From Marinifilum caeruleilacunae (GTDB lineage Bacteria; Bacteroidota; Bacteroidia; Bacteroidales; Marinifilaceae): a stretch of DNA of 64,000 bases. The notes beneath the pieces were generated by a model, which saw only the letters and a program-made list of their open reading frames with translations, was not told the origin of the DNA and made no database searches. The translations under genes and the position numbers were made by a program. Positions 1 through 64,000 of the stretch are shown here, in pieces; position 1 is the stretch's first letter; the number at the start of each line of letters is the position of its first letter. Location: positions 1-64,000 of the forward strand of contig NZ_RZNH01000009.1 of NCBI RefSeq assembly GCF_013141825.1, in the 5' to 3' direction.

Positions 1-88
1 GTGGAGCCTTAATTTCAGAAATGACATCTTTGTTTTGTGTACTACAACTAATAAATAAGACTGTTAGAACAATAAGGTAGAATTTCAT
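1..88 (-). CDS. Lipoprotein, 5' fragment (runs off window)
   Basis: Reading the minus strand from the ATG at 88 gives an open frame to the window edge: a lysine, a hydrophobic stretch, then a lipobox-like LFISC followed by STQNKD. This is the start of an SPII lipoprotein, probably in the outer membrane or periplasm. Only 29 residues are visible, so the family cannot be named. It lies 115 bp downstream of the 204-749 gene on the same strand; no clear attC-like palindrome separates them. Confidence 0.6.
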   Translation of the reverse strand, partial: MKFYLIVLTVLFISCSTQNKDVISEIKAP

Positions 89-203
89 ATGATTATTTAA
101 TTGTTTCCGCATAATTCTTCAGTGGTGCTGGTTTAATGCAAAACATCATTATTGATAAAATTTGTAGGCATGTTTCCATATTAGAAGAAAACCATTCCTT
201 CTT

Positions 204-749
204 TTAATCAATCACGTGTTTCGTTACAAAGGATTTACCTCCAATAAACAATTCGAAATTCGTTCTTTTTACATCCATCAAGTCTGTAGTGATTTGTGAT
301 TTAAACTCATAGTCGATATTGTATATGCGTGTTAATTGATCTAAAACTTCCTTCTTTGGCGATAGTACTTTATACCTTTGGTTATAGAAATTTATCCCTC
401 CAATCCCTTTCCCAAGAAGCACCAGTCCTGCAACAAAAATGATGATTGTTATGGTATGAAAAATAATGGCTTCGGGTAAAATTGTTCCGATAAAGTAGGA
501 GAGGTAAATCACAGCAATTCCGATTATTAGATAGAAAACTAAATTTAAAATTGATTGCCTTTTTACATGTTTTAAATCTTCACACTCCAAATTGATTTCA
601 ACCAGTTTCTCTGCCAATTTCTGTTCAAGGCTAATATTTGAGCATTGTTTTTGAAATGAAGGCTTCTGCTTAGTTAAACCGCATATTATTCCACTTTTAA
701 AGTCGAAAGCCTGCAAATCGCATAATTCACAATGATTGGTTTTTTTCAT
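204..749 (-). CDS. Zinc-ribbon-like membrane protein, unknown function
   Basis: 181 residues. The N-terminus has cysteines at 7, 10, 23 and 36, a spacing that suggests a small metal-binding ribbon. A short helical linker follows, then two hydrophobic segments at about 68-88 and 95-115, then a soluble C-terminal part. It is likely an inner-membrane protein with a cytoplasmic metal-binding head. I do not recognise the family. About 50-120 bp upstream lies a promoter-like element shared with three genes at 55-58 kb, which suggests common regulation with those chromosomal genes rather than cassette expression. Confidence 0.7.
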   Translation of the reverse strand: MKKTNHCELCDLQAFDFKSGIICGLTKQKPSFQKQCSNISLEQKLAEKLVEINLECEDLKHVKRQSILNLVFYLIIGIAVIYLSYFIGTILPEAIIFHTITIIIFVAGLVLLGKGIGGINFYNQRYKVLSPKKEVLDQLTRIYNIDYEFKSQITTDLMDVKRTNFELFIGGKSFVTKHVID

Positions 750-799
750 ATTTATTAATCCTTTTTTATCATCGCATAATAGCTTCCTAAAATCTAGGC

Positions 800-868
800 C
801 AACTAAATTTACATATTATTTAATCACAGAAGCCAATGTGCCAAAAATTAAGAACTGGTTTAAATAGG
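800..868 (-). promoter_or_regulatory. Shared upstream element, copy 1
   Basis: On the minus strand this reads CCTATTTAAACCAGTTCTTA, then about 25 variable bases, then AATAATATGTAAATTTAG. The same layout occurs at 56281-56350, 57274-57343 and 58109-58180, each about 35-60 bp upstream of a minus-strand start codon. The distal block TAAATTTA resembles the Bacteroidota -7 box TAnnTTTG. The proximal block may be an activator site (inference). Confidence 0.5.
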
Positions 869-880
869 AGGGGGTCGTTT

Positions 881-912
881 TACCACGCTAGAGGATTCGT
901 GCGGCAGCGGAG
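881..912. repeat. REP hairpin copy 1
   Basis: TACCACGCTAGAGGATTCGT followed by GCGGCAGCGG. This is a variant of the dispersed hairpin CCACACGAAAGGATTCGTGTGG with a G-rich tail. It sits just downstream of the 918-1262 gene, where the end of the cassette would be expected. Confidence 0.7.
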
Positions 913-917
913 GTATT

Positions 918-1262
918 TTATTCTTTTTCTATTAGCCCATATTCTTCAATAGCATCATTCCAAATATGTTCTTTGTTTATTCTAATTACTTTTTTTACCA
1001 ATGTTGAAATAGTTTCTTGATTCAGATTTTCTTTGTTCATTTCTTCAATGAATAATGATGATTCTTTTCTGTCAAGAAATTCTGCTTTTTCATCCAGAGT
1101 ACAGCATCCATAACCATCAAAAGATATTCGTGCTAAAGAAATACGATTGTCAGTTGATACGTTAAAATCCAGGAACACGCAACTATCAAGACAGCCTAAA
1201 TAATAGTCAGCCTTTCTAGTCTCGGGCATCGTTGTTTTGAAAAATTCAAAGTTTTGATTCAT
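918..1262 (-). CDS. Hypothetical protein, cysteine-containing, 114 aa
   Basis: A small soluble protein without a signal peptide or membrane segment. Two cysteine pairs stand out (GCLDSC near residue 25 and GYGCC near residue 53), and the C-terminal half is helical and charged. I cannot name a family. Size and composition resemble orphan immunity-type proteins, but that is only an impression. It overlaps the preceding gene by an ATGA junction, so the two are translated together and form one cassette-like unit. The cassette start at 1517 reads GTTAGGTGTAATGAC; no matching end is seen, and a REP hairpin lies at that position. Confidence 0.6.
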   Translation of the reverse strand: MNQNFEFFKTTMPETRKADYYLGCLDSCVFLDFNVSTDNRISLARISFDGYGCCTLDEKAEFLDRKESSLFIEEMNKENLNQETISTLVKKVIRINKEHIWNDAIEEYGLIEKE

Positions 1263-1507
1263 ATTTCTATTTCAATTGTATCATTAGATGAGTTAGTTAA
1301 TTTGTTCACTTCATACTTTACTTTTTTAGAAGTCAATTTGTAGTCCATCTTGATATATTCCTCAATATCTTTTAGCGATTCGAAATCAAGAGATGCCATA
1401 TACTCTTCATACTCGTCTTGGATTTCTCTCCAGTCAGAGAATTGCTTTCTGCTTAAAAGCATCTTGTCATTTCTTAAAAATATGAGATTGTATTGCTTCA
1501 TTGTCAT
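1259..1507 (-). CDS. Hypothetical protein, 82 aa, first gene of two-gene cassette
   Basis: A short acidic, soluble protein with a central helical region and no recognisable motif. The first two possible starts are ATG codons six bases apart (MTMKQ). Either follows the attC-like boundary GTTAGGTGTA within three to nine bases, so there is almost no leader. Its stop overlaps the start of the 918-1262 gene by four bases, which implies translational coupling. A plus-strand ORF in the same place is only a shadow. Function unknown. Confidence 0.6.
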   Translation of the reverse strand: MTMKQYNLIFLRNDKMLLSRKQFSDWREIQDEYEEYMASLDFESLKDIEEYIKMDYKLTSKKVKYEVNKLTNSSNDTIEIEI

Positions 1508-1510
1508 TAC

Positions 1511-1640
1511 ACCTAACGGTGAGTATATGCAAAGTAGGTGATTGTATGCTTCATACTTTTCAAACCGTTACAATTTTAAAGCGGGTTATAACACTTTAAT
1601 TTACTACTATCATGCCTATTTTGTATATACATTGTTGTGC
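1511..1640 (-). repeat. attC-like site, 130 bp
   Basis: The outer boxes are ACCTAAC (plus strand, 1511-1517) and GTTGTGC (1634-1640). The inner arms GTATATGCAAAGTAGG and CCTATTTTGTATATAC pair imperfectly. The outer boxes do not match each other: each matches the far end of its own cassette. GTTGTGCCCC at the right matches the start GTTGTGACCC of the 1645-2451 unit. Confidence 0.75.
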
Positions 1641-1644
1641 CCCG

Positions 1645-2451
1645 TTATTCATTCTTCATCCAACCTATTCCATCAATCACCTTTAATTCTGTCAATTCAA
1701 TTAATTTTGGAATTCGATAAAAATTGTATGCCCAAATTTGTCCTAAATTATCTGTTATATCAATACCACCTTTTTTATACTTCTCTCCATTTTTAAATTC
1801 AATCTCAACATTCCAATAAACATGAGCAGTTGAAAAATTACCAAATTTTTTATCAATGAATTCAAAATCAAGCAATCTAACCATATCTTGAACATATTTA
1901 AAAGTGCTTTCCGCAACTTTACCTTTATAATCAGTCATTTTGTGACTATATGTACCAGAAGAGGTTTCAACAACACCCAAATCTTTTCTAACATAGAAGT
2001 CAAGATCATCATTAATAGTGAATGCTTCCTCAGGATACCCTCCTTCAACAATGCTTTTTTTGAATGTTATGCTTTTTAAAAATAATGTCGAATCATATAA
2101 TTGATTTCGATTATAGAGTACATATTCCCGTTTAAAGACTGGTATGGAATCTGATCTGGTATCTATAAGTTTTATTGAGTCCTTATTCATGAATTTAACA
2201 AATAGACTTGTCTCATCCCATCCTTTAAAATCATATACCTTTAAGGTGTCATCATGAAATTTATATTTGAATTTATTTTTATCAATTGATTTTATCAATG
2301 GGGTAAAGGTCAGAGAATCATTGTCAATTTGAAATATATACATTGATTCTTTTTCTATAAACTCTGCATTCAATGGAATTTCTATTCGATTCTCTTTACA
2401 TCCACAAAGAATCAAAATCAATAATATCCATATGTATGCTAGTTCTCTCAT
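1645..2451 (-). CDS. Cassette lipoprotein, 268 aa, unknown function
   Basis: The N-terminus is a lipoprotein signal with the lipobox LILCGC (Cys at about 18), then a mostly beta, acidic exported domain rich in D, K and F. Near residue 160 there is a SGTYSHK stretch and the C-terminus ends GIGWMKNE. I recognise no family. The gene fills a single cassette: start side GTTGTGACCC then A, end side GTTGTGCCCC then G, i.e. a near-perfect private repeat with the position-11 mismatch. The start codon lies 16 bp inside the boundary. Confidence 0.7.
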   Translation of the reverse strand: MRELAYIWILLILILCGCKENRIEIPLNAEFIEKESMYIFQIDNDSLTFTPLIKSIDKNKFKYKFHDDTLKVYDFKGWDETSLFVKFMNKDSIKLIDTRSDSIPVFKREYVLYNRNQLYDSTLFLKSITFKKSIVEGGYPEEAFTINDDLDFYVRKDLGVVETSSGTYSHKMTDYKGKVAESTFKYVQDMVRLLDFEFIDKKFGNFSTAHVYWNVEIEFKNGEKYKKGGIDITDNLGQIWAYNFYRIPKLIELTELKVIDGIGWMKNE

Positions 2452-2460
2452 TTTTATGGG

Positions 2461-2623
2461 TCACAACGCTTATGCTAATATTTAAGAGCTCCAGATAGCT
2501 ATCGAGATTAAAACTACCGCCTTATCAAAATCGTATGGCGCTTATTTTTTTTGCTACATCATCAAGTTGCGCCTGTCCCGATCCTTCGGGATCACCGCCC
2601 TTAAATTTTAACTTTTGTTGTGT
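2461..2623 (-). repeat. attC-like site, A type, 163 bp
   Basis: Outer boxes TCACAAC (2461) and GTTGTGT (2617-2623). The inner arms include GCTAATATTTAAGAGC and AAATTTTAACTTTTG. Two extra hairpins sit inside the arms: a degenerate GATAGCTATCGAG and CCCGATCCTTCGGGATC. The type sequence of the A family recurs at most sites in the array. Confidence 0.8.
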
Positions 2624-2630
2624 TTAGTTA

Positions 2631-3278
2631 TTAGCGTATTATTTCTTTGTTCAAAAATTTACCGTTGCTATCGTATGTTTTTATTATTGTTTTTCTTTCA
2701 CGATTATCCCAAGTTTCATATTCAAACAACTCACCAGCTTGGTCATAATATTCAACTCTCCTCTGAAGGTTCATACCTTTCAGATAGAATGTTTTTGTTT
2801 CTAAAGTACCATCTTCTCTGTATTGACTAATGTAATCTGGTTTACCTGAATTAAAATAACCTTCCACTCTTTTTGCACCATTTGAATAATAGTCAGTTTC
2901 ATAACCTTCGCAAGGTTTATCACATTTATAGTAATTCCAGAAAGATGAATGCAAAGCTCTTTCTGTAACAAACCTAATTGTCGAAACATTTAAAGTATCA
3001 ATAAGCTTGTCTTTTTTTTTAATATGAAGAATAGATGTAAAATAATAACTTAAATCGCCCGGAGTAAGATATCCACCAACCAAATATTTGCCTATTGTGT
3101 CAACTATTACCTTATTATTTTTAGAATAGAAGGTTTTGTTTTTTTCAATATCAAACAAGTCAAATTGTACCTGAGCAATTGTATCTGCACAAGTGTCGTA
3201 GAAAAAAAGTTCTACTTCGATTTGTGCAGTTGCTTTCTGCACAAATAAAATGGTTAACATAATGAGTAGTTTCTTCAT
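2631..3278 (-). CDS. Secreted protein with MORN-like (YwqK-type) repeats
   Basis: 215 residues with a cleavable signal peptide (ends near TAQIEVE). The C-terminal third has repeated Y-x-[N/D/E]-G motifs (YYSNGAKRVEG, YREDGTLETK, YDSNGKFLN), which are MORN-like repeats as in YwqK antitoxin-type proteins (family knowledge). Cysteines near residues 30, 119 and 123 may bond. It is probably periplasmic or surface exposed. It forms a single-gene cassette with matching ends GTTGTGTTTA-A-TTA and GTTGTGTTTA-G-TTA. The start codon follows the boundary by 12 bases. The precise function is unknown. Confidence 0.75.
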   Translation of the reverse strand: MKKLLIMLTILFVQKATAQIEVELFFYDTCADTIAQVQFDLFDIEKNKTFYSKNNKVIVDTIGKYLVGGYLTPGDLSYYFTSILHIKKKDKLIDTLNVSTIRFVTERALHSSFWNYYKCDKPCEGYETDYYSNGAKRVEGYFNSGKPDYISQYREDGTLETKTFYLKGMNLQRRVEYYDQAGELFEYETWDNRERKTIIKTYDSNGKFLNKEIIR

Positions 3279-3286
3279 TTAATTAA

Positions 3287-3416
3287 ACACAACGGTTTTG
3301 CTAAAATTTGAGGGCGATGTACAACCGCCGTCTTATCAAGTACCGCTTTCGTTTATTGTTTTAGTTACTTTATCTGGTTGAGCGTCACCGCTCATTAATT
3401 TTAACTTTTGTTAGGT
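3287..3416 (-). repeat. attC-like site, A type, 130 bp
   Basis: Outer boxes ACACAAC (3287-3293) and GTTAGGT (3410-3416), which do not pair with each other. The left arm GCTAAAATTTGAGGGCG pairs with the right arm TTAATTTTAAC and GCG blocks. An 8-base left spacer and 6-base right spacer separate the outer box from the arm, as in attC R and L boxes. Confidence 0.8.
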
Positions 3417-3438
3417 GTTGAGTATTCAAGTTTTCTAC

Positions 3439-3891
3439 CTAATTGTCTCTATAGTAAACAAATTCTTGACTATAGTTTATAGAATCAGATTTGAATATTC
3501 CTTGCTCAAACGCTTTTTTACGAATTTCAGGAAGTTTATCGAACCTTTTTTTTCTGAGTCTATCCGCTTTTCTGAGTGAAATAAAATCATAATGTACACC
3601 ATACATCATTATTATTTCTAACTTTTCACAATTGTCAGCAAATTTTATAGTCATTGGTTCCAGACCTACTAACCAAAACATCAATTGATCAGTTTCTTCT
3701 GGAATAGAAATATTAAATTCTCCATGTAAATAGGTTCTACCTATTTCTACAGTGTCTATACTATAAATTGAAACGCCAGGAAGCAATTCTAAATGTTCAC
3801 ATATTACAGTACCTTTTATGGCTCTTGTTTGTCCGTGAACAGCAGAAGTTAAAAAGATAAAAATTGAAAGTATTAATGTTAGTTTCATCAT
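3439..3891 (-). CDS. Secreted carboxypeptidase-regulatory-like domain protein
   Basis: 150 residues: signal peptide (cleavage near VHGQ), then a beta-sandwich with the signature of a carboxypeptidase D regulatory-like domain (KGTV, LPGVSIYS, GEFNISIP). This fold is common in Bacteroidota periplasmic and outer-membrane proteins, including the N-termini of SusC proteins. The last 45 residues are basic and helical. It stands alone, so it is not a truncated receptor. It is a cassette with ends GTTAGGTGTT-A-AG and GTTAGGTGTT-G-AG. The first Met may be redundant (MMKL). Confidence 0.7.
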   Translation of the reverse strand: MMKLTLILSIFIFLTSAVHGQTRAIKGTVICEHLELLPGVSIYSIDTVEIGRTYLHGEFNISIPEETDQLMFWLVGLEPMTIKFADNCEKLEIIMMYGVHYDFISLRKADRLRKKRFDKLPEIRKKAFEQGIFKSDSINYSQEFVYYRDN

Positions 3892-3913
3892 CTTTTGTCT
3901 TTTTTAGCTTAAC

Positions 3914-4042
3914 ACCTAACGGTCTTGCTAAAATTGGAGGGCGATTTACAACTACCACCTAATCAAAACTGTTTATGTTTATTGTTTTAGTTACATTATC
4001 TGGTTGAGCGTTGCAGCCCTTAAATTTTAACTTTTGTTGGAG
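3914..4042 (-). repeat. attC-like site, A type, 129 bp
   Basis: Outer boxes ACCTAAC (3914-3920) and GTTGGAG (4036-4042). The inner arms GCTAAAATTGGAGGGCG and GCCCTTAAATTTTAAC pair. The centre contains the conserved TTTATTGTTTTAGTTACATT motif of the A family. Confidence 0.8.
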
Positions 4043-4060
4043 CTTTCTCAGTTTATTTTA

Positions 4061-4459
4061 TCAATATACTAAATACCAGACAATCTCTGTATTAATTATT
4101 TCACCATTTGAATCAAAGAAAAAACTAATAAGATGGTGAGAACCTTTACTATTAGTTTTGTATTGGAAAGAATAGATTCCTTTTCCAATATTTTCTTTTA
4201 TAATAGAATCTGCTGGTTGTTCAAGCCCTTTATTTAGTTTCTCAAAGATTTCATCACAGGGAGTAAGTTCGAAATTTCTTATTCTAATCTGTCTCTTTGA
4301 AAGATCAAGACTATCTTGAACAGTCTGCATGAAATTTTCAGCTTCGGACTTAGCTTTTTTTATAACTGACTTATTAGGAAATACAATGTCACCCATAGTT
4401 TGACTAAACCCAGTTGCTTGAATAAGAACTAAAATTGTTATCATTAGATATTTAGTCAT
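4061..4459 (-). CDS. Secreted hypothetical protein, 132 aa
   Basis: A cleavable signal peptide (TGFSQTMGD, cleavage after about residue 19) precedes a small soluble domain with a charged helical first half and a beta-rich end (GIYSFQYKTN, FFFDSNGEI). One cysteine, so no internal disulfide. I do not recognise it. It is a single-gene cassette: start GTTGGGAGCAATC, end GTTGGAGCTTTC, matching if one base is lost. The ORF begins about 40 bp inside the boundary, a longer leader than its neighbours have. Confidence 0.7.
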   Translation of the reverse strand: MTKYLMITILVLIQATGFSQTMGDIVFPNKSVIKKAKSEAENFMQTVQDSLDLSKRQIRIRNFELTPCDEIFEKLNKGLEQPADSIIKENIGKGIYSFQYKTNSKGSHHLISFFFDSNGEIINTEIVWYLVY

Positions 4460-4492
4460 TGTATGTGTTTTATTTAGTTTGTATTAGATTGC

Positions 4493-4622
4493 TCCCAACG
4501 GTCTTGCTAAAATTTGAGGGCGATTTAAAACTGCCTCCTTATCAAAACCGCATTGCGTTTATTGTTTTTATTGCATTATCTATTTAAGCGTCACCGCCCT
4601 TTAATTTTAACTTTTGTTAGCG
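4493..4622 (-). repeat. attC-like site, A type, 130 bp
   Basis: Outer boxes TCCCAAC (4493-4499) and GTTAGCG (4616-4622), clearly mismatched with each other. Arms GCTAAAATTTGAGGGCG and CGCCCTTTAATTTTAAC pair. The stop codon of the 4617-5414 gene lies inside the right outer box. Confidence 0.8.
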
Positions 4623-5414
4623 AGCGTATTTCTTTCTATTTTCTTCACTAAATACTATTGGTATTGTCCATCCCATTCTATAAACTTTACCATGTCGGTA
4701 ATATACATCCCATTCTGGGATCAAATTAACGACTCTTAACGCCTCTTGATTTAGTAGTTCGTTTTTCAAACCTCTCAAGATGACAATACTATCTGGTTTC
4801 AATTTTTCACCTGATTTTATTGATATAAATACTCTCGCTTTTTTATTTTCTAAATTAGGTACTAGGTTCCAGTTAATGTTTGTATAAATGAAATTTCTAA
4901 GGCTGTCTTGATTTTCAGTAAAAACTGACTTATAAGATTTAGAGTTGTCATATTCTATTTGTTCCGTTAAAATTCCACTAGTGAATGAAAAAGTAAGCTC
5001 CTTTTCATACAAAGAATCATATCCACTATGAAAGTATTGAATTAACTTACCCTTAGGTGCTAATGTGTTTCCTGTAAACCAATGGGCAAAGACTCTCTCT
5101 GTACCAAATTCTTCTTTCAAGTTAAAATATTCGGGATTTTTACTGTAACAACCTTTTTGAATTCTAACAAGAAACAGACTATCATTAGTTAATTCCCATG
5201 TTGCTTGATAACCACGATAACAGGCTGTACTTGTCCATTTAAGTTCGTATTCATTAATCGTTCTCTTCTGTTTTTTCTCAAAGTACTCTTCCAACGGATT
5301 AGCAAATAGTTTCAATGTATCACCTTTATAAATTAAAATATCACCCACCTGTCCAGTTGCATATCCAGACAAGGGCAGAAGTATTATTGTCAATATTTTA
5401 ATTAGTCGTTTCAT
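4617..5414 (-). CDS. Periplasmic protein with TonB C-terminal-like domain
   Basis: 265 residues with a signal peptide ending near YATG. Roughly residues 185-255 look like a TonB C-terminal-like module (ARVFISIKSGEKL, LLNQEALRVVNLIPEW, GKVYRMGWTIPIVF), the domain that energises outer-membrane receptors. There is no N-terminal TM anchor or proline-rich spacer, so this is not an ordinary TonB; a soluble relative is more likely. The cassette ends match over 16 bases apart from position 11 (GTTAGCGAGC-A-TAT and GTTAGCGAGC-G-TAT). The stop codon is inside the attC-like site, as often seen in integron cassettes. Confidence 0.7.
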   Translation of the reverse strand: MKRLIKILTIILLPLSGYATGQVGDILIYKGDTLKLFANPLEEYFEKKQKRTINEYELKWTSTACYRGYQATWELTNDSLFLVRIQKGCYSKNPEYFNLKEEFGTERVFAHWFTGNTLAPKGKLIQYFHSGYDSLYEKELTFSFTSGILTEQIEYDNSKSYKSVFTENQDSLRNFIYTNINWNLVPNLENKKARVFISIKSGEKLKPDSIVILRGLKNELLNQEALRVVNLIPEWDVYYRHGKVYRMGWTIPIVFSEENRKKYAR

Positions 5415-5421
5415 ATATGCT

Positions 5422-5732
5422 CGCTAACGTACGCATAAACACAATGTTGTATTTATTTATCTTATAAGGTGCATTGCACAATACATCCGTATTTGGTATG
5501 TAATGTACAATAAATATAATTTATTTTAGTAAATCTTCTCCTGGGTTTTTAATGGTTTATTACTAATTATTAATTGCTAATTGTTCATTAAAAAACTCTC
5601 CATTTTTCAACTCCCAAATTTCATAAGTCGATGCTCAGTATGGCTTTGTCGATGCTCAATACCTGTTTGTCGATATCGCTTGCCTGTCACCTATCATTCT
5701 CTTAAAATTAGCGATCGCTAAAGAGAAACCGA
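5422..5732. other. Array left-arm edge: half attC-like box, no gene
   Basis: CGCTAAC at 5422-5428 is the start box of the 4617-5414 cassette, but no convincing partner arm is found to its right, so the site is broken here. The remainder is AT-rich with short TTAATTGCTAATTGTTCATT repeats near 5565-5590. It must hold the promoter of the plus-strand operon at 5733. No gene seen. Confidence 0.5.
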
Positions 5733-6293
5733 ATGCGTATGAAAATACAGGAGCAAAATATCATTCAAAAACTAAAAGGGGGAAAGGAATCGGGACTGCG
5801 CGAAATGTTCGATTTGTACTATACCCCTTTGTGTGTATTTGCCCTAAAGTATATCGACGATTTCGATGAAGTGGAAGACCTGGTTCAGGATATTTTTGTT
5901 GGCTTTTGGGAAAAGAAAAGAGTGAACAATCTTACAGGCTCTCTAAAATCTTACCTCTTTACTTCGGTTCGGAACAATGCCCTTAGCAAAATGAAAAAGG
6001 AGAATCGTTTTTGCATTGAAAGCTTAAACGATGAATTCGATTTGCCCGACGAAGAGGCCGATTTCGACAAGGAAGCTTTTGAAATTAGAAAGCAGGGCAT
6101 TTACAAGGAAATTGAAAAGCTGCCCAGCCAAAGCCGTAAGGTTTTCGAACTGATTATCTTTAGCAATTACCCTTACGATATGGTGGCACAAGAGCTCAAC
6201 ATCTCGCTCAATACTGTAAAAACACATTTCTCAAGAGCCTTGAAAAAGCTCCGCTCATCATTGGGAGTAATTATCGCCATTTTACTCAGCTAA
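5733..6293 (+). CDS. ECF sigma-70 factor (FecI-like) of SusC/D operon
   Basis: 186 residues. Sigma region 2 is at about residues 20-95 (FALKYIDDFDEVEDLVQDIF, the core-binding and -10 region); region 4 is near 125-175 with the HTH LNISLNTVKTHFSRALKKLR. This is a Bacteroidota extracytoplasmic function sigma factor, which would direct RNA polymerase to the downstream receptor operon when released by the FecR protein at 6515. A start three codons later (MKIQEQ) is equally possible. The 221 bp gap to fecR holds no gene. Confidence 0.92.
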   Translation: MRMKIQEQNIIQKLKGGKESGLREMFDLYYTPLCVFALKYIDDFDEVEDLVQDIFVGFWEKKRVNNLTGSLKSYLFTSVRNNALSKMKKENRFCIESLNDEFDLPDEEADFDKEAFEIRKQGIYKEIEKLPSQSRKVFELIIFSNYPYDMVAQELNISLNTVKTHFSRALKKLRSSLGVIIAILLS

Positions 6294-6514
6294 TTGTACA
6301 GTTCGCTTACAGACCAGGGGCAGAAAGCCAATCGAAAAAATCAGAAACTTATTAGAATCTTTTACACAGTTCGGCTGAAGGCGTGTGTGTATGAGCTATG
6401 AGCAAGTCAATAAGGTCTAAGTCATTTTTTTGATAAAGATTTGTCACCCATACGCTTTATTCAGATTCCTATTAATGAGAATACACACTTAATAGCGAAT
6501 AAAGCATGTAAAAA
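6294..6514. other. Intergenic, sigma factor to FecR
   Basis: 221 bp with no gene. It probably carries a separate promoter for the FecR/SusC/SusD operon, possibly recognised by the ECF sigma factor itself. I see no unambiguous -33/-7 pair. Confidence 0.3.
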
Positions 6515-7702
6515 ATGAATATCAGCGAGGAACACATTATCAATTTGTTAAGCCAATACTGCAAGGGGGAACTTGGGGTAGAAGCGCAGGAAGAATTGAT
6601 TCAGATCCTAAAAGATCCTGAAGGTAAAAAGCAGTTTGCCAGGTACCATAAAATTTACCAGGAAGGTCGATCGGAAGCATTTCTAAAGCAGCTGAACCAA
6701 GAGGCTGCCTGGCAGAAAATCAGTGCCCGAACCCGAAAAGTAAAAATACTACAGCTTGCCAAAAGGAAACCAGAACATTGGCTCCCTTATGCAGCAGCCA
6801 TAGTAATTTTTGCCTTGGTAGGCTATTTTTTAATTGATGACAGCCTAAAACGAGTAGATTATACCGCCCAATACAATTTCGAAGAACTGGTAGATGTAGA
6901 AGGAGAAGAAGCCATGCTGCAAATGGCCGATGGCTCGGTGGTGAATTTGCAAGAGAAGCAGCAATTGGAACTGGCCGAAGCAGATGGTACCAAAATCTAC
7001 AAAGATTCAACGAATAGCATTCGCTATACACAGAATACCGATGCAAACAAAACCGCCTTACTATACAACAAGGTGTTTGTGCCCAAAGGAGGCGAATACC
7101 AGTTGAGCCTGGGCGATGGTAGCCTGGTGATTCTGAATGCAGACTCCGAATTGAAATTCCCAACCCAATTTGACCCAAACAAAAGAGAAGTTTACCTCAA
7201 AGGTGAAGCCTTTTTCCAAATTGCTCACCATAGCAAAGCACCTTTTGTGGTGCATGCTTACGACTCTAAAGTTAAGGTGTTGGGTACCCAGTTTAATGTG
7301 AGTGCCTACCGCGACCAGGAATTTATTGCCACCACCCTGGTAAAAGGGAGTGTGCAGGTCGATAATCTGGGCAGAAGTGCATTGCTAAAGCGGGGAGAGC
7401 AATCGAAAATTTACAGGGGCAAAGAGGAAATTGCAGTAAAGCAGGTCGACACAGACTTGTATACTTCGTGGATACATGGCGTTTACGAGTTTGAAAATAC
7501 CGAACTGCAATACATTATGGCACAGCTGAGCCGATGGTACAATGTGAAATTCTTTTTCGAAAAGGAAGCTTACAAAAGCATTCGCTTTACAGGGGCCATT
7601 GAGCGTGAGAATTCTTTTGAATATGCCTTGCAGCTAATTGGCAAAGTGGCAGATGTACATTTCGCCATAAGGGATGGATGTGTTGTTGTTGGCAAAAAAT
7701 AA
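6515..7702 (+). CDS. FecR-family anti-sigma factor
   Basis: 395 residues. The cytoplasmic N-terminus (residues 1-85) would bind the sigma factor; a single TM segment lies near 88-106 (LPYAAAIVIFALVGYFLI). The periplasmic part has the FecR domain (VFVPKGGEYQLSLGDGSLV, FPTQF, REVYLKGEAFFQIAH, FVVHAYDSKVKVLGTQFNV) and a C-terminal DUF4974-like domain (LQYIMAQLSRWYNVKFFF). It relays the substrate-loaded state of the SusC STN domain to the sigma factor. It is followed by a hairpin and the SusC gene 85 bp downstream. Confidence 0.93.
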   Translation: MNISEEHIINLLSQYCKGELGVEAQEELIQILKDPEGKKQFARYHKIYQEGRSEAFLKQLNQEAAWQKISARTRKVKILQLAKRKPEHWLPYAAAIVIFALVGYFLIDDSLKRVDYTAQYNFEELVDVEGEEAMLQMADGSVVNLQEKQQLELAEADGTKIYKDSTNSIRYTQNTDANKTALLYNKVFVPKGGEYQLSLGDGSLVILNADSELKFPTQFDPNKREVYLKGEAFFQIAHHSKAPFVVHAYDSKVKVLGTQFNVSAYRDQEFIATTLVKGSVQVDNLGRSALLKRGEQSKIYRGKEEIAVKQVDTDLYTSWIHGVYEFENTELQYIMAQLSRWYNVKFFFEKEAYKSIRFTGAIERENSFEYALQLIGKVADVHFAIRDGCVVVGKK

Positions 7703-7703
7703 A

Positions 7704-7729
7704 ACAGGAAGTATCGACCTACTTCCTGT
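7704..7729 (+). promoter_or_regulatory. Perfect 10-bp inverted repeat between FecR and SusC genes
   Basis: ACAGGAAGTA, a six-base loop TCGACC, then TACTTCCTGT. There is no T-tract, so it is probably an mRNA stabiliser, processing site or partial attenuator between the regulator gene and the highly expressed receptor gene rather than a full terminator. Confidence 0.55.
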
Positions 7730-7787
7730 TCGTGATAGTTAACACCATTGTTGGCGCAATGGTATCTATTAACCTCAATCTAAAATT

Positions 7788-10700
7788 ATGAAAAAACTTG
7801 GAAAAAGGGTGGGTTTGACCATACCCATCCGGAAAATTCTGCGTGTTACGAAAGTAAGCGTGTTTTTGCTTCTGCTGTGTAGCTTTCACTTGTCGGCAAG
7901 TGTAATGCTGGGACAGCAGGTGAATTTAAAATCGGGCGAAATATTGGTGCAAGAAGCTTTTAAGGAGCTGAAGAAGCAGACCGGCACTTATTTCATGTAC
8001 AAGGAAGAGAGCCTGAAACATGCTCCGCTTTTAAATTTGAATTTGAAAAATGCGAATTTGGAAGAAGCATTGGATGAAATTTGCAAACAGGCACAGCTAC
8101 AATACCAGGTACAAGACGATTATGTGTTGGTTACCCCCAAAGCCAAACCCCCAAAAAGCACAGAACAAGAAAATACCATAAAGGTAAAGGGGAAAGTGAC
8201 CGATACCGATGGGATGCCTTTGCCGGGGGTTTCGGTTGTGGTGAAGGGGACAAATATTGGTGTTTCAACGGATTTGAATGGACACTTTAGCATGAAAGTA
8301 ATGAATGGAAATCAAACATTGATTTTCTCTTTTGTGGGGATGACTACACAAGAATTAAACATTAAGAATAGGAAATTTCTTGATATAGTTTTGGAAAATG
8401 ATCACAGTGAGCTTAGTGAAGTTGTTGTAACAGGTTATCAGGAAATAAAGAAAAGCAGGATGACAGGTTCAGTTGAAACTGTTACTGCTGCCGATATCGT
8501 TAATAAAGGAATCACCAATGTTGAAGATGCAATACGTGGACAATTAGCTGGGGTTTCGTCAATGAATCTTTCCGGTCGACCAGGTAGCACATCGCAAATT
8601 AGAATCCGTGGTGTTAACTCTTTAACAGGAGATGCCGACCCGATATGGATACTTGATGGTATGCCGCTTCAAGGTGATTTGCCTTCGGTTACAACTGGTG
8701 GGACTGATCTGCAAAATTCTATTTTGACCAATGGGATTGGAAATATTTCACCTGATGACATTGAAAGTATTACCATTTTAAAAGATGCGGCAGCAACCGC
8801 TATTTATGGAGCTAGAGCTGCCAATGGTGTAATTGTAGTGAAAACAAAGAGAGGTGTTGCGGGAAAGAGCTACATCAATGTGCGTTCTTCATTCTCATTA
8901 GAAGAAGCTCCTAAAAATAAACTGGATATGATGAATTCTGAGCAAAAAATAGCTTATGAAACTTCATTATATAACGACTTTAGCTACGCTACTTTATATG
9001 GCCGTGTGTTCCGATTATTAAAGGCTGCTGAAAATGGTCGTATCACCAAGGAAGAAGCAGACAAACAAATTAATCAGTTAAGAAACACCAATACAAATTG
9101 GTTTGATGAAATTTTTAGATTGGCTAAAAGTCAGAACCACAGTGTAAGTTTATCAGGAGGGAATGAAAAAACTCAATATTATGCATCTGTGAATTATTTA
9201 GATCAGAATGGCATTATGCCTAATAACGAGTATAGCAGATTAGGTGCAAGCGTAAAATTAACGCACGATTTCAATAAAAAACTCAGAATATATTTTGATT
9301 TAAATACTAGTTTAAGGAAGGATAGAACATCAGCTTCGGTGGTCGATCCTTTGCGATATGCCACTTTTGCAAATCCATACGAGAAGCCTTATAATGATGA
9401 TGGTTCATATGCATATGATAGAACCTATAATTATTACTATAGTCGTATGAAGGAAGGATATGCTTACGATCTTAATATTTTGGAAGATTTGAATGCCAAT
9501 ACCAATAAGACAAGATATGTAAGTAATTCGATGAATGTAAAATTAGAATATAAATTGTTTGATGGTTTAATGTTCTCATCACAGTCTACCTTTAGCGCTA
9601 CCAACTCTCACAACAGAAAAGAAATTGTACCCGGTACTTATACTTCTAAAATTCAGAACTGGTTAGTAAATACTTATAATTACAGGGAAATTCCCGACCA
9701 TTTAAATAAGGGTGCACTTCAAGAATCAACCAGTCGTTCAGATTCTTATACAATTAGAAATAACTTTGAATATGCAAAATCTTTTAAAGATCTACACTTC
9801 GTAAATGCGATTGTTGGACAAGAAATTTCTTCAGAGAAATCTTATCGTTTTATGAACTACAGCCCGGAATATGCACCTGGTTATGGATTGATAACGTTTC
9901 CTGAACTTGATGGTGTAGATGCGCGTTATCTGGATTTGAACAGACTTGGATCAACCGGAGAGTTTCAAAACAGAAGTGCTTCTTTTTTTGCTACAGCTTC
10001 CTATACTTATGATGAAAAATATGTAGTAAGCGGCAGTTGGCGTATGGATGGGGTTGATATTATTGGTACAGAAAATAGATTCACACCACTGTGGAATCTA
10101 AGTGGTAAATGGAACATCCACAAAGAGGAGTTTATGGAGAAATTACCTTTTGTTAATGTCTTGGCATTGAGGGCATCATATGGTTTTACAGGTAGTATAG
10201 ATCGGAACGCATATCCTTTTACTACACTACAATATGGTGCAACATTTCGTTACAACAATGAAACTGTTCCATCAGATATTATACCTGGTAATCCATCCAT
10301 TAAGTGGCAAAGAAAGGAAGATCGTAGTATTGGTATCGATTTTTCGATGTATAAAAATAGGATTAACGGTAGTTTTAATTATTACAATAATGATACTCGG
10401 GATTTGTTGGATAATAAACAGTTGCCATATTCAACTGGCCGTAATAAAGTTAAAGCGAACGTTGCAAGTCTTAAGAATGAGGGGTATGAAATTTCATTGA
10501 AAACTCTTAATATAAATGGAAAGAATTTTCGATGGACAACATCATTTAATATCTCGTTTAATAAGAATAGGATTACCAATACTTATTTCAAATCAGTAGA
10601 TGATTTACCTATTACTACAAAAGATTATTCATCAAGCAACTATTTTGTAAAAGGAAAGGCAGTAAATGCTTGGTACGGCTATAAAGTAGCAGGAATCGAT

Positions 10701-11321
10701 CCCGCAACAGGGCACATATTAGCCTATATTGATAAAAAAGATTTACAAGGAAAGCCAATAGGACACCTTTATCAGGATGGAAAGTATGTAATCGACATGA
10801 ATACCGAATTTACCAATGATGCATTACAATACTTAGGTGAAGGATATCCTCCTGTTACAGGTGGATTTGGAACTACATTCAATTATAAAAGGTTAAGCAT
10901 ATCATCTCAATTTACATTTATGACCGGTCATAAAATCAGGTCGTTTACAACAGACAATGGCTCACCATTTAGCGCATCAAGGTTAAATCAGCAGACCAAA
11001 GAGTTAAATAGATGGAGAAAACCTGGAGATATTACCGATGTTGCCGTTTACAGTCGCAGTTGGGAAACTTCTAGTCTGAAATATTTATACGATACAGATA
11101 TTGAGGATGGTAGCTTTTTAAGGTGTACCAATATTACACTTGGGTATAACCTTTCTCCCGAATTATGTGAAAAACTCTCAATTTCAAGATTACGAGTAAG
11201 CCTGAATGTCCACAATCTCTTCACGTTTACCAAATACAAAGGTATAGATCCTGAAACCATGGGGGCATTTGGTTATCCAGGAGCAAAGAAATATATGCTT
11301 GGTGTTAACATTGGATTCTAA
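7788..11321 (+). CDS. SusC-like TonB-dependent receptor with STN signalling domain
   Basis: 1177 residues, normal for the family. Order: N-terminal export signal (to about residue 42), STN domain (about 48-115, VNLKSGEILVQEAFKELKKQ) that contacts FecR, carboxypeptidase-regulatory-like domain (VKGKVTDTDGMPLPGVSVVV), TonB box and plug (SEVVVTGY, IRIRGVNSL, WILDGMP), then the 22-strand beta-barrel ending in GVNIGF. It imports an oligomeric nutrient, glycan or peptide, across the outer membrane with the SusD partner 12 bp downstream. The M43-like third gene and the M60-like gene at 58 kb hint at glycoprotein or peptide substrates, but the substrate is not determinable here. Confidence 0.96.
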   Translation: MKKLGKRVGLTIPIRKILRVTKVSVFLLLLCSFHLSASVMLGQQVNLKSGEILVQEAFKELKKQTGTYFMYKEESLKHAPLLNLNLKNANLEEALDEICKQAQLQYQVQDDYVLVTPKAKPPKSTEQENTIKVKGKVTDTDGMPLPGVSVVVKGTNIGVSTDLNGHFSMKVMNGNQTLIFSFVGMTTQELNIKNRKFLDIVLENDHSELSEVVVTGYQEIKKSRMTGSVETVTAADIVNKGITNVEDAIRGQLAGVSSMNLSGRPGSTSQIRIRGVNSLTGDADPIWILDGMPLQGDLPSVTTGGTDLQNSILTNGIGNISPDDIESITILKDAAATAIYGARAANGVIVVKTKRGVAGKSYINVRSSFSLEEAPKNKLDMMNSEQKIAYETSLYNDFSYATLYGRVFRLLKAAENGRITKEEADKQINQLRNTNTNWFDEIFRLAKSQNHSVSLSGGNEKTQYYASVNYLDQNGIMPNNEYSRLGASVKLTHDFNKKLRIYFDLNTSLRKDRTSASVVDPLRYATFANPYEKPYNDDGSYAYDRTYNYYYSRMKEGYAYDLNILEDLNANTNKTRYVSNSMNVKLEYKLFDGLMFSSQSTFSATNSHNRKEIVPGTYTSKIQNWLVNTYNYREIPDHLNKGALQESTSRSDSYTIRNNFEYAKSFKDLHFVNAIVGQEISSEKSYRFMNYSPEYAPGYGLITFPELDGVDARYLDLNRLGSTGEFQNRSASFFATASYTYDEKYVVSGSWRMDGVDIIGTENRFTPLWNLSGKWNIHKEEFMEKLPFVNVLALRASYGFTGSIDRNAYPFTTLQYGATFRYNNETVPSDIIPGNPSIKWQRKEDRSIGIDFSMYKNRINGSFNYYNNDTRDLLDNKQLPYSTGRNKVKANVASLKNEGYEISLKTLNINGKNFRWTTSFNISFNKNRITNTYFKSVDDLPITTKDYSSSNYFVKGKAVNAWYGYKVAGIDPATGHILAYIDKKDLQGKPIGHLYQDGKYVIDMNTEFTNDALQYLGEGYPPVTGGFGTTFNYKRLSISSQFTFMTGHKIRSFTTDNGSPFSASRLNQQTKELNRWRKPGDITDVAVYSRSWETSSLKYLYDTDIEDGSFLRCTNITLGYNLSPELCEKLSISRLRVSLNVHNLFTFTKYKGIDPETMGAFGYPGAKKYMLGVNIGF

Positions 11322-11333
11322 AAAATAACAATC

Positions 11334-12791
11334 ATGAATAAGATTAGATTAATAATAATAATACTCATTCCAGTGCTTTTTACTTCCTGCGAAAAATACC
11401 TGGATTTAAAGCCAAAGAATGTTGTTGCCATAAAATCCTTACCAGAAATTAAAGAGATGATGTCGAGTTATTTCTACATGATGCAAGATGGCGATACTTG
11501 GACCAGACAAATAATGTATAATGAGAAAAACTTGGAATTTCCGTTTGATAAAGAAGTTCAAACTAATTTTCTCCTATTGGATGACAACATTGATTTATCA
11601 ACCTTCTTAAATAGTTATTATGGGAGAGTATATGAGAACGAATACTTTAGAGCGATAAACTGGAATTCTGAACAATTTTCTTCGCTTTACTGGTCGAGAC
11701 TATATGAATCAATAGGCTATTTGAATACGGTAATTGCAGAATTAAATGAGCTGGATGAATTTGAAAAAGATGAATTTGAAATTGTAAAAGGAGAGGCCTT
11801 GGTTATGCGTTCCTATTTCATTTTTAAACTTTTACAGGTTTATTCTCCTTATAAAGACAATGAATTGGGAATTCCATTGAATTTAGACCCTGAAGTTATT
11901 ATCGGTGGAGAAAGGTGGTCACAAACGAAAGTTTACAAGCAAATTACCGAAGATTTGGTTGAAGCACTTCAATATGAAACAGGTAAAACGAGTTGGAACG
12001 CCTTTTACTCTAAAGATATTATTAACTTAATGTTGGCACAGGTTTATTTATACAAATCGGGTTCGGGAGCTACCTCCGATGATGACCTTAAACTGGCGGA
12101 AAGTTATTCTAATAAAATTGTTGTTAATAATGAGTTAGCCAATAGTGTAGTTGATTTAAGAGCTATGTTTACAGCTAACAAATATGGTTTATCTACCAAT
12201 AATCCTCATGCCTTTTTAATTATTGGAAGGAAAAGAAACCCTAAGAATAATTTCTTTGCGCCTTTTGGGTTTACAGCTGCAGATGCTCTTACCCCAGCTT
12301 CTGGATTATCACAGCTTTACAGTGGGCAGGATATTAGAATTGCAGCCTTTTTTAACAGTCAGATGGGAATTAAAAAGTGGACCTTTAGCTTTACGGGTGG
12401 AGCATTCGATTTAGTGACCTTGTTTCGAGTTGCTGATGCTTATTTGATTAATGCAGAAGCCAATGCCAAATTAGGAGACAATACGAAAGCCATAAGTGTT
12501 CTTGAAAAATTTAAAAGGGCTAGAATTTTAAATTATACCTCTTACAATGGTGGAGATTTGTTAACAGAAATCTACAATGAAAGAAGAAAAGAGTTCTGTT
12601 ACGAAAATGATTATAGATGGATTGATTTGAAAAGAACAGGAGCAGAATTTACAAGAACAGGAATTAATTCTGAAACAAAACAACTTGAGAATTATACCAT
12701 CAATGCAAATGACTATAGGTATACTTTCCCTATTCCACTAGAGGAGGAGTTAAAGTACAACAATATCCCACAAAATCCGGGATGGAATTAA
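11334..12791 (+). CDS. SusD/RagB-like nutrient-binding lipoprotein
   Basis: 485 residues. Lipobox LFTSC at about residue 19 followed by the typical EKYLDLKPKNVV start. TPR-like helices include LNTVIAELNELDEF and GEALVMRSYFIFKLLQ; the C-terminal region has the conserved YNERRKEFCYENDYRWIDLKRTG and a terminal YTFPIPLEE...NPGWN. It is the surface lid of the SusC transporter. It is 12 bp after the receptor gene and 13 bp before the M43-like gene, so all three are one transcript. Confidence 0.95.
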   Translation: MNKIRLIIIILIPVLFTSCEKYLDLKPKNVVAIKSLPEIKEMMSSYFYMMQDGDTWTRQIMYNEKNLEFPFDKEVQTNFLLLDDNIDLSTFLNSYYGRVYENEYFRAINWNSEQFSSLYWSRLYESIGYLNTVIAELNELDEFEKDEFEIVKGEALVMRSYFIFKLLQVYSPYKDNELGIPLNLDPEVIIGGERWSQTKVYKQITEDLVEALQYETGKTSWNAFYSKDIINLMLAQVYLYKSGSGATSDDDLKLAESYSNKIVVNNELANSVVDLRAMFTANKYGLSTNNPHAFLIIGRKRNPKNNFFAPFGFTAADALTPASGLSQLYSGQDIRIAAFFNSQMGIKKWTFSFTGGAFDLVTLFRVADAYLINAEANAKLGDNTKAISVLEKFKRARILNYTSYNGGDLLTEIYNERRKEFCYENDYRWIDLKRTGAEFTRTGINSETKQLENYTINANDYRYTFPIPLEEELKYNNIPQNPGWN

Positions 12792-12804
12792 TAACATTAA
12801 TAAT

Positions 12805-14139
12805 ATGGATATAATGAAAAGGAAAATACATATGTTATTACTGTTAAGTGTGACATTAGCTGTGTCTTGTACACCCGAAGACTACGTAATAAAAGATAAC
12901 ATTGTGGATCAAAATGAGGTGAAGATAATTAAGTTGACTTCAGATCATCGCACTTTACTACCTGGTGAATACAACAGAATGCAATTCAGAGCCCAAGCCT
13001 ATGGAATCAAGGAGTTGGTTCATAATGTTTTTAATGAAGATGACAGTACTTATAGTGAAGAGTTGAAGCAGGATACTTTTCTAATCCCCCACGACCAATT
13101 GCCAAAAGGTTTTATAAAGATTGTGGATGAAAACGGCGAAGAGTTGGATAAAGGTATATTTAGAACTCCAGAAAATGCTGCTAATACTTATACTTTTTAT
13201 GCAAAAACAGAAAGTATAGAGAGTGAGCCATTAAGTATTGAAATAAGAGAGCCACTGCAAGCGAATTATAATGAAATTGTTATTCCCTTGGTATTTCACA
13301 TTATGCAACCACCTGCTAACTCAGGCTCTACCTACACTGTGTCGCTTGAAAAATTACAGGAAAAAGTGAATGAACTGAATGATGTTTTCAATTTTAAAGT
13401 TTCCACCAATCCTAATGGGGCATCGGCTAAAATTACATTTAAGTTGGCAGAGTATGGTCCTAACGGAAAATTATTGGAAACAAAAGGAAAGAATTTAGTT
13501 CAATTGTCAGAAAACTTAAAAGGCATAGACTGTTTTAATTATATCAATACCTATTTATTATGGGATCCCAATAAATACTTGAATGTTTGGGTTGCCGGAT
13601 ATTCTTCTCAATGGTCTAGCGATGCTACAAGTTCTATCATGGCTCCAAATGTGATTGCTCCGGGTTTTTATGCAATTCCAGGCTTAATTACCAGACAAGT
13701 TAACAATTATGGGTTGTCGCAGGTTCAGGATTTTAGTGAAATTGGAATCCTGTATGAAATGACAGAATTTATTAATCCCAATTCTACTTATACACACGAT
13801 ATTCTAGAATTTTCTACAATTATGGGAAAATATCTTGGCTTATTGCCTATGGTCTATCATGAGTACTACAATTGGATGACCGGAACTTTTGTAAACAATT
13901 TGGTAGATGGTGATACTGATTATTGTGAGGATACTTACGTGTATAAGACACGAATACCAGTTTCTATATACAAGCAGAGTTATGTGGAAAATATTGATTT
14001 CACCACTTTCAATATTATGTGTTCATACAGCCGTAAAAATTCTATTACTGCCGATCAGGTAAAACGAATTAGAGCAGTATTAGAAGCTTGTCCTTCCCGA
14101 TGGGCATATAAATCGGATTGGGCATTTACAGGTAAATAA
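12805..14139 (+). CDS. Inactive M43 (pappalysin-like) metalloprotease lipoprotein
   Basis: 444 residues; lipobox LAVSC near residue 22 (a start at the internal MKRKIH is also possible). The layout matches zinc-dependent M43 lipoproteins found beside SusCD: an N-terminal Ig-like part, VIPLVFHIM near residue 155, a LNVWVAGY strand, and a C-terminal IMCSYSRKNSITADQVKRIR. Where active enzymes have HExGHxLGLxH, this one has TIMGKYLGLLP around residues 338-348: all three zinc histidines and the catalytic glutamate are replaced. It is therefore predicted to bind, not cut, its target, perhaps as an extra surface-binding subunit of the SusCD complex (inference). Confidence 0.8.
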   Translation: MDIMKRKIHMLLLLSVTLAVSCTPEDYVIKDNIVDQNEVKIIKLTSDHRTLLPGEYNRMQFRAQAYGIKELVHNVFNEDDSTYSEELKQDTFLIPHDQLPKGFIKIVDENGEELDKGIFRTPENAANTYTFYAKTESIESEPLSIEIREPLQANYNEIVIPLVFHIMQPPANSGSTYTVSLEKLQEKVNELNDVFNFKVSTNPNGASAKITFKLAEYGPNGKLLETKGKNLVQLSENLKGIDCFNYINTYLLWDPNKYLNVWVAGYSSQWSSDATSSIMAPNVIAPGFYAIPGLITRQVNNYGLSQVQDFSEIGILYEMTEFINPNSTYTHDILEFSTIMGKYLGLLPMVYHEYYNWMTGTFVNNLVDGDTDYCEDTYVYKTRIPVSIYKQSYVENIDFTTFNIMCSYSRKNSITADQVKRIRAVLEACPSRWAYKSDWAFTGK

Positions 14140-14261
14140 TAAGCCAATAAAATTAAATAAATAGAAAATCTATCATTCCTAACAAGCAATCAAATTATTC
14201 GTATTTCATCTTGAAATCATTCCGAGAGTTCAGAAAAATATAGATATCCGATTGCCTTATA

Positions 14262-14294
14262 AGCAGCCACAATTGGGAGTGGCTGCTTTTTTTG
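14262..14294 (+). terminator. Intrinsic terminator of the SusCD operon
   Basis: Stem GCAGCCAC / GTGGCTGC with an eight-base loop, followed by seven T residues. This is a strong rho-independent terminator in plus orientation, 123 bp after the last operon gene. Confidence 0.9.
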
Positions 14295-14309
14295 TACCTA
14301 CCATTTTAA

Positions 14310-14545
14310 GTACAAAAAAGTCCTGCTATAAACATAGTAGTTTCTTGTCGGAGAAGAAGCATGTTTCTCTTCCGACAAGAAGCATGCTTCTTTTCCAACA
14401 AGAAGCATGCTTCTCTATGGACGAGAAGCCTAATACTTTTTGAAAACTTGTTATAACATGTTTCCGAGACTTGTTATAATAAGTTTTTTGTGCTTGTTGT
14501 GGGTTTTTGATGCTGGACTTACTAAATGAGGGGATTTGTGAGGTA
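14310..14545 (-). repeat. C repeat copy 1 (nested hairpins)
   Basis: It starts at AAAAAAGTCCTGCTATAAAC, then contains a long imperfect hairpin CTTGTCGGAGAAG / CTCTTCCGACAAG, iterated AGAAGCATGCTTCT palindromes, and tandem ACTTGTTATAACATGTTTCC blocks. Four other copies lie at 21935, 24395, 26005 and 41538. No ORF; the plus-strand ORF here is an artefact of the repeat. Confidence 0.75.
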
Positions 14546-14614
14546 GTGGTGGGTAGCCAGGCTTTTATTTCAATTCAAGTTTTGGATTATTCCAGCAATC
14601 AATTTGGTCAGAAT

Positions 14615-14917
14615 TTATAAGATGTTTTTTAGTTCTGTATCCAGTTCTAAGATTTGAGCTTTAAAATCTTTTAATAGAATATTTTCCGAAATCAGATTGT
14701 TGTCAAGGACTTTTTGAATCTTTTGTCTTGTCCACAAATCATAGTCTAGTTCATATTTCCATTCCAAATAATATTCCTTGTCAGTCTCAATCAATTCCTC
14801 AATCAATTCTTTATATCGAGAAAGCAAATCCACTGGACTTAACTCAGTCAGTTTTTCCACTTCATTAATGAATTCAGTGTAGTCTTGCCAATATTTTTCG
14901 TCTTTTTTGATTTCCAT
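14615..14917 (-). CDS. Hypothetical acidic protein, 100 aa, cassette gene
   Basis: I start at the ATG at 14917 (MEIKKDEKYW); a longer frame would use a TTG inside the attC-like box. The product is small, soluble, almost all helical and rich in L, E, K and W. I do not recognise the family; the size resembles immunity or antitoxin proteins but no motif supports that. The cassette start reads GTTGTACGCA-A-AC. The opposite end is missing: downstream is unique sequence and then the C repeat, so this unit abuts the SusCD insertion. Confidence 0.6.
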   Translation of the reverse strand: MEIKKDEKYWQDYTEFINEVEKLTELSPVDLLSRYKELIEELIETDKEYYLEWKYELDYDLWTRQKIQKVLDNNLISENILLKDFKAQILELDTELKNIL

Positions 14918-14929
14918 TTTTAAGTTTGC

Positions 14930-15062
14930 GTACAACGTTTCGCGGGTATGGCGTCGTGCCGCCGTGTCCGCAGGTCAGTTGTTTATTGTTCTGTCGTTCA
15001 AATTCTCACTTTTGCATCCAGCCGAGCCAGACCGTGGCATGCGATATGACCTTCTGTTGTAC
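14930..15062 (-). repeat. attC-like site, 133 bp, GC-rich subtype
   Basis: Outer boxes GTACAAC (14930-14936) and GTTGTAC (15056-15062). The arms GCGGGTATGGCGTCGTGCCG and CCGTGGCATGCGATATGACC pair with small bulges. The sequence is unlike the A type although the plan is the same, so several attC lineages coexist. Confidence 0.75.
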
Positions 15063-15073
15063 CACGTTTTTTT

Positions 15074-15553
15074 TTATATTTTATTTAATTCCTTTATCGC
15101 AAGAATATCAGATAGTTTATTAATTCCAGTAATTGATATAAATTGAAAACCTAATTCAATAAACACAAATCTCACAAATGCAATTCCCAAAACTGCTGGT
15201 ATAATAATTCCGATTGAATTTTCAATTCCGTTTGTTAGAATCGAAATTCCAAATCCAATAATTGGCAATAGCATTAAAATCGAAAACATTACTTTAAAAG
15301 CATTATGTATACGAACTTCAATTTCTCCGATATTCCCGTTAAATTTTCCAGTCAAAATACATATAGCTCCAAGACCAATTCGAGATGATATTATTTTGAA
15401 TCCTTTTTCATTTACTTGTCCACGAAATGCTTTTTTTGTCCAATCAGAAGTTAGTGATTCAGTAATGTCAGTATTCGATATTAAATTTTCCATTGATATT
15501 GAATAATCGCTTCTTAATTCAGCTTTAAAATATTTAGTTGGAAACAATTTCAT
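15074..15553 (-). CDS. Cassette membrane protein, 159 aa
   Basis: The N-terminal half is soluble, with beta character and a DWTKKAFRG motif. Two adjacent hydrophobic segments at about 90-107 and 111-135 form a helical hairpin in the membrane. The C-terminus is short. A PH-like domain plus TM pair is possible but not proven. The unit is bounded by GTTGTACCAC-A-TT and GTTGTACCAC-G-TT, one of the clearest end matches in the array. Confidence 0.65.
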   Translation of the reverse strand: MKLFPTKYFKAELRSDYSISMENLISNTDITESLTSDWTKKAFRGQVNEKGFKIISSRIGLGAICILTGKFNGNIGEIEVRIHNAFKVMFSILMLLPIIGFGISILTNGIENSIGIIIPAVLGIAFVRFVFIELGFQFISITGINKLSDILAIKELNKI

Positions 15554-15578
15554 TCAGTTCACAGGTTTTTTTAATGTG

Positions 15579-15736
15579 GTACAACTTGTATATAAACACA
15601 ACCAGTTACGTTTTCACGCCCAATATAGCAGTATAAAGGTAATAGTTATACGTTTGCTTAAATTTAGTTAAATGTTTTTTATTTGAGGGTTGGTTTTACC
15701 ACACGAGGGGGACTCGTGCGGTAGCGGGGATAATGT
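15579..15736 (-). repeat. Cassette boundary: B repeat plus REP
   Basis: It starts with the box GTACAAC (15579-15585) and runs straight into the B repeat (TTGTATATAAACACAACCAG, hairpin TTACGTTT...AAAGGTAA, TTTAGTTAAATGTTTTTTAT), then a REP hairpin at 15697-15730. The right-hand box is not clear. Confidence 0.6.
15697..15730. repeat. REP hairpin copy 2
   Basis: TACCACACGAGGGGGACTCG then TGCGGTAGCGGGGA. Stem CACACGAG/CTCGTGCG with a G-rich tail. Confidence 0.8.
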
Positions 15737-16420
15737 TCAATCAATTAGATCCAATATATTTCCATTCGGAGGAGGAGGTATTTTGAAATAATCACAAGCA
15801 TTCTCGTTGTACTTCTTTTTGTTCTTCTCTGCAATTAATATTAATTTCTTATTCTTAATTACTCTTCCAGTAATCAGATCAATTTTCAGTTTTTCAAAAT
15901 TGGCATTTCCTTTTTCATGTCCGTTTGATACTATTTCAATTACAAAAGAATTTTTATTCTTGAAATACATTCTTCTTTTCCAAAATAGCCTTGTCACTGA
16001 TATTCTCTCAAATATTAATCCTTTAGGTACAATGTCATAAAAATCATGCTTCTTTATAATTTTACCAGATTCATTATAGATTACGATTGTATTGAATTCT
16101 GTAGTACCATACCATTCTCCTGAAGTAACGATGTATCTTCCATTATTTGCGACAAAAACTTGGGGAGGAGCATATTTATTAATCAATTTTGTTTTCCAAA
16201 TTTCAAGGGTGTCATTTGCTTGTATCTTATAAAGAGTACCATAAGTGAATTTCCTATAATTGCTTTCCCCATTTTCGTTCTCAAATGGGGAACGAGGTTC
16301 AACTTTAAACAAGAATTTACCATTATCTGATTTGTAGAAAGTATCTTTTGGTAATGAATAAGTATCACCAAATGAGCTAGTACAAATTAAAACAAGTAAT
16401 AATGTTATCAAGTATCTCAT
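15737..16420 (-). CDS. Secreted cassette protein, 227 aa
   Basis: The longest open frame begins at 16606, but its first 62 codons translate the attC-like site. The credible start is the ATG at 16420 (MRYLITLLLVLICTSSFGD), a clean signal peptide 16 bp from the boundary GTTGTACAGC-A-AAA. The mature protein is beta-rich with several short aromatic motifs (VEPRSPFENENGE, GRYIVTSGEWYGTTEFN, IIKKHDFYDI) suggestive of a periplasmic beta-propeller fragment or sandwich. Its C-terminus has IPPPPNGN. No family recognised. The far end of the cassette is occupied by a REP hairpin. Confidence 0.65.
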   Translation of the reverse strand: MRYLITLLLVLICTSSFGDTYSLPKDTFYKSDNGKFLFKVEPRSPFENENGESNYRKFTYGTLYKIQANDTLEIWKTKLINKYAPPQVFVANNGRYIVTSGEWYGTTEFNTIVIYNESGKIIKKHDFYDIVPKGLIFERISVTRLFWKRRMYFKNKNSFVIEIVSNGHEKGNANFEKLKIDLITGRVIKNKKLILIAEKNKKKYNENACDYFKIPPPPNGNILDLID

Positions 16421-16429
16421 AGTTTTGCT

Positions 16430-16591
16430 GTACAACGGTCTTGCTAAAATTTGAGGGCTCCCGATAACTATCGGGATTGAAACTACCTCCTTATCAAAGC
16501 CGCTACCGTTTATCGTTTTTGTTACATTATCTAGTTGCGCCTGTCCCGATTCTTCGGGATCACCGCCTTTGAATTTTAACTTTTGTTGTGT
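16430..16591 (-). repeat. attC-like site, A type with two extra hairpins, 162 bp
   Basis: Outer boxes GTACAAC and GTTGTGT. The left arm contains CCCGATAACTATCGGG and the right arm CCCGATTCTTCGGGATC, two independent hairpins inserted at equivalent places on the two arms. Confidence 0.8.
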
Positions 16592-16598
16592 GTAGTAT

Positions 16599-17150
16599 TT
16601 ATTCATCTAAAAGCTCCAAGTCAAAATAATATAAATCTTTATCAAGTTTATCCACATAAATTACGGTAGATTTGTAGTTACTCAACCTAAAGCTCAGTGT
16701 TATCTCATCTTTATTGATCAATGGGCTAATAAAAACATTATTATCTTCAGAATTCTCATTCTTATATATAATCCGCGATTGATTTATTTCAATATTTTCT
16801 GCTGATTTACCATTGTCATAAAGTGAATCCCAGGCTTGTACTCGATAATTACTACTTTTTGGTAATTCCACATGATAGTTACTTGAAACAATTTCACAAT
16901 CTTTGAATTCTACAGATATCTTATCTCCATTTTCCTTTAGCCTTTTTATTTCTGATTGATAAGATTCCTCTATTTCTTTTTCGGTTTTTGATTTGCTGGT
17001 CACGAATAATTTAAAACCAATTATTGCTAGTATTATTCCAATAAAAAACCATAGAGTCGGATATGGTAGAAAATTTCCATCATAATTTCTAAAAAAAAGA
17101 TAGAGTAAAACTCCAACGACAATTAGTATTATTCCTACTATTCTTTTCAT
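16599..17150 (-). CDS. Cassette membrane protein, 183 aa
   Basis: Start chosen at 17150 (MKRIVGIILIVVGVLLYLFF): the longer frame to 17216 reads through the cassette leader. Two N-terminal TM helices (about 3-20 and 32-50) precede a basic stretch and a soluble domain of about 120 residues with beta character (VEFKDCEIVSSNYHVELP, NNVFISPLINKDEITLSF). Orientation and function unknown; no family recognised. The cassette ends GTTGTGTGTA-A-TAT and GTTGTGTGTA-G-TAT match. Confidence 0.65.
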   Translation of the reverse strand: MKRIVGIILIVVGVLLYLFFRNYDGNFLPYPTLWFFIGIILAIIGFKLFVTSKSKTEKEIEESYQSEIKRLKENGDKISVEFKDCEIVSSNYHVELPKSSNYRVQAWDSLYDNGKSAENIEINQSRIIYKNENSEDNNVFISPLINKDEITLSFRLSNYKSTVIYVDKLDKDLYYFDLELLDE

Positions 17151-17210
17151 GTTTGGGTACTGTTTTATTAAGGTCAATTGTTTTATTTCACAATATTTTC
17201 CTGATATTAC

Positions 17211-17401
17211 ACACAACGGTTTGGCTATGTGGAGTGCGGGACTTTGAAATACTTCACTGTCAGGTTGTCACTGAGCCAATTCGTTTATTCATATTTTTGT
17301 TTTTATAGCCAAATCGTCAAAGACGAATTGGCGGTGTTGATGCGAAGAACTGCGGTTGAATTACCCGCTGAATCCCGCATTACATATCGGTTTTGTTAGG
17401 T
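17211..17401 (-). repeat. attC-like site, 191 bp, second subtype
   Basis: Outer boxes ACACAAC (17211-17217) and GTTAGGT (17395-17401). Arms CTATGTGGAGTGCGGGA and TCCCGCATTACATAT pair with two extrahelical bases on one side. The centre holds a GCCAATTCGT...ACGAATTGGC hairpin. Confidence 0.8.
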
Positions 17402-17423
17402 GCTGGTGTTATTTATTATAGTA

Positions 17424-18077
17424 TCACCAAATAATTAACCAATATATTGTAATATTTTCTTTCTCATTAATGCAAATCCCTTTTGAATATCCGTTCTTCC
17501 AACTCTCTGGCATAAATTCATTTGGCTTTAATCCATCCCAGAATTGTCCTGATTTACTATCTAAAATGTAAAACACAAAACTATTAGAAAGTCCAGAAGT
17601 GTTTTTATTCGAAAAAATATCATCTTTATCGATCCCAATATAATCGAGCTTACTCATAGTCTCAAAGAATGGGACTGGATAATATTGAGTATCGCTTCTA
17701 AATAGATTTTCATAATAAGCCTTTTTAGAAATATCCCAGTCTATTATTGTTCTCCTTTTGATCGTAATTAATAAAGAGTCAGATGCCAGATAACTTCCTA
17801 TTGATTTGTCTTGTGCATATTTTTTAAATTTCAATATGTCTTTTGCTTCAAAATCAAAAAACATATAAAAAATACATTCACTTGTAGTATCGACATTTTT
17901 TGATGTTGAATACATTCCATTAATGGATTCAGGATCTGGAAAGAAATCTACCATATCTGTTGGAAATTGCTTTAAATCATTTTGATATCCTGTTGTCGAT
18001 ATTTTATTGGTTCTTATACAAGAGATAAGAATCAAGGATAGCAATAAAGACAGAAATGAAATATAATTGATTCTCAT
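17424..18077 (-). CDS. Cassette lipoprotein, 217 aa
   Basis: Lipobox LILISC (Cys at about 20) then an exported acidic domain with many aromatic residues. Motifs include FPDPESINGMYSTSKN, CIFYMFFDFEAKDI, VPFFETMSKLDYIG and a C-terminal CINEKENITIYWLIIW. One further cysteine pair may bond. I do not recognise a family. The unit is bounded by GTTAGGTGC-AA-GTG and GTTAGGTGC-TG-GTG; the gene starts about 60 bp inside the boundary. Confidence 0.68.
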   Translation of the reverse strand: MRINYISFLSLLLSLILISCIRTNKISTTGYQNDLKQFPTDMVDFFPDPESINGMYSTSKNVDTTSECIFYMFFDFEAKDILKFKKYAQDKSIGSYLASDSLLITIKRRTIIDWDISKKAYYENLFRSDTQYYPVPFFETMSKLDYIGIDKDDIFSNKNTSGLSNSFVFYILDSKSGQFWDGLKPNEFMPESWKNGYSKGICINEKENITIYWLIIW

Positions 18078-18129
18078 ATTGTTTTAAAATTAACATCTAA
18101 TACAAAGATGTACTCTGAATTTCACTTGC

Positions 18130-18270
18130 ACCTAACGGTTATGCTAAATTTTGAGGGCGATTTTATATCGCCTGATTATCAAGCACCGCTTGCGTTAATT
18201 GTTTTTGTTACATTATCATGTTGCGCCTGTCCCGATCATTCGGGATCACTGTCCTTTAATTTTGTTAGCA
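18130..18270 (-). repeat. attC-like site, A type, 141 bp
   Basis: Outer boxes ACCTAAC (18130-18136) and GTTAGCA (18264-18270). It includes CCCGATCATTCGGGATC on the right arm; the distal TTAAC part of that arm is shortened to TTTAATTTT. Confidence 0.8.
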
Positions 18271-18273
18271 GCT

Positions 18274-18801
18274 TTATATCGTTTTTATAACTACAATTCC
18301 ATTTTTTCCACACATACCATACTTCTTTATTGACACTGGGATAGAAGTATTTATGCAGTTTAAAATTTTATTTGGTTTCAGTGATCTAATCACTTGATTG
18401 CAAAGCGACTGTTTTATTTGTTTTCCATCAATCATTAAAACTGGATTACTTTTTGAATTTGTTCTAAAGCATTTTCGAATCTCATTAAAATTTCTCCGAG
18501 TTATTTTCTTACTAGATTTGCCATGGACTATAATAATTACTGGAAAGTTATGAATAATATTATCTGACATTGATTTGTCTAAATATAAAGTTGCTACAAA
18601 CTTATTTGTATTAAAACTTTTATCTTCTTTCCAGTCTAAAACCTCTCCGTATATAATATACTTTGTATCACTTTTAATTTCTTCTAAATCATAGGTCTCT
18701 TTTGTCCAATTGTCTACGAACTCTTTGTCTATAAACTGGCAATTAGCAACAAAAGAACTTATTATTAAGAAAGCTAGGAGTATAGTGTTTTTGATATTCA
18801 T
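18274..18801 (-). CDS. Secreted cassette protein, 175 aa
   Basis: The signal peptide ends near VANCQ. The mature part is basic and contains a KDKSMSDN-like loop, IPVSIKKYGMCGKNGIVVIKT at the C-terminus, and four cysteines. The ending KYGMCGKNGIVVI resembles the plug-like ends of carboxypeptidase-regulatory or TonB-plug fragments (YG..GKNGVVVI), so it may be a stand-alone STN/plug-type module; this is tentative. Cassette ends: GTTAGCAGC-AATA and GTTAGCAGC-TTTA. Confidence 0.62.
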   Translation of the reverse strand: MNIKNTILLAFLIISSFVANCQFIDKEFVDNWTKETYDLEEIKSDTKYIIYGEVLDWKEDKSFNTNKFVATLYLDKSMSDNIIHNFPVIIIVHGKSSKKITRRNFNEIRKCFRTNSKSNPVLMIDGKQIKQSLCNQVIRSLKPNKILNCINTSIPVSIKKYGMCGKNGIVVIKTI

Positions 18802-18813
18802 TTGGGTTATTGC

Positions 18814-18949
18814 TGCTAACGATTAGTATAAGAAACGTAGGTGATTTTGAAGCTCATACCTTTCAAATTGTAGATTTGGCGGAGCCGATTAAATGCTCTA
18901 AAGATTCATAAACCACTGAGTAACTTATATTTTTTATAAACTGTTGCCT
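18814..18949 (-). repeat. attC-like site, 136 bp, AT-rich subtype
   Basis: Outer boxes TGCTAAC (18814-18820) and GTTGCCT (18943-18949). Arms AGTATAAGAAACGTA and TATATTTTTTATAAAC pair loosely. The two outer boxes do not match each other but match their own cassettes. Confidence 0.65.
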
Positions 18950-18957
18950 GCTGGTAT

Positions 18958-19839
18958 TTATTCCTTTTCAATTGATGTTTCCCATCCATCATAATCTCCA
19001 TTGCACTCATTTGCTAAATTCCACAAATACAGGACATATTGGTCAACGCTATTTAAATCAACTTTATCAACTCTCTTTATGTGCAATCGATATGGGAATT
19101 CTCCAAATGATTTATCATAGTCGTTCAAAACAATACCAAATCCGTCGTTCTTAATCTTATCAAGAAAGCTTTCTCTATCTGAGCCCGTTTTGAAAAAAAT
19201 CCAATGGTCAACTTGCCTTTCTTTTTCTAATTTATCACCACCTTTTTCAAGTTGTTCAACAACAAGTCTATTCTGCATGCTTTGATATTGCTGTGGTGAA
19301 GGGTATAAGAAGTCAAAATACCCACTCCAATCTGAATCTTCTTTAATTCCGTAATCAAATTGATAATCAGGAAACATGCCCATAGTTTCAGAAATTGTCT
19401 TTTCATATAAATTCGAACTGCCAATATAGAAATATAAGTCACGTTTGAAGTCAGACGTCAACCTACCTACGAATGTCAAATCGAACTTTTGTTTCAAGTC
19501 ATCTACCAATTTATCCTCAATATCAAAAAGATTTGAACATTCTTCTTGTGAAGACAATCCATCTTCTCTTGGGTTATTCATTTTTATCGAAATCCACATG
19601 ACATGAGGCTGATTTTTAATTGGAGCAATATCTTTCAATCCTAAGTCAAGGTAAATTGAGCCTAATTTGTCATCCACATTTGTAAAATAGAAATCCCATT
19701 TTTCTTTGTGTGTTTCATTCATTTCTATTTTTTGAACTTCCTCATTTTGTTTTCCTAAAATCTTATCGAATAATCCCATTGTGATTGCAATTACGATGGC
19801 GCCAATTATTATTAAACCTATTATTAAAAATCGTCTCAT
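18958..19839 (-). CDS. Membrane-anchored DUF695 + RraB-like protein
   Basis: 293 residues. One N-terminal TM (about 5-24) anchors two domains. Residues about 45-190 resemble DUF695 (KWDFYFTNVDDKLGSIYLDL, MWISIKMNNP). The last 90 residues resemble RraB, the protein inhibitor of RNase E activity, ending in the typical CNGDYDGWET. DUF695-RraB fusions are known in Bacteroidota, but whether they act on RNase E is not established. It fills one cassette with ends GTTACCTGC-AA-GC and GTTGCCTGC-TG-GT. A second RraB-like cassette lies at 22133. Confidence 0.7.
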   Translation of the reverse strand: MRRFLIIGLIIIGAIVIAITMGLFDKILGKQNEEVQKIEMNETHKEKWDFYFTNVDDKLGSIYLDLGLKDIAPIKNQPHVMWISIKMNNPREDGLSSQEECSNLFDIEDKLVDDLKQKFDLTFVGRLTSDFKRDLYFYIGSSNLYEKTISETMGMFPDYQFDYGIKEDSDWSGYFDFLYPSPQQYQSMQNRLVVEQLEKGGDKLEKERQVDHWIFFKTGSDRESFLDKIKNDGFGIVLNDYDKSFGEFPYRLHIKRVDKVDLNSVDQYVLYLWNLANECNGDYDGWETSIEKE

Positions 19840-19867
19840 TTTATGCAGTGTCTTTCATTTTGCTTGC

Positions 19868-20000
19868 AGGTAACGGCCTTCGGTATGAAACGTTTCGCAT
19901 TTCGAAGCAAAAAACTATCAACCCGCTATGCTGTTGATTAAATGTTATTTCGTTTAAATTTAGCACTGTCCGCGCAATGTTTTATGGCCGCTTGTTGGGC
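19868..20000 (-). repeat. attC-like site, 133 bp
   Basis: Outer boxes AGGTAAC and GTTGGGC. Arms TATGAAACGTTTCGC and GCGCAATGTTTTATG pair. A near-copy lacking the left box is at 37365-37497. Confidence 0.75.
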
Positions 20001-20542
20001 TGTCGTGTATTAATTTCTTTAATCAATTTATTTATAATCCGTTTATGAACCACCCAATGTACAGGTGAAATCAAGTCGCCCCTAGCATAAGTTCTACAAT
20101 TCAAATAAACATATTGGTTTTCGAAAAGAGCAATCAAATGTCTATTATATGCAAAAGGTCCTGAATTAATACTAAGGACTAATTCTTTTTCATTGTCCCG
20201 ATGTATTATTCTTTCGTTGAATAACTTTAATGAATTTTTAACTACATCTCTTGGATTTTCATTTGAAGTAATTTTAACTCTAATCAAATTATTATTAATT
20301 ATCAATCCTGCCATTACAAAAAGAAATATTGAAAAACTAATTATCTGTGCTAGAATAATCTCAGTGGCAGAATCATTAAACCAATTAAATTTTAAACTAC
20401 CTATTAACATTGATAAACTCATAGAAATCAAAGCAGTTGAGCCTAAAATCCAAACGAATAGAACTCCTATTTTATCTAAAAAAGAAGTCTTAATAATTAA
20501 TCGTTGAAATAGCATTGATTTTTTATAGTCAATCATTCGCAT
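19982..20542 (-). CDS. Cassette membrane protein, 186 aa
   Basis: Two long TM helices near residues 28-50 and 64-85, then a soluble C-terminal domain of about 100 residues (RVKITSNENPRDVVKNSLKLFN, NRHLIALFENQYVYLNCRTYARGD) resembling the PH-like output of small Bacteroidota membrane proteins. Start MRMIDY or MIDY. The stop lies inside the attC-like site. Unlike other units, the gene is about 225 bp from its cassette boundary (GTTGTGCTGC at 20774), leaving a long leader that may carry its own promoter. Ends match weakly (GTTGTGCTG / GTTGGGCTG). Confidence 0.65.
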   Translation of the reverse strand: MRMIDYKKSMLFQRLIIKTSFLDKIGVLFVWILGSTALISMSLSMLIGSLKFNWFNDSATEIILAQIISFSIFLFVMAGLIINNNLIRVKITSNENPRDVVKNSLKLFNERIIHRDNEKELVLSINSGPFAYNRHLIALFENQYVYLNCRTYARGDLISPVHWVVHKRIINKLIKEINTRQPNKRP

Positions 20543-20767
20543 TAATATTATATTTTCCTTTGTTATTTATTTCATTATAAGTCTCTAGTAAGCCGAACAA
20601 TGCAAAAATATCAACGACCAATCCAGTCGTTTTGAATCTTTGAAGTCAATAACGACTTTTAAAATGTAAATCCTCGCTACAAAGCATATATCTTCAGTCT
20701 TGGAATAATTATCCTAATCTGTCATCTATACCTAAAAACTATCATTTGCAGCAGTCTCCAGCATGCA
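20543..20767 (-). promoter_or_regulatory. Unusually long cassette leader, possible promoter
   Basis: About 225 bp between cassette boundary and start codon. It contains a small hairpin AACGAC / GTCGTT near 20615-20632 and no ORF. Most cassettes have 5-60 bp here, so this one could carry a cassette-borne promoter. Confidence 0.35.
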
Positions 20768-20898
20768 GCACAACGGCTCGAATATGCGTTGTACGTGGTT
20801 TCAAGGTACCTCACTTTCAAACCGCAACGTTGTTTATTAAATGCTTTAAAGTTCATATTTACCAAATCGCCCCGCATTACGTATATTTATTGTTGGGT
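20768..20898 (-). repeat. attC-like site, 131 bp
   Basis: Outer boxes GCACAAC and GTTGGGT. Arms AATATGCGTTGTACGTGG and CCCCGCATTACGTATATTT pair with bulges. Confidence 0.78.
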
Positions 20899-21786
20899 GG
20901 CGTTTTTTATCATCTTAAATCTATAATCATCAAGCGATTGAGTCAAAATAATATCTAATGAATCACTTGTTAAATTTCTTATCCAAAAATCATATTGATT
21001 TCTCCAATCATCTTTAATTCCATTGTGAAAGTGTCCACCAAATTCATAATTAAATTCCATTTTTAGCTGAAGACTATCAATGTCTCTGAAGTCATATAGA
21101 GTTATGTATAAACTGTCAAATCTAAGCGTAGCACTATCTTTAATATGTGTAGTCTCACTCATATAAGTAGAGTCATATTCATAAATCCCAATCCAGTCTC
21201 CAGTAAGTTTTTCTTTTGTAAATTCCGCTCTTTGTTTGCTTTTTTCTCCTTCCACAATCATGCTCAATTGAGTAGGAAATCCAAACACTTTTATTGCCAT
21301 TATTGTCAAGGTACATATCAAAATGTAAATCGTCTTGAAATTTGTCCGCAATAGTCCAGTTATTATAAAAAGTCGCATTGCAAGAGTTAACGTATCATAA
21401 AATGAGATTATAGGGTCTGGTGCAGCTGCAATTGAAACAACATATCCACCTTTAAAATAAAACAGCTTAAAAATCCAAAAAACTAATTCAATAATTAATA
21501 AGCTACTTTTTAATATTCTCGGTTTGAATAAGAATGAAGTTAGAATTAGAATGATTGAAATTGAAGAGAAAAGAATGTTCTTGGCATCAAAAATTGATTC
21601 TCCTCCTACAACACATCCCCATCTATTTGTATAGTCTAATTGTCCAAAAAAACCGATTATAAGTAAAGCCAATAATAAATAATAATTGTAAGGTTCAGAT
21701 GTAATTCTTTTGTACCAATCTGAAACCCATCCAACTCGCTTAGATGAAAAGAAAATAATCAATATGAATATTGTAAATAGTATCAT
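20887..21786 (-). CDS. Polytopic cassette membrane protein, 299 aa
   Basis: About six hydrophobic segments in the first 175 residues, then a soluble C-terminal domain of about 110 residues (LTGDWIGIYEYDSTYMSETTHIKDSATLRFDSLYITLYDF). The C-terminal part looks like a small lipocalin-type ligand or stress domain, but I cannot name it. The stop lies within the attC-like site. The start side is joined to a B repeat: ends GTTAGGTGGC-A-TTT and GTTGGGTGGC-G-TTT. Confidence 0.65.
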   Translation of the reverse strand: MILFTIFILIIFFSSKRVGWVSDWYKRITSEPYNYYLLLALLIIGFFGQLDYTNRWGCVVGGESIFDAKNILFSSISIILILTSFLFKPRILKSSLLIIELVFWIFKLFYFKGGYVVSIAAAPDPIISFYDTLTLAMRLFIITGLLRTNFKTIYILICTLTIMAIKVFGFPTQLSMIVEGEKSKQRAEFTKEKLTGDWIGIYEYDSTYMSETTHIKDSATLRFDSLYITLYDFRDIDSLQLKMEFNYEFGGHFHNGIKDDWRNQYDFWIRNLTSDSLDIILTQSLDDYRFKMIKNATQQ

Positions 21787-21810
21787 GTTATGCAGTTTCT
21801 CCTAAATGCC

Positions 21811-22132
21811 ACCTAACTTGTAAATAAACACAACCAGTTACGTTGACACGCCCAATATAGCAGTATAAAGGTAATAGCTATACGTTTGCTTAAATTTAGT
21901 AAAATGTTTTTTATTTGTGGGTTGCGGTAAAGGGCAAAAAAGTCCTGCATAAAAAACATAGTAGTTTCTTGTCGTAGAAGAAGCCTGTTTCTCTTCCGAC
22001 AAGAAGCATGCTTCTCTTTGGACGAGAAGCCTAATACTTTTTGAAAACTTGTTGTAACATGTTTCCGTGACTTGTTATAGTAAGTTTTTTGTGCTTGTTG
22101 TGGTGGAGGGGTAGGGGCTTAGCCTTTGTGTT
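21811..22132 (-). repeat. Cassette boundary: B repeat then C repeat (copy 2)
   Basis: Box ACCTAAC (21811-21817) runs into the B repeat (to about 21920), then C repeat copy 2 (about 21935-22110) with the same nested AGAAGCATGCTTCT hairpins. A possible distal box is CTTAGCC near 22120. No gene. Confidence 0.6.
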
Positions 22133-23038
22133 TTATTCGCAATGTTTTTCAATCCGTTCTTTTGCATAATGCTCTCCTAACTCTAATGCTTTTTTCCAGT
22201 CAAGGCATGCTCCGTTTTGATCACCCTTATTAAATTTAGAATTTCCTCTATTAAAGTATGCCATTCCATTTTCAGGATTAATCTCAATCGCTTTATTATA
22301 ATCGACTATCGCTCCATCATAGTCGCCATTTTCATCTTTTACTGAGCCACGATTAACAAGAGCATCATCAAAATCAGGTGCTAACTCAATCGCCTTATCA
22401 TAGTCTTGTAGTGCTGATTTCCATGTGTAAAGTTCATTTTTCACTATCGCGCGGGAATAATATGAATTTGGGTCTTTGTCATTAATCTCAAGTACAATAG
22501 TCCAGTTTGCAATTGCTCCACTTAGGTTCCCTGAATTATAACACTCTATTGCTTTATTAAAATAATAATCCTCTTTGGACTTGTCAAAATCAGGAAGTTT
22601 TGGTTCCAAATCAATGGCACCTCCATAGCCATCAAGTCTGCAATCAAACTCGTATCCACGTTTGGCCATATCTAAGCCCCAATAAAGTAGATTGTCTTTC
22701 GTAATTGGCATTGAATCGGTTGTGCCGTGAAGCTCAAAGCAGTCTTTATGTTGTATATATTTCTCAAATTTGTACGGATAATGAGTCAGCAAAAAGTCAT
22801 TTAGTTTTTCAAGTTTTTCCTTGCTGTCAGAAACGAAATGATAGTCAAACACAATCATGGAGAAATCAACGAGCCCGCTTTTTTTCATTCTTTTATAAAC
22901 ATCCTCAGCTGATACCATTTCTTTTCCAAAACCATTTACAAAATCATCCCAGGTGTAATAGTTATTCTCCATAGTTTGCGATTTACAACTTATCAGTCCT
23001 AAAGTTAGCATTGTTATTATTAGTAGTAGTGTTTTCAT
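22133..23038 (-). CDS. RraB-like + TPR lipoprotein
   Basis: I start at the ATG at 23038 (MKTLLLIITMLTLGLISCKS): a TTG-initiated extension would translate the boundary. Lipobox GLISC. Residues about 30-135 resemble RraB (FVSDSKEKLEKLNDFL, KRGYEFDCRLDGYGG). The remainder has about four TPR units (AIECYNSGNLSGAIANWTIV, YYSRAIVKNELYTWKSALQDYDKAIELAP, GDYDGAIVDYNKAIEINP, AYFNRGNSKFNKGDQNGAC). It is an exported protein-interaction protein, so a role in RNase E control is unlikely. The cassette start CTTAGCACC has lost the usual G. Confidence 0.72.
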   Translation of the reverse strand: MKTLLLIITMLTLGLISCKSQTMENNYYTWDDFVNGFGKEMVSAEDVYKRMKKSGLVDFSMIVFDYHFVSDSKEKLEKLNDFLLTHYPYKFEKYIQHKDCFELHGTTDSMPITKDNLLYWGLDMAKRGYEFDCRLDGYGGAIDLEPKLPDFDKSKEDYYFNKAIECYNSGNLSGAIANWTIVLEINDKDPNSYYSRAIVKNELYTWKSALQDYDKAIELAPDFDDALVNRGSVKDENGDYDGAIVDYNKAIEINPENGMAYFNRGNSKFNKGDQNGACLDWKKALELGEHYAKERIEKHCE

Positions 23039-23047
23039 TAGGGGTGG

Positions 23048-23126
23048 TGCTAAGGGGTTTGTGAACAATTGGGGGAATAGCTATCGGGTGAGCGTCACCG
23101 TACTTTAATTTTAAGTTTTGTTAGCG
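23048..23126 (-). repeat. Shortened attC-like site, A type, 79 bp
   Basis: Degenerate left box TGCTAAG and right box GTTAGCG, with the middle of the A type missing; ATAGCTATCGGG and CCGTACTTTAATTTTAAG remain. A similar short form is at 28935-29014. Confidence 0.65.
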
Positions 23127-23131
23127 TTTGG

Positions 23132-23626
23132 CTATTCATATATATAGCCTTTATTCGTATAAATAATTTCGAAATCGTTTTGAGTGTTATATATGTGAAT
23201 AAAATTATAGCTGTTCGATTCTTTAAACTTATATCTCTTTTTATTAATTCTTAAATCAAAAATGTTATTTATCGAATCACGCTTAAACTTTGCAACTGAT
23301 GCCAACCCTATTGAACGATCTGTATAAAGTGTGTCTTGATATAAGTCCGTGTTATTATGAATTAGAACTACTGGAACACTATCAAAGGATTCATTAAAGT
23401 GAATCCAAATAGAATCCTGCATTTCTTTTGTTTCTCTCAAATTCCTTGTTATTCCTGAATTCAAAGAGTCTATTTCTACTACTTGATCTTGTAAACTTAA
23501 ATTTAAGGTATCAGCTAGTAAAATCTTAATCTGGCTTGATCTTCTGTCATCCCGACAAGAAAAACAAGTTGGAAGTAAGAATATAATAATAACCAAAGCA
23601 TTTTTTTGTAAATGTGAATAGTTCAT
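23132..23626 (-). CDS. Cassette lipoprotein, 164 aa
   Basis: The lipobox is within LLPTCFSC near residues 20-24. The mature protein is hydrophilic, with repeated short beta motifs (SVPVVLIHNNTDLYQDTLY, FKRDSINNIFDLRINKKRYKF). Function unknown. A clean single-gene cassette with ends GTTAGCGTT-AA-GC and GTTAGCGTT-TG-GC; the start codon is about 53 bp inside the boundary. Confidence 0.66.
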   Translation of the reverse strand: MNYSHLQKNALVIIIFLLPTCFSCRDDRRSSQIKILLADTLNLSLQDQVVEIDSLNSGITRNLRETKEMQDSIWIHFNESFDSVPVVLIHNNTDLYQDTLYTDRSIGLASVAKFKRDSINNIFDLRINKKRYKFKESNSYNFIHIYNTQNDFEIIYTNKGYIYE

Positions 23627-23672
23627 ACTTCCATATTTTCCTCAAATTTATGAATCTAGTTCCCTTGCTTAA

Positions 23673-23801
23673 CGCTAACGGTAAGGCTAAAGTGTCGGCG
23701 GGGACTACTTGCACCTACCTTTTTTATCTATTTAAAGTTAACAAAATAAATATCAGATCAAAACAGAAAAACATCCCGCTACACTTTAACTGTTGTTGGG
23801 G
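23673..23801 (-). repeat. attC-like site, 129 bp
   Basis: Outer boxes CGCTAAC and GTTGGGG. Arms CTAAAGTGTCGGCGGG and CCCGCTACACTTTAA pair almost perfectly with one extrahelical base, the classic attC arm asymmetry. Confidence 0.82.
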
Positions 23802-24269
23802 TGCGTTCCAGTCTGCCTGACTTCTCTGTCTGTGCTGTCCCAAGCCCTGTAAGTGCAAGGAAAAGGGAAGAATCCCCTGAAGCATGTCGTTCCGTTACTT
23901 TTCCTCTTTGCTGCACCTTGCTTTTTCCTTTCGCTTTTTTCAATCTGAGCAATGCAATTTCATCTTGGGATAAGTTGCCGTGGCTCAGATGTCAGGCAAA
24001 GAAAATATTCACAAGGGATGCCAAACATAAAATGAAAATACACTCCAAATACACTTGACCTTTAGCCATTTATCCCCTAACTTGAAGCAAAGGCTTTAGG
24101 CTTCCAACTCCCAGAAAAGCCCGCTTTTCTTCCCGCAAAAAGCAAAAAGCCTTTTGGAAAGATCACCCTTTTTGCCCTTCATTTTTACCTAAAATCCCTT
24201 GTCCCTTCTTTAGCCATTTCTCTTGCCTGGAATCGAAGCGAAAATTAAAAAACAAAGTCACGGAATGAA
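23802..24269 (-). other. Cassette apparently without a protein gene
   Basis: A cassette-like unit: start GTTGAAGTTC-A-TTCC (24276 downwards) and end GTTGGGGTGC-G-TTCC (23795). No minus-strand ORF of note lies between; the plus-strand ORF at 23801-24058 begins inside the site and has no family signature. The unit is richer in G+C and contains short complementary tracts (AAAAGCCCGCTTTTC, AAAAAGCAAAAAGCC). It could encode an RNA, be a decayed gene, or be a regulatory unit. Confidence 0.5.
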
Positions 24270-24781
24270 CTTCAACTTGTATGTAAACACAACCAGTTAC
24301 TTTTACACGCCCAATATGACTGTATAAACGTAATAGCTATGAGTTTGCTTAAATTTAGTAAAATGTTTTTTATTTGTGGGTTGGGTAATGGGTTAATAAG
24401 TCCTGCTAAAAAAACATAGTAGTTTCTTGTCGGAGAAGAAGCATGTTTCTCTTCCGACAAGAACCCTGTTTCTTTTCCGACAAGAAGCATGCTTCTCTTT
24501 GGACGAGAAGCCTAATGCTTTTTGAAAACTTGTTGTAAGATGTTTCCGAGACTTGTTATAATAAGTTTTCAACACTTGTTATAACATCTTTCCAAGACTT
24601 GTTATAATAAGTTTTTGGCGGTGGTTTTTATCTCTTCCGAGAGGCTGCATAATAAGTGTCCAATTTTTATTATAATAAGTGTCCGACTTTTATTCTAATA
24701 AATGTTCAACTTTTATTCTAATAAAATTTCGACGGGGATTGTAATAAGTTTTTGTGGAGTATTTGGAGGTAGCAAATTTTA
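24270..24781 (-). repeat. Cassette boundary: B, C (copy 3) and E (copy 1) repeats
   Basis: Box CTTCAAC (24270-24276), B repeat to about 24385, C repeat about 24395-24615, then E repeat about 24630-24765. E consists of AT-rich units such as ATAATAAGTGTCCGACTTTT. All three families are stacked in one boundary. No gene. Confidence 0.65.
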
Positions 24782-25090
24782 CTATGCATTCGGTTCTCTT
24801 TTGTTGCCACATGCTGCACATATGTTAGCTTTTGGAGTTCTGTATGGTTTGCCACACTTCACACAATCAGGTCCATAATATTCAATCGCATGGTGCATAA
24901 TTGCATTTGGTTCTGTTTCAGCAAAGCCAGTTAAATTATTGTAATAAGCCAAAAGTTCTTGGAACCTTTCTTGTTTATTAGATTTTGTGTTCTTTAATGC
25001 TTTAGAATAGAGTTTTGAAGCAATTTTAAATTCCTCCTTGTCAAGCATTGGAACTTTCAACTTACACCTCCAGCAATATTTAATTTCCAT
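24782..25090 (-). CDS. Zinc-ribbon protein, 102 aa
   Basis: Two metal-binding regions: CWRC at residues 6-9, and CVKCGKPYRTPKANICAACG near 76-95, giving three CxxC pairs. The helical centre (ASKLYSKALKNTKSNKQERF) may be a dimerisation or ligand helix. A soluble cytoplasmic protein that may bind nucleic acid or protein; the family is not recognised. It overlaps the 25080-25292 gene by 11 bases, so the pair is co-translated. Confidence 0.68.
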   Translation of the reverse strand: MEIKYCWRCKLKVPMLDKEEFKIASKLYSKALKNTKSNKQERFQELLAYYNNLTGFAETEPNAIMHHAIEYYGPDCVKCGKPYRTPKANICAACGNKREPNA

Positions 25091-25292
25091 TCTGTTCGTC
25101 TTTGTTTTTTATGTATTCAGATTTTGAACCATTCCAAGAACATTTGATACAATTACCATTTTCAAATTCGTGTTTACAGTTTGGATATCCATATAGTATG
25201 TGAGAACAATTAGGACACAAACCCATCATTTCCGAACTGTCTTCAAAATATTCGGATTCACATTCATTACAGTTTTGTTTTACTCGACTCAT
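25080..25292 (-). CDS. Zinc-ribbon protein, 70 aa
   Basis: Eight cysteines in 70 residues: CNECESEYFEDSSEMMGLCPNC forms a first ribbon, CKHEFENGNCIKC a second. A double zinc-ribbon protein without other domains, first gene of a two-gene unit with 24782-25090. The unit boundary upstream is degenerate (CTTAAG instead of GTTRRR), so its mobility may be lost. Role unknown. Confidence 0.66.
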   Translation of the reverse strand: MSRVKQNCNECESEYFEDSSEMMGLCPNCSHILYGYPNCKHEFENGNCIKCSWNGSKSEYIKNKDEQNGN

Positions 25293-25308
25293 TCGTTTTT
25301 ATTAATAT

Positions 25309-25440
25309 ACTTAAGGGTTTTAAAAAAAATAAGAGGGCTGATGGCTATTGGGATTAAAAACTACCGCCTTATTTAAGCTCTGTTTGAATTTTTGTTAGTT
25401 TATCCGGATGGGAATTATTGTCCTTTAATTTTAGTTAGCT
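25309..25440 (-). repeat. Degenerate attC-like site, A type, 132 bp
   Basis: The left side reads TTAAGGGTTTTAAAAAAAAT, a decayed TAACGGTTTTGCTAAAATTT. The right box GTTAGCT (25434-25440) and the TCCTTTAATTTTAG arm are intact. Confidence 0.65.
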
Positions 25441-25445
25441 ATAGT

Positions 25446-25862
25446 TTATTTTATCTCCCTTGTACTAACATCAACTTCACCATTCCTTATTCGTAAATAG
25501 ATCCAAAGTTGTGGTTGCTTTAAAAAATCTGTTTCAATTGATTGTTCAATCTTTAGTATATAGTTTGTAATAGCGTGTCTTACTTGTAATTTAGATTCTG
25601 CATCAAATTTCTCGGGAATCAATTCATTTCTAAATCCAGATTGATGAATTTTAAAATTCCAATTGTTTTCACCTTGCACCGCATTTATACTAACTGGATG
25701 CAATGAACTTTGAAAAAAAACATCTTCATTAAATTTTTCTGAATTAGTTATATGACCAAATGAAATATCAATAAACTTAATATTGGATTCATTTTCAATG
25801 CTTCTAATTTCTTTTTTTGAAAACAGGTGACGAAAAACTTTAGGCAATGCTTTCTTTATCAT
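25446..25862 (-). CDS. Hypothetical cassette protein, 138 aa
   Basis: Soluble, no signal peptide: a basic N-terminus (KVFRHLFSKKEIRSIENESNI), a beta-rich middle (FIDISFGHITNSEKFNE) and a helical end. I do not recognise it. Cassette ends agree weakly: GTTAGAAACA-A-TT and GTTAGCTATA-G-TT; the position-11 A/G mismatch and the flanking TT are kept. The start side is joined to a B repeat. Confidence 0.6.
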   Translation of the reverse strand: MIKKALPKVFRHLFSKKEIRSIENESNIKFIDISFGHITNSEKFNEDVFFQSSLHPVSINAVQGENNWNFKIHQSGFRNELIPEKFDAESKLQVRHAITNYILKIEQSIETDFLKQPQLWIYLRIRNGEVDVSTREIK

Positions 25863-25881
25863 TTATTTCCCATTTAATTGT

Positions 25882-26288
25882 TTCTAACTTGAATATAAAT
25901 GCATCTAGTTAGGTTTACACACCCAATGTGGTTGCATAAGTAATAGCTATTGGTTTGTTTAAATTTAGTAAAATGTTTTTTATTTGTGCGTTGGGTAATG
26001 GGCAAAAAAGTCCTGCTAAAAAAAACGTAGTAGTTTCTTGTCGGAGAAGAAGCATGTTTCTCTTCCGACAAGAAGCCTGTTTCTTTTCCGACAAGAAGTA
26101 TGCTTCTCTTTGAACGAGAAGCCTAATACTTTTTGAAAACTTGTTATAACATGTTTCTGAGGCTTGTTATAACATCTTTCCAATACTTGTTATAGTAAGT
26201 TTTTTGTGGTTGTTTTGGTGGGGGTTAGGGCAGGCTTAGTACACGAGGGAACTCGTGAGCTACCGTGGGTTATGAACCACAATTGGCA
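25882..26288 (-). repeat. Long boundary: B repeat, C repeat (copy 4), REP, distal box
   Basis: Left box TTCTAAC (25882-25888), B to about 25998, C about 26005-26225, REP copy 3 at 26237-26271, and a distal box ATTGGCA (26282-26288) that matches the start GTCGGCAGTC of the 26296-27009 unit. This shows repeats inserted between the two halves of one site. Confidence 0.62.
26237..26271. repeat. REP hairpin copy 3
   Basis: TTAGTACACGAGGGAACTCG then TGAGCTACCGTGGG; a diverged REP with the CACGAG/CTCGTG stem intact. Confidence 0.65.
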
Positions 26289-26295
26289 GTAGTAA

Positions 26296-27009
26296 TTATT
26301 CAATCAAATATTTTATTTTTCTTTCATATACGTACACTTTTTCGTTTTGTCCACTTTTAAGATCGAATCGTTTCGTCCAATTTCCTTTATGGTCAAACTC
26401 TAAATACTTTACTGAGAATAATGTAGTATCAATATGCTGCCCAAACTCATTGATCATTATTGTTTTGGTTAGTTTTCCTGTTTCATCTCTATCATATTCC
26501 CAGGTAATTGATGTACTTTCATTGATTTGATTTGAAATCAATACACACAACCTATTTCTGTCATAAACCATTTTTGACTTTGTTTTAGTGGCATTGGTTA
26601 GATTAGTCCTTTCAATGACAAATGAACTGTCGGTTGAATTAATAACTTTATCTACATATATCAGTTTGTTAGTGTTGTCATAGGTATCCGCACCAGTGTA
26701 ATTTTTAGAAAAATCTGTCTTAACTTTCGTTATAGAATATAGTTTTCCATTTTCATCAAATGCTTTAGATAGTTCAAGTCGATTTTCATTATCGAAGAAT
26801 TTTTGAATTTCTATTTTGCCAGTACCTTCTTCGTTGATTTCTAGTATTGTTCCATTAACTACTCGTGCCGAATATCTTTTCTCAATCAATGATTTTATCT
26901 TTCCTTTCAGCTCTGAAGATTCAGCTGTTAAAACTTTGAATTTGCTTGTTTTAGTACATCCCATTAATAAGATTAAAATCAGAGAGAATAGTAATGTTAG
27001 TTGCTTCAT
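26296..27009 (-). CDS. Lipoprotein with YD/RHS-like repeat strands, 237 aa
   Basis: Lipobox LLMGC at residues 14-18. The mature part contains repeated beta units with asparagine/glycine turns (FDENGKLYSITKV, YDNTNKLIYVDKV, YDRDETGKLTKT, LEFDHKGNWTKRF), like the short RHS/YD-type repeats seen in many Bacteroidota lipoproteins and in the 56416 gene. It is probably a surface or periplasmic binding protein. Cassette ends GTCGGCAGT and ATTGGCAGT with the A/G at position 11. Confidence 0.7.
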   Translation of the reverse strand: MKQLTLLFSLILILLMGCTKTSKFKVLTAESSELKGKIKSLIEKRYSARVVNGTILEINEEGTGKIEIQKFFDNENRLELSKAFDENGKLYSITKVKTDFSKNYTGADTYDNTNKLIYVDKVINSTDSSFVIERTNLTNATKTKSKMVYDRNRLCVLISNQINESTSITWEYDRDETGKLTKTIMINEFGQHIDTTLFSVKYLEFDHKGNWTKRFDLKSGQNEKVYVYERKIKYLIE

Positions 27010-27033
27010 TTGTCGTATTGGTTTTTATATGAC

Positions 27034-27228
27034 TGCCGACTTGTAGATAAACCTAATTAGTGAATTTTACACACCAATATAGAGGTATAAACGTATTAGT
27101 TATTCGTTTGCTCAAATTTAGTAAAATGTTTTTTATTTGTGGGTTGGTTTTACTACATGAGATGACTCGTGTGGTAGCGTGGGCTTGTCCCGACCCTCCG
27201 CGATCGCCGCCTTTAATTTTTGTTAGCC
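27034..27228 (-). repeat. Chimeric boundary: B left half, REP, A-type right half
   Basis: Left box TGCCGAC (27034-27040) with the B repeat, REP copy 4 at 27151-27180, then an A-type right half (GCCGCCTTTAATTTTTG) and box GTTAGCC (27222-27228). It proves that B occupies the position of the left arm of an ordinary attC-like site. Confidence 0.7.
27151..27180. repeat. REP hairpin copy 4
   Basis: TACTACATGAGATGACTCGT then GTGGTAGCGT. The stem is partly decayed. Confidence 0.65.
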
Positions 27229-27752
27229 ATAGTTATTCTTATTCTATCAATGATTGCATGAGAATTTACAACTTTATTCAATGAAAAGTCTGCATTGTAT
27301 TCAGAAACAGGAGTATTATTAGAAATGAATTCAATCACGTAAAAGCATTTTTTACTATATGCATATTCCGTAGATTCATTTACTGCATCTAGTTCCATTC
27401 GGTAATCTGAATATTTTGAGGTAAAGTCATTAAGTGTTGATCCAACTCGAATATTTCCATCAACATAAACTTTTGGGTTTAACACGATAACTTCAAATAC
27501 TTTTCCAGAATTGTATTTAGTCCAAACGAAAAGTAAATTATCATGCTGATGCTTAATCAAAGTTCCTTCTAATTCACTGTCAATTCCATAGTTTGAAAGA
27601 AAATCTTTATCAAATGAGTATCCTACCAAAGATGATTTTATTTCAGATATTGTCATTCCTGGTTTTACGTATTTCAATACCTCAGAGGGATTTTTTTGGC
27701 AATATCCCCAATGAAAAAGAAGTAATAATGTTAATGTAAATATAATTCTCAC
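27213..27752 (-). CDS. Secreted cassette protein, 179 aa
   Basis: The signal peptide ends at WGYCQK. The mature part has a helical first section (VLKYVKPGMTISEIKSSLVG, similar in style to BLIP/SmpA-type repeats that begin PGMTxxEV) and a later copy-like section (GNIRVGSTLNDFTSKYSDY). This suggests a tandem SmpA/BLIP-like fold, tentatively. The stop lies in the attC-like site, so the C-terminal MANKN is encoded by it. Ends: CTTAGCCATA-A and GTTAGCCATA-G. Confidence 0.65.
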   Translation of the reverse strand: MRIIFTLTLLLLFHWGYCQKNPSEVLKYVKPGMTISEIKSSLVGYSFDKDFLSNYGIDSELEGTLIKHQHDNLLFVWTKYNSGKVFEVIVLNPKVYVDGNIRVGSTLNDFTSKYSDYRMELDAVNESTEYAYSKKCFYVIEFISNNTPVSEYNADFSLNKVVNSHAIIDRIRITMANKN

Positions 27753-27769
27753 TTTTTATTTCTATTTAT

Positions 27770-27910
27770 GGCTAAGGGTTTTGCTAAAATTTGACGGCGA
27801 TATTGTACTGCTTCCTTATCAAGTGCCGCCTGCTTTTATTGTTTTTGTTACATTTTCTAGTTGGGCCTGTCCCTATCCTTCGGGTTCACCGCCCTTTAAT
27901 TTTAATTAGC
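27770..27910 (-). repeat. attC-like site, A type, 141 bp
   Basis: Left box GGCTAAG (one base decayed) and right box ATTAGCT. The arms GCTAAAATTTGACGGCG and CCGCCCTTTAATTTTAA pair. Confidence 0.72.
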
Positions 27911-28502
27911 TTTCGTTCTCAATTTTACCATCACGGATAAAGAAAATTTCCTTTTTACTTTCCTTGTTTTTAAAGACAAACTCATCATTTTTTAACACAC
28001 GATTAATTGCTTTAGTCTCTAACTCAAATTTGTTTTCAGAGTGAATCTTTAGTATTTGAGTTGGTTCATACCCTGGGTCAATAAAATAACGATATGGAAC
28101 CGTTTTTCTGTCAATTAATTTTCCCGATTTCGATATGGTTGTAAATTGTAAGGTTGGACTTCCAGCTCCTGCTTGCGATGGGAAATAAACTAATAATAAG
28201 AAATTCAATTCCTTCCATTCACGATAACAAATAAATGTACAATTAGCTTCTTCTATTTTTTTTACCGAGTAATTTTCATCAAGGTTAAGCTTGATTAAAT
28301 CATTATTCGCCAAAGTTAACGTTTCAATTTTTGGAAGAGAATAAATATCAATTTCAGTGAGATTTAATGTGTCTTTACAGTTACTGGTTTCTGTAGCCAA
28401 TTCTCTCAACTCTTTATTTAATTCGTTTTGACTAAAAACAATATTTGCCTTAAAAATTACCAATAAGATAATAAAAGCAGTATTTCTTAATATAGTTTTC
28501 AT
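27906..28502 (-). CDS. Secreted cassette protein, 198 aa
   Basis: The signal peptide ends near VFSQNEL. The mature domain has beta-rich motifs (FICYREWKELNFLLLVYF, SPTLQFTTISKSGKLIDRKTVPY) and a C-terminal EIFFIRDGKIE. Possibly a six-bladed or beta-sandwich fold; family not recognised. It starts 11 bp after the stop of the 28514-28906 gene, so the two form one unit. The unit ends do not match each other (CTTGTAGGTA vs ATTAGCTTTC), perhaps because two cassettes fused and lost the internal site. Confidence 0.63.
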   Translation of the reverse strand: MKTILRNTAFIILLVIFKANIVFSQNELNKELRELATETSNCKDTLNLTEIDIYSLPKIETLTLANNDLIKLNLDENYSVKKIEEANCTFICYREWKELNFLLLVYFPSQAGAGSPTLQFTTISKSGKLIDRKTVPYRYFIDPGYEPTQILKIHSENKFELETKAINRVLKNDEFVFKNKESKKEIFFIRDGKIENES

Positions 28503-28513
28503 TTTATCTATTC

Positions 28514-28906
28514 TTATTTTTTCTTGCGTGTGTTAATTTCAATTGGTTTAATAATTGGTTCATTTAATGAAAATACTGAAATACAATAATCGATTCCTTC
28601 AATAAGAAATTCTCTTAATTGAAACATTTCATCTGAAATAAAAGAACGAGACTTTTCCTGATCTAACCATCCACCTTCGATAATTTCCAGGATCCAGTTG
28701 TCAGTTACAGTCTTATCATTCCAATAGTCCATCATATCTCTCTCGTGTATGCATTTAAAACCAAAGGGATTCTCAAAACGGATTAAATACTCATCAGTTT
28801 TATCTACAGAGTATTTTATATCTAATTTATCCAGGTTATAATTAATTGCAAGAATTTCAGGAGTGTTAAACTTCTGAATTATTGTATTCAGTTTTTTTGC
28901 TTTCAA
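28514..28906 (-). CDS. Hypothetical cassette protein, 130 aa
   Basis: A soluble protein with a helical N-terminus (KKLNTIIQKFNTPEILAIN) and W/D-rich middle (HERDMMDYWNDKTVTDNWILEIIEGGWLDQEKSR), with the look of an orphan immunity-type protein (impression only). No motif identifies it. First gene of a two-gene unit; its 5' boundary is a degenerate attC-like site with CTTGTAGGTA in place of GTTRRR. Confidence 0.6.
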   Translation of the reverse strand: MKAKKLNTIIQKFNTPEILAINYNLDKLDIKYSVDKTDEYLIRFENPFGFKCIHERDMMDYWNDKTVTDNWILEIIEGGWLDQEKSRSFISDEMFQLREFLIEGIDYCISVFSLNEPIIKPIEINTRKKK

Positions 28907-28934
28907 TTTGTTCCGTTTTTTAGTTCAGTCAATT

Positions 28935-29014
28935 ACCTACAAGAGTTTTGCTAATATTTGAGGACTCACGATAGTTTTCGGGGGAGGGTTACTGTCCTTT
29001 AATTTTTGTTAGCT
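28935..29014 (-). repeat. Shortened attC-like site, A type, 80 bp
   Basis: Left side ACCTACAAGAGTTTTGCTAA (decayed CCTAACGG), right box GTTAGCT (29008-29014). The central 50 bp of the A type are absent, as at 23048-23126. Confidence 0.62.
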
Positions 29015-29024
29015 GTAGTTCTTT

Positions 29025-29585
29025 TCAGCTTTCCCAAGTTATATAATTTAATGATCCATCTCTATTAATTTGTACTACTAAAAGCTGATTGCAAGGTTCT
29101 CCATCAATATCAATCGAGTAGTCAAATGTTCCGAAATAAGATGCCTGTGGATAAATACCAACTCTTATTAGGTTTAGTTTTTCCATTAATAGGTTACTTC
29201 TAGATTTTTTGCGATTCTTTAAGTCGATTATTCCAGCCAATTCATTCTCGCTAAGTTCATCAAGATAGAAGTTTAAATAGTCGGCTGTCATGCTAACGCT
29301 TTGTTCAAAGTCCGCTTTTATATAGTTCTGATTTTGAATGTCAAATTCAGGTATTTTGTTAATAAATTCTATTACCTGGTTTAATTGAAATTGACTGGTT
29401 GTTTCAGTCTCAAAATTCAAGTCCAAATTGAGTTTTCCTTCTCCAAACTTCAATGTCCAATCGTAATAATCAGTTAATTTATTCAAGTCTATCTCTGCGA
29501 AATCTGGTTTTTCCAAAACTAGGACTTCCATTTTTCTGTTTTCGTTCCTTTTATTGTTCCTTTTGAAAAAATCAAATATTCCCAT
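29025..29585 (-). CDS. DUF2004-like cassette protein, 186 aa
   Basis: A soluble protein; residues 30-60 (DFAEIDLNKLTDYYDWTLKF) and the end (YFGTFDYSIDIDGEPCNQLL) resemble DUF2004-type proteins, where a beta-sandwich carries a conserved FDYSI strand. The function of that family is unknown. A basic N-terminus (FFKRNNKRNENRK) could bind membrane or nucleic acid. The cassette ends GTTAACTCTA-A-T and GTTAGCTGTA-G-T keep nine of thirteen bases. Confidence 0.62.
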   Translation of the reverse strand: MGIFDFFKRNNKRNENRKMEVLVLEKPDFAEIDLNKLTDYYDWTLKFGEGKLNLDLNFETETTSQFQLNQVIEFINKIPEFDIQNQNYIKADFEQSVSMTADYLNFYLDELSENELAGIIDLKNRKKSRSNLLMEKLNLIRVGIYPQASYFGTFDYSIDIDGEPCNQLLVVQINRDGSLNYITWES

Positions 29586-29611
29586 TTTTTTTTATTCTTT
29601 GGTTAGATTAG

Positions 29612-29804
29612 AGTTAACGGTTGGCTAGATGAAGCGTATGGTGATTTAATGAACCAAACCTTTCAGAACTCCACTGAGCCAAATCTTTTATTTGTTTTAT
29701 TTTGTCATTTTTAAAGCCAAATCAAAGATTTGGCGGTATTCGATTAACCAACTTAACTTCCAAAGTCTCACGAACGCCATTTGCTTTATACTAGCGTGTT
29801 GGGT
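29612..29804 (-). repeat. attC-like site, 193 bp, second subtype
   Basis: Outer boxes AGTTAAC and GTTGGGT. Arms GCTAGATGAAGCGTATGGTG and CGCCATTTGCTTTATACTAG pair well. The centre has a GCCAAATC...GATTTGGC hairpin like that at 17211-17401. Confidence 0.8.
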
Positions 29805-29809
29805 ACAGT

Positions 29810-30283
29810 TTATAACTTTTTGTCATTGATATCACTATAAGGTGCATCGAGAAGAATCTTTTCTTGTTTTTGTTTGCATTTATGTCCTAATTTTGAATCA
29901 ATAGTATTTAAAAGTTCCAATTGCTTGTTAAATGCTATTATTCTAGGGTCTTGATTTTGCTTTCTATTTTTTACTTCGTAATCAAATGCCATTGTCAGAG
30001 TTATTCCTTCAAATACCCAATAAATTAACTCCTCTAGCTCAGCAGTTTTTCTTCTTTCTATTTCTTTTCCACGCTCAATAACTACGAAATGAAGATTATT
30101 ATCAACATCTATTTCTATATGTGGTCTAGCAAAGTCTTCGGAGTGTTCGTAAGTTGGCAAAAGGTTAACTGGAGCATTTATTCTTGATGCAAATTTCTCA
30201 ATTAGCCCTTTAATAAAGCGGTATGACATAGTTGGTTTTACCTGCTTTCTTTTTTTAAATAATTGTCTAATATTAAAACTCAT
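29810..30283 (-). CDS. Imm63-like immunity protein
   Basis: 157 residues. The middle contains the signature of Imm63 immunity proteins of polymorphic toxin systems (family knowledge): HFVVIERGKEIERRKTAELE, LIYWVFEGITLTMAFDYEVK, NRKQNQDPRIIAFNKQLELL and ILLDAPYSD. Imm63 proteins neutralise a partner toxin. No toxin gene is next to it, so it is an orphan, which is common in cassette arrays and lets a strain collect immunities. Cassette ends GTTGGGCACA-A-TT and GTTGGGTACA-G-TT. Confidence 0.8.
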   Translation of the reverse strand: MSFNIRQLFKKRKQVKPTMSYRFIKGLIEKFASRINAPVNLLPTYEHSEDFARPHIEIDVDNNLHFVVIERGKEIERRKTAELEELIYWVFEGITLTMAFDYEVKNRKQNQDPRIIAFNKQLELLNTIDSKLGHKCKQKQEKILLDAPYSDINDKKL

Positions 30284-30322
30284 AGTAAAGAGTATTTACA
30301 GTTTATGAGAAACTTGAATTGT

Positions 30323-30489
30323 GCCCAACTTGTATATAAACGCAACTAGTTACGTTTACATGTCCAATATGGCTGTATAAAGGTAATAGTTATACGTTTG
30401 CTTAAATTTAGTAAAATGTTTTTTATTTGTTGGGTGGTTTTACCACACGAGAGGGCTCGTGCGATAGCGGGGGATAGCGAGCACACTAT
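30323..30489 (-). repeat. Cassette boundary: B repeat plus REP
   Basis: Box GCCCAAC (30323-30329) then the B repeat to about 30440 and REP copy 5 (30441-30473). The B repeat ends GTTGGGTGG. The distal box for the 30490 unit is unclear. Confidence 0.62.
30441..30473. repeat. REP hairpin copy 5
   Basis: TACCACACGAGAGGGCTCGT then GCGATAGCGGGGG. Stem CACACGAG/CTCGTGCG. Confidence 0.8.
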
Positions 30490-31479
30490 TTATTCAATAT
30501 CGTTTATTCCAATGTTTTCATTTGAAGCTTCTTCAAGCACTTTAAGTATTTCTGGCGGAGGTGGAGGTGGAGGCACTCTTTTTTCTGGAATGTCAAGCTC
30601 AACCTCAAAAGTCAATTTATAGCCACAGGAGTCTAATGATGAAGTTTTATACAAATTAAACATCTCAGAACTTACATTTTTAACTCTTGCAGGAAAATCT
30701 CTCCGGTAACCCCAGAATCTTTTTGTTTTATTTTTATTGTAATCAATGATTAACTCCACATATGGTTCATCAATTGGTGGACAAAATTCTGAATCGTTAT
30801 TCTCGATATTTGCGATTCTTATAAGGTTTTCAAACTTATCAAATTGCGATTGGGTTATTTCACCGTTATAGAATCCTTGTTTGTCAGCATATTTTCCACC
30901 CCAAAAATTGAAATTAAGTCCTTTATCAATTTTAATGGCTATTGCTGGGCAATTCCCATAACACAAACTACTAGAAAACTCAATTGTGTCAACAGTCATA
31001 TTTAGATCATAAAGTAGAGTGTCATTGTAAAATTTATATTGATCTTGGTTCTTAAAAGGGAATCCATATCCTTCTATTTTATCAATTATCAAGCTGTCAG
31101 TATTTGCTTTTAAGATTTTTCCTATAAAATATTTATATGTCACTCGATATAAACTGTCGTTTTTGATAAATTTATGAAAACGAATATCAACTTTTCCTTT
31201 TGAACGAATTCCATTATCAATTATCCATTTGTCATAGTATGAAGTGTCACAAATAATTAGAGTGTCATTTGAAATTGAATAATTTGCAATCTTTTTATTA
31301 TAGAAGTATGCAACACCATTTCCAAAGTGAAGTGCTTGGTCTTTATATTCTATCAAGTTACTATCTTTCTCACTGACACACAGATTCCAATATTTCTTGT
31401 TGAAATTTTTATCAATAGGCTCTTTAGTTGAGCATCCAATTATAAAAATCAGAATCAATATTATAGATGTGTACTTCAT
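30490..31479 (-). CDS. DUF6438-like lipoprotein with proline tract
   Basis: 329 residues, lipobox IGCSTKE. After a cassette-specific N-terminal part, residues about 160-275 match the style of DUF6438 (TIEFSSSLCYGNCPAIAIKI, YADKQGFYNGEITQSQFDKF), a beta domain of unknown role in Bacteroidota. The C-terminus carries PPPPPPP followed by an acidic tail; proline tracts at the end of such lipoproteins may cross the cell wall or bind partners (inference). No attC-like site separates it from the 31498 unit: only a right box, GTTATGG, sits 8 bp before its start. Confidence 0.7.
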   Translation of the reverse strand: MKYTSIILILIFIIGCSTKEPIDKNFNKKYWNLCVSEKDSNLIEYKDQALHFGNGVAYFYNKKIANYSISNDTLIICDTSYYDKWIIDNGIRSKGKVDIRFHKFIKNDSLYRVTYKYFIGKILKANTDSLIIDKIEGYGFPFKNQDQYKFYNDTLLYDLNMTVDTIEFSSSLCYGNCPAIAIKIDKGLNFNFWGGKYADKQGFYNGEITQSQFDKFENLIRIANIENNDSEFCPPIDEPYVELIIDYNKNKTKRFWGYRRDFPARVKNVSSEMFNLYKTSSLDSCGYKLTFEVELDIPEKRVPPPPPPPEILKVLEEASNENIGINDIE

Positions 31480-31486
31480 TTTTTTT

Positions 31487-31493
31487 GTTATGG
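31487..31493 (-). repeat. Isolated right box (attC remnant)
   Basis: GTTATGGCTT-G-TTA (31487-31500) is the end of the 31498-32121 unit (start GTTATGGCTT-A-TTA). The rest of the site is missing and the next start codon follows after eight T/A bases. Confidence 0.65.
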
Positions 31494-31497
31494 CTTG

Positions 31498-32121
31498 TTA
31501 TTTATACGTTATCATTACTTCAATCTTAAATTTTGCAAATATTCCAATTCCAGGGATTTCTTTTATTTTTCTGTCAAAGCTTATTGCTAAACCAACTATT
31601 TTTTCATCATCCTCCCAGAACATATTTTCAATAAATTTATTTTCATTATCTGCAATGGTTTTCTTTTTTATTGGCTCTCCTAATTCAGATTTTAACTTTT
31701 GCTCTAATGAATTATATTTTTCTTTAAATCCCTTCTCATTTTTTGATAACTTCTTTAGCCATTTTTCATTGCCTTTAGCTTTAAACTTCGGATTATACAA
31801 TCCCCAGTGATAACTTCTCCCTTTTAACTCTGTCCAGTCTTTATTGAAGTGATACCATATATGCAATTGAGGGTCAAATTCATCATCATTTCTTTTAAAT
31901 ATCAAAGCTTTTGTTTGAACTAAGGTCTCTAAGTCAAAATGTGGATTTTTCAAAATTCCAAAGTCATCCAATGTATCTTTAGGTGTTGAATTTTTAGATT
32001 TTTCATAAACTTCAACCTCAGAAACAGAAATTTTACTAAAGTCAATTCCTTGTCCTACAACTGAATTTGACACTAATAATGTCACAATAAAAATTACACT
32101 TTTCAATATTTTATAATACAT
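31498..32121 (-). CDS. Secreted cassette protein, 207 aa
   Basis: Start at 32121 (MYYKILKSVIFIVTLLVSNSVVGQG); a longer frame to 32253 runs through the attC-like site. The mature domain is basic and aromatic (HIWYHFNKDWTELKGRSYHW), with a charged middle (KWLKKLSKNEKGFKEKY) and a C-terminal strand EIPGIGIFAKFKIEVMITYK. No family recognised. The stop lies within the remnant box, and the private ends match over 14 bases with the A/G mismatch. Confidence 0.65.
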   Translation of the reverse strand: MYYKILKSVIFIVTLLVSNSVVGQGIDFSKISVSEVEVYEKSKNSTPKDTLDDFGILKNPHFDLETLVQTKALIFKRNDDEFDPQLHIWYHFNKDWTELKGRSYHWGLYNPKFKAKGNEKWLKKLSKNEKGFKEKYNSLEQKLKSELGEPIKKKTIADNENKFIENMFWEDDEKIVGLAISFDRKIKEIPGIGIFAKFKIEVMITYK

Positions 32122-32139
32122 GTTTCTATTTTTAATAAG

Positions 32140-32261
32140 CCATAACGTTGAGTGTATGGTGTCGTAAGGGATTGCGGACTGTAAACCTATCATGTTACCA
32201 CCCAAAATTGATGCGGGTGATACTGCTCTGAAACACTTATTCACTATACACATTGTTGCAT
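32140..32261 (-). repeat. attC-like site, 122 bp
   Basis: Outer boxes CCATAAC and GTTGCAT, different from each other. Arms GTGTATGGTG and CACTATACAC pair next to the boxes. Confidence 0.75.
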
Positions 32262-32266
32262 GAAGT

Positions 32267-32986
32267 TTATATTTCTATCTCTTTAATCATTAGTCGTCTG
32301 TTTTCTAGGTCAATATATGTCCTATAAACATCAATTCGACCGTTATATTTCCGTATTTCAAATCCTAATGAATCAATGAATGTTTGCGAAACATTCTTAT
32401 CCATATTAAGAATCAATTTACTTGAATGTATTATAAATTCAGGAATGTCTTCGATTTTCCCAATCACGTCATTAAATTGAATGCAAAATCTGCCACAGTT
32501 GTTTAAAGTATCTCCAAAAATTATCTCTTTATGTGAATCTTTAAGTTCTCCTATGTGCAAGAATGCTGAGTTGATTTGATTATAATCCAGATAAACGTCT
32601 TCTTTTTTAGTCAATTCGGGAACAACCTTTAGCATCAGAGGACCAGAAATATCTCCTATAAATAAACTATCATTATAATCATATCTTATCCATTTATGTT
32701 TATCGCTTATAAAAACTGTGTCATTTTGAATTTTATAGTCAAGAATCCACTCATTCGAATCACCATATGGAATATAAAATCTTTTCCCTTCAAAATCCTT
32801 TTTATACCAACCGTCCAATACAACAGGGTCAATAAGAATTAATGAATCAGTCAAATGGTAAGCATGAAAACAGTCAGGATGATTTATATTATATTCTCTC
32901 CAATATCCAGTCAAATCATAATCGGATGAACAGGAATTTATAATCAGAATAATTATCAGTATTGATATATCTCGTAGGTGTCTCAT
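32267..32986 (-). CDS. Cassette lipoprotein, 239 aa
   Basis: Start at 32986 (MRHLRDISILIIILIINSCSS) with lipobox NSCSS; the longer frame to 33052 translates the boundary. The first half contains short-repeat beta motifs typical of exported Bacteroidota proteins (YHLTDSLILIDPVVLDGWYK, WILDYKIQNDTVFISDKHKW). The C-terminal 60 residues are alpha/beta. Function not recognised. Private ends GTTGCATGTA-A-TTTA and GTTGCATGAA-G-TTTA match over 13 of 15. Confidence 0.66.
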   Translation of the reverse strand: MRHLRDISILIIILIINSCSSDYDLTGYWREYNINHPDCFHAYHLTDSLILIDPVVLDGWYKKDFEGKRFYIPYGDSNEWILDYKIQNDTVFISDKHKWIRYDYNDSLFIGDISGPLMLKVVPELTKKEDVYLDYNQINSAFLHIGELKDSHKEIIFGDTLNNCGRFCIQFNDVIGKIEDIPEFIIHSSKLILNMDKNVSQTFIDSLGFEIRKYNGRIDVYRTYIDLENRRLMIKEIEI

Positions 32987-33112
32987 TAAATTACATGCAA
33001 CTTGTAAATAAACACAACCAATTACGTTTACACGCCCAATATGGCTATACAAACCAAATAGCTATATGTTTGCTTAAATTTAGTAAAATGTTTTTTATTT
33101 GTTGGGTGGTTT

Positions 33113-33145
33113 TATCACACAAGATGACTCGTGCGATAGCGGGGG
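33113..33145. repeat. REP hairpin copy 6
   Basis: TATCACACAAGATGACTCGT then GCGATAGCGGGGG. Confidence 0.7.
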
Positions 33146-33148
33146 AGT

Positions 33149-33181
33149 AAAAAAAAGCCAACCTGCTAGGGTCGGCTTTTG
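33149..33181 (-). terminator. Intrinsic terminator of the thioredoxin-like gene
   Basis: On the minus strand: AAAAGCCGACCCTAGCAGGT then TGGCTTTTTTTT. Stem AAAGCCGACC/GGTTGGCTTT with a following T-tract; well placed 67 bp after the 33248 stop. Confidence 0.8.
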
Positions 33182-33247
33182 ATAATATTGTGGCGGTGTT
33201 AATTTATGCTATCCCGCTAATTACATCTAAAAAAAATGTGAGCAGCT

Positions 33248-34426
33248 TTAGTTTTTCATCAACTCATCTAGTTTCTCATAAAAGTCGTCGGATTCGCCTA
33301 TGAATTTTGCGATTATCTTTTTGTCTTTATCAAGAATTATTTTTGTTGGGTAGCCTTGTACTGCATACATTACCGATACATCTTTGTTGATATCTTTATC
33401 GTTAATCACCTGTAACCAGTTTAGTTCATTCTCTTCAACCGATTTCTTCCATTTATCTTCAGTATCGCTGCATGCTACTCCAATTATTTCTACCTGGGCC
33501 TTATACTTATTGTAATATTCTTTCATTTTTGGAAAGCCTTTGATACACCAGCCACACCAGCTTCCCCAAAAATCGAGAACTACATATTTCCCTTGAATGG
33601 AGTTAAGTTCGAAATCTGAACCCGATAAAGTTTTTAGACTAAAGTTTGGAGCAATTTTTCCTTCAACGATATTCTTTTCTGCTTCTCTTACCTTTGTATA
33701 TTTCTGAAATCTCAAATGCTGACTTTCAAGCATATTTTTAAAAATGCCATTTTTAATCTCTCTGTCTAAATTTTCATAATATTTGGCAAGTGTATCAAGA
33801 CTTTGTCTTGTAAGGTAGAAAGCAGAAAGTTCTGCATTCAGGTTATTCTTAATATATTCCAATTGTTTAGTTCCTGCTATGGCATTTGCTTTTCTGCGTT
33901 CCTTAAATAAATTATTAATTTGCTCCTTGTCTCCTTTATTAGCCATTAAGGTATCAAGCTGTAGCTCAATTTTAGCACCAAGAGACACTTCCTTAATGTA
34001 TCCTTTCCTCAATCGACTATAATTTTCATTGAAGTCAGAACCTTTAACTTCATAGTCTAAATAGAATTTATGAAGTCTGCCATTAATGGTTAAACGGTCG
34101 TTTGGTTTTATCAGAAGTACCAAATATTTGTGTTGTGGACGATATTGGCTTCCTGTTACCCTTGTAAACGCTCCTTTTTTGGGAAAGATAAAAGCCAATA
34201 TGGGTTCATTTAGTGGCGAATCGTAAATGAATTTGCCATTCACCGAAATTATGGTATCTCTTAGTGGTTCTTCCATTTCATAAAACTGAGAAACCGGGGC
34301 ATACTCTACAAATATGGTATCATTTCCCAAATCCTCGATTTCTGCGCTAAGATTGTGTTTTTGTCCACATGATGAAGCAATTATTCCTATCATGAAAACA
34401 ATTGCCAAATTTTTAATCTGATTCAT
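33248..34426 (-). CDS. TlpA-like thioredoxin lipoprotein (DUF4369 type)
   Basis: 392 residues; lipobox IASSC. The N-terminal half resembles DUF4369 (LGNDTIFVEYAP, NGKFIYDSP). The last 140 residues are a thioredoxin/AhpC-TSA domain with PNFSLKTLSGSDFELNSI, the active site WGSWCGWC and the cis-Pro motif VQGYPT. Periplasmic disulfide reductase or resolvase, as in many Bacteroidota. It is the largest cassette product and the most ordinary chromosomal-looking one. Its ends still fit the cassette plan (GTTAGCAGC / GTGAGCAGC). Confidence 0.9.
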   Translation of the reverse strand: MNQIKNLAIVFMIGIIASSCGQKHNLSAEIEDLGNDTIFVEYAPVSQFYEMEEPLRDTIISVNGKFIYDSPLNEPILAFIFPKKGAFTRVTGSQYRPQHKYLVLLIKPNDRLTINGRLHKFYLDYEVKGSDFNENYSRLRKGYIKEVSLGAKIELQLDTLMANKGDKEQINNLFKERRKANAIAGTKQLEYIKNNLNAELSAFYLTRQSLDTLAKYYENLDREIKNGIFKNMLESQHLRFQKYTKVREAEKNIVEGKIAPNFSLKTLSGSDFELNSIQGKYVVLDFWGSWCGWCIKGFPKMKEYYNKYKAQVEIIGVACSDTEDKWKKSVEENELNWLQVINDKDINKDVSVMYAVQGYPTKIILDKDKKIIAKFIGESDDFYEKLDELMKN

Positions 34427-34472
34427 AAGTTATGGTGTTAGTGTTGTTTGTATTATTTTAGGTTTTTACCGC

Positions 34473-34660
34473 TGCTAACTTGTATGCAAAGGCAAGCAGT
34501 TGGTTTGATACATTCCGGTGGAAATATTGTAACTAATTAATCAAGTGTTCAAACTTACTAAAATTATTCCTTATGTAATGTTACCTGATTAACAATTATT
34601 TTGAATATATGTATAACAGTTGTAAATTAGGTAGAGCTAATCCAAACCTAATTTTACACC
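34473..34660. repeat. Diverged cassette boundary, then promoter region of the plus-strand gene
   Basis: Box TGCTAAC (34473-34479) with a diverged B-like start (TTGTATGCAAAGGCAAGCAG). A possible weak distal partner is AACAGTTGTAAATTAGG near 34616-34632. No ORF. It should hold the promoter of the 34661 gene. Confidence 0.45.
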
Positions 34661-35284
34661 ATGCAATTCAAAGTCTACTGCCTATTTATTGGCTTGTTTT
34701 TTTTCTGCCATGCAAGTCTTTTTGCCCAGGATAAGAAGCCGAACCTGTCCGAAACTTCCAAATTCATTCGCAATGCTGAATTCATAAAGTGCGATTACGA
34801 TTTCACGAAGATGACAGCATTTAAATCGGGAGAGTGGTACATTGAGTTTTACCCTGCTTACATTAGCAATTTAAAAACTGGAACTAGCCTTACAGCCATT
34901 AAGTTCGAAAGTGAATATTCTGCATGGGGCGCCACAGGCTACGAGTATGGAATTTACCATAGTGGATATCTTGATATGGACGAAGTAAAGGATTTTATTG
35001 TTTTCCTGGAAGCCTATGTGCTGCCCAATGATAAAAAAGCGGTGGATGTAGGATCGGGAGTGGAGTATACTTTTTATTCGAAAGAATTGGAGATTGAGTT
35101 TATAAGAGAGAAAAGAAAATCGGAAGGCATTAATAGCGTAGCCTCTATGGTGCAAAATTTGAATTTTAAGAGTTACGATCGTCCCTACGAAGATAGATAC
35201 TACACCTTCTCCAGGAAATTGCGAAAGCTTCCTGAATTGATAGAGATGTTGAAGTCTACAGTGAAGAGGGTGGAGGAGAATTAA
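34661..35284 (+). CDS. Secreted protein, 207 aa, opposite strand to the array
   Basis: The signal peptide ends at LFAQ. The mature part is beta-rich with several aromatic residues (FTKMTAFKSGEWYIEFYPAY, YEYGIYHSGYLDMDEVKDFI) and a basic C-terminal helix. Function unknown. It is the only credible plus-strand gene inside the right-hand array, has no cassette-like end on either side and ends in an E repeat. Either an inversion or an insertion independent of the cassette process placed it here. Confidence 0.7.
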   Translation: MQFKVYCLFIGLFFFCHASLFAQDKKPNLSETSKFIRNAEFIKCDYDFTKMTAFKSGEWYIEFYPAYISNLKTGTSLTAIKFESEYSAWGATGYEYGIYHSGYLDMDEVKDFIVFLEAYVLPNDKKAVDVGSGVEYTFYSKELEIEFIREKRKSEGINSVASMVQNLNFKSYDRPYEDRYYTFSRKLRKLPELIEMLKSTVKRVEEN

Positions 35285-35289
35285 TGGCA

Positions 35290-35450
35290 TCTTATTCATC
35301 TCTTCGAGAGGCGGTACAATAAGTATCCAATTTTTATTATAATAAGTGTCCGACTTTTATTATAATAAGTGTTCGACTTTTATTCTAATAAATTTTCAAC
35401 TTTTATTATAATAAAATTTTGACTGGGATTGTAAGTGGTTTTTTGCTAGC
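35290..35450. repeat. E repeat copy 2 (AT-rich tandem)
   Basis: AGAGGCGGTACAATAAGTAT then units of about 24 bp: TATTATAATAAGTGTCCGAC, TATTATAATAAGTGTTCGAC, TTCTAATAAATTTTCAAC and so on. Five degenerate units. Not a CRISPR: no spacers. Confidence 0.7.
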
Positions 35451-35464
35451 ATAAAAATAAGTAG

Positions 35465-35497
35465 TCTCACCATAGAATAGGACTCGTGTGATAGCCG
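35465..35497. repeat. REP hairpin copy 7
   Basis: CTCACCATAGAATAGGACTC then GTGTGATAGCCG. Diverged. Confidence 0.55.
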
Positions 35498-35513
35498 ATG
35501 TGTAGGAGTTGAG

Positions 35514-35569
35514 CTTACCACACGAAAGGTTGGATTTTATCGAACTTCGTTACGTGTGGTAGCGGGGGT
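35514..35569. repeat. REP hairpin copy 8, long form
   Basis: TTACCACACGAAAGGTTGGA, then TTTTATCGAACTTCGTTACG, then TGTGGTAGCGGGGG. The long REP form carries an insert between the stem arms, as at 39189 and 41697. Confidence 0.75.
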
Positions 35570-35601
35570 CTGTACTGGATCTAAGATCTTTAATTAGTAC
35601 A

Positions 35602-36153
35602 TTACTTGAATCTTTGCAAATAGTGTTGTACTTCAGCTATGACTTTATAGTCGATATCATTAACTATTGGATATGCCCATCTTTCATTAATACTTGCTAT
35701 TTCTCTGATTAGTTTTAATTCTTCATCCTTCTGAACACTTTCCATGCATATAAATTCTTCAATAGATTCAGCTAGTTTAAGTCCAGTATCTGCATCTTTT
35801 TCGAGATGTAATTGCTCTATTATTGTTGAAATATTATCATGTACCATATTATATATGAGAGATTCATCCAGTGATTCATGAAAATCGCATATGCTAAAAG
35901 CTGCTATTCTTCTGGTAAGAACACATTCAGACTGGATATCTCTTAAGAGTCTTTTGTAATAATTATCCAATTCAAGGGTATCGAAAATCTCCACCTTATC
36001 ATCATCTATTCTAACAATTTTGGATTCAGAATCTATGCTTAATGCAACTTTCCAATTGCGTTCGTCGTGTTCAATCGAATGTCCTACAATGATACCTTCT
36101 CGATCATGTTCAATATCTCTGGCTTTTTTACCTATGTGATTCATTATTATCAA
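35602..36153 (-). CDS. Hypothetical protein, 183 aa, second gene of pair
   Basis: The first Met codons (MIIMNHIG) overlap the upstream gene; the ATG at 36144 is possible. Residues 1-50 look like a small SH3-like/KOW-type beta barrel (GKKARDIEHDREGIIVGHSI, WKVALSIDSESKIVRIDDDK). The remaining 120 residues are a helical bundle with repeated acidic helices (LIYNMVHDNISTIIEQLHLE, ADTGLKLAESIEEFI). Function not recognised. Translationally coupled with 36150-36653 by a four-base overlap. Confidence 0.62.
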   Translation of the reverse strand: MIIMNHIGKKARDIEHDREGIIVGHSIEHDERNWKVALSIDSESKIVRIDDDKVEIFDTLELDNYYKRLLRDIQSECVLTRRIAAFSICDFHESLDESLIYNMVHDNISTIIEQLHLEKDADTGLKLAESIEEFICMESVQKDEELKLIREIASINERWAYPIVNDIDYKVIAEVQHYLQRFK

Positions 36154-36653
36154 AAGCTTTGGTTATCGTTTGTTCTTCTGGCTTTAATATAATTATTTGC
36201 TTTCTTGGCTATCAAGTTCAGAATATGTCTATTCGATTTGTATTCAATCTGCTGATTCAGACTTGTTGGATAAATATAAATTTTTGTTCCTAAGGCCGTT
36301 TCTTTTCGAAAGCGAACAATAATGATACTTTCTGTCACGAAACGGATATAAAATGGATGATATTTTAAAGATTTAATATTGCTTAATTCTACTTTATCAG
36401 TCAGTTTAGCACGTTCTATGTACAAATATTCTTCATCAATATATGTGTCGCATAGTTTTGAATTGTAATCTCTCACTATCCAGGTAATTATTGAAAATAA
36501 AATGAGGAAGGGTAGAAGCAAGAGTGCGATAAAACTATTCCCTTTTATAAGACTTACTACAAGAACAAGTGCTATAGCAATGTCAAAAAGATAGATTGCA
36601 TAAACTTGTATTCTTTGCAAATCTGTGGCTGAGTTGGAGAGTTTAACCTTCAT
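36150..36653 (-). CDS. Membrane protein with PH-like domain, 167 aa
   Basis: Two TM helices at about 18-36 and 42-62 (YLFDIAIALVLVVSLIKGN, FIALLLLPFLILFSIITWIV), then a cytoplasmic PH-like domain (LCDTYIDEEYLYIERAKLTD, IKSLKYHPFYIRFVTESIII). Such bPH-type membrane proteins are common, with unclear roles. Its partner gene overlaps its end. Boundary box GGCTAAC at 36670 gives the start GTTAGCCTAA. Confidence 0.65.
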   Translation of the reverse strand: MKVKLSNSATDLQRIQVYAIYLFDIAIALVLVVSLIKGNSFIALLLLPFLILFSIITWIVRDYNSKLCDTYIDEEYLYIERAKLTDKVELSNIKSLKYHPFYIRFVTESIIIVRFRKETALGTKIYIYPTSLNQQIEYKSNRHILNLIAKKANNYIKARRTNDNQSF

Positions 36654-36669
36654 GGATCTTAAATAATTA

Positions 36670-36740
36670 GGCTAACTAGTATATAAATGTAATTGCTATT
36701 CGTTTGCTTAAATGTAGTAAAATGTTTTTTATTGGTTGGG
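36670..36740 (-). repeat. Cassette boundary: shortened B repeat
   Basis: Box GGCTAAC (36670-36676), then a B repeat lacking its central hairpin (TAGTATATAAATGTAATTGC, then TTTGCTTAAATGTAGTAAAA), followed by REP copy 9. Confidence 0.6.
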
Positions 36741-36747
36741 GTGGCTT

Positions 36748-36780
36748 TACCACACGAAAGGATTCGTGCGGCAGCGGGGG
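36748..36780. repeat. REP hairpin copy 9
   Basis: TACCACACGAAAGGATTCGT then GCGGCAGCGGGGG; close to the apparent consensus. Confidence 0.82.
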
Positions 36781-36822
36781 TATTAATGGTGATTAAATAA
36801 AGTATTTTGTTGTAGCTATTGA

Positions 36823-37350
36823 TTAGATATAGGTTTCAAAATAAACCGAGACACCATGTTTCTTTAGTTGGCTTACTGCATTTTCAACCTCTTTAAGTTC
36901 TTCTTGAGAATCGATCACTACCGCTAACTTATGAGTTTTTGAATCGGTTTCAATCTTTAAATAATTATTATCAGATTGGAGAGGTTTTTCTTGATCATCT
37001 CTTAGTCGGATTGTGATTTGTTCAATTCTTGAGAACGGTATGTCCTCATTGAAAAGGTGAATGGTGTTGTTTGTCAGTTTTAAAGGTTTGATAGGTTCGT
37101 GTTTCTTGATTAAGCTTTCATATTTGCCAATTAATTCATAGATGCCCAGGATTAATACTATTGGTATTGATAGCCAGAAGTATCCTTTCAAAATAGGATT
37201 TGCGCTAATTTCTTCGTTTGTATAGATAGATGTAATAACGATTAGGGATATTAAGAACAGTGCTGTCCCTATCCAGAATATTGAATGATATCGATCACTC
37301 CAGTCTAGTTTGTTATAGATACGAAGCTTTATTGTGTTATAATCTTGCAT
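36823..37350 (-). CDS. Membrane protein with PH-like domain, 175 aa
   Basis: Two TM helices (FWIGTALFLISLIVITSIYT and GYFWLSIPIVLILGIYEL) and a C-terminal domain containing HLFNEDIPFSRIEQITIRLR and KLAVVIDSQEELKEVENAVS. Same plan as 36150-36653 but not an evident copy. A possible private end GTTTCAAA occurs both at the cassette start (near 37370) and within the gene end (36834-36841), which is weak. No function recognised. Confidence 0.62.
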   Translation of the reverse strand: MQDYNTIKLRIYNKLDWSDRYHSIFWIGTALFLISLIVITSIYTNEEISANPILKGYFWLSIPIVLILGIYELIGKYESLIKKHEPIKPLKLTNNTIHLFNEDIPFSRIEQITIRLRDDQEKPLQSDNNYLKIETDSKTHKLAVVIDSQEELKEVENAVSQLKKHGVSVYFETYI

Positions 37351-37364
37351 TAATGATTAAATGA

Positions 37365-37497
37365 TTTGAAACTGTCTGAGGTATGAAACGTTGCGCATTT
37401 CGAAGCACAAAACTAACATTCCATAAATCGTTAATTAATTGTTATTTCGTTCAAATACAGCACTATCTGTACAATGTTTTATGACCGCGTGTTAGCA
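37365..37497 (-). repeat. attC-like site with lost left box, 133 bp
   Basis: The arms GGTATGAAACGTTGCGCATT and ACAATGTTTTATGACCGCGT match those of the 19868-20000 site. The right box GTTAGCA (37491-37497) is intact; the left one has become GAAACTG. Confidence 0.68.
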
Positions 37498-37534
37498 GCT
37501 GCCAAATTTTTTTGTTTGAAATTATAAATCCATA

Positions 37535-38395
37535 TCATCGAATAGTGTAATTTGTATAACTCAACTCTGCCCAATCAACAAATTCATATTCAGTAAAATT
37601 CGTCTCCCATTCTTCACCTGTTCCCTCTGGAATGAAAAATACGATAATATGTTTAGTTCCACTGCTATAATTTTCAAGTTTGTATTCATTCATTGCTTCT
37701 TTCCAATCGGCCTGATAATCATTGTTTTTCATATCATACAATCTGAGGAAAATAACAATATTAGCGTTATACCAGTTTAGATGTCCAGTAACCCAAGAAT
37801 CAGTAGTATAAGGTTTAGATTTTAAGTTATCAATGATGTATTCAAGTGTATCAGAATCAGCTGCCATTGAAGAAAGATAAGTACCACCTTGAATTTCTTT
37901 TATATCAAAATCTAGCGAATTAATAAATTCAAAGACTTTATCAATTTCAGCATACTGTGTCTTAACGTGAATTGCATCTTGTTTCAGATAAGTATAACCT
38001 GCAATCTGTGTATATGTAATTGCATTATCAATTATTGAAAAATCTAGTTCGAGCTCCCTCATTATATCGTTGTCTTTGACTGAAATTGAAACCCCAGACA
38101 TCTGTTCTTCGCCCCAAATCAAATCTTCTCCATAAAGGATTTTAGCATTAACGTCACAGGAAAAAGAATTCAACCATGCTTCCAAAGATTCAAATGTCTG
38201 TTCTTTAGTAATACTATCAGGAAGTTCCGATAAAAATTCATTGACAATCGGGATAGTCTGACTAATTTCTTCTATGTTTAGATAAGAACAAAAGCCCTTA
38301 TCATCATTTAATTCCTTATCAGACTCTTTATCGCATGCAATTGCCGCAAAAGCAATCAATATCACGATTATATTTTTATTAAGAACACTTTTCAT
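37535..38395 (-). CDS. Cassette lipoprotein, 286 aa
   Basis: Lipobox IAACDKE. The mature domain begins with LNIEEISQTIPIVNEFLSELPDS, a pattern that recurs in lipoproteins of this phylum, then an alpha/beta domain with ELELDFSIIDNAITYTQIAG and a C-terminal EGTGEEWETNFTEYEF. Role unknown. A single-gene cassette with ends GTTAGCTGC-AA-CC and GTTAGCAGC-TG-CC. Confidence 0.66.
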   Translation of the reverse strand: MKSVLNKNIIVILIAFAAIACDKESDKELNDDKGFCSYLNIEEISQTIPIVNEFLSELPDSITKEQTFESLEAWLNSFSCDVNAKILYGEDLIWGEEQMSGVSISVKDNDIMRELELDFSIIDNAITYTQIAGYTYLKQDAIHVKTQYAEIDKVFEFINSLDFDIKEIQGGTYLSSMAADSDTLEYIIDNLKSKPYTTDSWVTGHLNWYNANIVIFLRLYDMKNNDYQADWKEAMNEYKLENYSSGTKHIIVFFIPEGTGEEWETNFTEYEFVDWAELSYTNYTIR

Positions 38396-38467
38396 ATCTG
38401 ATAATTTTAAAATTTGTTTTCATTTTAATGCAAGATAAAAGTTAATGCAGAATGGTTGTTCGGTTGC

Positions 38468-38540
38468 AGCTAACTTGTATATAAACACAACCAATTACGT
38501 TTACACACCCCGCTGCCGCACGAATCCTTTCGTGTGGCTT
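38468..38540 (-). repeat. Boundary: truncated B repeat joined to an inverted REP (copy 10)
   Basis: Box AGCTAAC (38468-38474), only the first 32 bases of B, then a REP in the opposite orientation (CCCCGCTGCCGCACGAATCC then TTTCGTGTGG, 38508-38538). The REP has replaced most of the site, next to the RAYT. Confidence 0.7.
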
Positions 38541-39081
38541 CTACACAATTGGAATTACTTCACACAAAATTCCTTTTTCACCCCTATAATCCTTGGCACT
38601 ACTATACAGGTAATCTTCTGGATGAGCCACCATACCTTCTTCCACAGGATTGTTATGAATATAGTTTATTTTTTCATCAATCACTTTATTGGTCCATAAT
38701 TCAATTGGTTTATTATCGTGACGCCAAAATTGATAATGCCTCACGTTTGATGCTTTAGCTCCTGCCTTAGAACCATTCCTTTCTACTTTCACCAGGATTA
38801 TCTTTTATAGCTCTTATCAGCCTTCTACTGGTAAACCGTTTAAAGTCTCCTAATAATAATTCAGGTTTTTGCCCTTTATCACTTCTAAAAATTAAATGAA
38901 TATGATTACTCATGATACACCACGCAAATATTTCCATTCCTTTATGTTGTTGACAGTAACGTAAACTATCCAACACGATTTCTTTATACTCCATCCTGGT
39001 GAATACATCAAGCCAATCAACTACAGCAAAACTAACAAAGTAAAGCCCTTCTGGATTATGAAATTTATAATTACGACTCAT
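38541..39081 (-). pseudogene. REP-associated tyrosine transposase (RAYT), frameshifted
   Basis: The N-terminal frame (39081-38767) has the start MSRNYKFHNPEGLYFVSF and the HUH motif SNHIHLIF near residues 58-65. The remainder, in another frame (38792-38541), has FQFW-like HYQFWRHDN and the family ending NPVEEGMVAHPEDYLYSSAKDY. Together they make a Y1/IS200-like RAYT. A deletion-type frameshift between KEW and AGAKAS breaks it. It is flanked by REP hairpins at 38508 and 39189 in opposite orientations, the classic arrangement for the enzyme that spreads REPs. Confidence 0.88.
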
Positions 39082-39188
39082 AACTAAACAATATCATTCT
39101 AAAATATTAAATATTTAGTTAATTCTAATTTGCTCTGGTTATAATTCTGAAAAAACATTAATTCTTTTGTAGAAGTATTTTTGTAGTC

Positions 39189-39241
39189 TCACCACACGAA
39201 AGGATGGATTTTATCGAACTTCGTTTCGTGCGGCAGCGGGG
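39189..39241. repeat. REP hairpin copy 11, long form
   Basis: TCACCACACGAAAGGATGGA, then TTTTATCGAACTTCGTTTCG, then TGCGGCAGCGGGG. Faces copy 10 across the RAYT. Confidence 0.82.
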
Positions 39242-39261
39242 AAAAGTAGCGGATTTTAAGG

Positions 39262-39353
39262 TGCTAACTTTTCAGTTAAAAACTGACTTTAAATTTATAA
39301 AATTCATTTTCCTTTCAGCACTTAGATCGCTATTTTAATATACAGTGTTATAT
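39262..39353 (-). repeat. attC-like site, 92 bp
   Basis: Outer boxes TGCTAAC (39262-39268) and GTTATAT (39347-39353). The arms are weak. Ends the three-gene sigma factor unit. Confidence 0.55.
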
Positions 39354-39361
39354 GCTGCCTT

Positions 39362-39952
39362 TTAGTCATTCATTTGATTATTCAATTTCTCAAATTCAAC
39401 TAACAGCTTATGAAGTTTTGCGTTCTTTTTCGTAATTACTTTAGGTCTTAAATAATACCAATTTATTGCAAACCAAAGTATGGTTATAGCATAGGTAATT
39501 ATTCCCCCAGTAATTGTCATTTTAGAAACATACTCAAAAATATATAGCCCAATTCCTAAAGAAAGCATTATAAAATAGATACTTAACGTTGTAGCTTGTT
39601 GGTAAACTTGTATTTCTTTTAATTTTATGAGTTGTTGAAGGTATTCTTTACTATTAGGTTCGGTCTTATTCTTAGTAAGTAAAGAAAATTGTTTCTTAAA
39701 AGGTAGTAAAAAAATAATTATAGCTAAAATAGTTAATATAATACCAATCTTAGTAGTTACAAATTCAGGTTGATAATAATACCAAATAAAACCAATAAAT
39801 GTAATGCTTAGTAAAAGTATAATGTTGACTAATATTAGCTTTAAAAAGCTTCTTCTTTTAAGTTTATTTGCTTTAGTATAAAGATTGTTCACTTTTGGAG
39901 TTTCTATGTTTTGTTGATTCCATATTTTTTTAAAATCTATATTAGTTTCCAT
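39362..39952 (-). CDS. Membrane protein, putative anti-sigma partner, 196 aa
   Basis: The soluble N-terminus starts FKKIWNQQNIETP, then come four hydrophobic segments (LKLILVNIILLLSITFIGFI, IGIILTILAIIIFLLPF, LSIYFIMLSLGIGLYIFEYV, GIITYAITILWFAINWYYL). The order in the operon and the length fit a membrane anti-sigma factor that holds the ECF sigma factor encoded just upstream (11 base overlap), but no zinc-binding or FecR motif supports it. Last gene of a three-gene unit ending in an attC-like site. Confidence 0.7.
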   Translation of the reverse strand: METNIDFKKIWNQQNIETPKVNNLYTKANKLKRRSFLKLILVNIILLLSITFIGFIWYYYQPEFVTTKIGIILTILAIIIFLLPFKKQFSLLTKNKTEPNSKEYLQQLIKLKEIQVYQQATTLSIYFIMLSLGIGLYIFEYVSKMTITGGIITYAITILWFAINWYYLRPKVITKKNAKLHKLLVEFEKLNNQMND

Positions 39953-40427
39953 TTTTCTTGAATTTTTGTATTAATTTTTCTTTTATTCTGTGAATCTTAA
40001 CTCTAACGTTTCCTTCAGATAAACCAACAATTTCAGCGATTTCTTTTTGATTTATATCTTCTAGTTCCAATGATATGATGATTCGTTCTACTTCTTGTAG
40101 TTCTGAGATATATTGATATAAAAACTTTATATCCTTCTCTATGTCTGTTTCTTGAATTTCATCCTTAATATCTAATGGTAATTCAGACTTAGAAATTTTG
40201 TTTTCTTTTTGAATTTGACGTAAACAAGTATTGGAGGCAATTCTAAATATCCAAGTTCCTATGGAAGCTTCGTTTCTAAAATTAGGTAGTTGAGTCCACA
40301 CTTTAATAAATGTTTCTTGAGCTAAATCTTTCGCTGCATCTGTATCATTTAAATAACCCATACATAGCCTAAAAACCTTTTGCCAATATGATTTATAAAT
40401 AGTTTCAAAATTCATTATTCTATCCAT
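39942..40427 (-). CDS. ECF sigma-70 factor in a cassette
   Basis: 161 or 157 residues. Region 2: CMGYLNDTDAAKDLAQETFI; linker; region 4: LEDINQKEIAEIVGLSEGNV plus RVKIHRIKEKL. I favour the ATG at 40415, which overlaps the stop of the upstream hydrolase gene in a TAATG junction, over the ATG at 40427. It may control its own unit and other genes in trans. A sigma factor as cassette cargo is unusual. Confidence 0.9.
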   Translation of the reverse strand: MDRIMNFETIYKSYWQKVFRLCMGYLNDTDAAKDLAQETFIKVWTQLPNFRNEASIGTWIFRIASNTCLRQIQKENKISKSELPLDIKDEIQETDIEKDIKFLYQYISELQEVERIIISLELEDINQKEIAEIVGLSEGNVRVKIHRIKEKLIQKFKKNGN

Positions 40428-41344
40428 TTTTTTAACGCATTAATAAATTTAGTTTGTTGGTCAATAAAGAGGTTATGAGAACAGTTGTTTAAATAAATTA
40501 AATTAGTTTTCCCAACTAAATTTACAATGGTTTTTACTTGACTTTCTGAAAAGAGACCATCATCTTTACCATATAATCCAAAAACAGGTGTGCCATTTTT
40601 CACTATTTGTTTTAGGTTATCTTTTAAATCTAAGGTCGTATATTTTTCGTTTTGCCAAAATCCTTTAGGTGCTTCATATGTCATTTTTGAACTATATTTT
40701 ATAAGCAATGAGTCTGTTTTAAATTTTTTATAGATATTCAAGGCTTCAATTGTTGGCTCTTTAGGATAATAAAATCCATTTTGCATTGCGTGCATAAAAC
40801 TGTTGGAGCTATATTGAATAGAACTTGTATCCATTTTTTCAATTATTGAGATATAATTAAGGTTGATACTGTCATTTTTAGATTTGTAAATATCTTTTGA
40901 AGTTGATATTATAGTCTTGAATGTTTCCTGTAAAGAAATAGGGGCACCTACAAGAATAATAGACTGGATTTTATCAGGGTATTTCTCTGCAAATAACGTG
41001 GCTACTATACCTCCGAAACTGTGTCCGATTAAGCTCGATTTTGAAATTCCATATTTCTGATAAACTGCATTTAAGTCTTCAAAAGTTTCTTCAAAAGTGA
41101 ATTTTGTATTAAGGTCTTTACTACGCCCCTCTCCGCGTCTGTCATATACAATTACATAAAAACCATTGTCTGCGAGTTGTTGTGCTGTGGTTGCTTCAAA
41201 ATTCACACAGTTATATCCTGGTCCACCGTGAAGAAAGATTAGCGGCTTGTCACTTGGATTACCATATGCTTTTGAATAAATTGTTTGAGAGTTAACTACA
41301 ATTGTAAATAATGCAAATACGAATACTACTAGTGTTTTTTTCAT
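40415..41344 (-). CDS. Secreted alpha/beta hydrolase, proline iminopeptidase-like
   Basis: 309 residues with a signal peptide (TIVVNSQTIYS). Motifs: oxyanion HGGPGY near residue 40, nucleophile elbow GHSFGG near 108, acid/base D near 260 and CSHNLF near 290. The HGGPG motif is typical of proline iminopeptidases and related esterases. Export suggests a periplasmic substrate. First gene of the three-gene unit (hydrolase, sigma factor, membrane protein). The start boundary is a decayed B repeat (TTTATATGCAATC), and the far end GTTATATGCTGCC still matches. Confidence 0.88.
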   Translation of the reverse strand: MKKTLVVFVFALFTIVVNSQTIYSKAYGNPSDKPLIFLHGGPGYNCVNFEATTAQQLADNGFYVIVYDRRGEGRSKDLNTKFTFEETFEDLNAVYQKYGISKSSLIGHSFGGIVATLFAEKYPDKIQSIILVGAPISLQETFKTIISTSKDIYKSKNDSINLNYISIIEKMDTSSIQYSSNSFMHAMQNGFYYPKEPTIEALNIYKKFKTDSLLIKYSSKMTYEAPKGFWQNEKYTTLDLKDNLKQIVKNGTPVFGLYGKDDGLFSESQVKTIVNLVGKTNLIYLNNCSHNLFIDQQTKFINALKKWIE

Positions 41345-41404
41345 TTTGTTTCCTTTCAGTTTTCATTTAGATACAAGGAATGTCAAAATGTTACATACTA
41401 TTTT

Positions 41405-41700
41405 TTTAGATTGCATATAAATTGTATATAAACGCAACTAGTTACGTTTACATGTCCAATATGGCTGTATAAACGCAATAGCTATTGGTTCGCTTAAATT
41501 TAGTAAAATGATTGTTATTTGTGAGTTGTGGTAAAGGGCAAAAAAGTCCTGCTATAAAAACTTAGTAGTTTCTTGTCGGAGAAGAAGCATGTTTCTCTTC
41601 CGACAAGAAACATGCTTCTCTTTGGAAGAGAAGCCTAATACTTTTTGAAAACTTGTTGTAATAAGTTTTTTGTGCTTGTTGTGGTGGGTTAGGGCTTACC
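41405..41700 (-). repeat. Boundary: B repeat then C repeat (copy 5)
   Basis: The B repeat (AATTGTATATAAACGCAACT at 41411) runs to about 41525; C repeat copy 5 spans about 41538-41690. It joins directly to REP copy 12. Confidence 0.68.
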
Positions 41701-41750
41701 ACACGAAAGGATGGATTTTATCGAAATTCGTTTTGTAGGGTAGAGGTAGG
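41697..41750. repeat. REP hairpin copy 12, long form
   Basis: TACCACACGAAAGGATGGAT, then TTTATCGAAATTCG, then TTTTGTAGGGTAG; the distal stem is decayed. Confidence 0.6.
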
Positions 41751-41913
41751 AATTGCCTGTATTCACAAGACACGAGCGATACACTCACGCCAGCAGCCGA
41801 CACAAACTCGGACTATCCAGAGGTATATGAGCCGTTTTCGATGGTTTATATACTTTGATAGGTGCTTTTGTTTTTAAAATATTTCAAAAAGAAAAGATAA
41901 GAAACTCGTACTA
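41751..41913. other. Intergenic, no feature recognised
   Basis: About 160 bp between REP copy 12 and the end of the serine hydrolase gene. No ORF, no cassette end, no clear terminator. Confidence 0.3.
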
Positions 41914-43155
41914 CTATTCATCCCAATGCAAACTAGCCCCTAACTGCAAGATCTTCCAGCCATATTGTTGTAGCGAAAGATCGTTACAGAACATTACTAA
42001 GCCAAGATCTTGACTTGGGTAAATTTGCATGATGGTAAAAAAGCCAGGACCACCTCCTGTATGCTCAAGTTTTAATTCATCTTTTTCCTTAAATACGTGC
42101 CAACCTATCCCTCTCCTGAAGAAGAACGAGCCCTCATCATTTGCATTTGCAACATGGCTGTCATTCGTCATGAGTTCAATAGATGCTTCTGAAAGGATGC
42201 GATTGCCATCAAGTATGCCTTTGTTCAAATATGCTCTCATAAAGCGCGATGCATCCAAAGTCGAGCCTATTAATGCCGATGGTGGTTCCTGGTTGGTGTA
42301 AACACGTTCCAACCATAAACTATTATTTGAGCTTTCACGAATGAATGAGCCCATCATTATTCGAAGCAAAGGAGCCATGAAAGAAAAAGACGGATGTGAT
42401 CCCGCAGCCTCGACAGTTTGCATATTATTTGTATAAACAAAGTCTGTTTGCGTCATCTCAAGCGGTTCAAGTATGTTTTTCCTAATGTAGTCCCTGTAGT
42501 TTTGTCCGCTTACTTTCTCGATAATAGCACCCAAAACCATATATCCAATATTTGTGTAAGCTGTGTTTTCTCCAGGCTCAAATTCTAATGTTGCATAATC
42601 TGGAAACAACTCTTCTATCAAGGCAGTCTGATCTAAAGCTGGATCTGTATCATGATGTATCCATTTCGCCAATTTCAAACCACTGGCATCAGGTATTCCC
42701 GAGCTATGATTAAGCAAATGAAGTATAGTTATGATATTGCTATTATCAGATGGATAGTTTACCTCAAAGAAGGGTAGATACTTTGAAACGGGATCCTCTA
42801 ACTGCAGTTTACCTTGCTCCTGAAGTTGAAGAATGGCCATAGCTGTTGGTATTTTGGTTATGGACCACCAATGATAAACAGTTTCTGGTGTGGCTTTTAT
42901 GTTTCGTGGCGCATCTGCCCAACCAAAACCTTTGCTGTAAACAATGCTGTCATGCTTTACAATAACAATTGAAAGTCCAGGTGGCGAACCTGAATTTACC
43001 AAGCCCTCAAGATAGCTATCCAGTTCGGTAACCATTTGAACAGATTCTGGTGGTTGTGGTAGTTTTGAATTGCCGACATAAGCCACTATAATGGCAGTTA
43101 AAACGAAAACAACCAGTATCACTTTTCTTCGTTTAGTTAATCTTAAGACTTTCAT
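41914..43155 (-). CDS. Beta-lactamase-family serine hydrolase
   Basis: 413 residues: an N-terminal signal anchor (VILVVFVLTAIIVAYVG) and a class C beta-lactamase/D-Ala-D-Ala peptidase fold. Active-site motifs: SITK near residue 92 (SxxK), YTN near 200 (YxN), HTGG near 375. Members are esterases, peptidases or penicillin-binding proteins; true beta-lactamase action cannot be inferred. The cassette start GTTAGCTGCA-A-TT fits the rule but no matching end is found, so one side has been lost. Confidence 0.9.
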   Translation of the reverse strand: MKVLRLTKRRKVILVVFVLTAIIVAYVGNSKLPQPPESVQMVTELDSYLEGLVNSGSPPGLSIVIVKHDSIVYSKGFGWADAPRNIKATPETVYHWWSITKIPTAMAILQLQEQGKLQLEDPVSKYLPFFEVNYPSDNSNIITILHLLNHSSGIPDASGLKLAKWIHHDTDPALDQTALIEELFPDYATLEFEPGENTAYTNIGYMVLGAIIEKVSGQNYRDYIRKNILEPLEMTQTDFVYTNNMQTVEAAGSHPSFSFMAPLLRIMMGSFIRESSNNSLWLERVYTNQEPPSALIGSTLDASRFMRAYLNKGILDGNRILSEASIELMTNDSHVANANDEGSFFFRRGIGWHVFKEKDELKLEHTGGGPGFFTIMQIYPSQDLGLVMFCNDLSLQQYGWKILQLGASLHWDE

Positions 43156-43183
43156 TTTATATTAGTTTCATTACTTAAATTGC

Positions 43184-43295
43184 AGCTAACTTGTATATAA
43201 ACACCACTAGTTACGTTTACATGACCAATATGGATGTGTAAGAGTAATAGCTATTCGTTTGCTTAAATTTACTAAAATGTTTTTTTATTTGTGGT
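43184..43295 (-). repeat. Cassette boundary: B repeat
   Basis: Box AGCTAAC (43184-43190), then B: TTGTATATAAACACCACTAG, hairpin TTACGTTTACATGACCA/TGGATGTGTAAGAGTAA, TTTGCTTAAATTTACTAAAA. Confidence 0.7.
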
Positions 43296-43339
43296 GGTAA
43301 CGGGAGCAGTTGTGCAGTCAAACTAAACCTCTCATTAAG

Positions 43340-43520
43340 GAGAATTAATGGCATCTTATCCACCTCTTTCGAGAGGCTGTACAATAAGTGTCCAATTTTT
43401 ATTATAATAAGTGTCCGACTTTTATTATAATAAGTGTTCGACTTTTATTATAATAAATTTTCAACTTTTATTATAATAAAATTTTGACTGGGATTGTAAG
43501 TGGTTTTTGTAAGGTGTTTG
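43340..43520. repeat. E repeat copy 3 (AT-rich tandem)
   Basis: Starts TTAATGGCATCTTATCCACC, then TTTCGAGAGGCTGTACAATA and five AT-rich units with GTGTCCGAC/GTGTTCGAC cores. Nearly identical to copy 2, including the flank. Confidence 0.72.
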
Positions 43521-43547
43521 GTGAGGCTTGTTATACAAGCTGTAGAA

Positions 43548-44357
43548 CTAGAAATAAAATGGCAACTTATTGTCGAAGTTTTCCATGATTTGAAACAATT
43601 GATTTCCTAAAATCTCTTTTTGATTTTCTTTTGATTGAGCTTCCAATTCTTGATAGTTTGGCGCATAGCCCGAATAAGCGAAATCGTACTTCCTGCTTTT
43701 CATCTGAAGGATGGATAAAGAGAGTCCAAGAATAAATATGGCCACAGTAAATTTCCTTGCATCAAAATCAACAAACTTTCGAATGAGACTTACACTCAGA
43801 TTGATGACAATCACGGCAAGCACAATCAGGAATATATCGTAATTGTTCCACCACCATATGTCTCCACTTCCCCCAATATACGACTGCGAAGGCCAGAATA
43901 GGTTAATTCCACCCCAGCTCGAAGCCGGTGTTGGCATGTCTTCTATTAAGTGTATTAAGAATCCTAAGAAGAATGCAATTAGCATGTAGCGCTTCTCTTT
44001 CAAATGCTGTAGGAATGGATTGCTTTTTTGTGCTTTGTTCATGGCAGCCAATAAGTAGCTCACATGGCCTAATATTGCGGTCAGTATTACACCGGCAAGT
44101 GCACTATGCATAAATGCGTGGTGAGAATACCAATACTTTGCCGAATAAATTTCTTTTCCACTGGCCGATAAATTAAAAAACCTGCCAATTGTAGTATCAA
44201 AACCGCTCCATAAACTGATTGCATCCAAATCGGGTATTGCACCTGCAAAGCCAGATATCAACACAATTTTCAACCTGCTTTTAAAGCCTGAATTGCTAAA
44301 ACTTGACACAACAGTTCCAACTGCAAGTCCTGATAAAGTATGTGTTAGGATATCCAT
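43548..44357 (-). CDS. YdjM-type membrane metal-dependent hydrolase
   Basis: 269 residues with the family start MDILTHTLSGLAVG, then GAIPDLDAI, HHAFMHSALAGVILTA and GFLIHLIEDMPTPASSWGGI. His and Asp residues in these motifs fit the YdjM/DUF457 family of LexA-binding, inner-membrane-associated putative hydrolases. About five TM segments. It lies 46 bp after the 44404 gene, and the two are presumably co-transcribed. No cassette end downstream: an E repeat sits there. Confidence 0.85.
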   Translation of the reverse strand: MDILTHTLSGLAVGTVVSSFSNSGFKSRLKIVLISGFAGAIPDLDAISLWSGFDTTIGRFFNLSASGKEIYSAKYWYSHHAFMHSALAGVILTAILGHVSYLLAAMNKAQKSNPFLQHLKEKRYMLIAFFLGFLIHLIEDMPTPASSWGGINLFWPSQSYIGGSGDIWWWNNYDIFLIVLAVIVINLSVSLIRKFVDFDARKFTVAIFILGLSLSILQMKSRKYDFAYSGYAPNYQELEAQSKENQKEILGNQLFQIMENFDNKLPFYF

Positions 44358-44403
44358 TCTATTCTCTTTGTGTTTGCTGTGTACTTGTTTTGATGCTTGG
44401 GTA

Positions 44404-44931
44404 TTATTGCTCTTGAATTTTAGTGTTGGAGACAGATTTAAAATAGTTTATAATAAAATTTGGTGTCGTCTTCATAATTATATGCCTAACTCTTCCATAT
44501 GCTTTTGACCTGGTAAATATTTCAAACAATAGCAATGCAATTGCTAAATACCCCAGGGTGGCTATAGCAAACAAAGGTGCAGGAACTCCTCTCGGGTAGT
44601 AGTACAAGCAATATACCTTAATGTCAAGAAATTCAAAAATACACCAATTCAATACATAAATAAGTATAACAGTCAAGCTAGTTTTTATTGCTCTGTTTCC
44701 CCAATTGGAATGCTGTGTGAATAGTCGTTCAATTACGTTTAGGCCAATTAGTATAATAATCAGTCCATAAGTAAAGATCTCTATCTGTAAAGGAATTTTA
44801 TTATTTGTGATTACTTCATTCCAGTTTTTACCAAAACCAAGGTATAGTTCCTGGTTATCAATAGTCATTGTTACAACAAACAAAATATTGAAAAAAAGGA
44901 TAGTTAATAGATATGGCCAAATGAGTCTCAA
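44404..44931 (-). CDS. Polytopic membrane protein, 175 aa
   Basis: Four or so hydrophobic segments (LLTILFFNILFVVTMTI, IFTYGLIIILIGLNVIE, TSLTVILIYVLNWCIFEF, PLFAIATLGYLAIALLLFEI) and a short basic tail. Family not recognised. Upstream gene of the pair with the YdjM-like hydrolase. The cassette start is a degenerate box (CGTGGTAGG). Confidence 0.65.
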   Translation of the reverse strand: MRLIWPYLLTILFFNILFVVTMTIDNQELYLGFGKNWNEVITNNKIPLQIEIFTYGLIIILIGLNVIERLFTQHSNWGNRAIKTSLTVILIYVLNWCIFEFLDIKVYCLYYYPRGVPAPLFAIATLGYLAIALLLFEIFTRSKAYGRVRHIIMKTTPNFIINYFKSVSNTKIQEQ

Positions 44932-44948
44932 ATCGGTTCTTTTTAGTT

Positions 44949-45098
44949 ACCTACCACGGTTTTGCTAAGTTTCTTGGACGAACTATAACTACAGTCTTAT
45001 CAAAACCGCCCAGCGTTTATTGTTTTTATTACATTATCTGTTTGCGACTGTCCCGATCCTTTCACTGCACCGCTCTTTAATTTTAGCTTCTGTTAGCT
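44949..45098 (-). repeat. attC-like site, A type, 150 bp
   Basis: The left box is decayed (CTACCACGG), the right box GTTAGCT intact. Arms GCTAAGTTTCTTGGACG and CTCTTTAATTTTAG. CCCGATCC remains in the right arm but its partner has mutated. Confidence 0.7.
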
Positions 45099-45123
45099 GC
45101 TGGCTGCAAAAGCATTAATTACT

Positions 45124-45687
45124 TTAAATTAAAAGAAACGTCATGATTCCTAGCAAAAGAAAAGGACTAATATTAATAATCCCTTTTACGAATCCAAATT
45201 CCTGAAATTTCATAACTCCTTGAAGCATAATCTTCAACGTCCACACCCATAAGACTAAATAGAATGAACTAAGAATCCAATATGAAATACTTCCAGTCAC
45301 CAGAATATTCCCTGTAAAACCAAAGTATAAAATAACTGGTAGCTTTAAAAGAATAGGTATAGCAGAATAAGCTGCAACAACTCGCATATCAATTATTTTA
45401 CTTTTACCCTTTATTAGTTTTCCAATAGCATACAAAATATAAGTAGTAAGGTATCTACCAATCACTAAACTAAAACCTGCCGAAACTAATATAAATCCGA
45501 GAGCTACAATAATAATTGGATATTCTTTAAAATATTGATGATCCTTAAAAAACAAGTCTATTCCAGAAACCATTCCCACTAGCATAAAAAGTAGATTAGC
45601 ATTAGCTTCTAAATTATCTTCAAACTGATCATCTAGATCATCAAATGTGGTTGAGGTTTTAAAAAGAATGTTTAAGAATGTACGCAT
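45124..45687 (-). CDS. YIP1-family-like membrane protein, 187 aa
   Basis: Five or six TM helices; FDDLDDQFEDNLEANANLLF at the start, then LVSAGFSLVIGRYLTTYILY and VAAYSAIPILLKLPVILYF are typical of bacterial YIP1-family proteins (unknown function). It is the first (most 5') clear cassette of the array: ends GTTAGCTGC-AA-GC and GTTAGCTGC-TG-GC. Upstream are B and REP repeats and then ordinary chromosome. Confidence 0.72.
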   Translation of the reverse strand: MRTFLNILFKTSTTFDDLDDQFEDNLEANANLLFMLVGMVSGIDLFFKDHQYFKEYPIIIVALGFILVSAGFSLVIGRYLTTYILYAIGKLIKGKSKIIDMRVVAAYSAIPILLKLPVILYFGFTGNILVTGSISYWILSSFYLVLWVWTLKIMLQGVMKFQEFGFVKGIINISPFLLLGIMTFLLI

Positions 45688-45713
45688 GTTATTGTTTTAG
45701 TATCCTTGCTTGC

Positions 45714-45815
45714 AGCTAACTTGTTTATAAACGAAAATAGTTACGAATACATGGCCACTATAAACGTAATAGCTATAAGTTTGCTTAAATTTAGTAAAAT
45801 GTTTTTTATTGTTGG
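45714..45815 (-). repeat. Cassette boundary: B repeat, right-hand edge of the clear array
   Basis: Box AGCTAAC (45714-45720) followed by a shortened B (TTGTTTATAAACGAAAATAG, then TTTGCTTAAATTTAGTAAAA). Confidence 0.66.
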
Positions 45816-45821
45816 GTGGTT

Positions 45822-45856
45822 TTAGCACAGGAGGGATCTGGTGCGGTAGCGGGGAG
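45822..45856. repeat. REP hairpin copy 13
   Basis: GGTTTTAGCACAGGAGGGAT then CTGGTGCGGTAGCGG. Diverged. Confidence 0.6.
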
Positions 45857-45861
45857 GTTGG

Positions 45862-45897
45862 TCTCACCACACGAAAGGATTCGTGCGGCAGCGGGGG
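45862..45897. repeat. REP hairpin copy 14
   Basis: TCACCACACGAAAGGATTCG then TGCGGCAGCGGGGG. Consensus-like. Confidence 0.82.
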
Positions 45898-45979
45898 AAA
45901 AGCTCAAAAAGAGTATCGTTTGATTTCTTTTCTAATCTTGCTCTCCAATTTATCATTTTGTTTTATTTATAGTAATCCC

Positions 45980-46035
45980 AAATTGTATATAAATGCAATA
46001 GTTATTCCTTTGTTTAAAATTAGTAAAATGATATC
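45980..46035 (-). repeat. Truncated B repeat
   Basis: AATTGTATATAAATGCAATA then GTTTAAAATTAGTAAAATG; the central hairpin is missing and there is no cassette box. Confidence 0.5.
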
Positions 46036-46044
46036 TAATTGATA

Positions 46045-46073
46045 ATACAACACGAGAGGACTAGCGCGCTAGC
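46045..46073. repeat. REP-like hairpin copy 15
   Basis: ATACAACACGAGAGGACTAG then CGCGCTAGC. Part of the loop has changed. Confidence 0.5.
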
Positions 46074-46084
46074 ATGGTTTTTTA

Positions 46085-47014
46085 TCATTCTATAAACCCT
46101 ACAATTGATCCAATTAACTCTTTTTTTAAAGGCAAATCTGGCATAGCATAAGTCTGTATGTTTTTTTGTCTATCCGCTTCCGATTCTTTCAGTACGTGAT
46201 TCATCCCTTCAATGATTAGTTTCTGAGATTTTTCATTTGCCATTGCCAATTGATCTGCATTAGAAACACTTACTTGTATATCTGTCGTTCCCTGAATAAT
46301 CAATATCGGTTTATCTAGTTTTGCGATTTCTTTCTGTGGGTTGTACCTGAACCACGAAATCATATAGGGCTGAACACTTGGACGAAAAAGAGAATATAAC
46401 ATTAATGGCACATCTTCCACTGTTTCTCCGCTTTCAAGTTTTTCAATAATCGGCAAAGAGTGATCCAAGACTACAGGAGGTTGAGCCTTCAATTGTTCGC
46501 GAATGATATCGCCTGCTGGAATTCCAACCCCTGCTAAAGAAATAAACTTCTCCACTTCGCTTTTCTGTGATGCAATCATTCCGATTAAGGAACCTTCACT
46601 ATGGCCCAGTACAATAATTTCAGAAAACCTTTCATCTTTGTTTAATAGGTCAATCCAATCTTCAACATCTTTCACGTAATGTTCAAACCTTAAATCGATT
46701 TCTTGTAATCCAGAGTTTGTGCTCTCTCCAATTCCTCTTTTATCATACCTTAGCGATGCGATACCATTTTTTTGCAATCCCTCGGCTAACATTTTTAGTG
46801 AATTGTTAGTCATCATTGGATTGTTCCCATTTCTATCCGTAGGTCCCGAACCTGCAATTATCAATACAACTGCAGTCTTTTCAGCAGTCGAAGGAATTAG
46901 TAAAGTGCCTTTGATATTTCCAGTTTCCGTTTCAAGAACAATCTCATGCTCTAATTGAGCAAATAGATTTAATGCCAAAGTTAACAAGGCCAAAAGAGCA
47001 ATCCTTCTTTTCAT
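46085..47014 (-). CDS. Secreted alpha/beta hydrolase (esterase)
   Basis: 309 residues with a signal peptide ending at LFAQL. An alpha/beta hydrolase with the oxyanion-associated IIAGSGPTDRNGNN, nucleophile elbow GHSEG near residue 138, acid near D235 and GMNHVL as the His near 265. Related to the YqiA/serine esterase group. Its upstream flank has the cassette-like box ATACAAC (start GTTGTATGGC-A-TT) and a B repeat, so it may be a former cassette, but no matching end is seen. Confidence 0.88.
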   Translation of the reverse strand: MKRRIALLALLTLALNLFAQLEHEIVLETETGNIKGTLLIPSTAEKTAVVLIIAGSGPTDRNGNNPMMTNNSLKMLAEGLQKNGIASLRYDKRGIGESTNSGLQEIDLRFEHYVKDVEDWIDLLNKDERFSEIIVLGHSEGSLIGMIASQKSEVEKFISLAGVGIPAGDIIREQLKAQPPVVLDHSLPIIEKLESGETVEDVPLMLYSLFRPSVQPYMISWFRYNPQKEIAKLDKPILIIQGTTDIQVSVSNADQLAMANEKSQKLIIEGMNHVLKESEADRQKNIQTYAMPDLPLKKELIGSIVGFIE

Positions 47015-47052
47015 AGTTTCCCAAATTTAGTGTTTGTGCGCTTCCTAATGCC

Positions 47053-47160
47053 ATACAACGTGTAGAAACGCAACTAATTAGGTTTACATGTCGAATATAG
47101 AGGTAAACCTACTAGCAATTCATTTGCTTAAATTTAGTAAAATGTTTTTTATTTGGATAT
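47053..47160 (-). repeat. Outlying cassette box with B repeat
   Basis: Box ATACAAC (47053-47059), then GTGTAGAAACGCAACTAATT and the B hairpin, ending at AAATGTTTTTTATTTGG. Confidence 0.6.
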
Positions 47161-47195
47161 TCTTAATAACTCATTATTAACCATGCTGACCTCAA

Positions 47196-47700
47196 AAGTT
47201 ACTGTCCGGCTAGAGGAGAAGAACAAGAAGCTATCAGCAGTCAGCTGCAAGTCTGAAGTTTCAAGTTCCTGGCAGCTACAATTGTTAATTGATCATTGCT
47301 CATTATTCATTGTGCTGTCCTAAAAAGTCGCTGTCCGGCATTCTGATAATTGTGATTTTATTCGAAGAGAGGCTTTAGTAAGACTGGGAAGCTGAGAACT
47401 TGTTAGAAGATCACCCAGCCGCACTTAAGCATTTCAAGAATCAAATTGCAATTCTCAGTTTGCCTTGGGTTTTTTGCTTACTTTTTGGGCTTAAGCCAAA
47501 AAGTACGAGCCCCTCCGGCTAGAGGAGAAGAACATTAAGCTATAATTAATCAGCCACAAGCTACAAATCACATGTTTCTGCTAACTTCTATTATTAATTA
47601 CTAATTGTTCATTGTTAATTACTCATTACTCATTACTCATTACTCATTGTCATTGGGTTTAAGTCAAAAAGTAAGAGCCATTCCGGCTAGAGGAGAAGCA
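47196..47700. repeat. F repeat copy 1
   Basis: Its core 47304-47640 is almost identical to 50364-50700. It includes TGCTGTCCTAAAAAGTCGCT, CCGGCATTCTGATAATTGTG, a long stretch to CTTTTTGGGCTTAAGCCAAA, and the CCGGCTAGAGG palindrome. Low-complexity ACTCATTACTCATTACTCAT follows. No ORF. Confidence 0.8.
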
Positions 47701-47746
47701 AGATCCGTTATCAGCTAATAGCTTTCAGTCACAAGTCACAGACTTG

Positions 47747-47772
47747 CGGCAGCTGGTGCGGTAGCGGGAGAA
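47747..47772. repeat. REP tail fragment
   Basis: GCGGCAGCTGGTGCGGTAGC then GGGAG. Only one arm and the G-rich tail remain. Confidence 0.4.
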
Positions 47773-47774
47773 AT

Positions 47775-48287
47775 TTACAAACATGAGAACATTTCAATTG
47801 ATTCTTTTATTTGCTTAAGATATATTTCGGCACGTTCGGCTGCAAAATGATCAATAAAGTAAGCCATTAAACCCATAGTCATCATGGCAAGGCTAATGGC
47901 TTTCCAATTGGGAGAACCTAATAAAAAGAAAAGTATCGCTCCTCCAATGCTTAGAGTTATCGCCATTGGATATGTATATTTAAAGATCTGGTCGAAGCGT
48001 TCTACACGAAGCTTTTCGTCTTGCATAAATTTCTGTGGATTTTCTTGCCATGCTTGCTGATATGCTTCAATTCTATTGTTGTTACTTATGGCTCCTGAAA
48101 TACCAAAGAACAATGGTATAATTCCAACAATAAGTAATGGAATTATTAATGCTTTTCCGTTTGGGGTGTTTCCAAATTTCCAAAATGCAAGACTACAAAT
48201 TACGATTAGTAAACCAAAAATTGCAGTGATGATGGCTTCAGTAGTTTCACCTTTTGCCCAATTTATACTATGTTGCACAAATTCCAT
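47775..48287 (-). CDS. Membrane protein, 170 aa
   Basis: Three or four TM segments (AIITAIFGLLIVICSLAFW, ALIIPLLIVGIIPLFFGIS, AITLSIGGAILFFLLGSP, AISLAMMTMGLMAYFIDHF) and a C-terminal helix that stays charged (ERAEIYLKQIKESIEMF). It lies 5 bp after the AraC gene and is surely in the same operon. A role linked to the regulator or SDR is likely but undefined. Confidence 0.72.
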   Translation of the reverse strand: MEFVQHSINWAKGETTEAIITAIFGLLIVICSLAFWKFGNTPNGKALIIPLLIVGIIPLFFGISGAISNNNRIEAYQQAWQENPQKFMQDEKLRVERFDQIFKYTYPMAITLSIGGAILFFLLGSPNWKAISLAMMTMGLMAYFIDHFAAERAEIYLKQIKESIEMFSCL

Positions 48288-48292
48288 AATAA

Positions 48293-49210
48293 TTAGTTTA
48301 ATCTGCGATATTCTAAAGGTGTTTTACCAACCTTGTTTTTAAATAACCTGCTGAAATATTGAGAATATTCAAAGCCGAGTTCAAAAGCAATCTCTGAGAT
48401 ACTGTTATTTGAGTTTAGCAATTTGTTTTTTGCCAATTCGATAACATGATAGTGTATGTGTTCAAGAATGCTCTTGTCAGTTCCTTTTCTTATTAAGTCA
48501 CTTAGGTAATTAGGCGAGAAATTAAGTTTATTGGCGAAGTATTGAACTGTTGGAATTCCCAATTCTTTTTGAAACTCTTTTTCAAAATAATCTTCTAACA
48601 TATTTGAGAATTGCGCAATTGTATTTTTATTAAATCGCTTGCGCGTAATAAATTGACGGTTATAAAACCGTTTAGAATAATTAAGCAACAGTTCAATATT
48701 GCTGACAATAAGCTCCTCACTAAAATCATCGAGGTTGGAATCAAGCTCTATTTCAATTTTGTGAATTATGGATTCAACTATTTGTTTTTCTTTTTCTGAT
48801 ATATGTAAGGCTTCATTAGATTGGTAGTTGAAAAAACCATATTCCTTTATCGTTTTTCCAAGAGGAAAAGTGCGGATTAAATCAGCATGGAAGAAAAGCG
48901 ACCAGCCAGATGTTATATGATCATCATTGTTGGTATCATATTCAACAACTTGTCCTGGTTCCAAATACACCATTGAACCTTCCTGGTAATCGTAAGTTTC
49001 ACGCCCATATTTCAGAAAGCCATTTTTATCGCTTTTAAATGAAATTTGATAAAAATCGCAAACCACCTTAACCTGCGGAACAGACTTTGTAAATGGAGAT
49101 TTAGAAAAATCGACAACAGCAATTAAGGGATGTTTAGGAGAAGGCATCTCCATAATCTTAAACACTTCGGTTAAGGTGTTTATATGTAAAAACTCAGTCA
49201 TAAATTGCAA
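48293..49210 (-). CDS. AraC-family transcriptional regulator
   Basis: 305 residues. The N-terminal cupin-like sensing domain includes YQEGSMVYLEPGQVVEYDTN. The C-terminal 100 residues are a two-helix-turn-helix DNA-binding module (FANKLNFSPNYLSDLIRKGT and ISEIAFELGFEYSQYFSRLF, ending KVGKTPLEYR). The middle gene of a three-gene operon with an SDR and a membrane protein; it likely regulates that operon. The start may be the internal MTEFLHIN. Confidence 0.92.
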   Translation of the reverse strand: MQFMTEFLHINTLTEVFKIMEMPSPKHPLIAVVDFSKSPFTKSVPQVKVVCDFYQISFKSDKNGFLKYGRETYDYQEGSMVYLEPGQVVEYDTNNDDHITSGWSLFFHADLIRTFPLGKTIKEYGFFNYQSNEALHISEKEKQIVESIIHKIEIELDSNLDDFSEELIVSNIELLLNYSKRFYNRQFITRKRFNKNTIAQFSNMLEDYFEKEFQKELGIPTVQYFANKLNFSPNYLSDLIRKGTDKSILEHIHYHVIELAKNKLLNSNNSISEIAFELGFEYSQYFSRLFKNKVGKTPLEYRRLN

Positions 49211-49219
49211 TTTACAAAA

Positions 49220-50113
49220 TCAATTTAACTTATTAATCCCAATGTGTTGCCTGCTTGTGTTCCAAATTCGTTCTACCAATTCGTTATCTAAAGCTTCCGG
49301 ATTTGGATTTTTTATGTGATCCTCATCAATAAATTTACCACTTACATTTTCAAATTCATCTGACAGAGCCAATCGTAAAATTCTGTCGCCACCATTTTCT
49401 GTTTTCTCTGCAAATAGAAACATATAAGGTACACCAATTATTCTATCCAGGCCTTTACCATCACGCAGAAGATTCGATTTAATAAAACCTGGATTAAGTG
49501 CATTAATAGTAATGCCTGTACCTTCTAACTCTTTGGCTAGTTTTCGGGTACACATAATCATAGCCAGCTTGGCCTGAGCGTAAGATTGAAGTAAACTCCA
49601 TTTTTTGGTTAACTGCAAATCATCGTAGTTCATCTTTATCCAACCTGTTGTAGCAGAACTTAGATTTATAATTTTTGACTTAGGTGTTTCTTTAATTCTA
49701 TCAAGCAATAAATTAGTGAGCAAAAAAGGACTCAGGTGGTTTATTGTCCAATTCATTTCAAATCCTTCCTTACTTACCTGTCTGCTTCCTACATTTGCCC
49801 CGGCACAATTAATTAAAAAATGAATTTGCTTGCATTTATCAATAATAAGGCCCGCTGCCTTTCTAACGCTCTGCTGTGAAGCTAAATCACAATGTATGTA
49901 GTGTGTGAGTTCTTTCTTTGAAATGGCATTCAGTTCAGAAACGACGGCCTTTGTTTTTGATTCGTTTCGTCCTAATAACATGATGGTAGCACCCATTTTG
50001 GCCATTTTTTTTACAGCTTCCTTTCCCAAACCATCCGTACCTCCAGTAAAAACTACGGTTTTACCTCTTAAATCTGCTGATTCAAAAGATTTTTGTCTTT
50101 CTGTTTTTTTCAT
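49220..50113 (-). CDS. Short-chain dehydrogenase/reductase
   Basis: 297 residues. Rossmann motif TGGTDGLG near residues 20-27, NCAGANVG near 91, catalytic Ser in NLSSATTG near 150 and YAQAKLA (YxxxK) near 178. The layout (short N-terminus, retinol-dehydrogenase-like loop NPGFIKSNL) fits the RDH/WWOX-like SDR subgroup found in bacteria. An NAD(P)-dependent oxidoreductase with unknown substrate. First gene of the operon, 9 bp before the AraC gene. Confidence 0.92.
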   Translation of the reverse strand: MKKTERQKSFESADLRGKTVVFTGGTDGLGKEAVKKMAKMGATIMLLGRNESKTKAVVSELNAISKKELTHYIHCDLASQQSVRKAAGLIIDKCKQIHFLINCAGANVGSRQVSKEGFEMNWTINHLSPFLLTNLLLDRIKETPKSKIINLSSATTGWIKMNYDDLQLTKKWSLLQSYAQAKLAMIMCTRKLAKELEGTGITINALNPGFIKSNLLRDGKGLDRIIGVPYMFLFAEKTENGGDRILRLALSDEFENVSGKFIDEDHIKNPNPEALDNELVERIWNTSRQHIGINKLN

Positions 50114-50363
50114 TTCCGTATCATTTAAAATAATGATACAAAGTTAAATTGAAGCAAAGCGGTGTGCTGTATACAAATTATCTGGTGTTGAATACATTTC
50201 AACGATTGCTGTTTTATAATCACATTGGGTGATGGCAGAAAACAACTTCAATCAAAAGGCCGTTGGAAAGCTTGTGTAATTTTTAAACGTGTTATTCGTG
50301 TCGTAGTGCGGATGCAGCAAGTACACACAAGCAATCAACCAACTTTAATTGTTCATTGTACAT

Positions 50364-51090
50364 TGCTCATTGTGCTGTCCTAAAAAGTCGCTGTCCGGCA
50401 TTCTGATAATTGTGATTTTATTCGAAGAAAGGCTTTAGTAAGACTGGGAAGCTGAGAACTTGTTAGAAGATCACCCAGCCGCACTTAAGCATTTCAAGAA
50501 TCAAATTGCAATTCTCAGTTCGCCTTGGGTTTTTTGCTTACTTTTTGGGCTTAAGCCAAAAAGTATGAGCCTCTCCGGCTAGAGGAGAAGAACATTAAGC
50601 TATCAGTAATCAGCCGCAAGCTACAAGTCATATGTTTCTGCTAACTTCTATTACTAATTACTAATTGTTCATTACTCATTACTCATTGTCATTGGGTTTA
50701 AACCCAAAAGTATGAGCCTCTCCGGCTAGAGGAGAAGAGAAAAAATATACGCGTTCAGCAATCAGCCACCAGTTTCTGCTACCTGCTATTTTTCATTACT
50801 CATTACTCATTGTTCATTGTTAATCGGGTTTAAACCCAAAAGTACGAGCCCCTCCGGCTAGAGGAGAAGAACATTAAGCTATCAATAATCAGCCACAAGC
50901 TACAAGTCACATGTTTCTGCTAACTTCTATTATTAATTACTAATTGTTCATTGTTAATTACTCATTACTCATTACTCATTATCATTGGGTTTAAACCCAA
51001 AAGTACGAGCCTCTCCGGCTAGAGGAGAAGAACATTAAGCCATCAGCTAATAGCTTTAAGCCACAAGTCACAGACTTGCGGCAGTTGGAG
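50364..51090. repeat. F repeat copy 2, with three to four tandem units
   Basis: The first 337 bp copy 47304-47640 with few changes. It is followed by repeats of about 140-160 bp, each with AAACCCAAAAGTA, the CCTCTCCGGCTAGAGGAGAA palindrome, CACAAGCTACAAGTC, CTGCTAACTTCTATT and ACTCATTACTCATT. Together with copy 1 it brackets the SDR/AraC operon in direct orientation. Confidence 0.8.
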
Positions 51091-51116
51091 GGTAGGATGG
51101 CAGTTGGGGTTTGGAT

Positions 51117-51146
51117 TTACCACGCGAGAGAACTCGCGCGGTAGCC
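51117..51146. repeat. REP hairpin copy 16
   Basis: TTACCACGCGAGAGAACTCG then CGCGGTAGCC. A perfect stem ACCACGCGAG/CTCGCGCGGT with one mismatch. Confidence 0.72.
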
Positions 51147-51164
51147 TATGTTTTTACCCATCAA

Positions 51165-52505
51165 TTAACGCATTTCAAATAATTCTTGATGGAATTTTGA
51201 ATGAAAGCCACTTCCCTTAAGGTCTTTTTTGATTGATGTTCCCATTTTTGAGGGACCGCAAAACCAAACACTTTTAGATTTCCAGTTTAAAACAGAATTT
51301 CGGATGTCTTCTCCTGAAATAAGAGCCGATTTGTAGGTTTCAAACAAGTGTAAATTGATCCTGGCTGTAGCTGAAAGTTGCTGCAACTTTTCCTTTAAAT
51401 TAGCATCTAATCGTACTGCAGTGTAGAAAAAATCAATTTCCTGCTTATTATTCAGCTTTCCCAAACGCTCCATTCGTGCCAGGAAAGGGGTGATGCCAAC
51501 ACCTCCGGCTATCCATATCTGACTTTCTTTATTGTCCTTAAAAGTAAAATTGCCATAAGCACCCTCCAGCATTACAGGATCGCCAATTTTTAACTTATTG
51601 GCCAAAGTATTGGTGTAATCGCCAAGGGCCTTAATGGTAAAGCTTATATTTTTAGTGTTTTTATCCCAGGCCGAACTAATGGTAAAAGGATGATGCGGCT
51701 CTTTCTTTTCGAATTTCAGAAATGCAAATTGCCCTTCACGATGTCCTTGCCACCCATCGCTTTTTACGGTCAGTTCAAACATATTCATATCGGGATAGGT
51801 ATTGATGGACTGAATAGTACCTTCAGACTTTTGTTTTTTGCCCACTCGTCCCAGCAGAACAATAATGGATGCAACTGTACCTGCTATCATCATTATTGCC
51901 ATGGTAATTCCAATGGGTTGAGTCCAATAATCGATATACATTAATGCAAAAGAATGAAATACCAGGGCCAAATAAATGATTGCCATTGCAAGGTGAGTTT
52001 TTGCAAAAAAGCGATAAGGTATTTTCTTGAGCAAGGCCATAATGAGAAAGAGAGCCGTTAAATAGAAAGCGTATTCACCTACTCGAAGAGCCGAGAATTC
52101 AAGAGATTCTAAAAATTCTTTGATTGCAGAGGCTTCAAGATCAAGAATTTCGGAGGCACCCGAGATTGCATCCAAAAGGATTAAGTTTTCCAGTTTCGGC
52201 AACCAAGCAGGCAATTTTGCCACCAACCAGTGCATAATAGAAAAGGAAAATGCACCTATACCAAGCCATTTATGCAGGCGATAGATTTTGTCAAGTCCGC
52301 CCAGGCGTTTCTCCATCCACAGGGGACGAGTGGCAAGTATCATTGCAAAAGTCATGGCCGAGAAAGCAATAATTCCGGTATATTGAGCCAAACTTTTGCT
52401 AAACAAGTTGGAATCGAAGGGAATATACAGCAAGCTATTGGTCATAAACCAAATTAGTGTGATAAGTGTAAATGGGATGACAAGTGCTAATTTTATTTCT
52501 TTCAT
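51165..52505 (-). CDS. Ferric reductase-like flavocytochrome (FRE/NOX family)
   Basis: Start at 52505 (MKEIKLALVIPFTLITLIWF); the longer frame includes the leader. 446 residues: six TM helices of a ferric-reductase-like transmembrane domain with haem-ligand histidines (HKWLGIGAFSFSIMHWLVA, HLAMAIIYLALVFHS), then a FAD-binding domain (HPFTISSAW) and a NAD(P)-binding domain (IAGGVGITPFLARM) ending WFCGPSKMG. It carries electrons from cytoplasmic NAD(P)H across the membrane to an iron or oxygen acceptor. The nitroreductase lies just upstream. Confidence 0.88.
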   Translation of the reverse strand: MKEIKLALVIPFTLITLIWFMTNSLLYIPFDSNLFSKSLAQYTGIIAFSAMTFAMILATRPLWMEKRLGGLDKIYRLHKWLGIGAFSFSIMHWLVAKLPAWLPKLENLILLDAISGASEILDLEASAIKEFLESLEFSALRVGEYAFYLTALFLIMALLKKIPYRFFAKTHLAMAIIYLALVFHSFALMYIDYWTQPIGITMAIMMIAGTVASIIVLLGRVGKKQKSEGTIQSINTYPDMNMFELTVKSDGWQGHREGQFAFLKFEKKEPHHPFTISSAWDKNTKNISFTIKALGDYTNTLANKLKIGDPVMLEGAYGNFTFKDNKESQIWIAGGVGITPFLARMERLGKLNNKQEIDFFYTAVRLDANLKEKLQQLSATARINLHLFETYKSALISGEDIRNSVLNWKSKSVWFCGPSKMGTSIKKDLKGSGFHSKFHQELFEMR

Positions 52506-52628
52506 ATTAGTTTTCCAATTTTGTAAGGGCTTCCTGCTATTAATATTGTTTTCATTTTTGCGAATTTCTATGAACAAAAATGTAGAGACAATTTAAGAAC
52601 TGCCTCTACATTCATATTGTAAATTCAA

Positions 52629-53378
52629 TTAAAGCTCAACAATTACATCTTCCTTTGCCATACGTGCTTTAGGCAATTTGCGGTTGTAATCTTTTCCATC
52701 TTTGTGATAACCGATTGCTAAGGCAAAAGTACATTCGTAATCTTCACCCAACTCTTTGCTAAATTCTTTTTGAATTTCTTCGGCATCAACACCTTCCATT
52801 GGAGTAGAATCGATGTCCAGGCGTGCCAATGCGTGCAGTACATTACCCAGGGCAATGTACGATTGTGCTTTTGTCCAGGCGCTATTGTTTCCGTTTTCAT
52901 CGGCCACCATTTCGGCAAATCCGAATGCTTTTTTTAGCATGCCGTCATAGCCTTTCTGGTTCATGCGTCCGGCAGCCATACTGGCGTCTAATCGTTTTTT
53001 GTAATCCTCTTTGCTAAAATGCACCTTATTGGCAAAAAGAATAATTTCTGAAGCCTTGGTAGCATGTGGTTGATTAAATTGATACTTCTTAAAAGTTTTA
53101 GCGAAACGTTCTTTTGCTTCATCACTTTTAATCACAATAAATTTCCAAGGTTGCGAGTTGATAGAGGAAGGCGATAAGCGCAATACTTCTTCTATTGTTG
53201 CCAAATCTTCGGGAGAAACGCGTTTTGTTTTATCGTAGGCCTTTGCCGTATAACGATGATTTAAATCTTCGATAATTTGTTTGCCAACTGAAACCTCGGC
53301 TGTTTCTTCTTTTTCTTTTGGGGTGCAGGCTCCTAAAATGCTTGCGATAGCCACCAGAATTAAAATTCCTTTTTTCAT
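52629..53378 (-). CDS. Nitroreductase-family protein with lipoprotein signal
   Basis: 249 residues. Unusually, a lipobox SILGAC at residues 13-18 precedes a complete nitroreductase fold (LNHRYTAKAYD, LRLSPSSINSQPWKFIVIKS, LGEDYECTFALAIGYHKDGKDYNRKLPKAR). FMN-binding residues R and S/N are present. An exported, lipidated NfsB-like enzyme is plausible beside the membrane flavocytochrome 124 bp downstream, which could feed it electrons (inference). A strong inverted repeat lies upstream. Confidence 0.85.
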   Translation of the reverse strand: MKKGILILVAIASILGACTPKEKEETAEVSVGKQIIEDLNHRYTAKAYDKTKRVSPEDLATIEEVLRLSPSSINSQPWKFIVIKSDEAKERFAKTFKKYQFNQPHATKASEIILFANKVHFSKEDYKKRLDASMAAGRMNQKGYDGMLKKAFGFAEMVADENGNNSAWTKAQSYIALGNVLHALARLDIDSTPMEGVDAEEIQKEFSKELGEDYECTFALAIGYHKDGKDYNRKLPKARMAKEDVIVEL

Positions 53379-53423
53379 GATTTATTATAATTTTTAATGA
53401 TATTCTCAAGCTTACATGCCACA

Positions 53424-53460
53424 TGAATGATTAATCCTGTCAACAGGAATTAATCATTTC
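53424..53460. promoter_or_regulatory. Inverted repeat upstream of nitroreductase gene
   Basis: AATGATTAATCCTGTCAACA then GGAATTAATCATT: two 15-base arms with a single bulged T. It lies 46-82 bp upstream of the start and is an operator candidate. Confidence 0.6.
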
Positions 53461-53579
53461 ACACTTTAACTAGCTTACTTTAGGATAGCAAAGTTGTAAA
53501 CTTTCTCATTCGAATTACTGTATGCAAAAAGGAAAAAATGGTATAGAAATGGGCTGTGCTTTGTTATTATGAGAAAGGA

Positions 53580-53850
53580 TTTAGCAAATAGCTTACAGCT
53601 GCAAGTCTCAAGCTGCAAGCTTCAAGTATCTGGCTTCTGCTATTATTAATTGTTCTTTGCTAATTACTAATTATTAATTACGGTGTCCTCAAAAGTTGAG
53701 GATCGGCATTCTGATAATTGTGATTTTATTCGAGGATATGTCTGCGTTCAGCAAACCGCCACAAGTTTCTGCTACCTGCTATTTTTCATTACTCATTACT
53801 CATTACTCATTACTCATTGTTCATTACTCATTGTAATAGTATTCAATGCT
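53580..53850. repeat. Low-complexity intergenic repeats (F fragment and ACTCATT tract)
   Basis: AGCTGCAAGTCTCAAGCTGC, then a 40 bp fragment of F (CGGCATTCTGATAATTGTGA), then CTCATTACTCATTACTCATT. Similar short pieces recur near 54930, 56360, 57350, 59800, 62270 and 63610. No gene. Confidence 0.6.
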
Positions 53851-53851
53851 A

Positions 53852-54382
53852 TCAACCCTTTCCTTTTTGTAACTCAACTATTTCACTGGCCTTAAATACA
53901 TTTGACCATTCTTCTACAAATTCATCTTTTAATTTCTTTTTTTTCATTGCGATGAAATTGACATATAAAGATGTTTTTCCTTGTCGAATGTACCATAGTT
54001 GAGATTCAGGTTTTTTGTCATTTTTGAAATATGGATTTTCAATTTTGAATAGTATCCATGGGAATTCATCTTCCTGGTTCTTTTCTATTAGCGTTAATTT
54101 GGCTTTTGGCGAAGTCGCTTTTGCTTGCTCAAACATCAAATCTTTGGCTTTATCCATTGGTACATTTACTGCGCCTTTTATTGACATCATTTGCCCAAGA
54201 AGTGTCCAGTTTTCTGCTTCTTCTTTGCCCGGTATAATTTCAATTACATGAATATTATCGTTTTCCTGATTCGATAATATTTCCCATTCGTATTTGTCAA
54301 GCCAATCTATTTTTAAACTCTCCTGACTGAAAAGCAAATTTGTGCTTGCAATTAAAATTGTCATTAATAGGAATTTCTTCAT
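53852..54382 (-). CDS. Secreted protein, 176 aa
   Basis: The signal peptide ends at LLFSQES. The mature alpha/beta protein has IHVIEIIPGKEEAENWTLLG and PWILFKIENPYFKNDKKPES, with SLYVNFIAMKKKKLKD before the end. The overall pattern is like periplasmic stress proteins of the PsbP/DcrB type, but I cannot assign a family. It stands alone; a B-repeat fragment (54403-54465) lies just upstream. Confidence 0.7.
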   Translation of the reverse strand: MKKFLLMTILIASTNLLFSQESLKIDWLDKYEWEILSNQENDNIHVIEIIPGKEEAENWTLLGQMMSIKGAVNVPMDKAKDLMFEQAKATSPKAKLTLIEKNQEDEFPWILFKIENPYFKNDKKPESQLWYIRQGKTSLYVNFIAMKKKKLKDEFVEEWSNVFKASEIVELQKGKG

Positions 54383-54402
54383 TGTTATTTTTTAATTGAT
54401 TA

Positions 54403-54465
54403 GAACTTGTATATAAATGCAACTATAAACTTTACACACTAATAAGGAATACCTATTGGTTGCAA
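54403..54465 (-). repeat. Truncated B repeat, outside the array
   Basis: AACTTGTATATAAATGCAAC then TATAAACTTTACACACTAAT. The first 50 bases of B without cassette context; the farthest copy from the array. Confidence 0.5.
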
Positions 54466-54486
54466 GGCCTCTTCCTGGAATCATTT

Positions 54487-54897
54487 TTATTTGTCGTTTA
54501 GCTTAAGGTCATCAACATCTAAAAAGATATAGATACAGGAATCGGGCAATACTTCTACTTCATTGGTCCAATAGCCGCCATTTCCACAGGGAAACAGAGC
54601 CTTGTAATTTACTTTACCAACATCAAGGCTAAGCAAAAGTGTGGTGTCGGAGCTGCTTCGTTCTGGTAAGGTATTGGCCAAATAGGGTTTATGAAGCACA
54701 CCAACAGAGTCCTGGTTGATTTGAATGATTACATCGAATTCTCCGCAATTGGCCATTGCCTGTATATCGGTATAGAATAAAAGCTGCCCGGTACGCGTAT
54801 CTTTCAGTTCTAGAATAGGATCATCGTCGGAACATCCTATCAATATCAGGATTAGGAAAGATAATATGGAGAAAAATTTTAGCTGTTTGGGTATCAT
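54487..54897 (-). CDS. Lipoprotein, 136 aa
   Basis: Start at 54897 (MIPKQLKFF), lipobox LIGCSDD. A small beta-rich domain with four further cysteines: TDIQAMANCGEFDVIIQINQ, then SVGVLHKPYLANTLPERSSS and LFPCGNGGYWTNEVEVLPDSC. The pattern (signal, D-rich linker, beta-sandwich) is standard for this phylum; no family recognised. The neighbouring 54962 and 55781 genes encode similar lipoproteins. Confidence 0.7.
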   Translation of the reverse strand: MIPKQLKFFSILSFLILILIGCSDDDPILELKDTRTGQLLFYTDIQAMANCGEFDVIIQINQDSVGVLHKPYLANTLPERSSSDTTLLLSLDVGKVNYKALFPCGNGGYWTNEVEVLPDSCIYIFLDVDDLKLNDK

Positions 54898-54961
54898 GTT
54901 GTTTAGTTTTTCGTTCAATACCATTTTTTAGCCACAAGTTTCAAGTGAACCACTAATTTCA

Positions 54962-55717
54962 TTATTCATTGTTTTTGTACTTAACCCCATGCCTGTCAAA
55001 TAAAGTCGTTAAGTAATGCACCGAACCCATAATTCCCGAATTTCCTTCCTGTCCGGAAACAATTCCAACCAGGTATCCATTTCGGTCAATAACAGGAGAA
55101 CCACTCATGCCATGAGGTTGATTTTCAGATGCCTTGATGTAAAAATAGTTTCCCATATTTTTATAGCACTGAATTTTGGTAAAAGTAGGTTCTTTAATGT
55201 CTTTTTTATTGGTGACCCATCCGATTGCATACACCCTTTCATCTTTCTTTACGGCTGTGTACCTTATTTTTAGAGGGTATAATTCTTTGTTTTTGGTTTT
55301 CAAATTAAAAATGATCCAATCCCGATCTTTTAATGTATTGTACTGCCCAATCTTTTCCTGAGGATTTTGATTGATTAAGTTTTTGATGGTCACAAATTCT
55401 GCCTTTCGATTCTTTGGGTACATTTTCCAGGATTCAAAATCATTCTCCAGTTCGATGTTTTTTAGTCCAAAGTGATTTTCAAAGAGCAGGAACAGGTGCT
55501 TGCAGGAAACCCCAATGGTATCATATCCTGTATCTACGAGGAATGAGTTTGCAATGTCATAAAAAGTGGTATCTGCAAAAGAAATCTCATTTGTTAATGC
55601 AAAGCTGGGCCAGTCGGAATAAGCTTTCTCTACCCAGGCCTCGCGGCTCACCTCGGGTGCTTTCTGACAGCCAATTAAGATTATGCTACTGATAAGAAAT
55701 GGGGCGATGTTTTTCAT
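54962..55717 (-). CDS. Trypsin-like serine protease lipoprotein
   Basis: 251 residues; lipobox LIGCQKA. A chymotrypsin-like fold with the His motif GVSCKHLF near residue 72, an Asp in LKDRDWIIFNL near 130, and the Ser motif GMSGSPV near 208 followed by DRNGYLVGIVSG. All three catalytic positions are present, so it is likely active. It is anchored in the periplasm or outer membrane. Relation to the neighbouring lipoproteins is unknown. Confidence 0.82.
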   Translation of the reverse strand: MKNIAPFLISSIILIGCQKAPEVSREAWVEKAYSDWPSFALTNEISFADTTFYDIANSFLVDTGYDTIGVSCKHLFLLFENHFGLKNIELENDFESWKMYPKNRKAEFVTIKNLINQNPQEKIGQYNTLKDRDWIIFNLKTKNKELYPLKIRYTAVKKDERVYAIGWVTNKKDIKEPTFTKIQCYKNMGNYFYIKASENQPHGMSGSPVIDRNGYLVGIVSGQEGNSGIMGSVHYLTTLFDRHGVKYKNNE

Positions 55718-55780
55718 TGTATGTAAGGTCTTGTTTATTTGGGAATTCGTAATCAGCGGAAAGTTCTAATTATTCAGGAT

Positions 55781-56224
55781 TCATTCTTCTTTTTTTAATT
55801 TGTAGATATCAATAAAGGTATCAGCCGATTCCGAACGATAATCTCTCGTGAATTCAATGGAGTGATCTGATTTCTTGTATAAATACTTTCCTTCCAGCAG
55901 CAGAGTATGGTCAAATTCAGCGGTCCAAAACCCTCCATTCGTAAATACAATGCTGTCGCCTTTAATTGAATAGCTTCCTTTTTGTAGTCCAGGATATTTT
56001 AGCATATCACTTGTGCCGTTCCAGCTGTTCTCTGAAAATGTGATCGTGATATTTGCGGTATCGCTATCCCTCCAAACGAGTTCTCTTTGGAATGTGCCAA
56101 TGTAGGTGCCATCAGGAATTATGCTTTCAATTTGTTCCTCTTCCTCACAGCCGATCAGAAACAAAAGTCCCAGTGTAACAAGAAGAATGCTTGCAGAATA
56201 GTAAAGGCTTTTGAAATGTTTCAT
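55781..56224 (-). CDS. Lipoprotein, 147 aa
   Basis: Lipobox LFLIGC near residue 25, then an acidic linker EEEEQIESI and a beta-barrel-like domain (GTYIGTFQRELVWRDSDTAN, WNGTSDMLKYPGLQKGSYSI, DSIVFTNGGFWTAEFDHTLL). This is a lipocalin/META-like small exported domain, tentatively. It carries the shared upstream element at 56281-56350. Confidence 0.72.
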   Translation of the reverse strand: MKHFKSLYYSASILLVTLGLLFLIGCEEEEQIESIIPDGTYIGTFQRELVWRDSDTANITITFSENSWNGTSDMLKYPGLQKGSYSIKGDSIVFTNGGFWTAEFDHTLLLEGKYLYKKSDHSIEFTRDYRSESADTFIDIYKLKKEE

Positions 56225-56280
56225 AACTATCAGGTATAGGATGATTTATGGCTTGAATCTTTATTATCAGACGAATATGC

Positions 56281-56350
56281 ACTAATAAATTTACATATTA
56301 TTTACTAATGGAAGCTAAGGTGCTGAAAATTAAGAATTGGTTTAAATAGG
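56281..56350 (-). promoter_or_regulatory. Shared upstream element, copy 2
   Basis: Minus strand: CCTATTTAAACCAATTCTTA, then ATTTTCAGCACC, then AATAATATGTAAATTTATTA. 57-126 bp upstream of the 56224 start. Best match to copy 1. Confidence 0.55.
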
Positions 56351-56415
56351 CTAATGGCTTTCAGTATTCAGCTACCTCAAATTATTAATTAATCATTGTT
56401 AATTGATCATTATTT

Positions 56416-57240
56416 TCAGTATTGATATTCAAATTCGCTGTTCTCACTTATCACCTTTACAGGATAGCCATTTTCGTTGTATTCATAAGTGCTGGTGCTA
56501 GTTTCAATATTAGGTGGAACCTCCTGGTGACTTATAAAACGTGTTTCAATAATATTATTTGTGTTGCTGTATAGACCGGGGTAAGCCAATGCTTCATAAA
56601 TCCTGAATGGATTGTTGTGGGTATCGTACTGATAGGATGTTTCACTAATTAGTTTTGCTTCGGAATTGTCGGAAAATAAAAAGCTGTAATACTTTTCATT
56701 GCTAACATTTCCATTTTCATCATATTCGTAAACATGGAATTGAGTAATCTCTCCATTTTCGTTGTGTAGGTTTCGTTTTGATATTCTTCCCTCATAGAAT
56801 TCAAAGCTCTGTTTAGACCGCAATTCAAACTCATCATTTTCCATCAGATAATATTCAATCTCAAGCAAACTGCCATCTTCACCATATTTAAACTCTTGTC
56901 GGCTGGATATGCTGCTATTTTCAGCAGTCATTAATTGATTATTGGTAGGTTGGTATACCGAGGAGAGCAAGGATTCATCGTTTGCCGATTCTATTCTGAT
57001 TAGATTGCCATCCTGATCGTACAAATATCTGCTGTAGAAATAAATGCTCTCTGTTTCGGAAATTTGATTGGATTCGTTGTACTTAAAACTTGTGATGATT
57101 TTATCACCTTCAAGTTGCGATTTGATGTGGCTGTTGGCATTGGGTGCTTCTGTCTCAGATTCATGATTTTTATTGTCGCAGGCTGTAATTTGAATGAGAA
57201 GCATACCGACAAGAAAGAATGATGTGATCAACTGTTTCAT
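56416..57240 (-). CDS. Lipoprotein with YD/RHS-like repeats, 274 aa
   Basis: Start at 57240 (MKQLITSFFLVGMLLIQITAC). The mature part has short beta-repeat units with DENGN/DQDGN turns (YLYDQDGNLIRIESANDES, YEYDENGNVSNEKYYSF, YEYNENGYPVKVISENSEF) as in RHS/YD-type sugar-binding repeats. Likely an outer-membrane surface lipoprotein. Similar in plan to the cassette lipoprotein at 26296. It has the shared upstream element. Confidence 0.75.
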   Translation of the reverse strand: MKQLITSFFLVGMLLIQITACDNKNHESETEAPNANSHIKSQLEGDKIITSFKYNESNQISETESIYFYSRYLYDQDGNLIRIESANDESLLSSVYQPTNNQLMTAENSSISSRQEFKYGEDGSLLEIEYYLMENDEFELRSKQSFEFYEGRISKRNLHNENGEITQFHVYEYDENGNVSNEKYYSFLFSDNSEAKLISETSYQYDTHNNPFRIYEALAYPGLYSNTNNIIETRFISHQEVPPNIETSTSTYEYNENGYPVKVISENSEFEYQY

Positions 57241-57273
57241 GATGATGTGTTTTAGGTTCAATTCTGTGAATTG

Positions 57274-57343
57274 CACTTATAAATTTACACATTATTTAGC
57301 TGAAGATCATTAGCTTATGGGAATTAAGAATGGGTTTAAATAG
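57274..57343 (-). promoter_or_regulatory. Shared upstream element, copy 3
   Basis: Minus strand: CTATTTAAACCCATTCTTAA, then TTCCCATAAGC, then AATAATGTGTAAATTTATAA. 34-103 bp upstream of the 57240 start. Confidence 0.55.
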
Positions 57344-57451
57344 CAGTTTCAGCATTCAGCTATAAGCTCCAAGTATCTGATACTTGGGATTATTAACTGT
57401 CAAATGATCATTGCTAACAGAGATGTATTTGTAGTTCGTTCCAGATAAAGT

Positions 57452-58060
57452 TTATTTCTCAAATCTATGCCCGAATAAACTTACGAGCATATAAGTGTTT
57501 TTTAGTTCAATTTTTTGGGAATTTTCACCACAGGTTTCCAAAATTACAGCATCCATTTTGATCCAAACCAATAGGTATACACTATTGTCTTGACCAATGA
57601 ATTCTTCAGTTTTTAATATTTCCAAAGTGCCTATGGTGTTCGAATTGCTTTTGTACAGTAGATCATTCTTTCTATAACTAATGTAAAAGTCATCATAAAT
57701 ACTTCCAATTTGTTTCTCGCCAAGTCCTAATACCCTGGTTCTATCAGATTCATCAGAGGTGTCTACAGCAGGAGTGATAATGCTGATTTGCTCTAATTCA
57801 TCATGTATTTTATGAGTAAAATAGTACCTTAAAATTCGAACCGGATTGTCTGGAGAACAGATTCCATTTCCCATGCTATACCCACCACCTCTTTGTACAT
57901 TAAAATCTGTAAGGCTCCATCTGAATTCTTGATTATCTATTTCACCATTGATTCTTTGGCCTCGAAATTCTAAAAAACCAGTATAGTCTGGTTCAATATT
58001 TTCATCATTACTACAGGAGATAAGTGTAATTGTAAGTAATAAAATCATCATTTTTTTCAT
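57452..58060 (-). CDS. Lipoprotein, 202 aa
   Basis: Lipobox LISCSND near residue 16. The mature domain starts with DYTGFLEFRGQRINGEIDNQ and contains RGGGYSMGNGICSP and a later EILKTEEFIGQDNSVYLLVW. Fold probably a beta-sandwich. No family assigned. It has the fourth copy of the shared upstream element, so the 55-58 kb lipoprotein genes are probably co-regulated. Confidence 0.7.
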   Translation of the reverse strand: MKKMMILLLTITLISCSNDENIEPDYTGFLEFRGQRINGEIDNQEFRWSLTDFNVQRGGGYSMGNGICSPDNPVRILRYYFTHKIHDELEQISIITPAVDTSDESDRTRVLGLGEKQIGSIYDDFYISYRKNDLLYKSNSNTIGTLEILKTEEFIGQDNSVYLLVWIKMDAVILETCGENSQKIELKNTYMLVSLFGHRFEK

Positions 58061-58108
58061 GTGTATAGATTTTATGATTATACCTATTCGAAAACAATTT
58101 TTATGCCA

Positions 58109-58180
58109 ACTCTAATAAAAATACACATTAATATCCTGGTTATCATGCGAATGGGAGAATTCAGAATTGATTTAAATAGG
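58109..58180 (-). promoter_or_regulatory. Shared upstream element, copy 4
   Basis: Minus strand: CCTATTTAAATCAATTCTGA, then ATTCTCCCATTC, then ATTAATGTGTATTTTTATTA. The most diverged copy; 49-120 bp upstream of the 58060 start. Confidence 0.5.
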
Positions 58181-58343
58181 AGTAGTAAAGAGGGAGAAAA
58201 CAGGGTTTCGGCAAGCTGCAAGCCAGATATCACTCGTTCCAGGTTAAAGAAGAATAGCGTAAAATCAGGAAAAATATCCAGCAATGGACGCAACCCACAA
58301 CTCTTTGTTACATCTGTTCTTTGTTATCTAACAAATCACACAC

Positions 58344-59708
58344 ATGAAACGACCATTTATGAAGAAATTTATCTACCTGTTTGTGGCAGTATTCGGCCTA
58401 TTTGCTTGCTCAGAGAGCGAGGATATTGATATCGTGTATCCTGAAGGATCTGGAAATGAAGAATTGCCCCTGGAACTGGCAGTAGATTCGGTACAGGTAT
58501 TCAAGCAAATGCTGTCAGGGCATGCCGAAGCCAGCAGACTGGGCTTGCAATTTCAGTTTTCTGATATTGAGCCTACGGGAGTCTATGTAAAGCCAAATGC
58601 AAACTTACAAATCGAGGTCAGCTTGCTTGCCGGAAGCGATTATCCGCAATTACTGGTAGGAACTTATTCTCACGGCGATGATTGGAACACTCAACCGCAA
58701 ACTTATGATCTGCATGAGGGTATGAACCAAATTGCAGTGAATGAAGAAGGAGGAATGCTGTACATCAGGTACACTGCCGATAATCAGCCGAAAGGCGAGG
58801 TGAAAGTGAATTTTAAAGATGGCTGGGAGCATAGTCCGCTTTATCGTTACAAAAAGACAAGTAATGCCAATTGGAAAAGAATGTTGGCAAAATTTAGCGA
58901 TTTGCCTACTGCTACTCTGGTGGGAGAAAAAGAATTTCTCGTGGTATCGCTCGAAAAAGCGATGGAATACCAGGACGAGAACCAGGATGAGTTGTTAAAA
59001 GCCATTGATGATATTTTAAAAATACAAGGTGATTTAAGCGGCATGGATGGATCGGAAAAGATTCATGAACCCATTGCTCATAAACTGCTTTTGGTGGAGT
59101 ATAGCGGCTCAGATTACTACATGTTTGCCTACACACATCGAACAGCTTATCGAAAAAGTGATGCCATTCATTATGTACTCGATCCGTGGGCCATAAAAAA
59201 CGAAGGCTGGGGTCCCTGGCACGAGATCGGACACATGCACCAAATGGCAGCCTGGACCTGGAGCGAAATTGTGGAAAGTACAGTGAACCTATATAGTCTG
59301 GCAGTTGAGAAAGAGTTTGGCATAACACCTTCGCGTTACAATCGAGATAATCGTTGGGAAGAGGTACGAAACTATCTTGCCTTGCCCGATGATCAGAGAA
59401 TTTTTAATTCGAACCAGGCAGATGTCTGGGTGCGTCTTGGTATGTTTTACCAGCTGCAACTAGCCTTTGGCAAGCACTTCTTGAAAGAACTTCACAAACA
59501 CATCAGGAAAACCCAGCCAGTTATTTACAGCAAAGAAGATAAAATGCGAACCTTTATGCTCGCAGCCTGCCAGGTTTCCGGTAAGGATTTATCTGGTTTC
59601 TTTCAAAAATGGGGGATGAATTTCAGCAATTCCGAAGCTGTGTACGAGGAAATTGCAAACCTTTGGCTGCTCGAACCTGACAGCGACATTAGTCTGTTGA
59701 CTGATTAA
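58344..59708 (+). CDS. M60-like (mucin/enhancin-type) metallopeptidase lipoprotein
   Basis: 454 residues (or from the internal MKKFIYLF). Lipobox GLFACSE. After a beta-sandwich N-terminal domain the M60 motif appears: WHEIGHMHQ near residues 292-300 and a downstream Glu in WSEIVEST, giving HExxH plus E as zinc ligands. These enzymes cut O-glycoproteins such as mucins (family knowledge). It sits on the outer membrane and would release peptides or glycans. Divergent from the neighbouring lipoprotein gene with 283 bp between. No SusCD genes adjoin it. Confidence 0.85.
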   Translation: MKRPFMKKFIYLFVAVFGLFACSESEDIDIVYPEGSGNEELPLELAVDSVQVFKQMLSGHAEASRLGLQFQFSDIEPTGVYVKPNANLQIEVSLLAGSDYPQLLVGTYSHGDDWNTQPQTYDLHEGMNQIAVNEEGGMLYIRYTADNQPKGEVKVNFKDGWEHSPLYRYKKTSNANWKRMLAKFSDLPTATLVGEKEFLVVSLEKAMEYQDENQDELLKAIDDILKIQGDLSGMDGSEKIHEPIAHKLLLVEYSGSDYYMFAYTHRTAYRKSDAIHYVLDPWAIKNEGWGPWHEIGHMHQMAAWTWSEIVESTVNLYSLAVEKEFGITPSRYNRDNRWEEVRNYLALPDDQRIFNSNQADVWVRLGMFYQLQLAFGKHFLKELHKHIRKTQPVIYSKEDKMRTFMLAACQVSGKDLSGFFQKWGMNFSNSEAVYEEIANLWLLEPDSDISLLTD

Positions 59709-59841
59709 GGGGAATTGTAGACTAGATTTGAAATTTATGCATTGAGAGAGTAGGGGGATAGGCTTGCAGTTTGCGGCGTTCTGAGATCAGTCGCAAATTT
59801 CTTGAAACTACAATTACTCATTATTCATTGTTAATTACTAA

Positions 59842-62157
59842 TTACTCAAGGGGTAGCGAGAACCAAAATGTTGTGCCAACTCCTTTTTCGCTTTCCACAT
59901 AAATATTGCCCTCGTTTTTTTCGATGAACTCTTTGCAGAGCTGTAGGCCCAATCCCGATCCTTTTTCATTCCTGGTTCCAGGTGTACTGAAGTTTGAATT
60001 TTCTTTAAAGAGATTTGCCATTGTCTCTTCCTCCATTCCGATTCCTGAATCGGAGATTCCAATTTCGGTGCAGTTGCTTGCCCCATTTCTCGACTTGACT
60101 TCAATAAGGCCGCCCGAAGAGGTAAATTTAATGGCATTTGATACCAGGTTTCTTACGGCGGTGTTGATCATTTCATAATCAGCGTAAGCTTCAATTTTTC
60201 CCTTTATTGAATTTTGGAGCCTTATGTTTTTAATGTTCGACAAAGCCTTAAAGAATTGTAGGTTTTCGTCCACAATTTCATTGATACTGATGTGTTCAGG
60301 ATGTGCACTAATTCTACCTGAGTTGGAACCTGCCCAATTCAGTAGGTTGTCCAGGAGGTTAAGAGTTAGTTTGGATTCGGAAGCAATAATTTCAATGTAT
60401 TTTTTCTTGTTTTGTTCATTAATTTCATTGCTCTCATCCCAAAGCAATTCTCCAAAACTCATAATCGAGGCAATCGGACTTCTTAAATCATGTGCAATTA
60501 TGGAGAAGAACTTGTCTTTTGTTTGATTTGAAATGCTAAGGTCCTGGGCAATTTTTTGAATCTCTTTTTTCTGAGCGATCTGTGTTTTGTAAGCATTTTC
60601 CATCCTGGTTTTTTGCATGGCAAGCAGTTTGTTTGCCCGTTGTTTTTGCACATAACTTTTAAAGGCGATGACCGCTAAAATGGTCATTAAAACAAAGCAT
60701 ACCAGGAATATCGTACTGATTAATTCTTGCCTTTTCGATTTCTCTTCATTGATGATGTCCTTTCTTTCTTGTTCCAGTGCAATGGCCTCTTTTGTTTTGT
60801 CAAGCTCAAATTGATATTCAAACATGGCAAGTTGTTTCACATTTTCTTCGTTAAAAATGCTGTCGTTTAATGCTTTGTACAAAACATGATTAGAGTAGGC
60901 TTTGTCGTAGATTTTTTGGGATGCATAAATTTCTGACAGCTGCTCTCTCAGATTTCTTTGCGTTTTTAGTAAGCCCATTGTTTCGGCAATTTCCAAACCT
61001 TTTAGCGAATATTGAAGGGCTTTATCGTAGTCTTTTGTACTTACATAAATCGAACCCAGGCTAAATAGGGTAGAACTGATTCGCTCTTTATCTCCAATCG
61101 ATTCGCTTACATCCAATGCCTGGTAAAGATGGTTCAGGGCCAGTTTTTTATTTTGTTCTTCCAAATAGATCAGGCCAATGTTATTATGGGCATCAACCAT
61201 TCCAGCCTTAAAACTGATTTCTTTAAATATGCCTAATGCCTCTGTGCAGTTTTTTAATGCGTTCTTCAAGTCTCCATTTTTCCAATGGCTAAGTCCCAAA
61301 TTGTTCAAACAGGAACCAATGCCCTCCAGTTTGCCAATTTCCTGGTTAATTTGCAGGGCTCTTTTGTATTTAAAAATGGACTTGCCGTAATTCTTCTGGT
61401 TAAAATGAATTAAACCCAGTAGATTCAGCCTAGTTGCAATCCTGGCCTTATCGCTGAGCTTTTCAACAATACGCAAGGATTTGTTACAGTAATCAAATGC
61501 AGCATTATAATTTCCTTTTCGCAAATAGATTTGACTCATGTTAAACAGGCATCTCGAACTGCCTATCTGCATGTCGAGATCTTCAAATATGCTAAGCGAT
61601 TTGTTATAGTAGTCAAGCGCCTGCTGATATTCTCCCTGGTTCCAATACACCAGGCCAATGTTATTAAGGCATTCGGCTTTAAGGGCTTTGTTGCCCTGTA
61701 GTTCAAAATTTTGCAAAGCTTTATTGAATTGTGCTATTGCCTGATCGTGAAGGCTTTGCCTCCAATAACAGAGTCCAATGTTGTAGGTGCATTTGGCTGA
61801 TTCAGTCAGCAAATGAATCTTATTGTAAATATCCAATGCCTTGGTGTAATAGCTTACAGCTTTTTGATAATCAAACTCAAAATAGTAATAGATCCCCAGT
61901 AACTTGTTGCTCTTTGCAAGTCCCTGTTTGTATTCGATATTTTCAGAGACTAAGAGTGCCTGGTTCACAAAATAAAATGCACTGTCCATATTTTCCTGGA
62001 AGTACTTTCCGGTAAGGTCATGTAACAAGTCAACTCTTTCGAAGGACTCAGGTGTGCTTTCAGACAATTGCTTCTTTAGCTCGTCTATGCTGGCATTTTG
62101 CCCCATCAGTGACAAAGTGCAAATGATTAGTAAAAAGAGTGTGGTAGTTTTTTTCAT
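59842..62157 (-). CDS. TPR-containing sensor histidine kinase
   Basis: 771 residues; start at 62157 (MKKTTTLFLLIICTLSLMGQ), a cleavable signal. About nine or ten TPR units fill residues 25-430 (QALLVSENIEYKQGLAKSNK, CYWRQSLHDQAIAQFNKALQ, and so on) in the periplasm, then a TM helix near 480 and a coiled coil. HisKA has FFSIIAHDLRSPIAS with the phospho-His; HATPase has NLVSNAIKF (N box), GISDSGIGM (G1) and GSGLGLQLCKEF (G2). A signal-binding TPR sensor; its regulator is not in the window. Confidence 0.95.
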   Translation of the reverse strand: MKKTTTLFLLIICTLSLMGQNASIDELKKQLSESTPESFERVDLLHDLTGKYFQENMDSAFYFVNQALLVSENIEYKQGLAKSNKLLGIYYYFEFDYQKAVSYYTKALDIYNKIHLLTESAKCTYNIGLCYWRQSLHDQAIAQFNKALQNFELQGNKALKAECLNNIGLVYWNQGEYQQALDYYNKSLSIFEDLDMQIGSSRCLFNMSQIYLRKGNYNAAFDYCNKSLRIVEKLSDKARIATRLNLLGLIHFNQKNYGKSIFKYKRALQINQEIGKLEGIGSCLNNLGLSHWKNGDLKNALKNCTEALGIFKEISFKAGMVDAHNNIGLIYLEEQNKKLALNHLYQALDVSESIGDKERISSTLFSLGSIYVSTKDYDKALQYSLKGLEIAETMGLLKTQRNLREQLSEIYASQKIYDKAYSNHVLYKALNDSIFNEENVKQLAMFEYQFELDKTKEAIALEQERKDIINEEKSKRQELISTIFLVCFVLMTILAVIAFKSYVQKQRANKLLAMQKTRMENAYKTQIAQKKEIQKIAQDLSISNQTKDKFFSIIAHDLRSPIASIMSFGELLWDESNEINEQNKKKYIEIIASESKLTLNLLDNLLNWAGSNSGRISAHPEHISINEIVDENLQFFKALSNIKNIRLQNSIKGKIEAYADYEMINTAVRNLVSNAIKFTSSGGLIEVKSRNGASNCTEIGISDSGIGMEEETMANLFKENSNFSTPGTRNEKGSGLGLQLCKEFIEKNEGNIYVESEKGVGTTFWFSLPLE

Positions 62158-62506
62158 TTGATTGGTCAAAGTTGATATAAGCATATTACATAAAATATCT
62201 CAATAATCCAATGAAAATAACAGTGTTAGGGTCTTATTTTATGTTTTTTTTTGAATTTAGCAATCAGTAAACAACAAACGGCCACAAGCTGTAAGACTCA
62301 AGTTGTTAATAGCTCAATCGCTCCAGATGTATGTCTAGTATCCTTTTAAATGCCTTGTTTTTCCTTTACCAGAAAACCAATCGCAAAGAGTGCAAAATAG
62401 AAACCAACAATGCAGCTTTAAACCCTCCATTGTCAACATATCCCTTATATATTTGAATAATACTATTCTATTGAATAAAATTGGTAGAATTTCGCTAGCT
62501 TCAAAA
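62158..62506. other. Intergenic, no confident gene
   Basis: A minus-strand ORF at 62335-62613 overlaps the 62507 gene, has no family features, and is judged a shadow. The region includes a short CAAGCTGTAAGACTCAAG repeat near 62285. Confidence 0.4.
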
Positions 62507-63562
62507 TTAGTAGGTTCTGTACAATCTTTTTCCGGCCCTTTTGACTTTTTGTTCCCCGATTTTCCTGAATACTTTATAGCCTTCCCATGTAAAAAGCAGT
62601 GCAAGTACAACACCTATTAAAACAATTAAATGCGAGCTTTTATGGTTTTGCCTGTTGTATTGGTCAAGGCTTAAATAGCTTGTGTTTCCTTTTCTGATTG
62701 CATACACGGGAATGATTTTATAGTTGAAGTGTTTGTCGAAAAAGCCCAACTTTTTACTCCGGCTTAATTTTTTCTGGTAGGTGTCCAGTTCGATGTCAAT
62801 CTCGATAATATCGCCGGCTTTTACCTCTTTTAATAGCTTTTTGCTATCACATTCTGCAAGTGCATCAGCATCCGTAAAGAATTTAAAATTTGGATAATCT
62901 TTCAGCTTAATTACAATTTCATAAGAATTCCTACGTGATCCACCGCTTCTCTGTTTTTGGACCTTATGGAGTGTCGGTCCGCTAAGGCTGATAATTTCTA
63001 CCTGACTGACTTCTGTCTTTCCCATAAAATAGAAACTGATAGAAAGCACAAAGAATAATAAAGTATAAATGAAATAGCTTATACCAAGTTTCTTTTTCGA
63101 TTGCAGATACCAGGAACTTTCCATGTCCCGATTTCGTTTCTGTCCCTTGCACATTATTGGTCGAAGCTCTCTATAGTTCAGAACGTAATAGGAGGAGAGA
63201 CGGAAGCTTCGCTCTTTGCTTTGAAATTTTAGCACTTTCCTCCTGAATAGCTTATATTCTTCTGCTTTGTTAACCTCTGTGTAGTATAAGATATCAGAGC
63301 GGAGAACCGACCATTTGGTGAAGCCCAGTAAGCTTTTGGCTACGATCTTTTCTTTATCAGTTTCATATACATTTAGAAGAAAGGGTAGAGCGAGGCAGTA
63401 GATTCCCAAAGAACCTGCCATGCCTGCAAAAATGAAAGCCGAAAGTTGAGGGTACTCCACACCATATGCCAGCTTTGTACATAAATAAGCCAGGCATATC
63501 ATTCCTAATCCTATGCAAAATAGAAAAACGATACGCTTACTATTGATTTGTGATTTGATCAT
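62507..63562 (-). CDS. Membrane protein, 351 aa
   Basis: Two N-terminal TM helices (IVFLFCIGLGMICLAYLC and LSAFIFAGMAGSLGIYCLAL), a soluble part, a further TM near residue 170 (LGISYFIYTLLFFVLSISFY), a periplasmic beta domain (SQVEIISLSGPTLHKVQKQR) and a last TM near 325. Not recognised. The sequence LSRSKKLGFFDKHFNYKIIP before the last TM is striking. The 63714 partial gene encodes a similar-looking protein on the same strand. Confidence 0.7.
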   Translation of the reverse strand: MIKSQINSKRIVFLFCIGLGMICLAYLCTKLAYGVEYPQLSAFIFAGMAGSLGIYCLALPFLLNVYETDKEKIVAKSLLGFTKWSVLRSDILYYTEVNKAEEYKLFRRKVLKFQSKERSFRLSSYYVLNYRELRPIMCKGQKRNRDMESSWYLQSKKKLGISYFIYTLLFFVLSISFYFMGKTEVSQVEIISLSGPTLHKVQKQRSGGSRRNSYEIVIKLKDYPNFKFFTDADALAECDSKKLLKEVKAGDIIEIDIELDTYQKKLSRSKKLGFFDKHFNYKIIPVYAIRKGNTSYLSLDQYNRQNHKSSHLIVLIGVVLALLFTWEGYKVFRKIGEQKVKRAGKRLYRTY

Positions 63563-63713
63563 GTTTTTAGATGTGGTTTTTTGGGGTAGATAATAGTAAC
63601 AGATTGGCAGCAGTTAGACGCAAGCAATAAGTTTCAAGCCTCAATCTATTTTTAATCTTCAATTATTCATCGATTTATCCATTCAAATATACCAGCAAAT
63701 TACACTATGCCGA

Positions 63714-63998
63714 TTAATATGATGCTTTACTTTTTTCTTCATACAGTTTCTTTAATTCAGAATCTGCAGGATAGAATTTAAATGCAATTTTATCATTCTT
63801 CCTTTTCATCCAGTGTGCAAAATCCATATATTCAGAAATCTTTACTACAGCTCTTACTTTTAGTTTTCGCAATTGTCCTTCTTGCGTATAATTTATGGTG
63901 TTAATGCTCGAAACATTATATCCTGTAATGTGTGCAATTTCGCTAATATCTGTATATTTTATTTCTTCTTCTTTTCTCCCCAAATGGTATCGTACCAT
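63714..63998 (-). CDS. Hypothetical protein, possibly 5' truncated by window end
   Basis: 94 residues from the Met at 63998; the frame may extend beyond the window. It contains a YHLGRKEEEIKYTDISEIAH stretch, like the PH-type soluble segment of small membrane proteins such as that at 62507 (which has WSVLRSDILYYTEVNKAEEY). The two could be neighbouring paralogues. The TM part would be upstream, outside the window. Confidence 0.5.
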   Translation of the reverse strand: MVRYHLGRKEEEIKYTDISEIAHITGYNVSSINTINYTQEGQLRKLKVRAVVKISEYMDFAHWMKRKNDKIAFKFYPADSELKKLYEEKSKASY

Positions 63999-64000
63999 AA

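What the first reader, a model, noticed from the sequence alone, without database searches (positions are those of the whole stretch)
1..45720. A large integrase-less (CALIN-like) cassette array in a Bacteroidota chromosome
Sequence shows: about 30 consecutive minus-strand genes or small gene groups, most separated by 80-250 bp imperfect palindromes with the attC plan (RYYYAAC, unpaired spacer, inner arm, variable middle, inner arm, spacer, GTTRRRY). ORFs start 5-60 bp after one box and often stop inside the next site, as in integron cassettes. Knowledge: such arrays without intI are called CALIN. Inference: an integron-type recombinase, now absent or acting in trans, built it. I do not recognise this attC family, and big arrays are not a commonly described feature of this phylum.
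Basis: partly seen in the sequence, partly recalled or inferred. Interest (0 to 1): 0.95.

Follow-up and report, generated by a model that had tools for sequence, protein, structure and literature searches.

The report
Integron arrays with a non-IntI integrase
The window holds a real gene-cassette array of the integron kind in a marine Bacteroidota bacterium, and related genomes suggest that such arrays are built by a different, apparently overlooked integrase family found in many members of this phylum.

Summary
On the minus strand, from about 47.1 kb down to 1, 19 attC-type sites separate mostly orphan genes. Recombination signature: each cassette's 5' head is complementary to R'' at its own 3' end (16 of 21 tested sites match at 5 or more of 6 variable positions; adjacent heads 0 of 20; 0 of 100,000 permutations). 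No integrase lies in the array, so CALIN-like holds for the window. The wider inference changes. The genome (Marinifilum, Marinifilaceae) has a second array headed by a tyrosine recombinase without the IntI insert, with an attI about 95 nt after its stop codon and seven exact cassette links. No IntI above cut-off in 57 family genomes. Relatives of the recombinase occur in 114 of 395 sampled Bacteroidota genomes; in 32 chosen testable loci, arrays of two or more exact links start at its 3' end in 22, against 0-4 in controls. Fourteen ~100-nt elements in the window resemble this system's attI and stand where attC should be. Most likely: a Bacteroidota lineage of integrons that IntI-based searches miss. 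That this recombinase catalyses the reaction is inferred, not shown.

The parts
1..47065 (-). cassette array without an integrase (runs off the contig at position 1; interrupted by 5733-14139)
44949..45100 (-). attC, class A
   Evidence: R1 model; head 45720/tail 45100 exact
37364..37499 (-). attC, other type
29610..29806 (-). attC, other type
28935..29016 (-). attC, class A, short
   Evidence: E 0.013; tail match only 4/6
27768..27911 (-). attC, class A, R'' degenerate
   Evidence: no head/tail match
27200..27236 (-). 5' half of a class A attC, followed by REP and element B
   Evidence: head 27776/tail 27230
25307..25440 (-). attC, class A, degenerate
   Evidence: E 0.0016; tail match 3/6
23671..23803 (-). 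attC, other type
   Evidence: tail match 3/6
23080..23134 (-). 5' half of a class A attC (3' half missing)
   Evidence: head 23679/tail 23128 exact
20766..20900 (-). attC, other type
19866..20002 (-). attC, other type
18812..18951 (-). attC, other type
18128..18272 (-). attC, class A
   Evidence: exact head/tail
17209..17403 (-). attC, other type; similar site in Labilibaculum (L080)
   Evidence: exact head/tail
16428..16593 (-). attC, class A
   Evidence: exact head/tail
14928..15064 (-). attC, other type
   Evidence: exact head/tail 15585/15064
4491..4624 (-). attC, class A
   Evidence: head at 5428 matches tail 6/6
3912..4044 (-). attC, class A
   Evidence: tail match 2/6, or one deletion
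3285..3418 (-). attC, class A
   Evidence: exact head/tail
2459..2625 (-). attC, class A
   Evidence: exact head/tail
1509..1642 (-). attC, other type
47060..47155 (-). element B (attI-like), first in the array
45988..46041 (-). element B, truncated
45720..45810 (-). element B
43190..43292 (-). element B
41422..41522 (-). element B
38474..38505 (-). element B, 3' end only, next to a REP and RAYT remnant
36682..36736 (-). element B, truncated
33001..33102 (-). element B; R'' of an older attC upstream at 33246
30329..30430 (-). element B (query copy)
27040..27140 (-). element B
25888..25987 (-). element B
24276..24377 (-). element B
21817..21918 (-). element B
15585..15685 (-). element B
5733..14139 (+). 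not part of the array: ECF sigma factor, FecR, 1177-aa protein (SusC-sized, not scanned), SusD, weak M43 peptidase match

Best explanation
The window is an integrase-less array of a Bacteroidota integron system whose integrase is not IntI. In the intact form a tyrosine recombinase (open frames mostly about 355-410 aa; in the Marinifilaceae with an extra N-terminal domain rich in W-S-Q-T-K-K-C-W-W; no IntI insert) is followed on the same strand by an attI, usually 20-143 nt after its stop codon (inverted repeat, AT-rich stretch, GTT), and then by cassettes each ending in an attC. Shown: the array; cassette boundaries at GTT and head/tail complementarity; the recombinase-attI-array order in many genomes; lack of the IntI insert; no above-cut-off IntI in the family. 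Inferred: that this recombinase does the strand exchange at G^TT, with attC acting as a folded single strand as in known integrons; that the window's platform lost its integrase; and that B elements are attI copies which replaced the 3' half of attC sites, so that several cassette groups carry an attI-like site of their own.
For: Own genome: recombinase on C176, contig joined by exact 148-nt overlaps to C184 and C136; attI head GTTGGCAGT has its exact complement 549 nt downstream at an attC, then GTTAGGCTT/AAGCCTAAC, seven exact links and a doubtful eighth. Family: chains of two or more links in 7 of 15 loci, up to 17-18 in single-contig G422; upstream controls 0-1 in 14. Phylum/order: 22 of 32 loci with two or more links against 4 (complement), 0 (reversal), 3 (upstream); 8 of 32 with four or more against 0, 0, 0. 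Contigs break just 3' of the gene: within 600 nt, 34 of 80 against 6 of 69 at the 5' end, p 2e-6. No IntI above cut-off in 57 family genomes or, among the order genomes, in any listed. IntI insert absent in 18 of 18 aligned rows, present in 4 of 4 IntI. Canonical IntI loci carry such chains on the other (5') side: 8 of 33 against 0 of 47.
Against: No experiment. In 8 of 15 family loci the test found fewer than two links (G002, G003, G005, G403, G425a, G430a, G430b, G438a; G003 and G002 have only 236 and 764 nt of downstream DNA; G438a has a 9/9 match about 6.6 kb on, outside the test's limit), and in 10 of 32 phylum loci. Of 21 testable non-IntI relatives in IMG/VR only one (L179) has a downstream chain, so not every relative is an array integrase. 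The 32 loci were chosen by me for contig length and completeness. The draft has 3.97% contamination. Exact chains in the window itself are short.
Confidence: 0.85

Rival explanations
1. Ordinary CALIN: an IntI that was lost, or acts in trans from elsewhere, built the arrays; the neighbouring recombinase is a bystander.
For: attC plan and G^TT heads are those of IntI systems. True IntI genes exist in the order (6 of 393 genomes).
Against: 0 of 57 family genomes have an IntI above cut-off while 20 of 57 carry class A sites. Arrays begin at the 3' end of the recombinase in 22 of 32 loci. In canonical IntI loci the array lies on the other side.
Confidence: 0.08
2. Element B is not an attI copy but an independent small repeat (REP/MITE-like or a mobile promoter) that happens to end at cassette heads.
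For: B is conserved over about 100 nt; 14 of 16 matches in the genome lie in the window array; by eye most copies follow a REP or 23-bp repeats.
Against: Its 3' end has the attI layout and matches the G003 attI at 29 of 33 columns (copy 30329) and 27 of 33 (copy 33001); 8 of 8 copies score above all of 30 shuffles against G003, but only 4 of 8 do against the genome's own attI region. CAA|GTT ends 10 of 12 B copies, 4 of 9 family attI and 5 of 24 phylum attI. attC replaced by partial attI is known in class 1 and 2 integrons (PMC12901181, abstract and passages).
Confidence: 0.3
3. The palindromes are ordinary drifting intergenic DNA or dispersed repeats, and the array is not site-specific.
For: AT-rich sequence, many repeats, no enrichment of RYYYAAC; single-strand folding mostly unremarkable.
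Against: Head/tail complementarity within cassettes but not between neighbours; exact chains in other genomes with controls.
Confidence: 0.01

Closest known systems
Integrons with IntI (mobile classes and sedentary chromosomal integrons)
   Same: attI next to the integrase gene; attC with R''-L''...L'-R'; exchange at G^TT as read from head/tail complementarity; short, mostly single-gene cassettes of unknown function.
   Different: Integrase outside IntI (195 bits against a cut-off of 265 for TIGR02249; true IntI 492), without the IntI insert; array at the 3' end of the integrase gene instead of the 5' side.
CALIN (attC clusters without intI)
   Same: The window array has attC sites and no integrase on its contig.
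   Different: A relative array in the same genome is headed by a non-IntI recombinase; 14 attI-like elements lie inside the array.
Delta-attI-type cassettes of class 1 and 2 integrons (PMC12901181; abstract and passages seen)
   Same: The attC at a cassette's end is replaced by part of an attI.
   Different: Fourteen copies in one array, about 100 nt long, mostly preceded by REP or 23-bp repeats; the attI is of the non-IntI system.
XerC/XerD/XerA recombinases
   Same: Same fold family; best solved relatives by sequence are an archaeal XerC-like protein, XerA and IntI4.
   Different: Far below XerC/XerD cut-offs (175/173 bits against 335/330); heads cassette arrays.

Membership tests
Integron in the strict sense (IntI type) | integrase of the IntI family (TIGR02249 cut-off) | tested here: not met
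   0 of 57 family genomes over the cut-off; own recombinase 194.8 bits against 265
Integron in the strict sense (IntI type) | IntI-specific insert in the catalytic domain | tested here: not met
   absent in 18 of 18 aligned rows, present in 4 of 4 IntI
Integron in the wide sense (integrase + attI + cassettes) | attI next to the integrase gene | tested here: met
   first cassette head 20-143 nt after the stop in 24 of 32 loci; own genome
Integron in the wide sense (integrase + attI + cassettes) | cassettes ending in attC, exchanged at G^TT | tested here: met
   (read from sequence, not from a reaction)
Integron in the wide sense (integrase + attI + cassettes) | attC recombined as a folded single strand | not testable with these tools
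   needs a strand-specific recombination assay; folding energies were inconclusive
CALIN | two or more attC sites close together, no integrase nearby | tested here: met
   19 complete sites in the window; no recombinase hit on C191
XerC/XerD | score above the XerC or XerD cut-off | tested here: not met
   175 and 173 bits against 335 and 330

The most novel reading that the evidence does not exclude
Bacteroidota carry their own widespread lineage of integrons. Its integrases lack the insert held to be essential for integron function, use an attI on the 3' side of the gene, and head cassette arrays in many families, on chromosomes and perhaps on plasmids. IntI would then be one branch of a wider set of integron integrases, and recombination of attC sites would not need that insert.
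Probability: 0.75. Interest if true: 0.95.

Novelty: new variant of a known kind. Interest (0 to 1): 0.92.

Why it matters
Integrons are recognised by IntI and known mostly from Proteobacteria. If a second integrase lineage heads arrays in a large share of Bacteroidota (recombinase in 114 of 395 sampled genomes; arrays checked in 32 loci only), a large cassette pool has been annotated as scattered hypothetical genes. [quoted passage not shown]

Tried and rejected
Counting RYYYAAC boxes gave no enrichment. Rfam found nothing in the window. RNAalifold on class A sites gave 4 pairs; single-strand folding of six sites was mostly unremarkable, one at z -2.5. The alignment of other attC types (A2) was too poor for a covariance model; only a class A model was built, so other attC types are undercounted elsewhere. 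The gene shared by L057 and L063 first looked like a moved cassette; its similarity is not bounded by GTT heads, so it is not counted as transfer. The two Xer genes (C86, C95) were set aside as integrase candidates; C180 and the weaker hits were not examined further. Tree: 13 of 68 rows (short, long-branched or doubtful) were dropped; one clade of the 42 remaining 'array' rows (some with 0 or 1 link) is neither rejected nor shown (p-AU 0.225), and IntI sits next to two of them (L284, L281). PADLOC on 10 window proteins gave nothing better than E 0.0019. Five plasmid loci gave 0-1 links. The head/tail test is symmetric between strands, so the plus-strand run is no control. Structure prediction was not run: its stated rule does not cover loci taken with the fetch from genomes.
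Full report
What is in the window. The window is G000:C191:1-64000 of a 5.27-Mb draft in 202 contigs. One genus mate is Marinifilum flexuosum: G001:C7 and NZ_RAPQ01000014.1 have the same length, 110,226 nt, and give identical matches. The host is therefore a Marinifilum (Marinifilaceae). From about 47.1 kb to 1 the minus-strand genes are separated by attC-type sites. Of 44 minus-strand array ORFs scanned with Pfam, 28 match no family at E<=0.01; the others include DUF695+RraB, Imm63, a beta-lactamase-fold hydrolase, YdjM, Yip1 and a RAYT remnant. The block 5733-14139 is on the plus strand and is not part of the array.

Proof of cassette logic. If cassettes enter as circles cut at G^TT, the first bases of a cassette (GTTxxxxxx, its head) must be complementary to R'' at its own 3' end, not to the next head. 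One search covered 33 heads for their complements; one search tested 21 sites: own head 102 of 126 positions, adjacent head 47 of 120, none of 100,000 permutations as good. Twelve of the 21 tails were set by the class A arm (8 of 12 at 5/6 or better); nine were mostly guided by the head (8 of 9), which favours them. Five of 21 miss, and most boundaries made by element B were not testable. With exact 9-mers the window has only short chains, as an old, decaying array would.

Class A sites elsewhere. A covariance model of eight class A sites (R1) finds 26 places in this genome at E<=1, on C191, C159, C136, C181, C184, C187, C193 and C195; the C184-end and C136-start sites are one site in the contig overlap. 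It finds sites in 5 of 6 genus genomes and in 20 of 57 family genomes at E<=1e-4. A 21-base pattern found seven stretches in Marinifilum, Labilibaculum and Ancylomarina. Between own and other loci the matches are mostly attC-sized; four longer ones exist.

The integrase. No IntI passes the curated cut-off in this genome, the genus (0 of 6) or the family (0 of 57); 6 of 393 order genomes have one (at most five candidates scored per genome). But a tyrosine recombinase scoring 93-126 bits with its best piece occurs in 21 of 57 family genomes. In single-contig genomes G422 and G423 it lies just upstream of arrays on the same strand. In this genome it is on C176 (243-1322, minus), 242 nt from the contig end. 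C176 and C184 overlap by exactly 148 nt, as do C184 and C136. Across the join the first head GTTGGCAGT has its exact complement 549 nt downstream at an attC, followed by GTTAGGCTT/AAGCCTAAC: seven exact links, an eighth doubtful. So the genome has one intact integron besides the integrase-less window array.

Generality. An automatic test looked for chains of exact 9-base head/tail links starting within 300 nt of the stop. In 15 family loci, 7 have two or more links (G422: 18, the last doubtful); upstream controls gave 0-1 in 14. A profile of 14 family recombinases (A5) matches 114 of 395 phylum and 142 of 393 order genomes at E<=1e-60. I chose and fetched 40 of these loci; 8 had under 1 kb of downstream DNA and were dropped. 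Of 32, chains starting within 450 nt: one or more in 29 (complement control 14, reversal 5, upstream 8), two or more in 22 (4, 0, 3), three or more in 13 (1, 0, 0), four or more in 8 (0, 0, 0). A single link is thus weak evidence; longer chains are not. Draft contigs break preferentially just 3' of the gene (34 of 80 against 6 of 69 within 600 nt; the 149 rows listed, whose list was cut). Canonical IntI-like loci from IMG/VR show chains on the 5' side (8 of 33) and none on the 3' side (0 of 47); of 21 testable non-IntI relatives there only L179 has a downstream chain. The test is symmetric between strands, so direction rests on gene orientation and attC asymmetry.

Relation to IntI. The recombinases lack the IntI insert (18 of 18 aligned). 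IntI forms a 100/100 clade on a long stem, nearest to two array-bearing rows; whether the other array rows are one clade is undecided (p-AU 0.225). The best solved relatives by sequence are an archaeal XerC-like protein, XerA and IntI4. The recombinases reach no NCBIfam cut-off in the three tested.

The B elements. Fourteen elements of up to about 100 nt (three of them partial) precede cassette heads in the window, all on the minus strand; the genome has one more on C61 and a partial one on C159. They end in an inverted repeat, then TTATATACAA and GTT, the layout of attI sites after integrase genes; CAA|GTT occurs in 10 of 12 B copies, 4 of 9 family attI and 5 of 24 phylum attI. Two copies match the G003 attI at 29 and 27 of 33 columns. 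By eye, their 5' part reads K-K-H-F-T-K-F-K, like the recombinase C-terminus K-K-D-F-I-K-F-K; this was not tested statistically on its own. Upstream of two copies R'' or the 5' half of an attC survives (27.2 and 33.2 kb). attC thus seems replaced by attI, as in delta-attI cassettes of class 1 and 2 integrons (PMC12901181). How these units spread is unexplained.

Literature. Ten searches of open-access papers listed no report that I recognised as this system. I saw listings, and passages of PMC9024848 (only In0 in Bacteroidetes before; a complete integron in Salinibacter), PMC8618304 (Bacteroidota in a list of phyla), PMC9668308, PMC8352920 (11 taxon models of attC, none for Bacteroidota), PMC8138268 and PMC12901181. 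Most listed papers were not opened, and subscription papers and preprints were not searched, so priority is not established.

Noticed in passing
window 38396-39081 and REP-like hairpins at 910, 15727, 30470, 33142, 35497, 36777, 39239, 45894 (minus) and 38510 (plus): REP-like palindromes and a Y1_Tnp (RAYT) remnant sit in the array, often next to element B; element B at 38474 appears cut by this insertion.
   Followed up: partly
window about 14303-14500, 21927-22125, 24385-24776, 25996-26217, 35280-35466, 41531-41706, 43345-43531: Two families of 23-bp tandem repeats (about CTTCTTGTCGGAAGAGAAACATG, and TTATTATAATAAAAGTCGGACAC) lie between REP and element B or alone. Function unknown.
   Followed up: no
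L142 (IMG/VR), 6 kb 5' of the recombinase: A non-IntI relative has a chain of 6 links on its 5' side, unlike the rest: perhaps a further lineage with the canonical layout.
   Followed up: no
L309, NZ_CP041688.1 (Chryseobacterium sp. SNU WT5 plasmid): Codirectional small genes follow an integrase annotated 'site-specific tyrosine recombinase/integron integrase', with an IS110 transposase and a group II intron maturase among them; as recalled, both kinds can target attC sites. One exact link only.
   Followed up: partly
plasmid collection, Acinetobacter records: Fifty Acinetobacter plasmids match the recombinase; those listed are 51% identical over residues 112-357 (TnpF in one record). No array test was made.
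   Followed up: no
L057:3658-4283 and L063:13284-13908: A 172-aa protein gene (looks GreA-like, not tested) is 96% identical between two genomes, with a class A attC just downstream in only one: class A sites also occur singly beside ordinary genes.
   Followed up: partly
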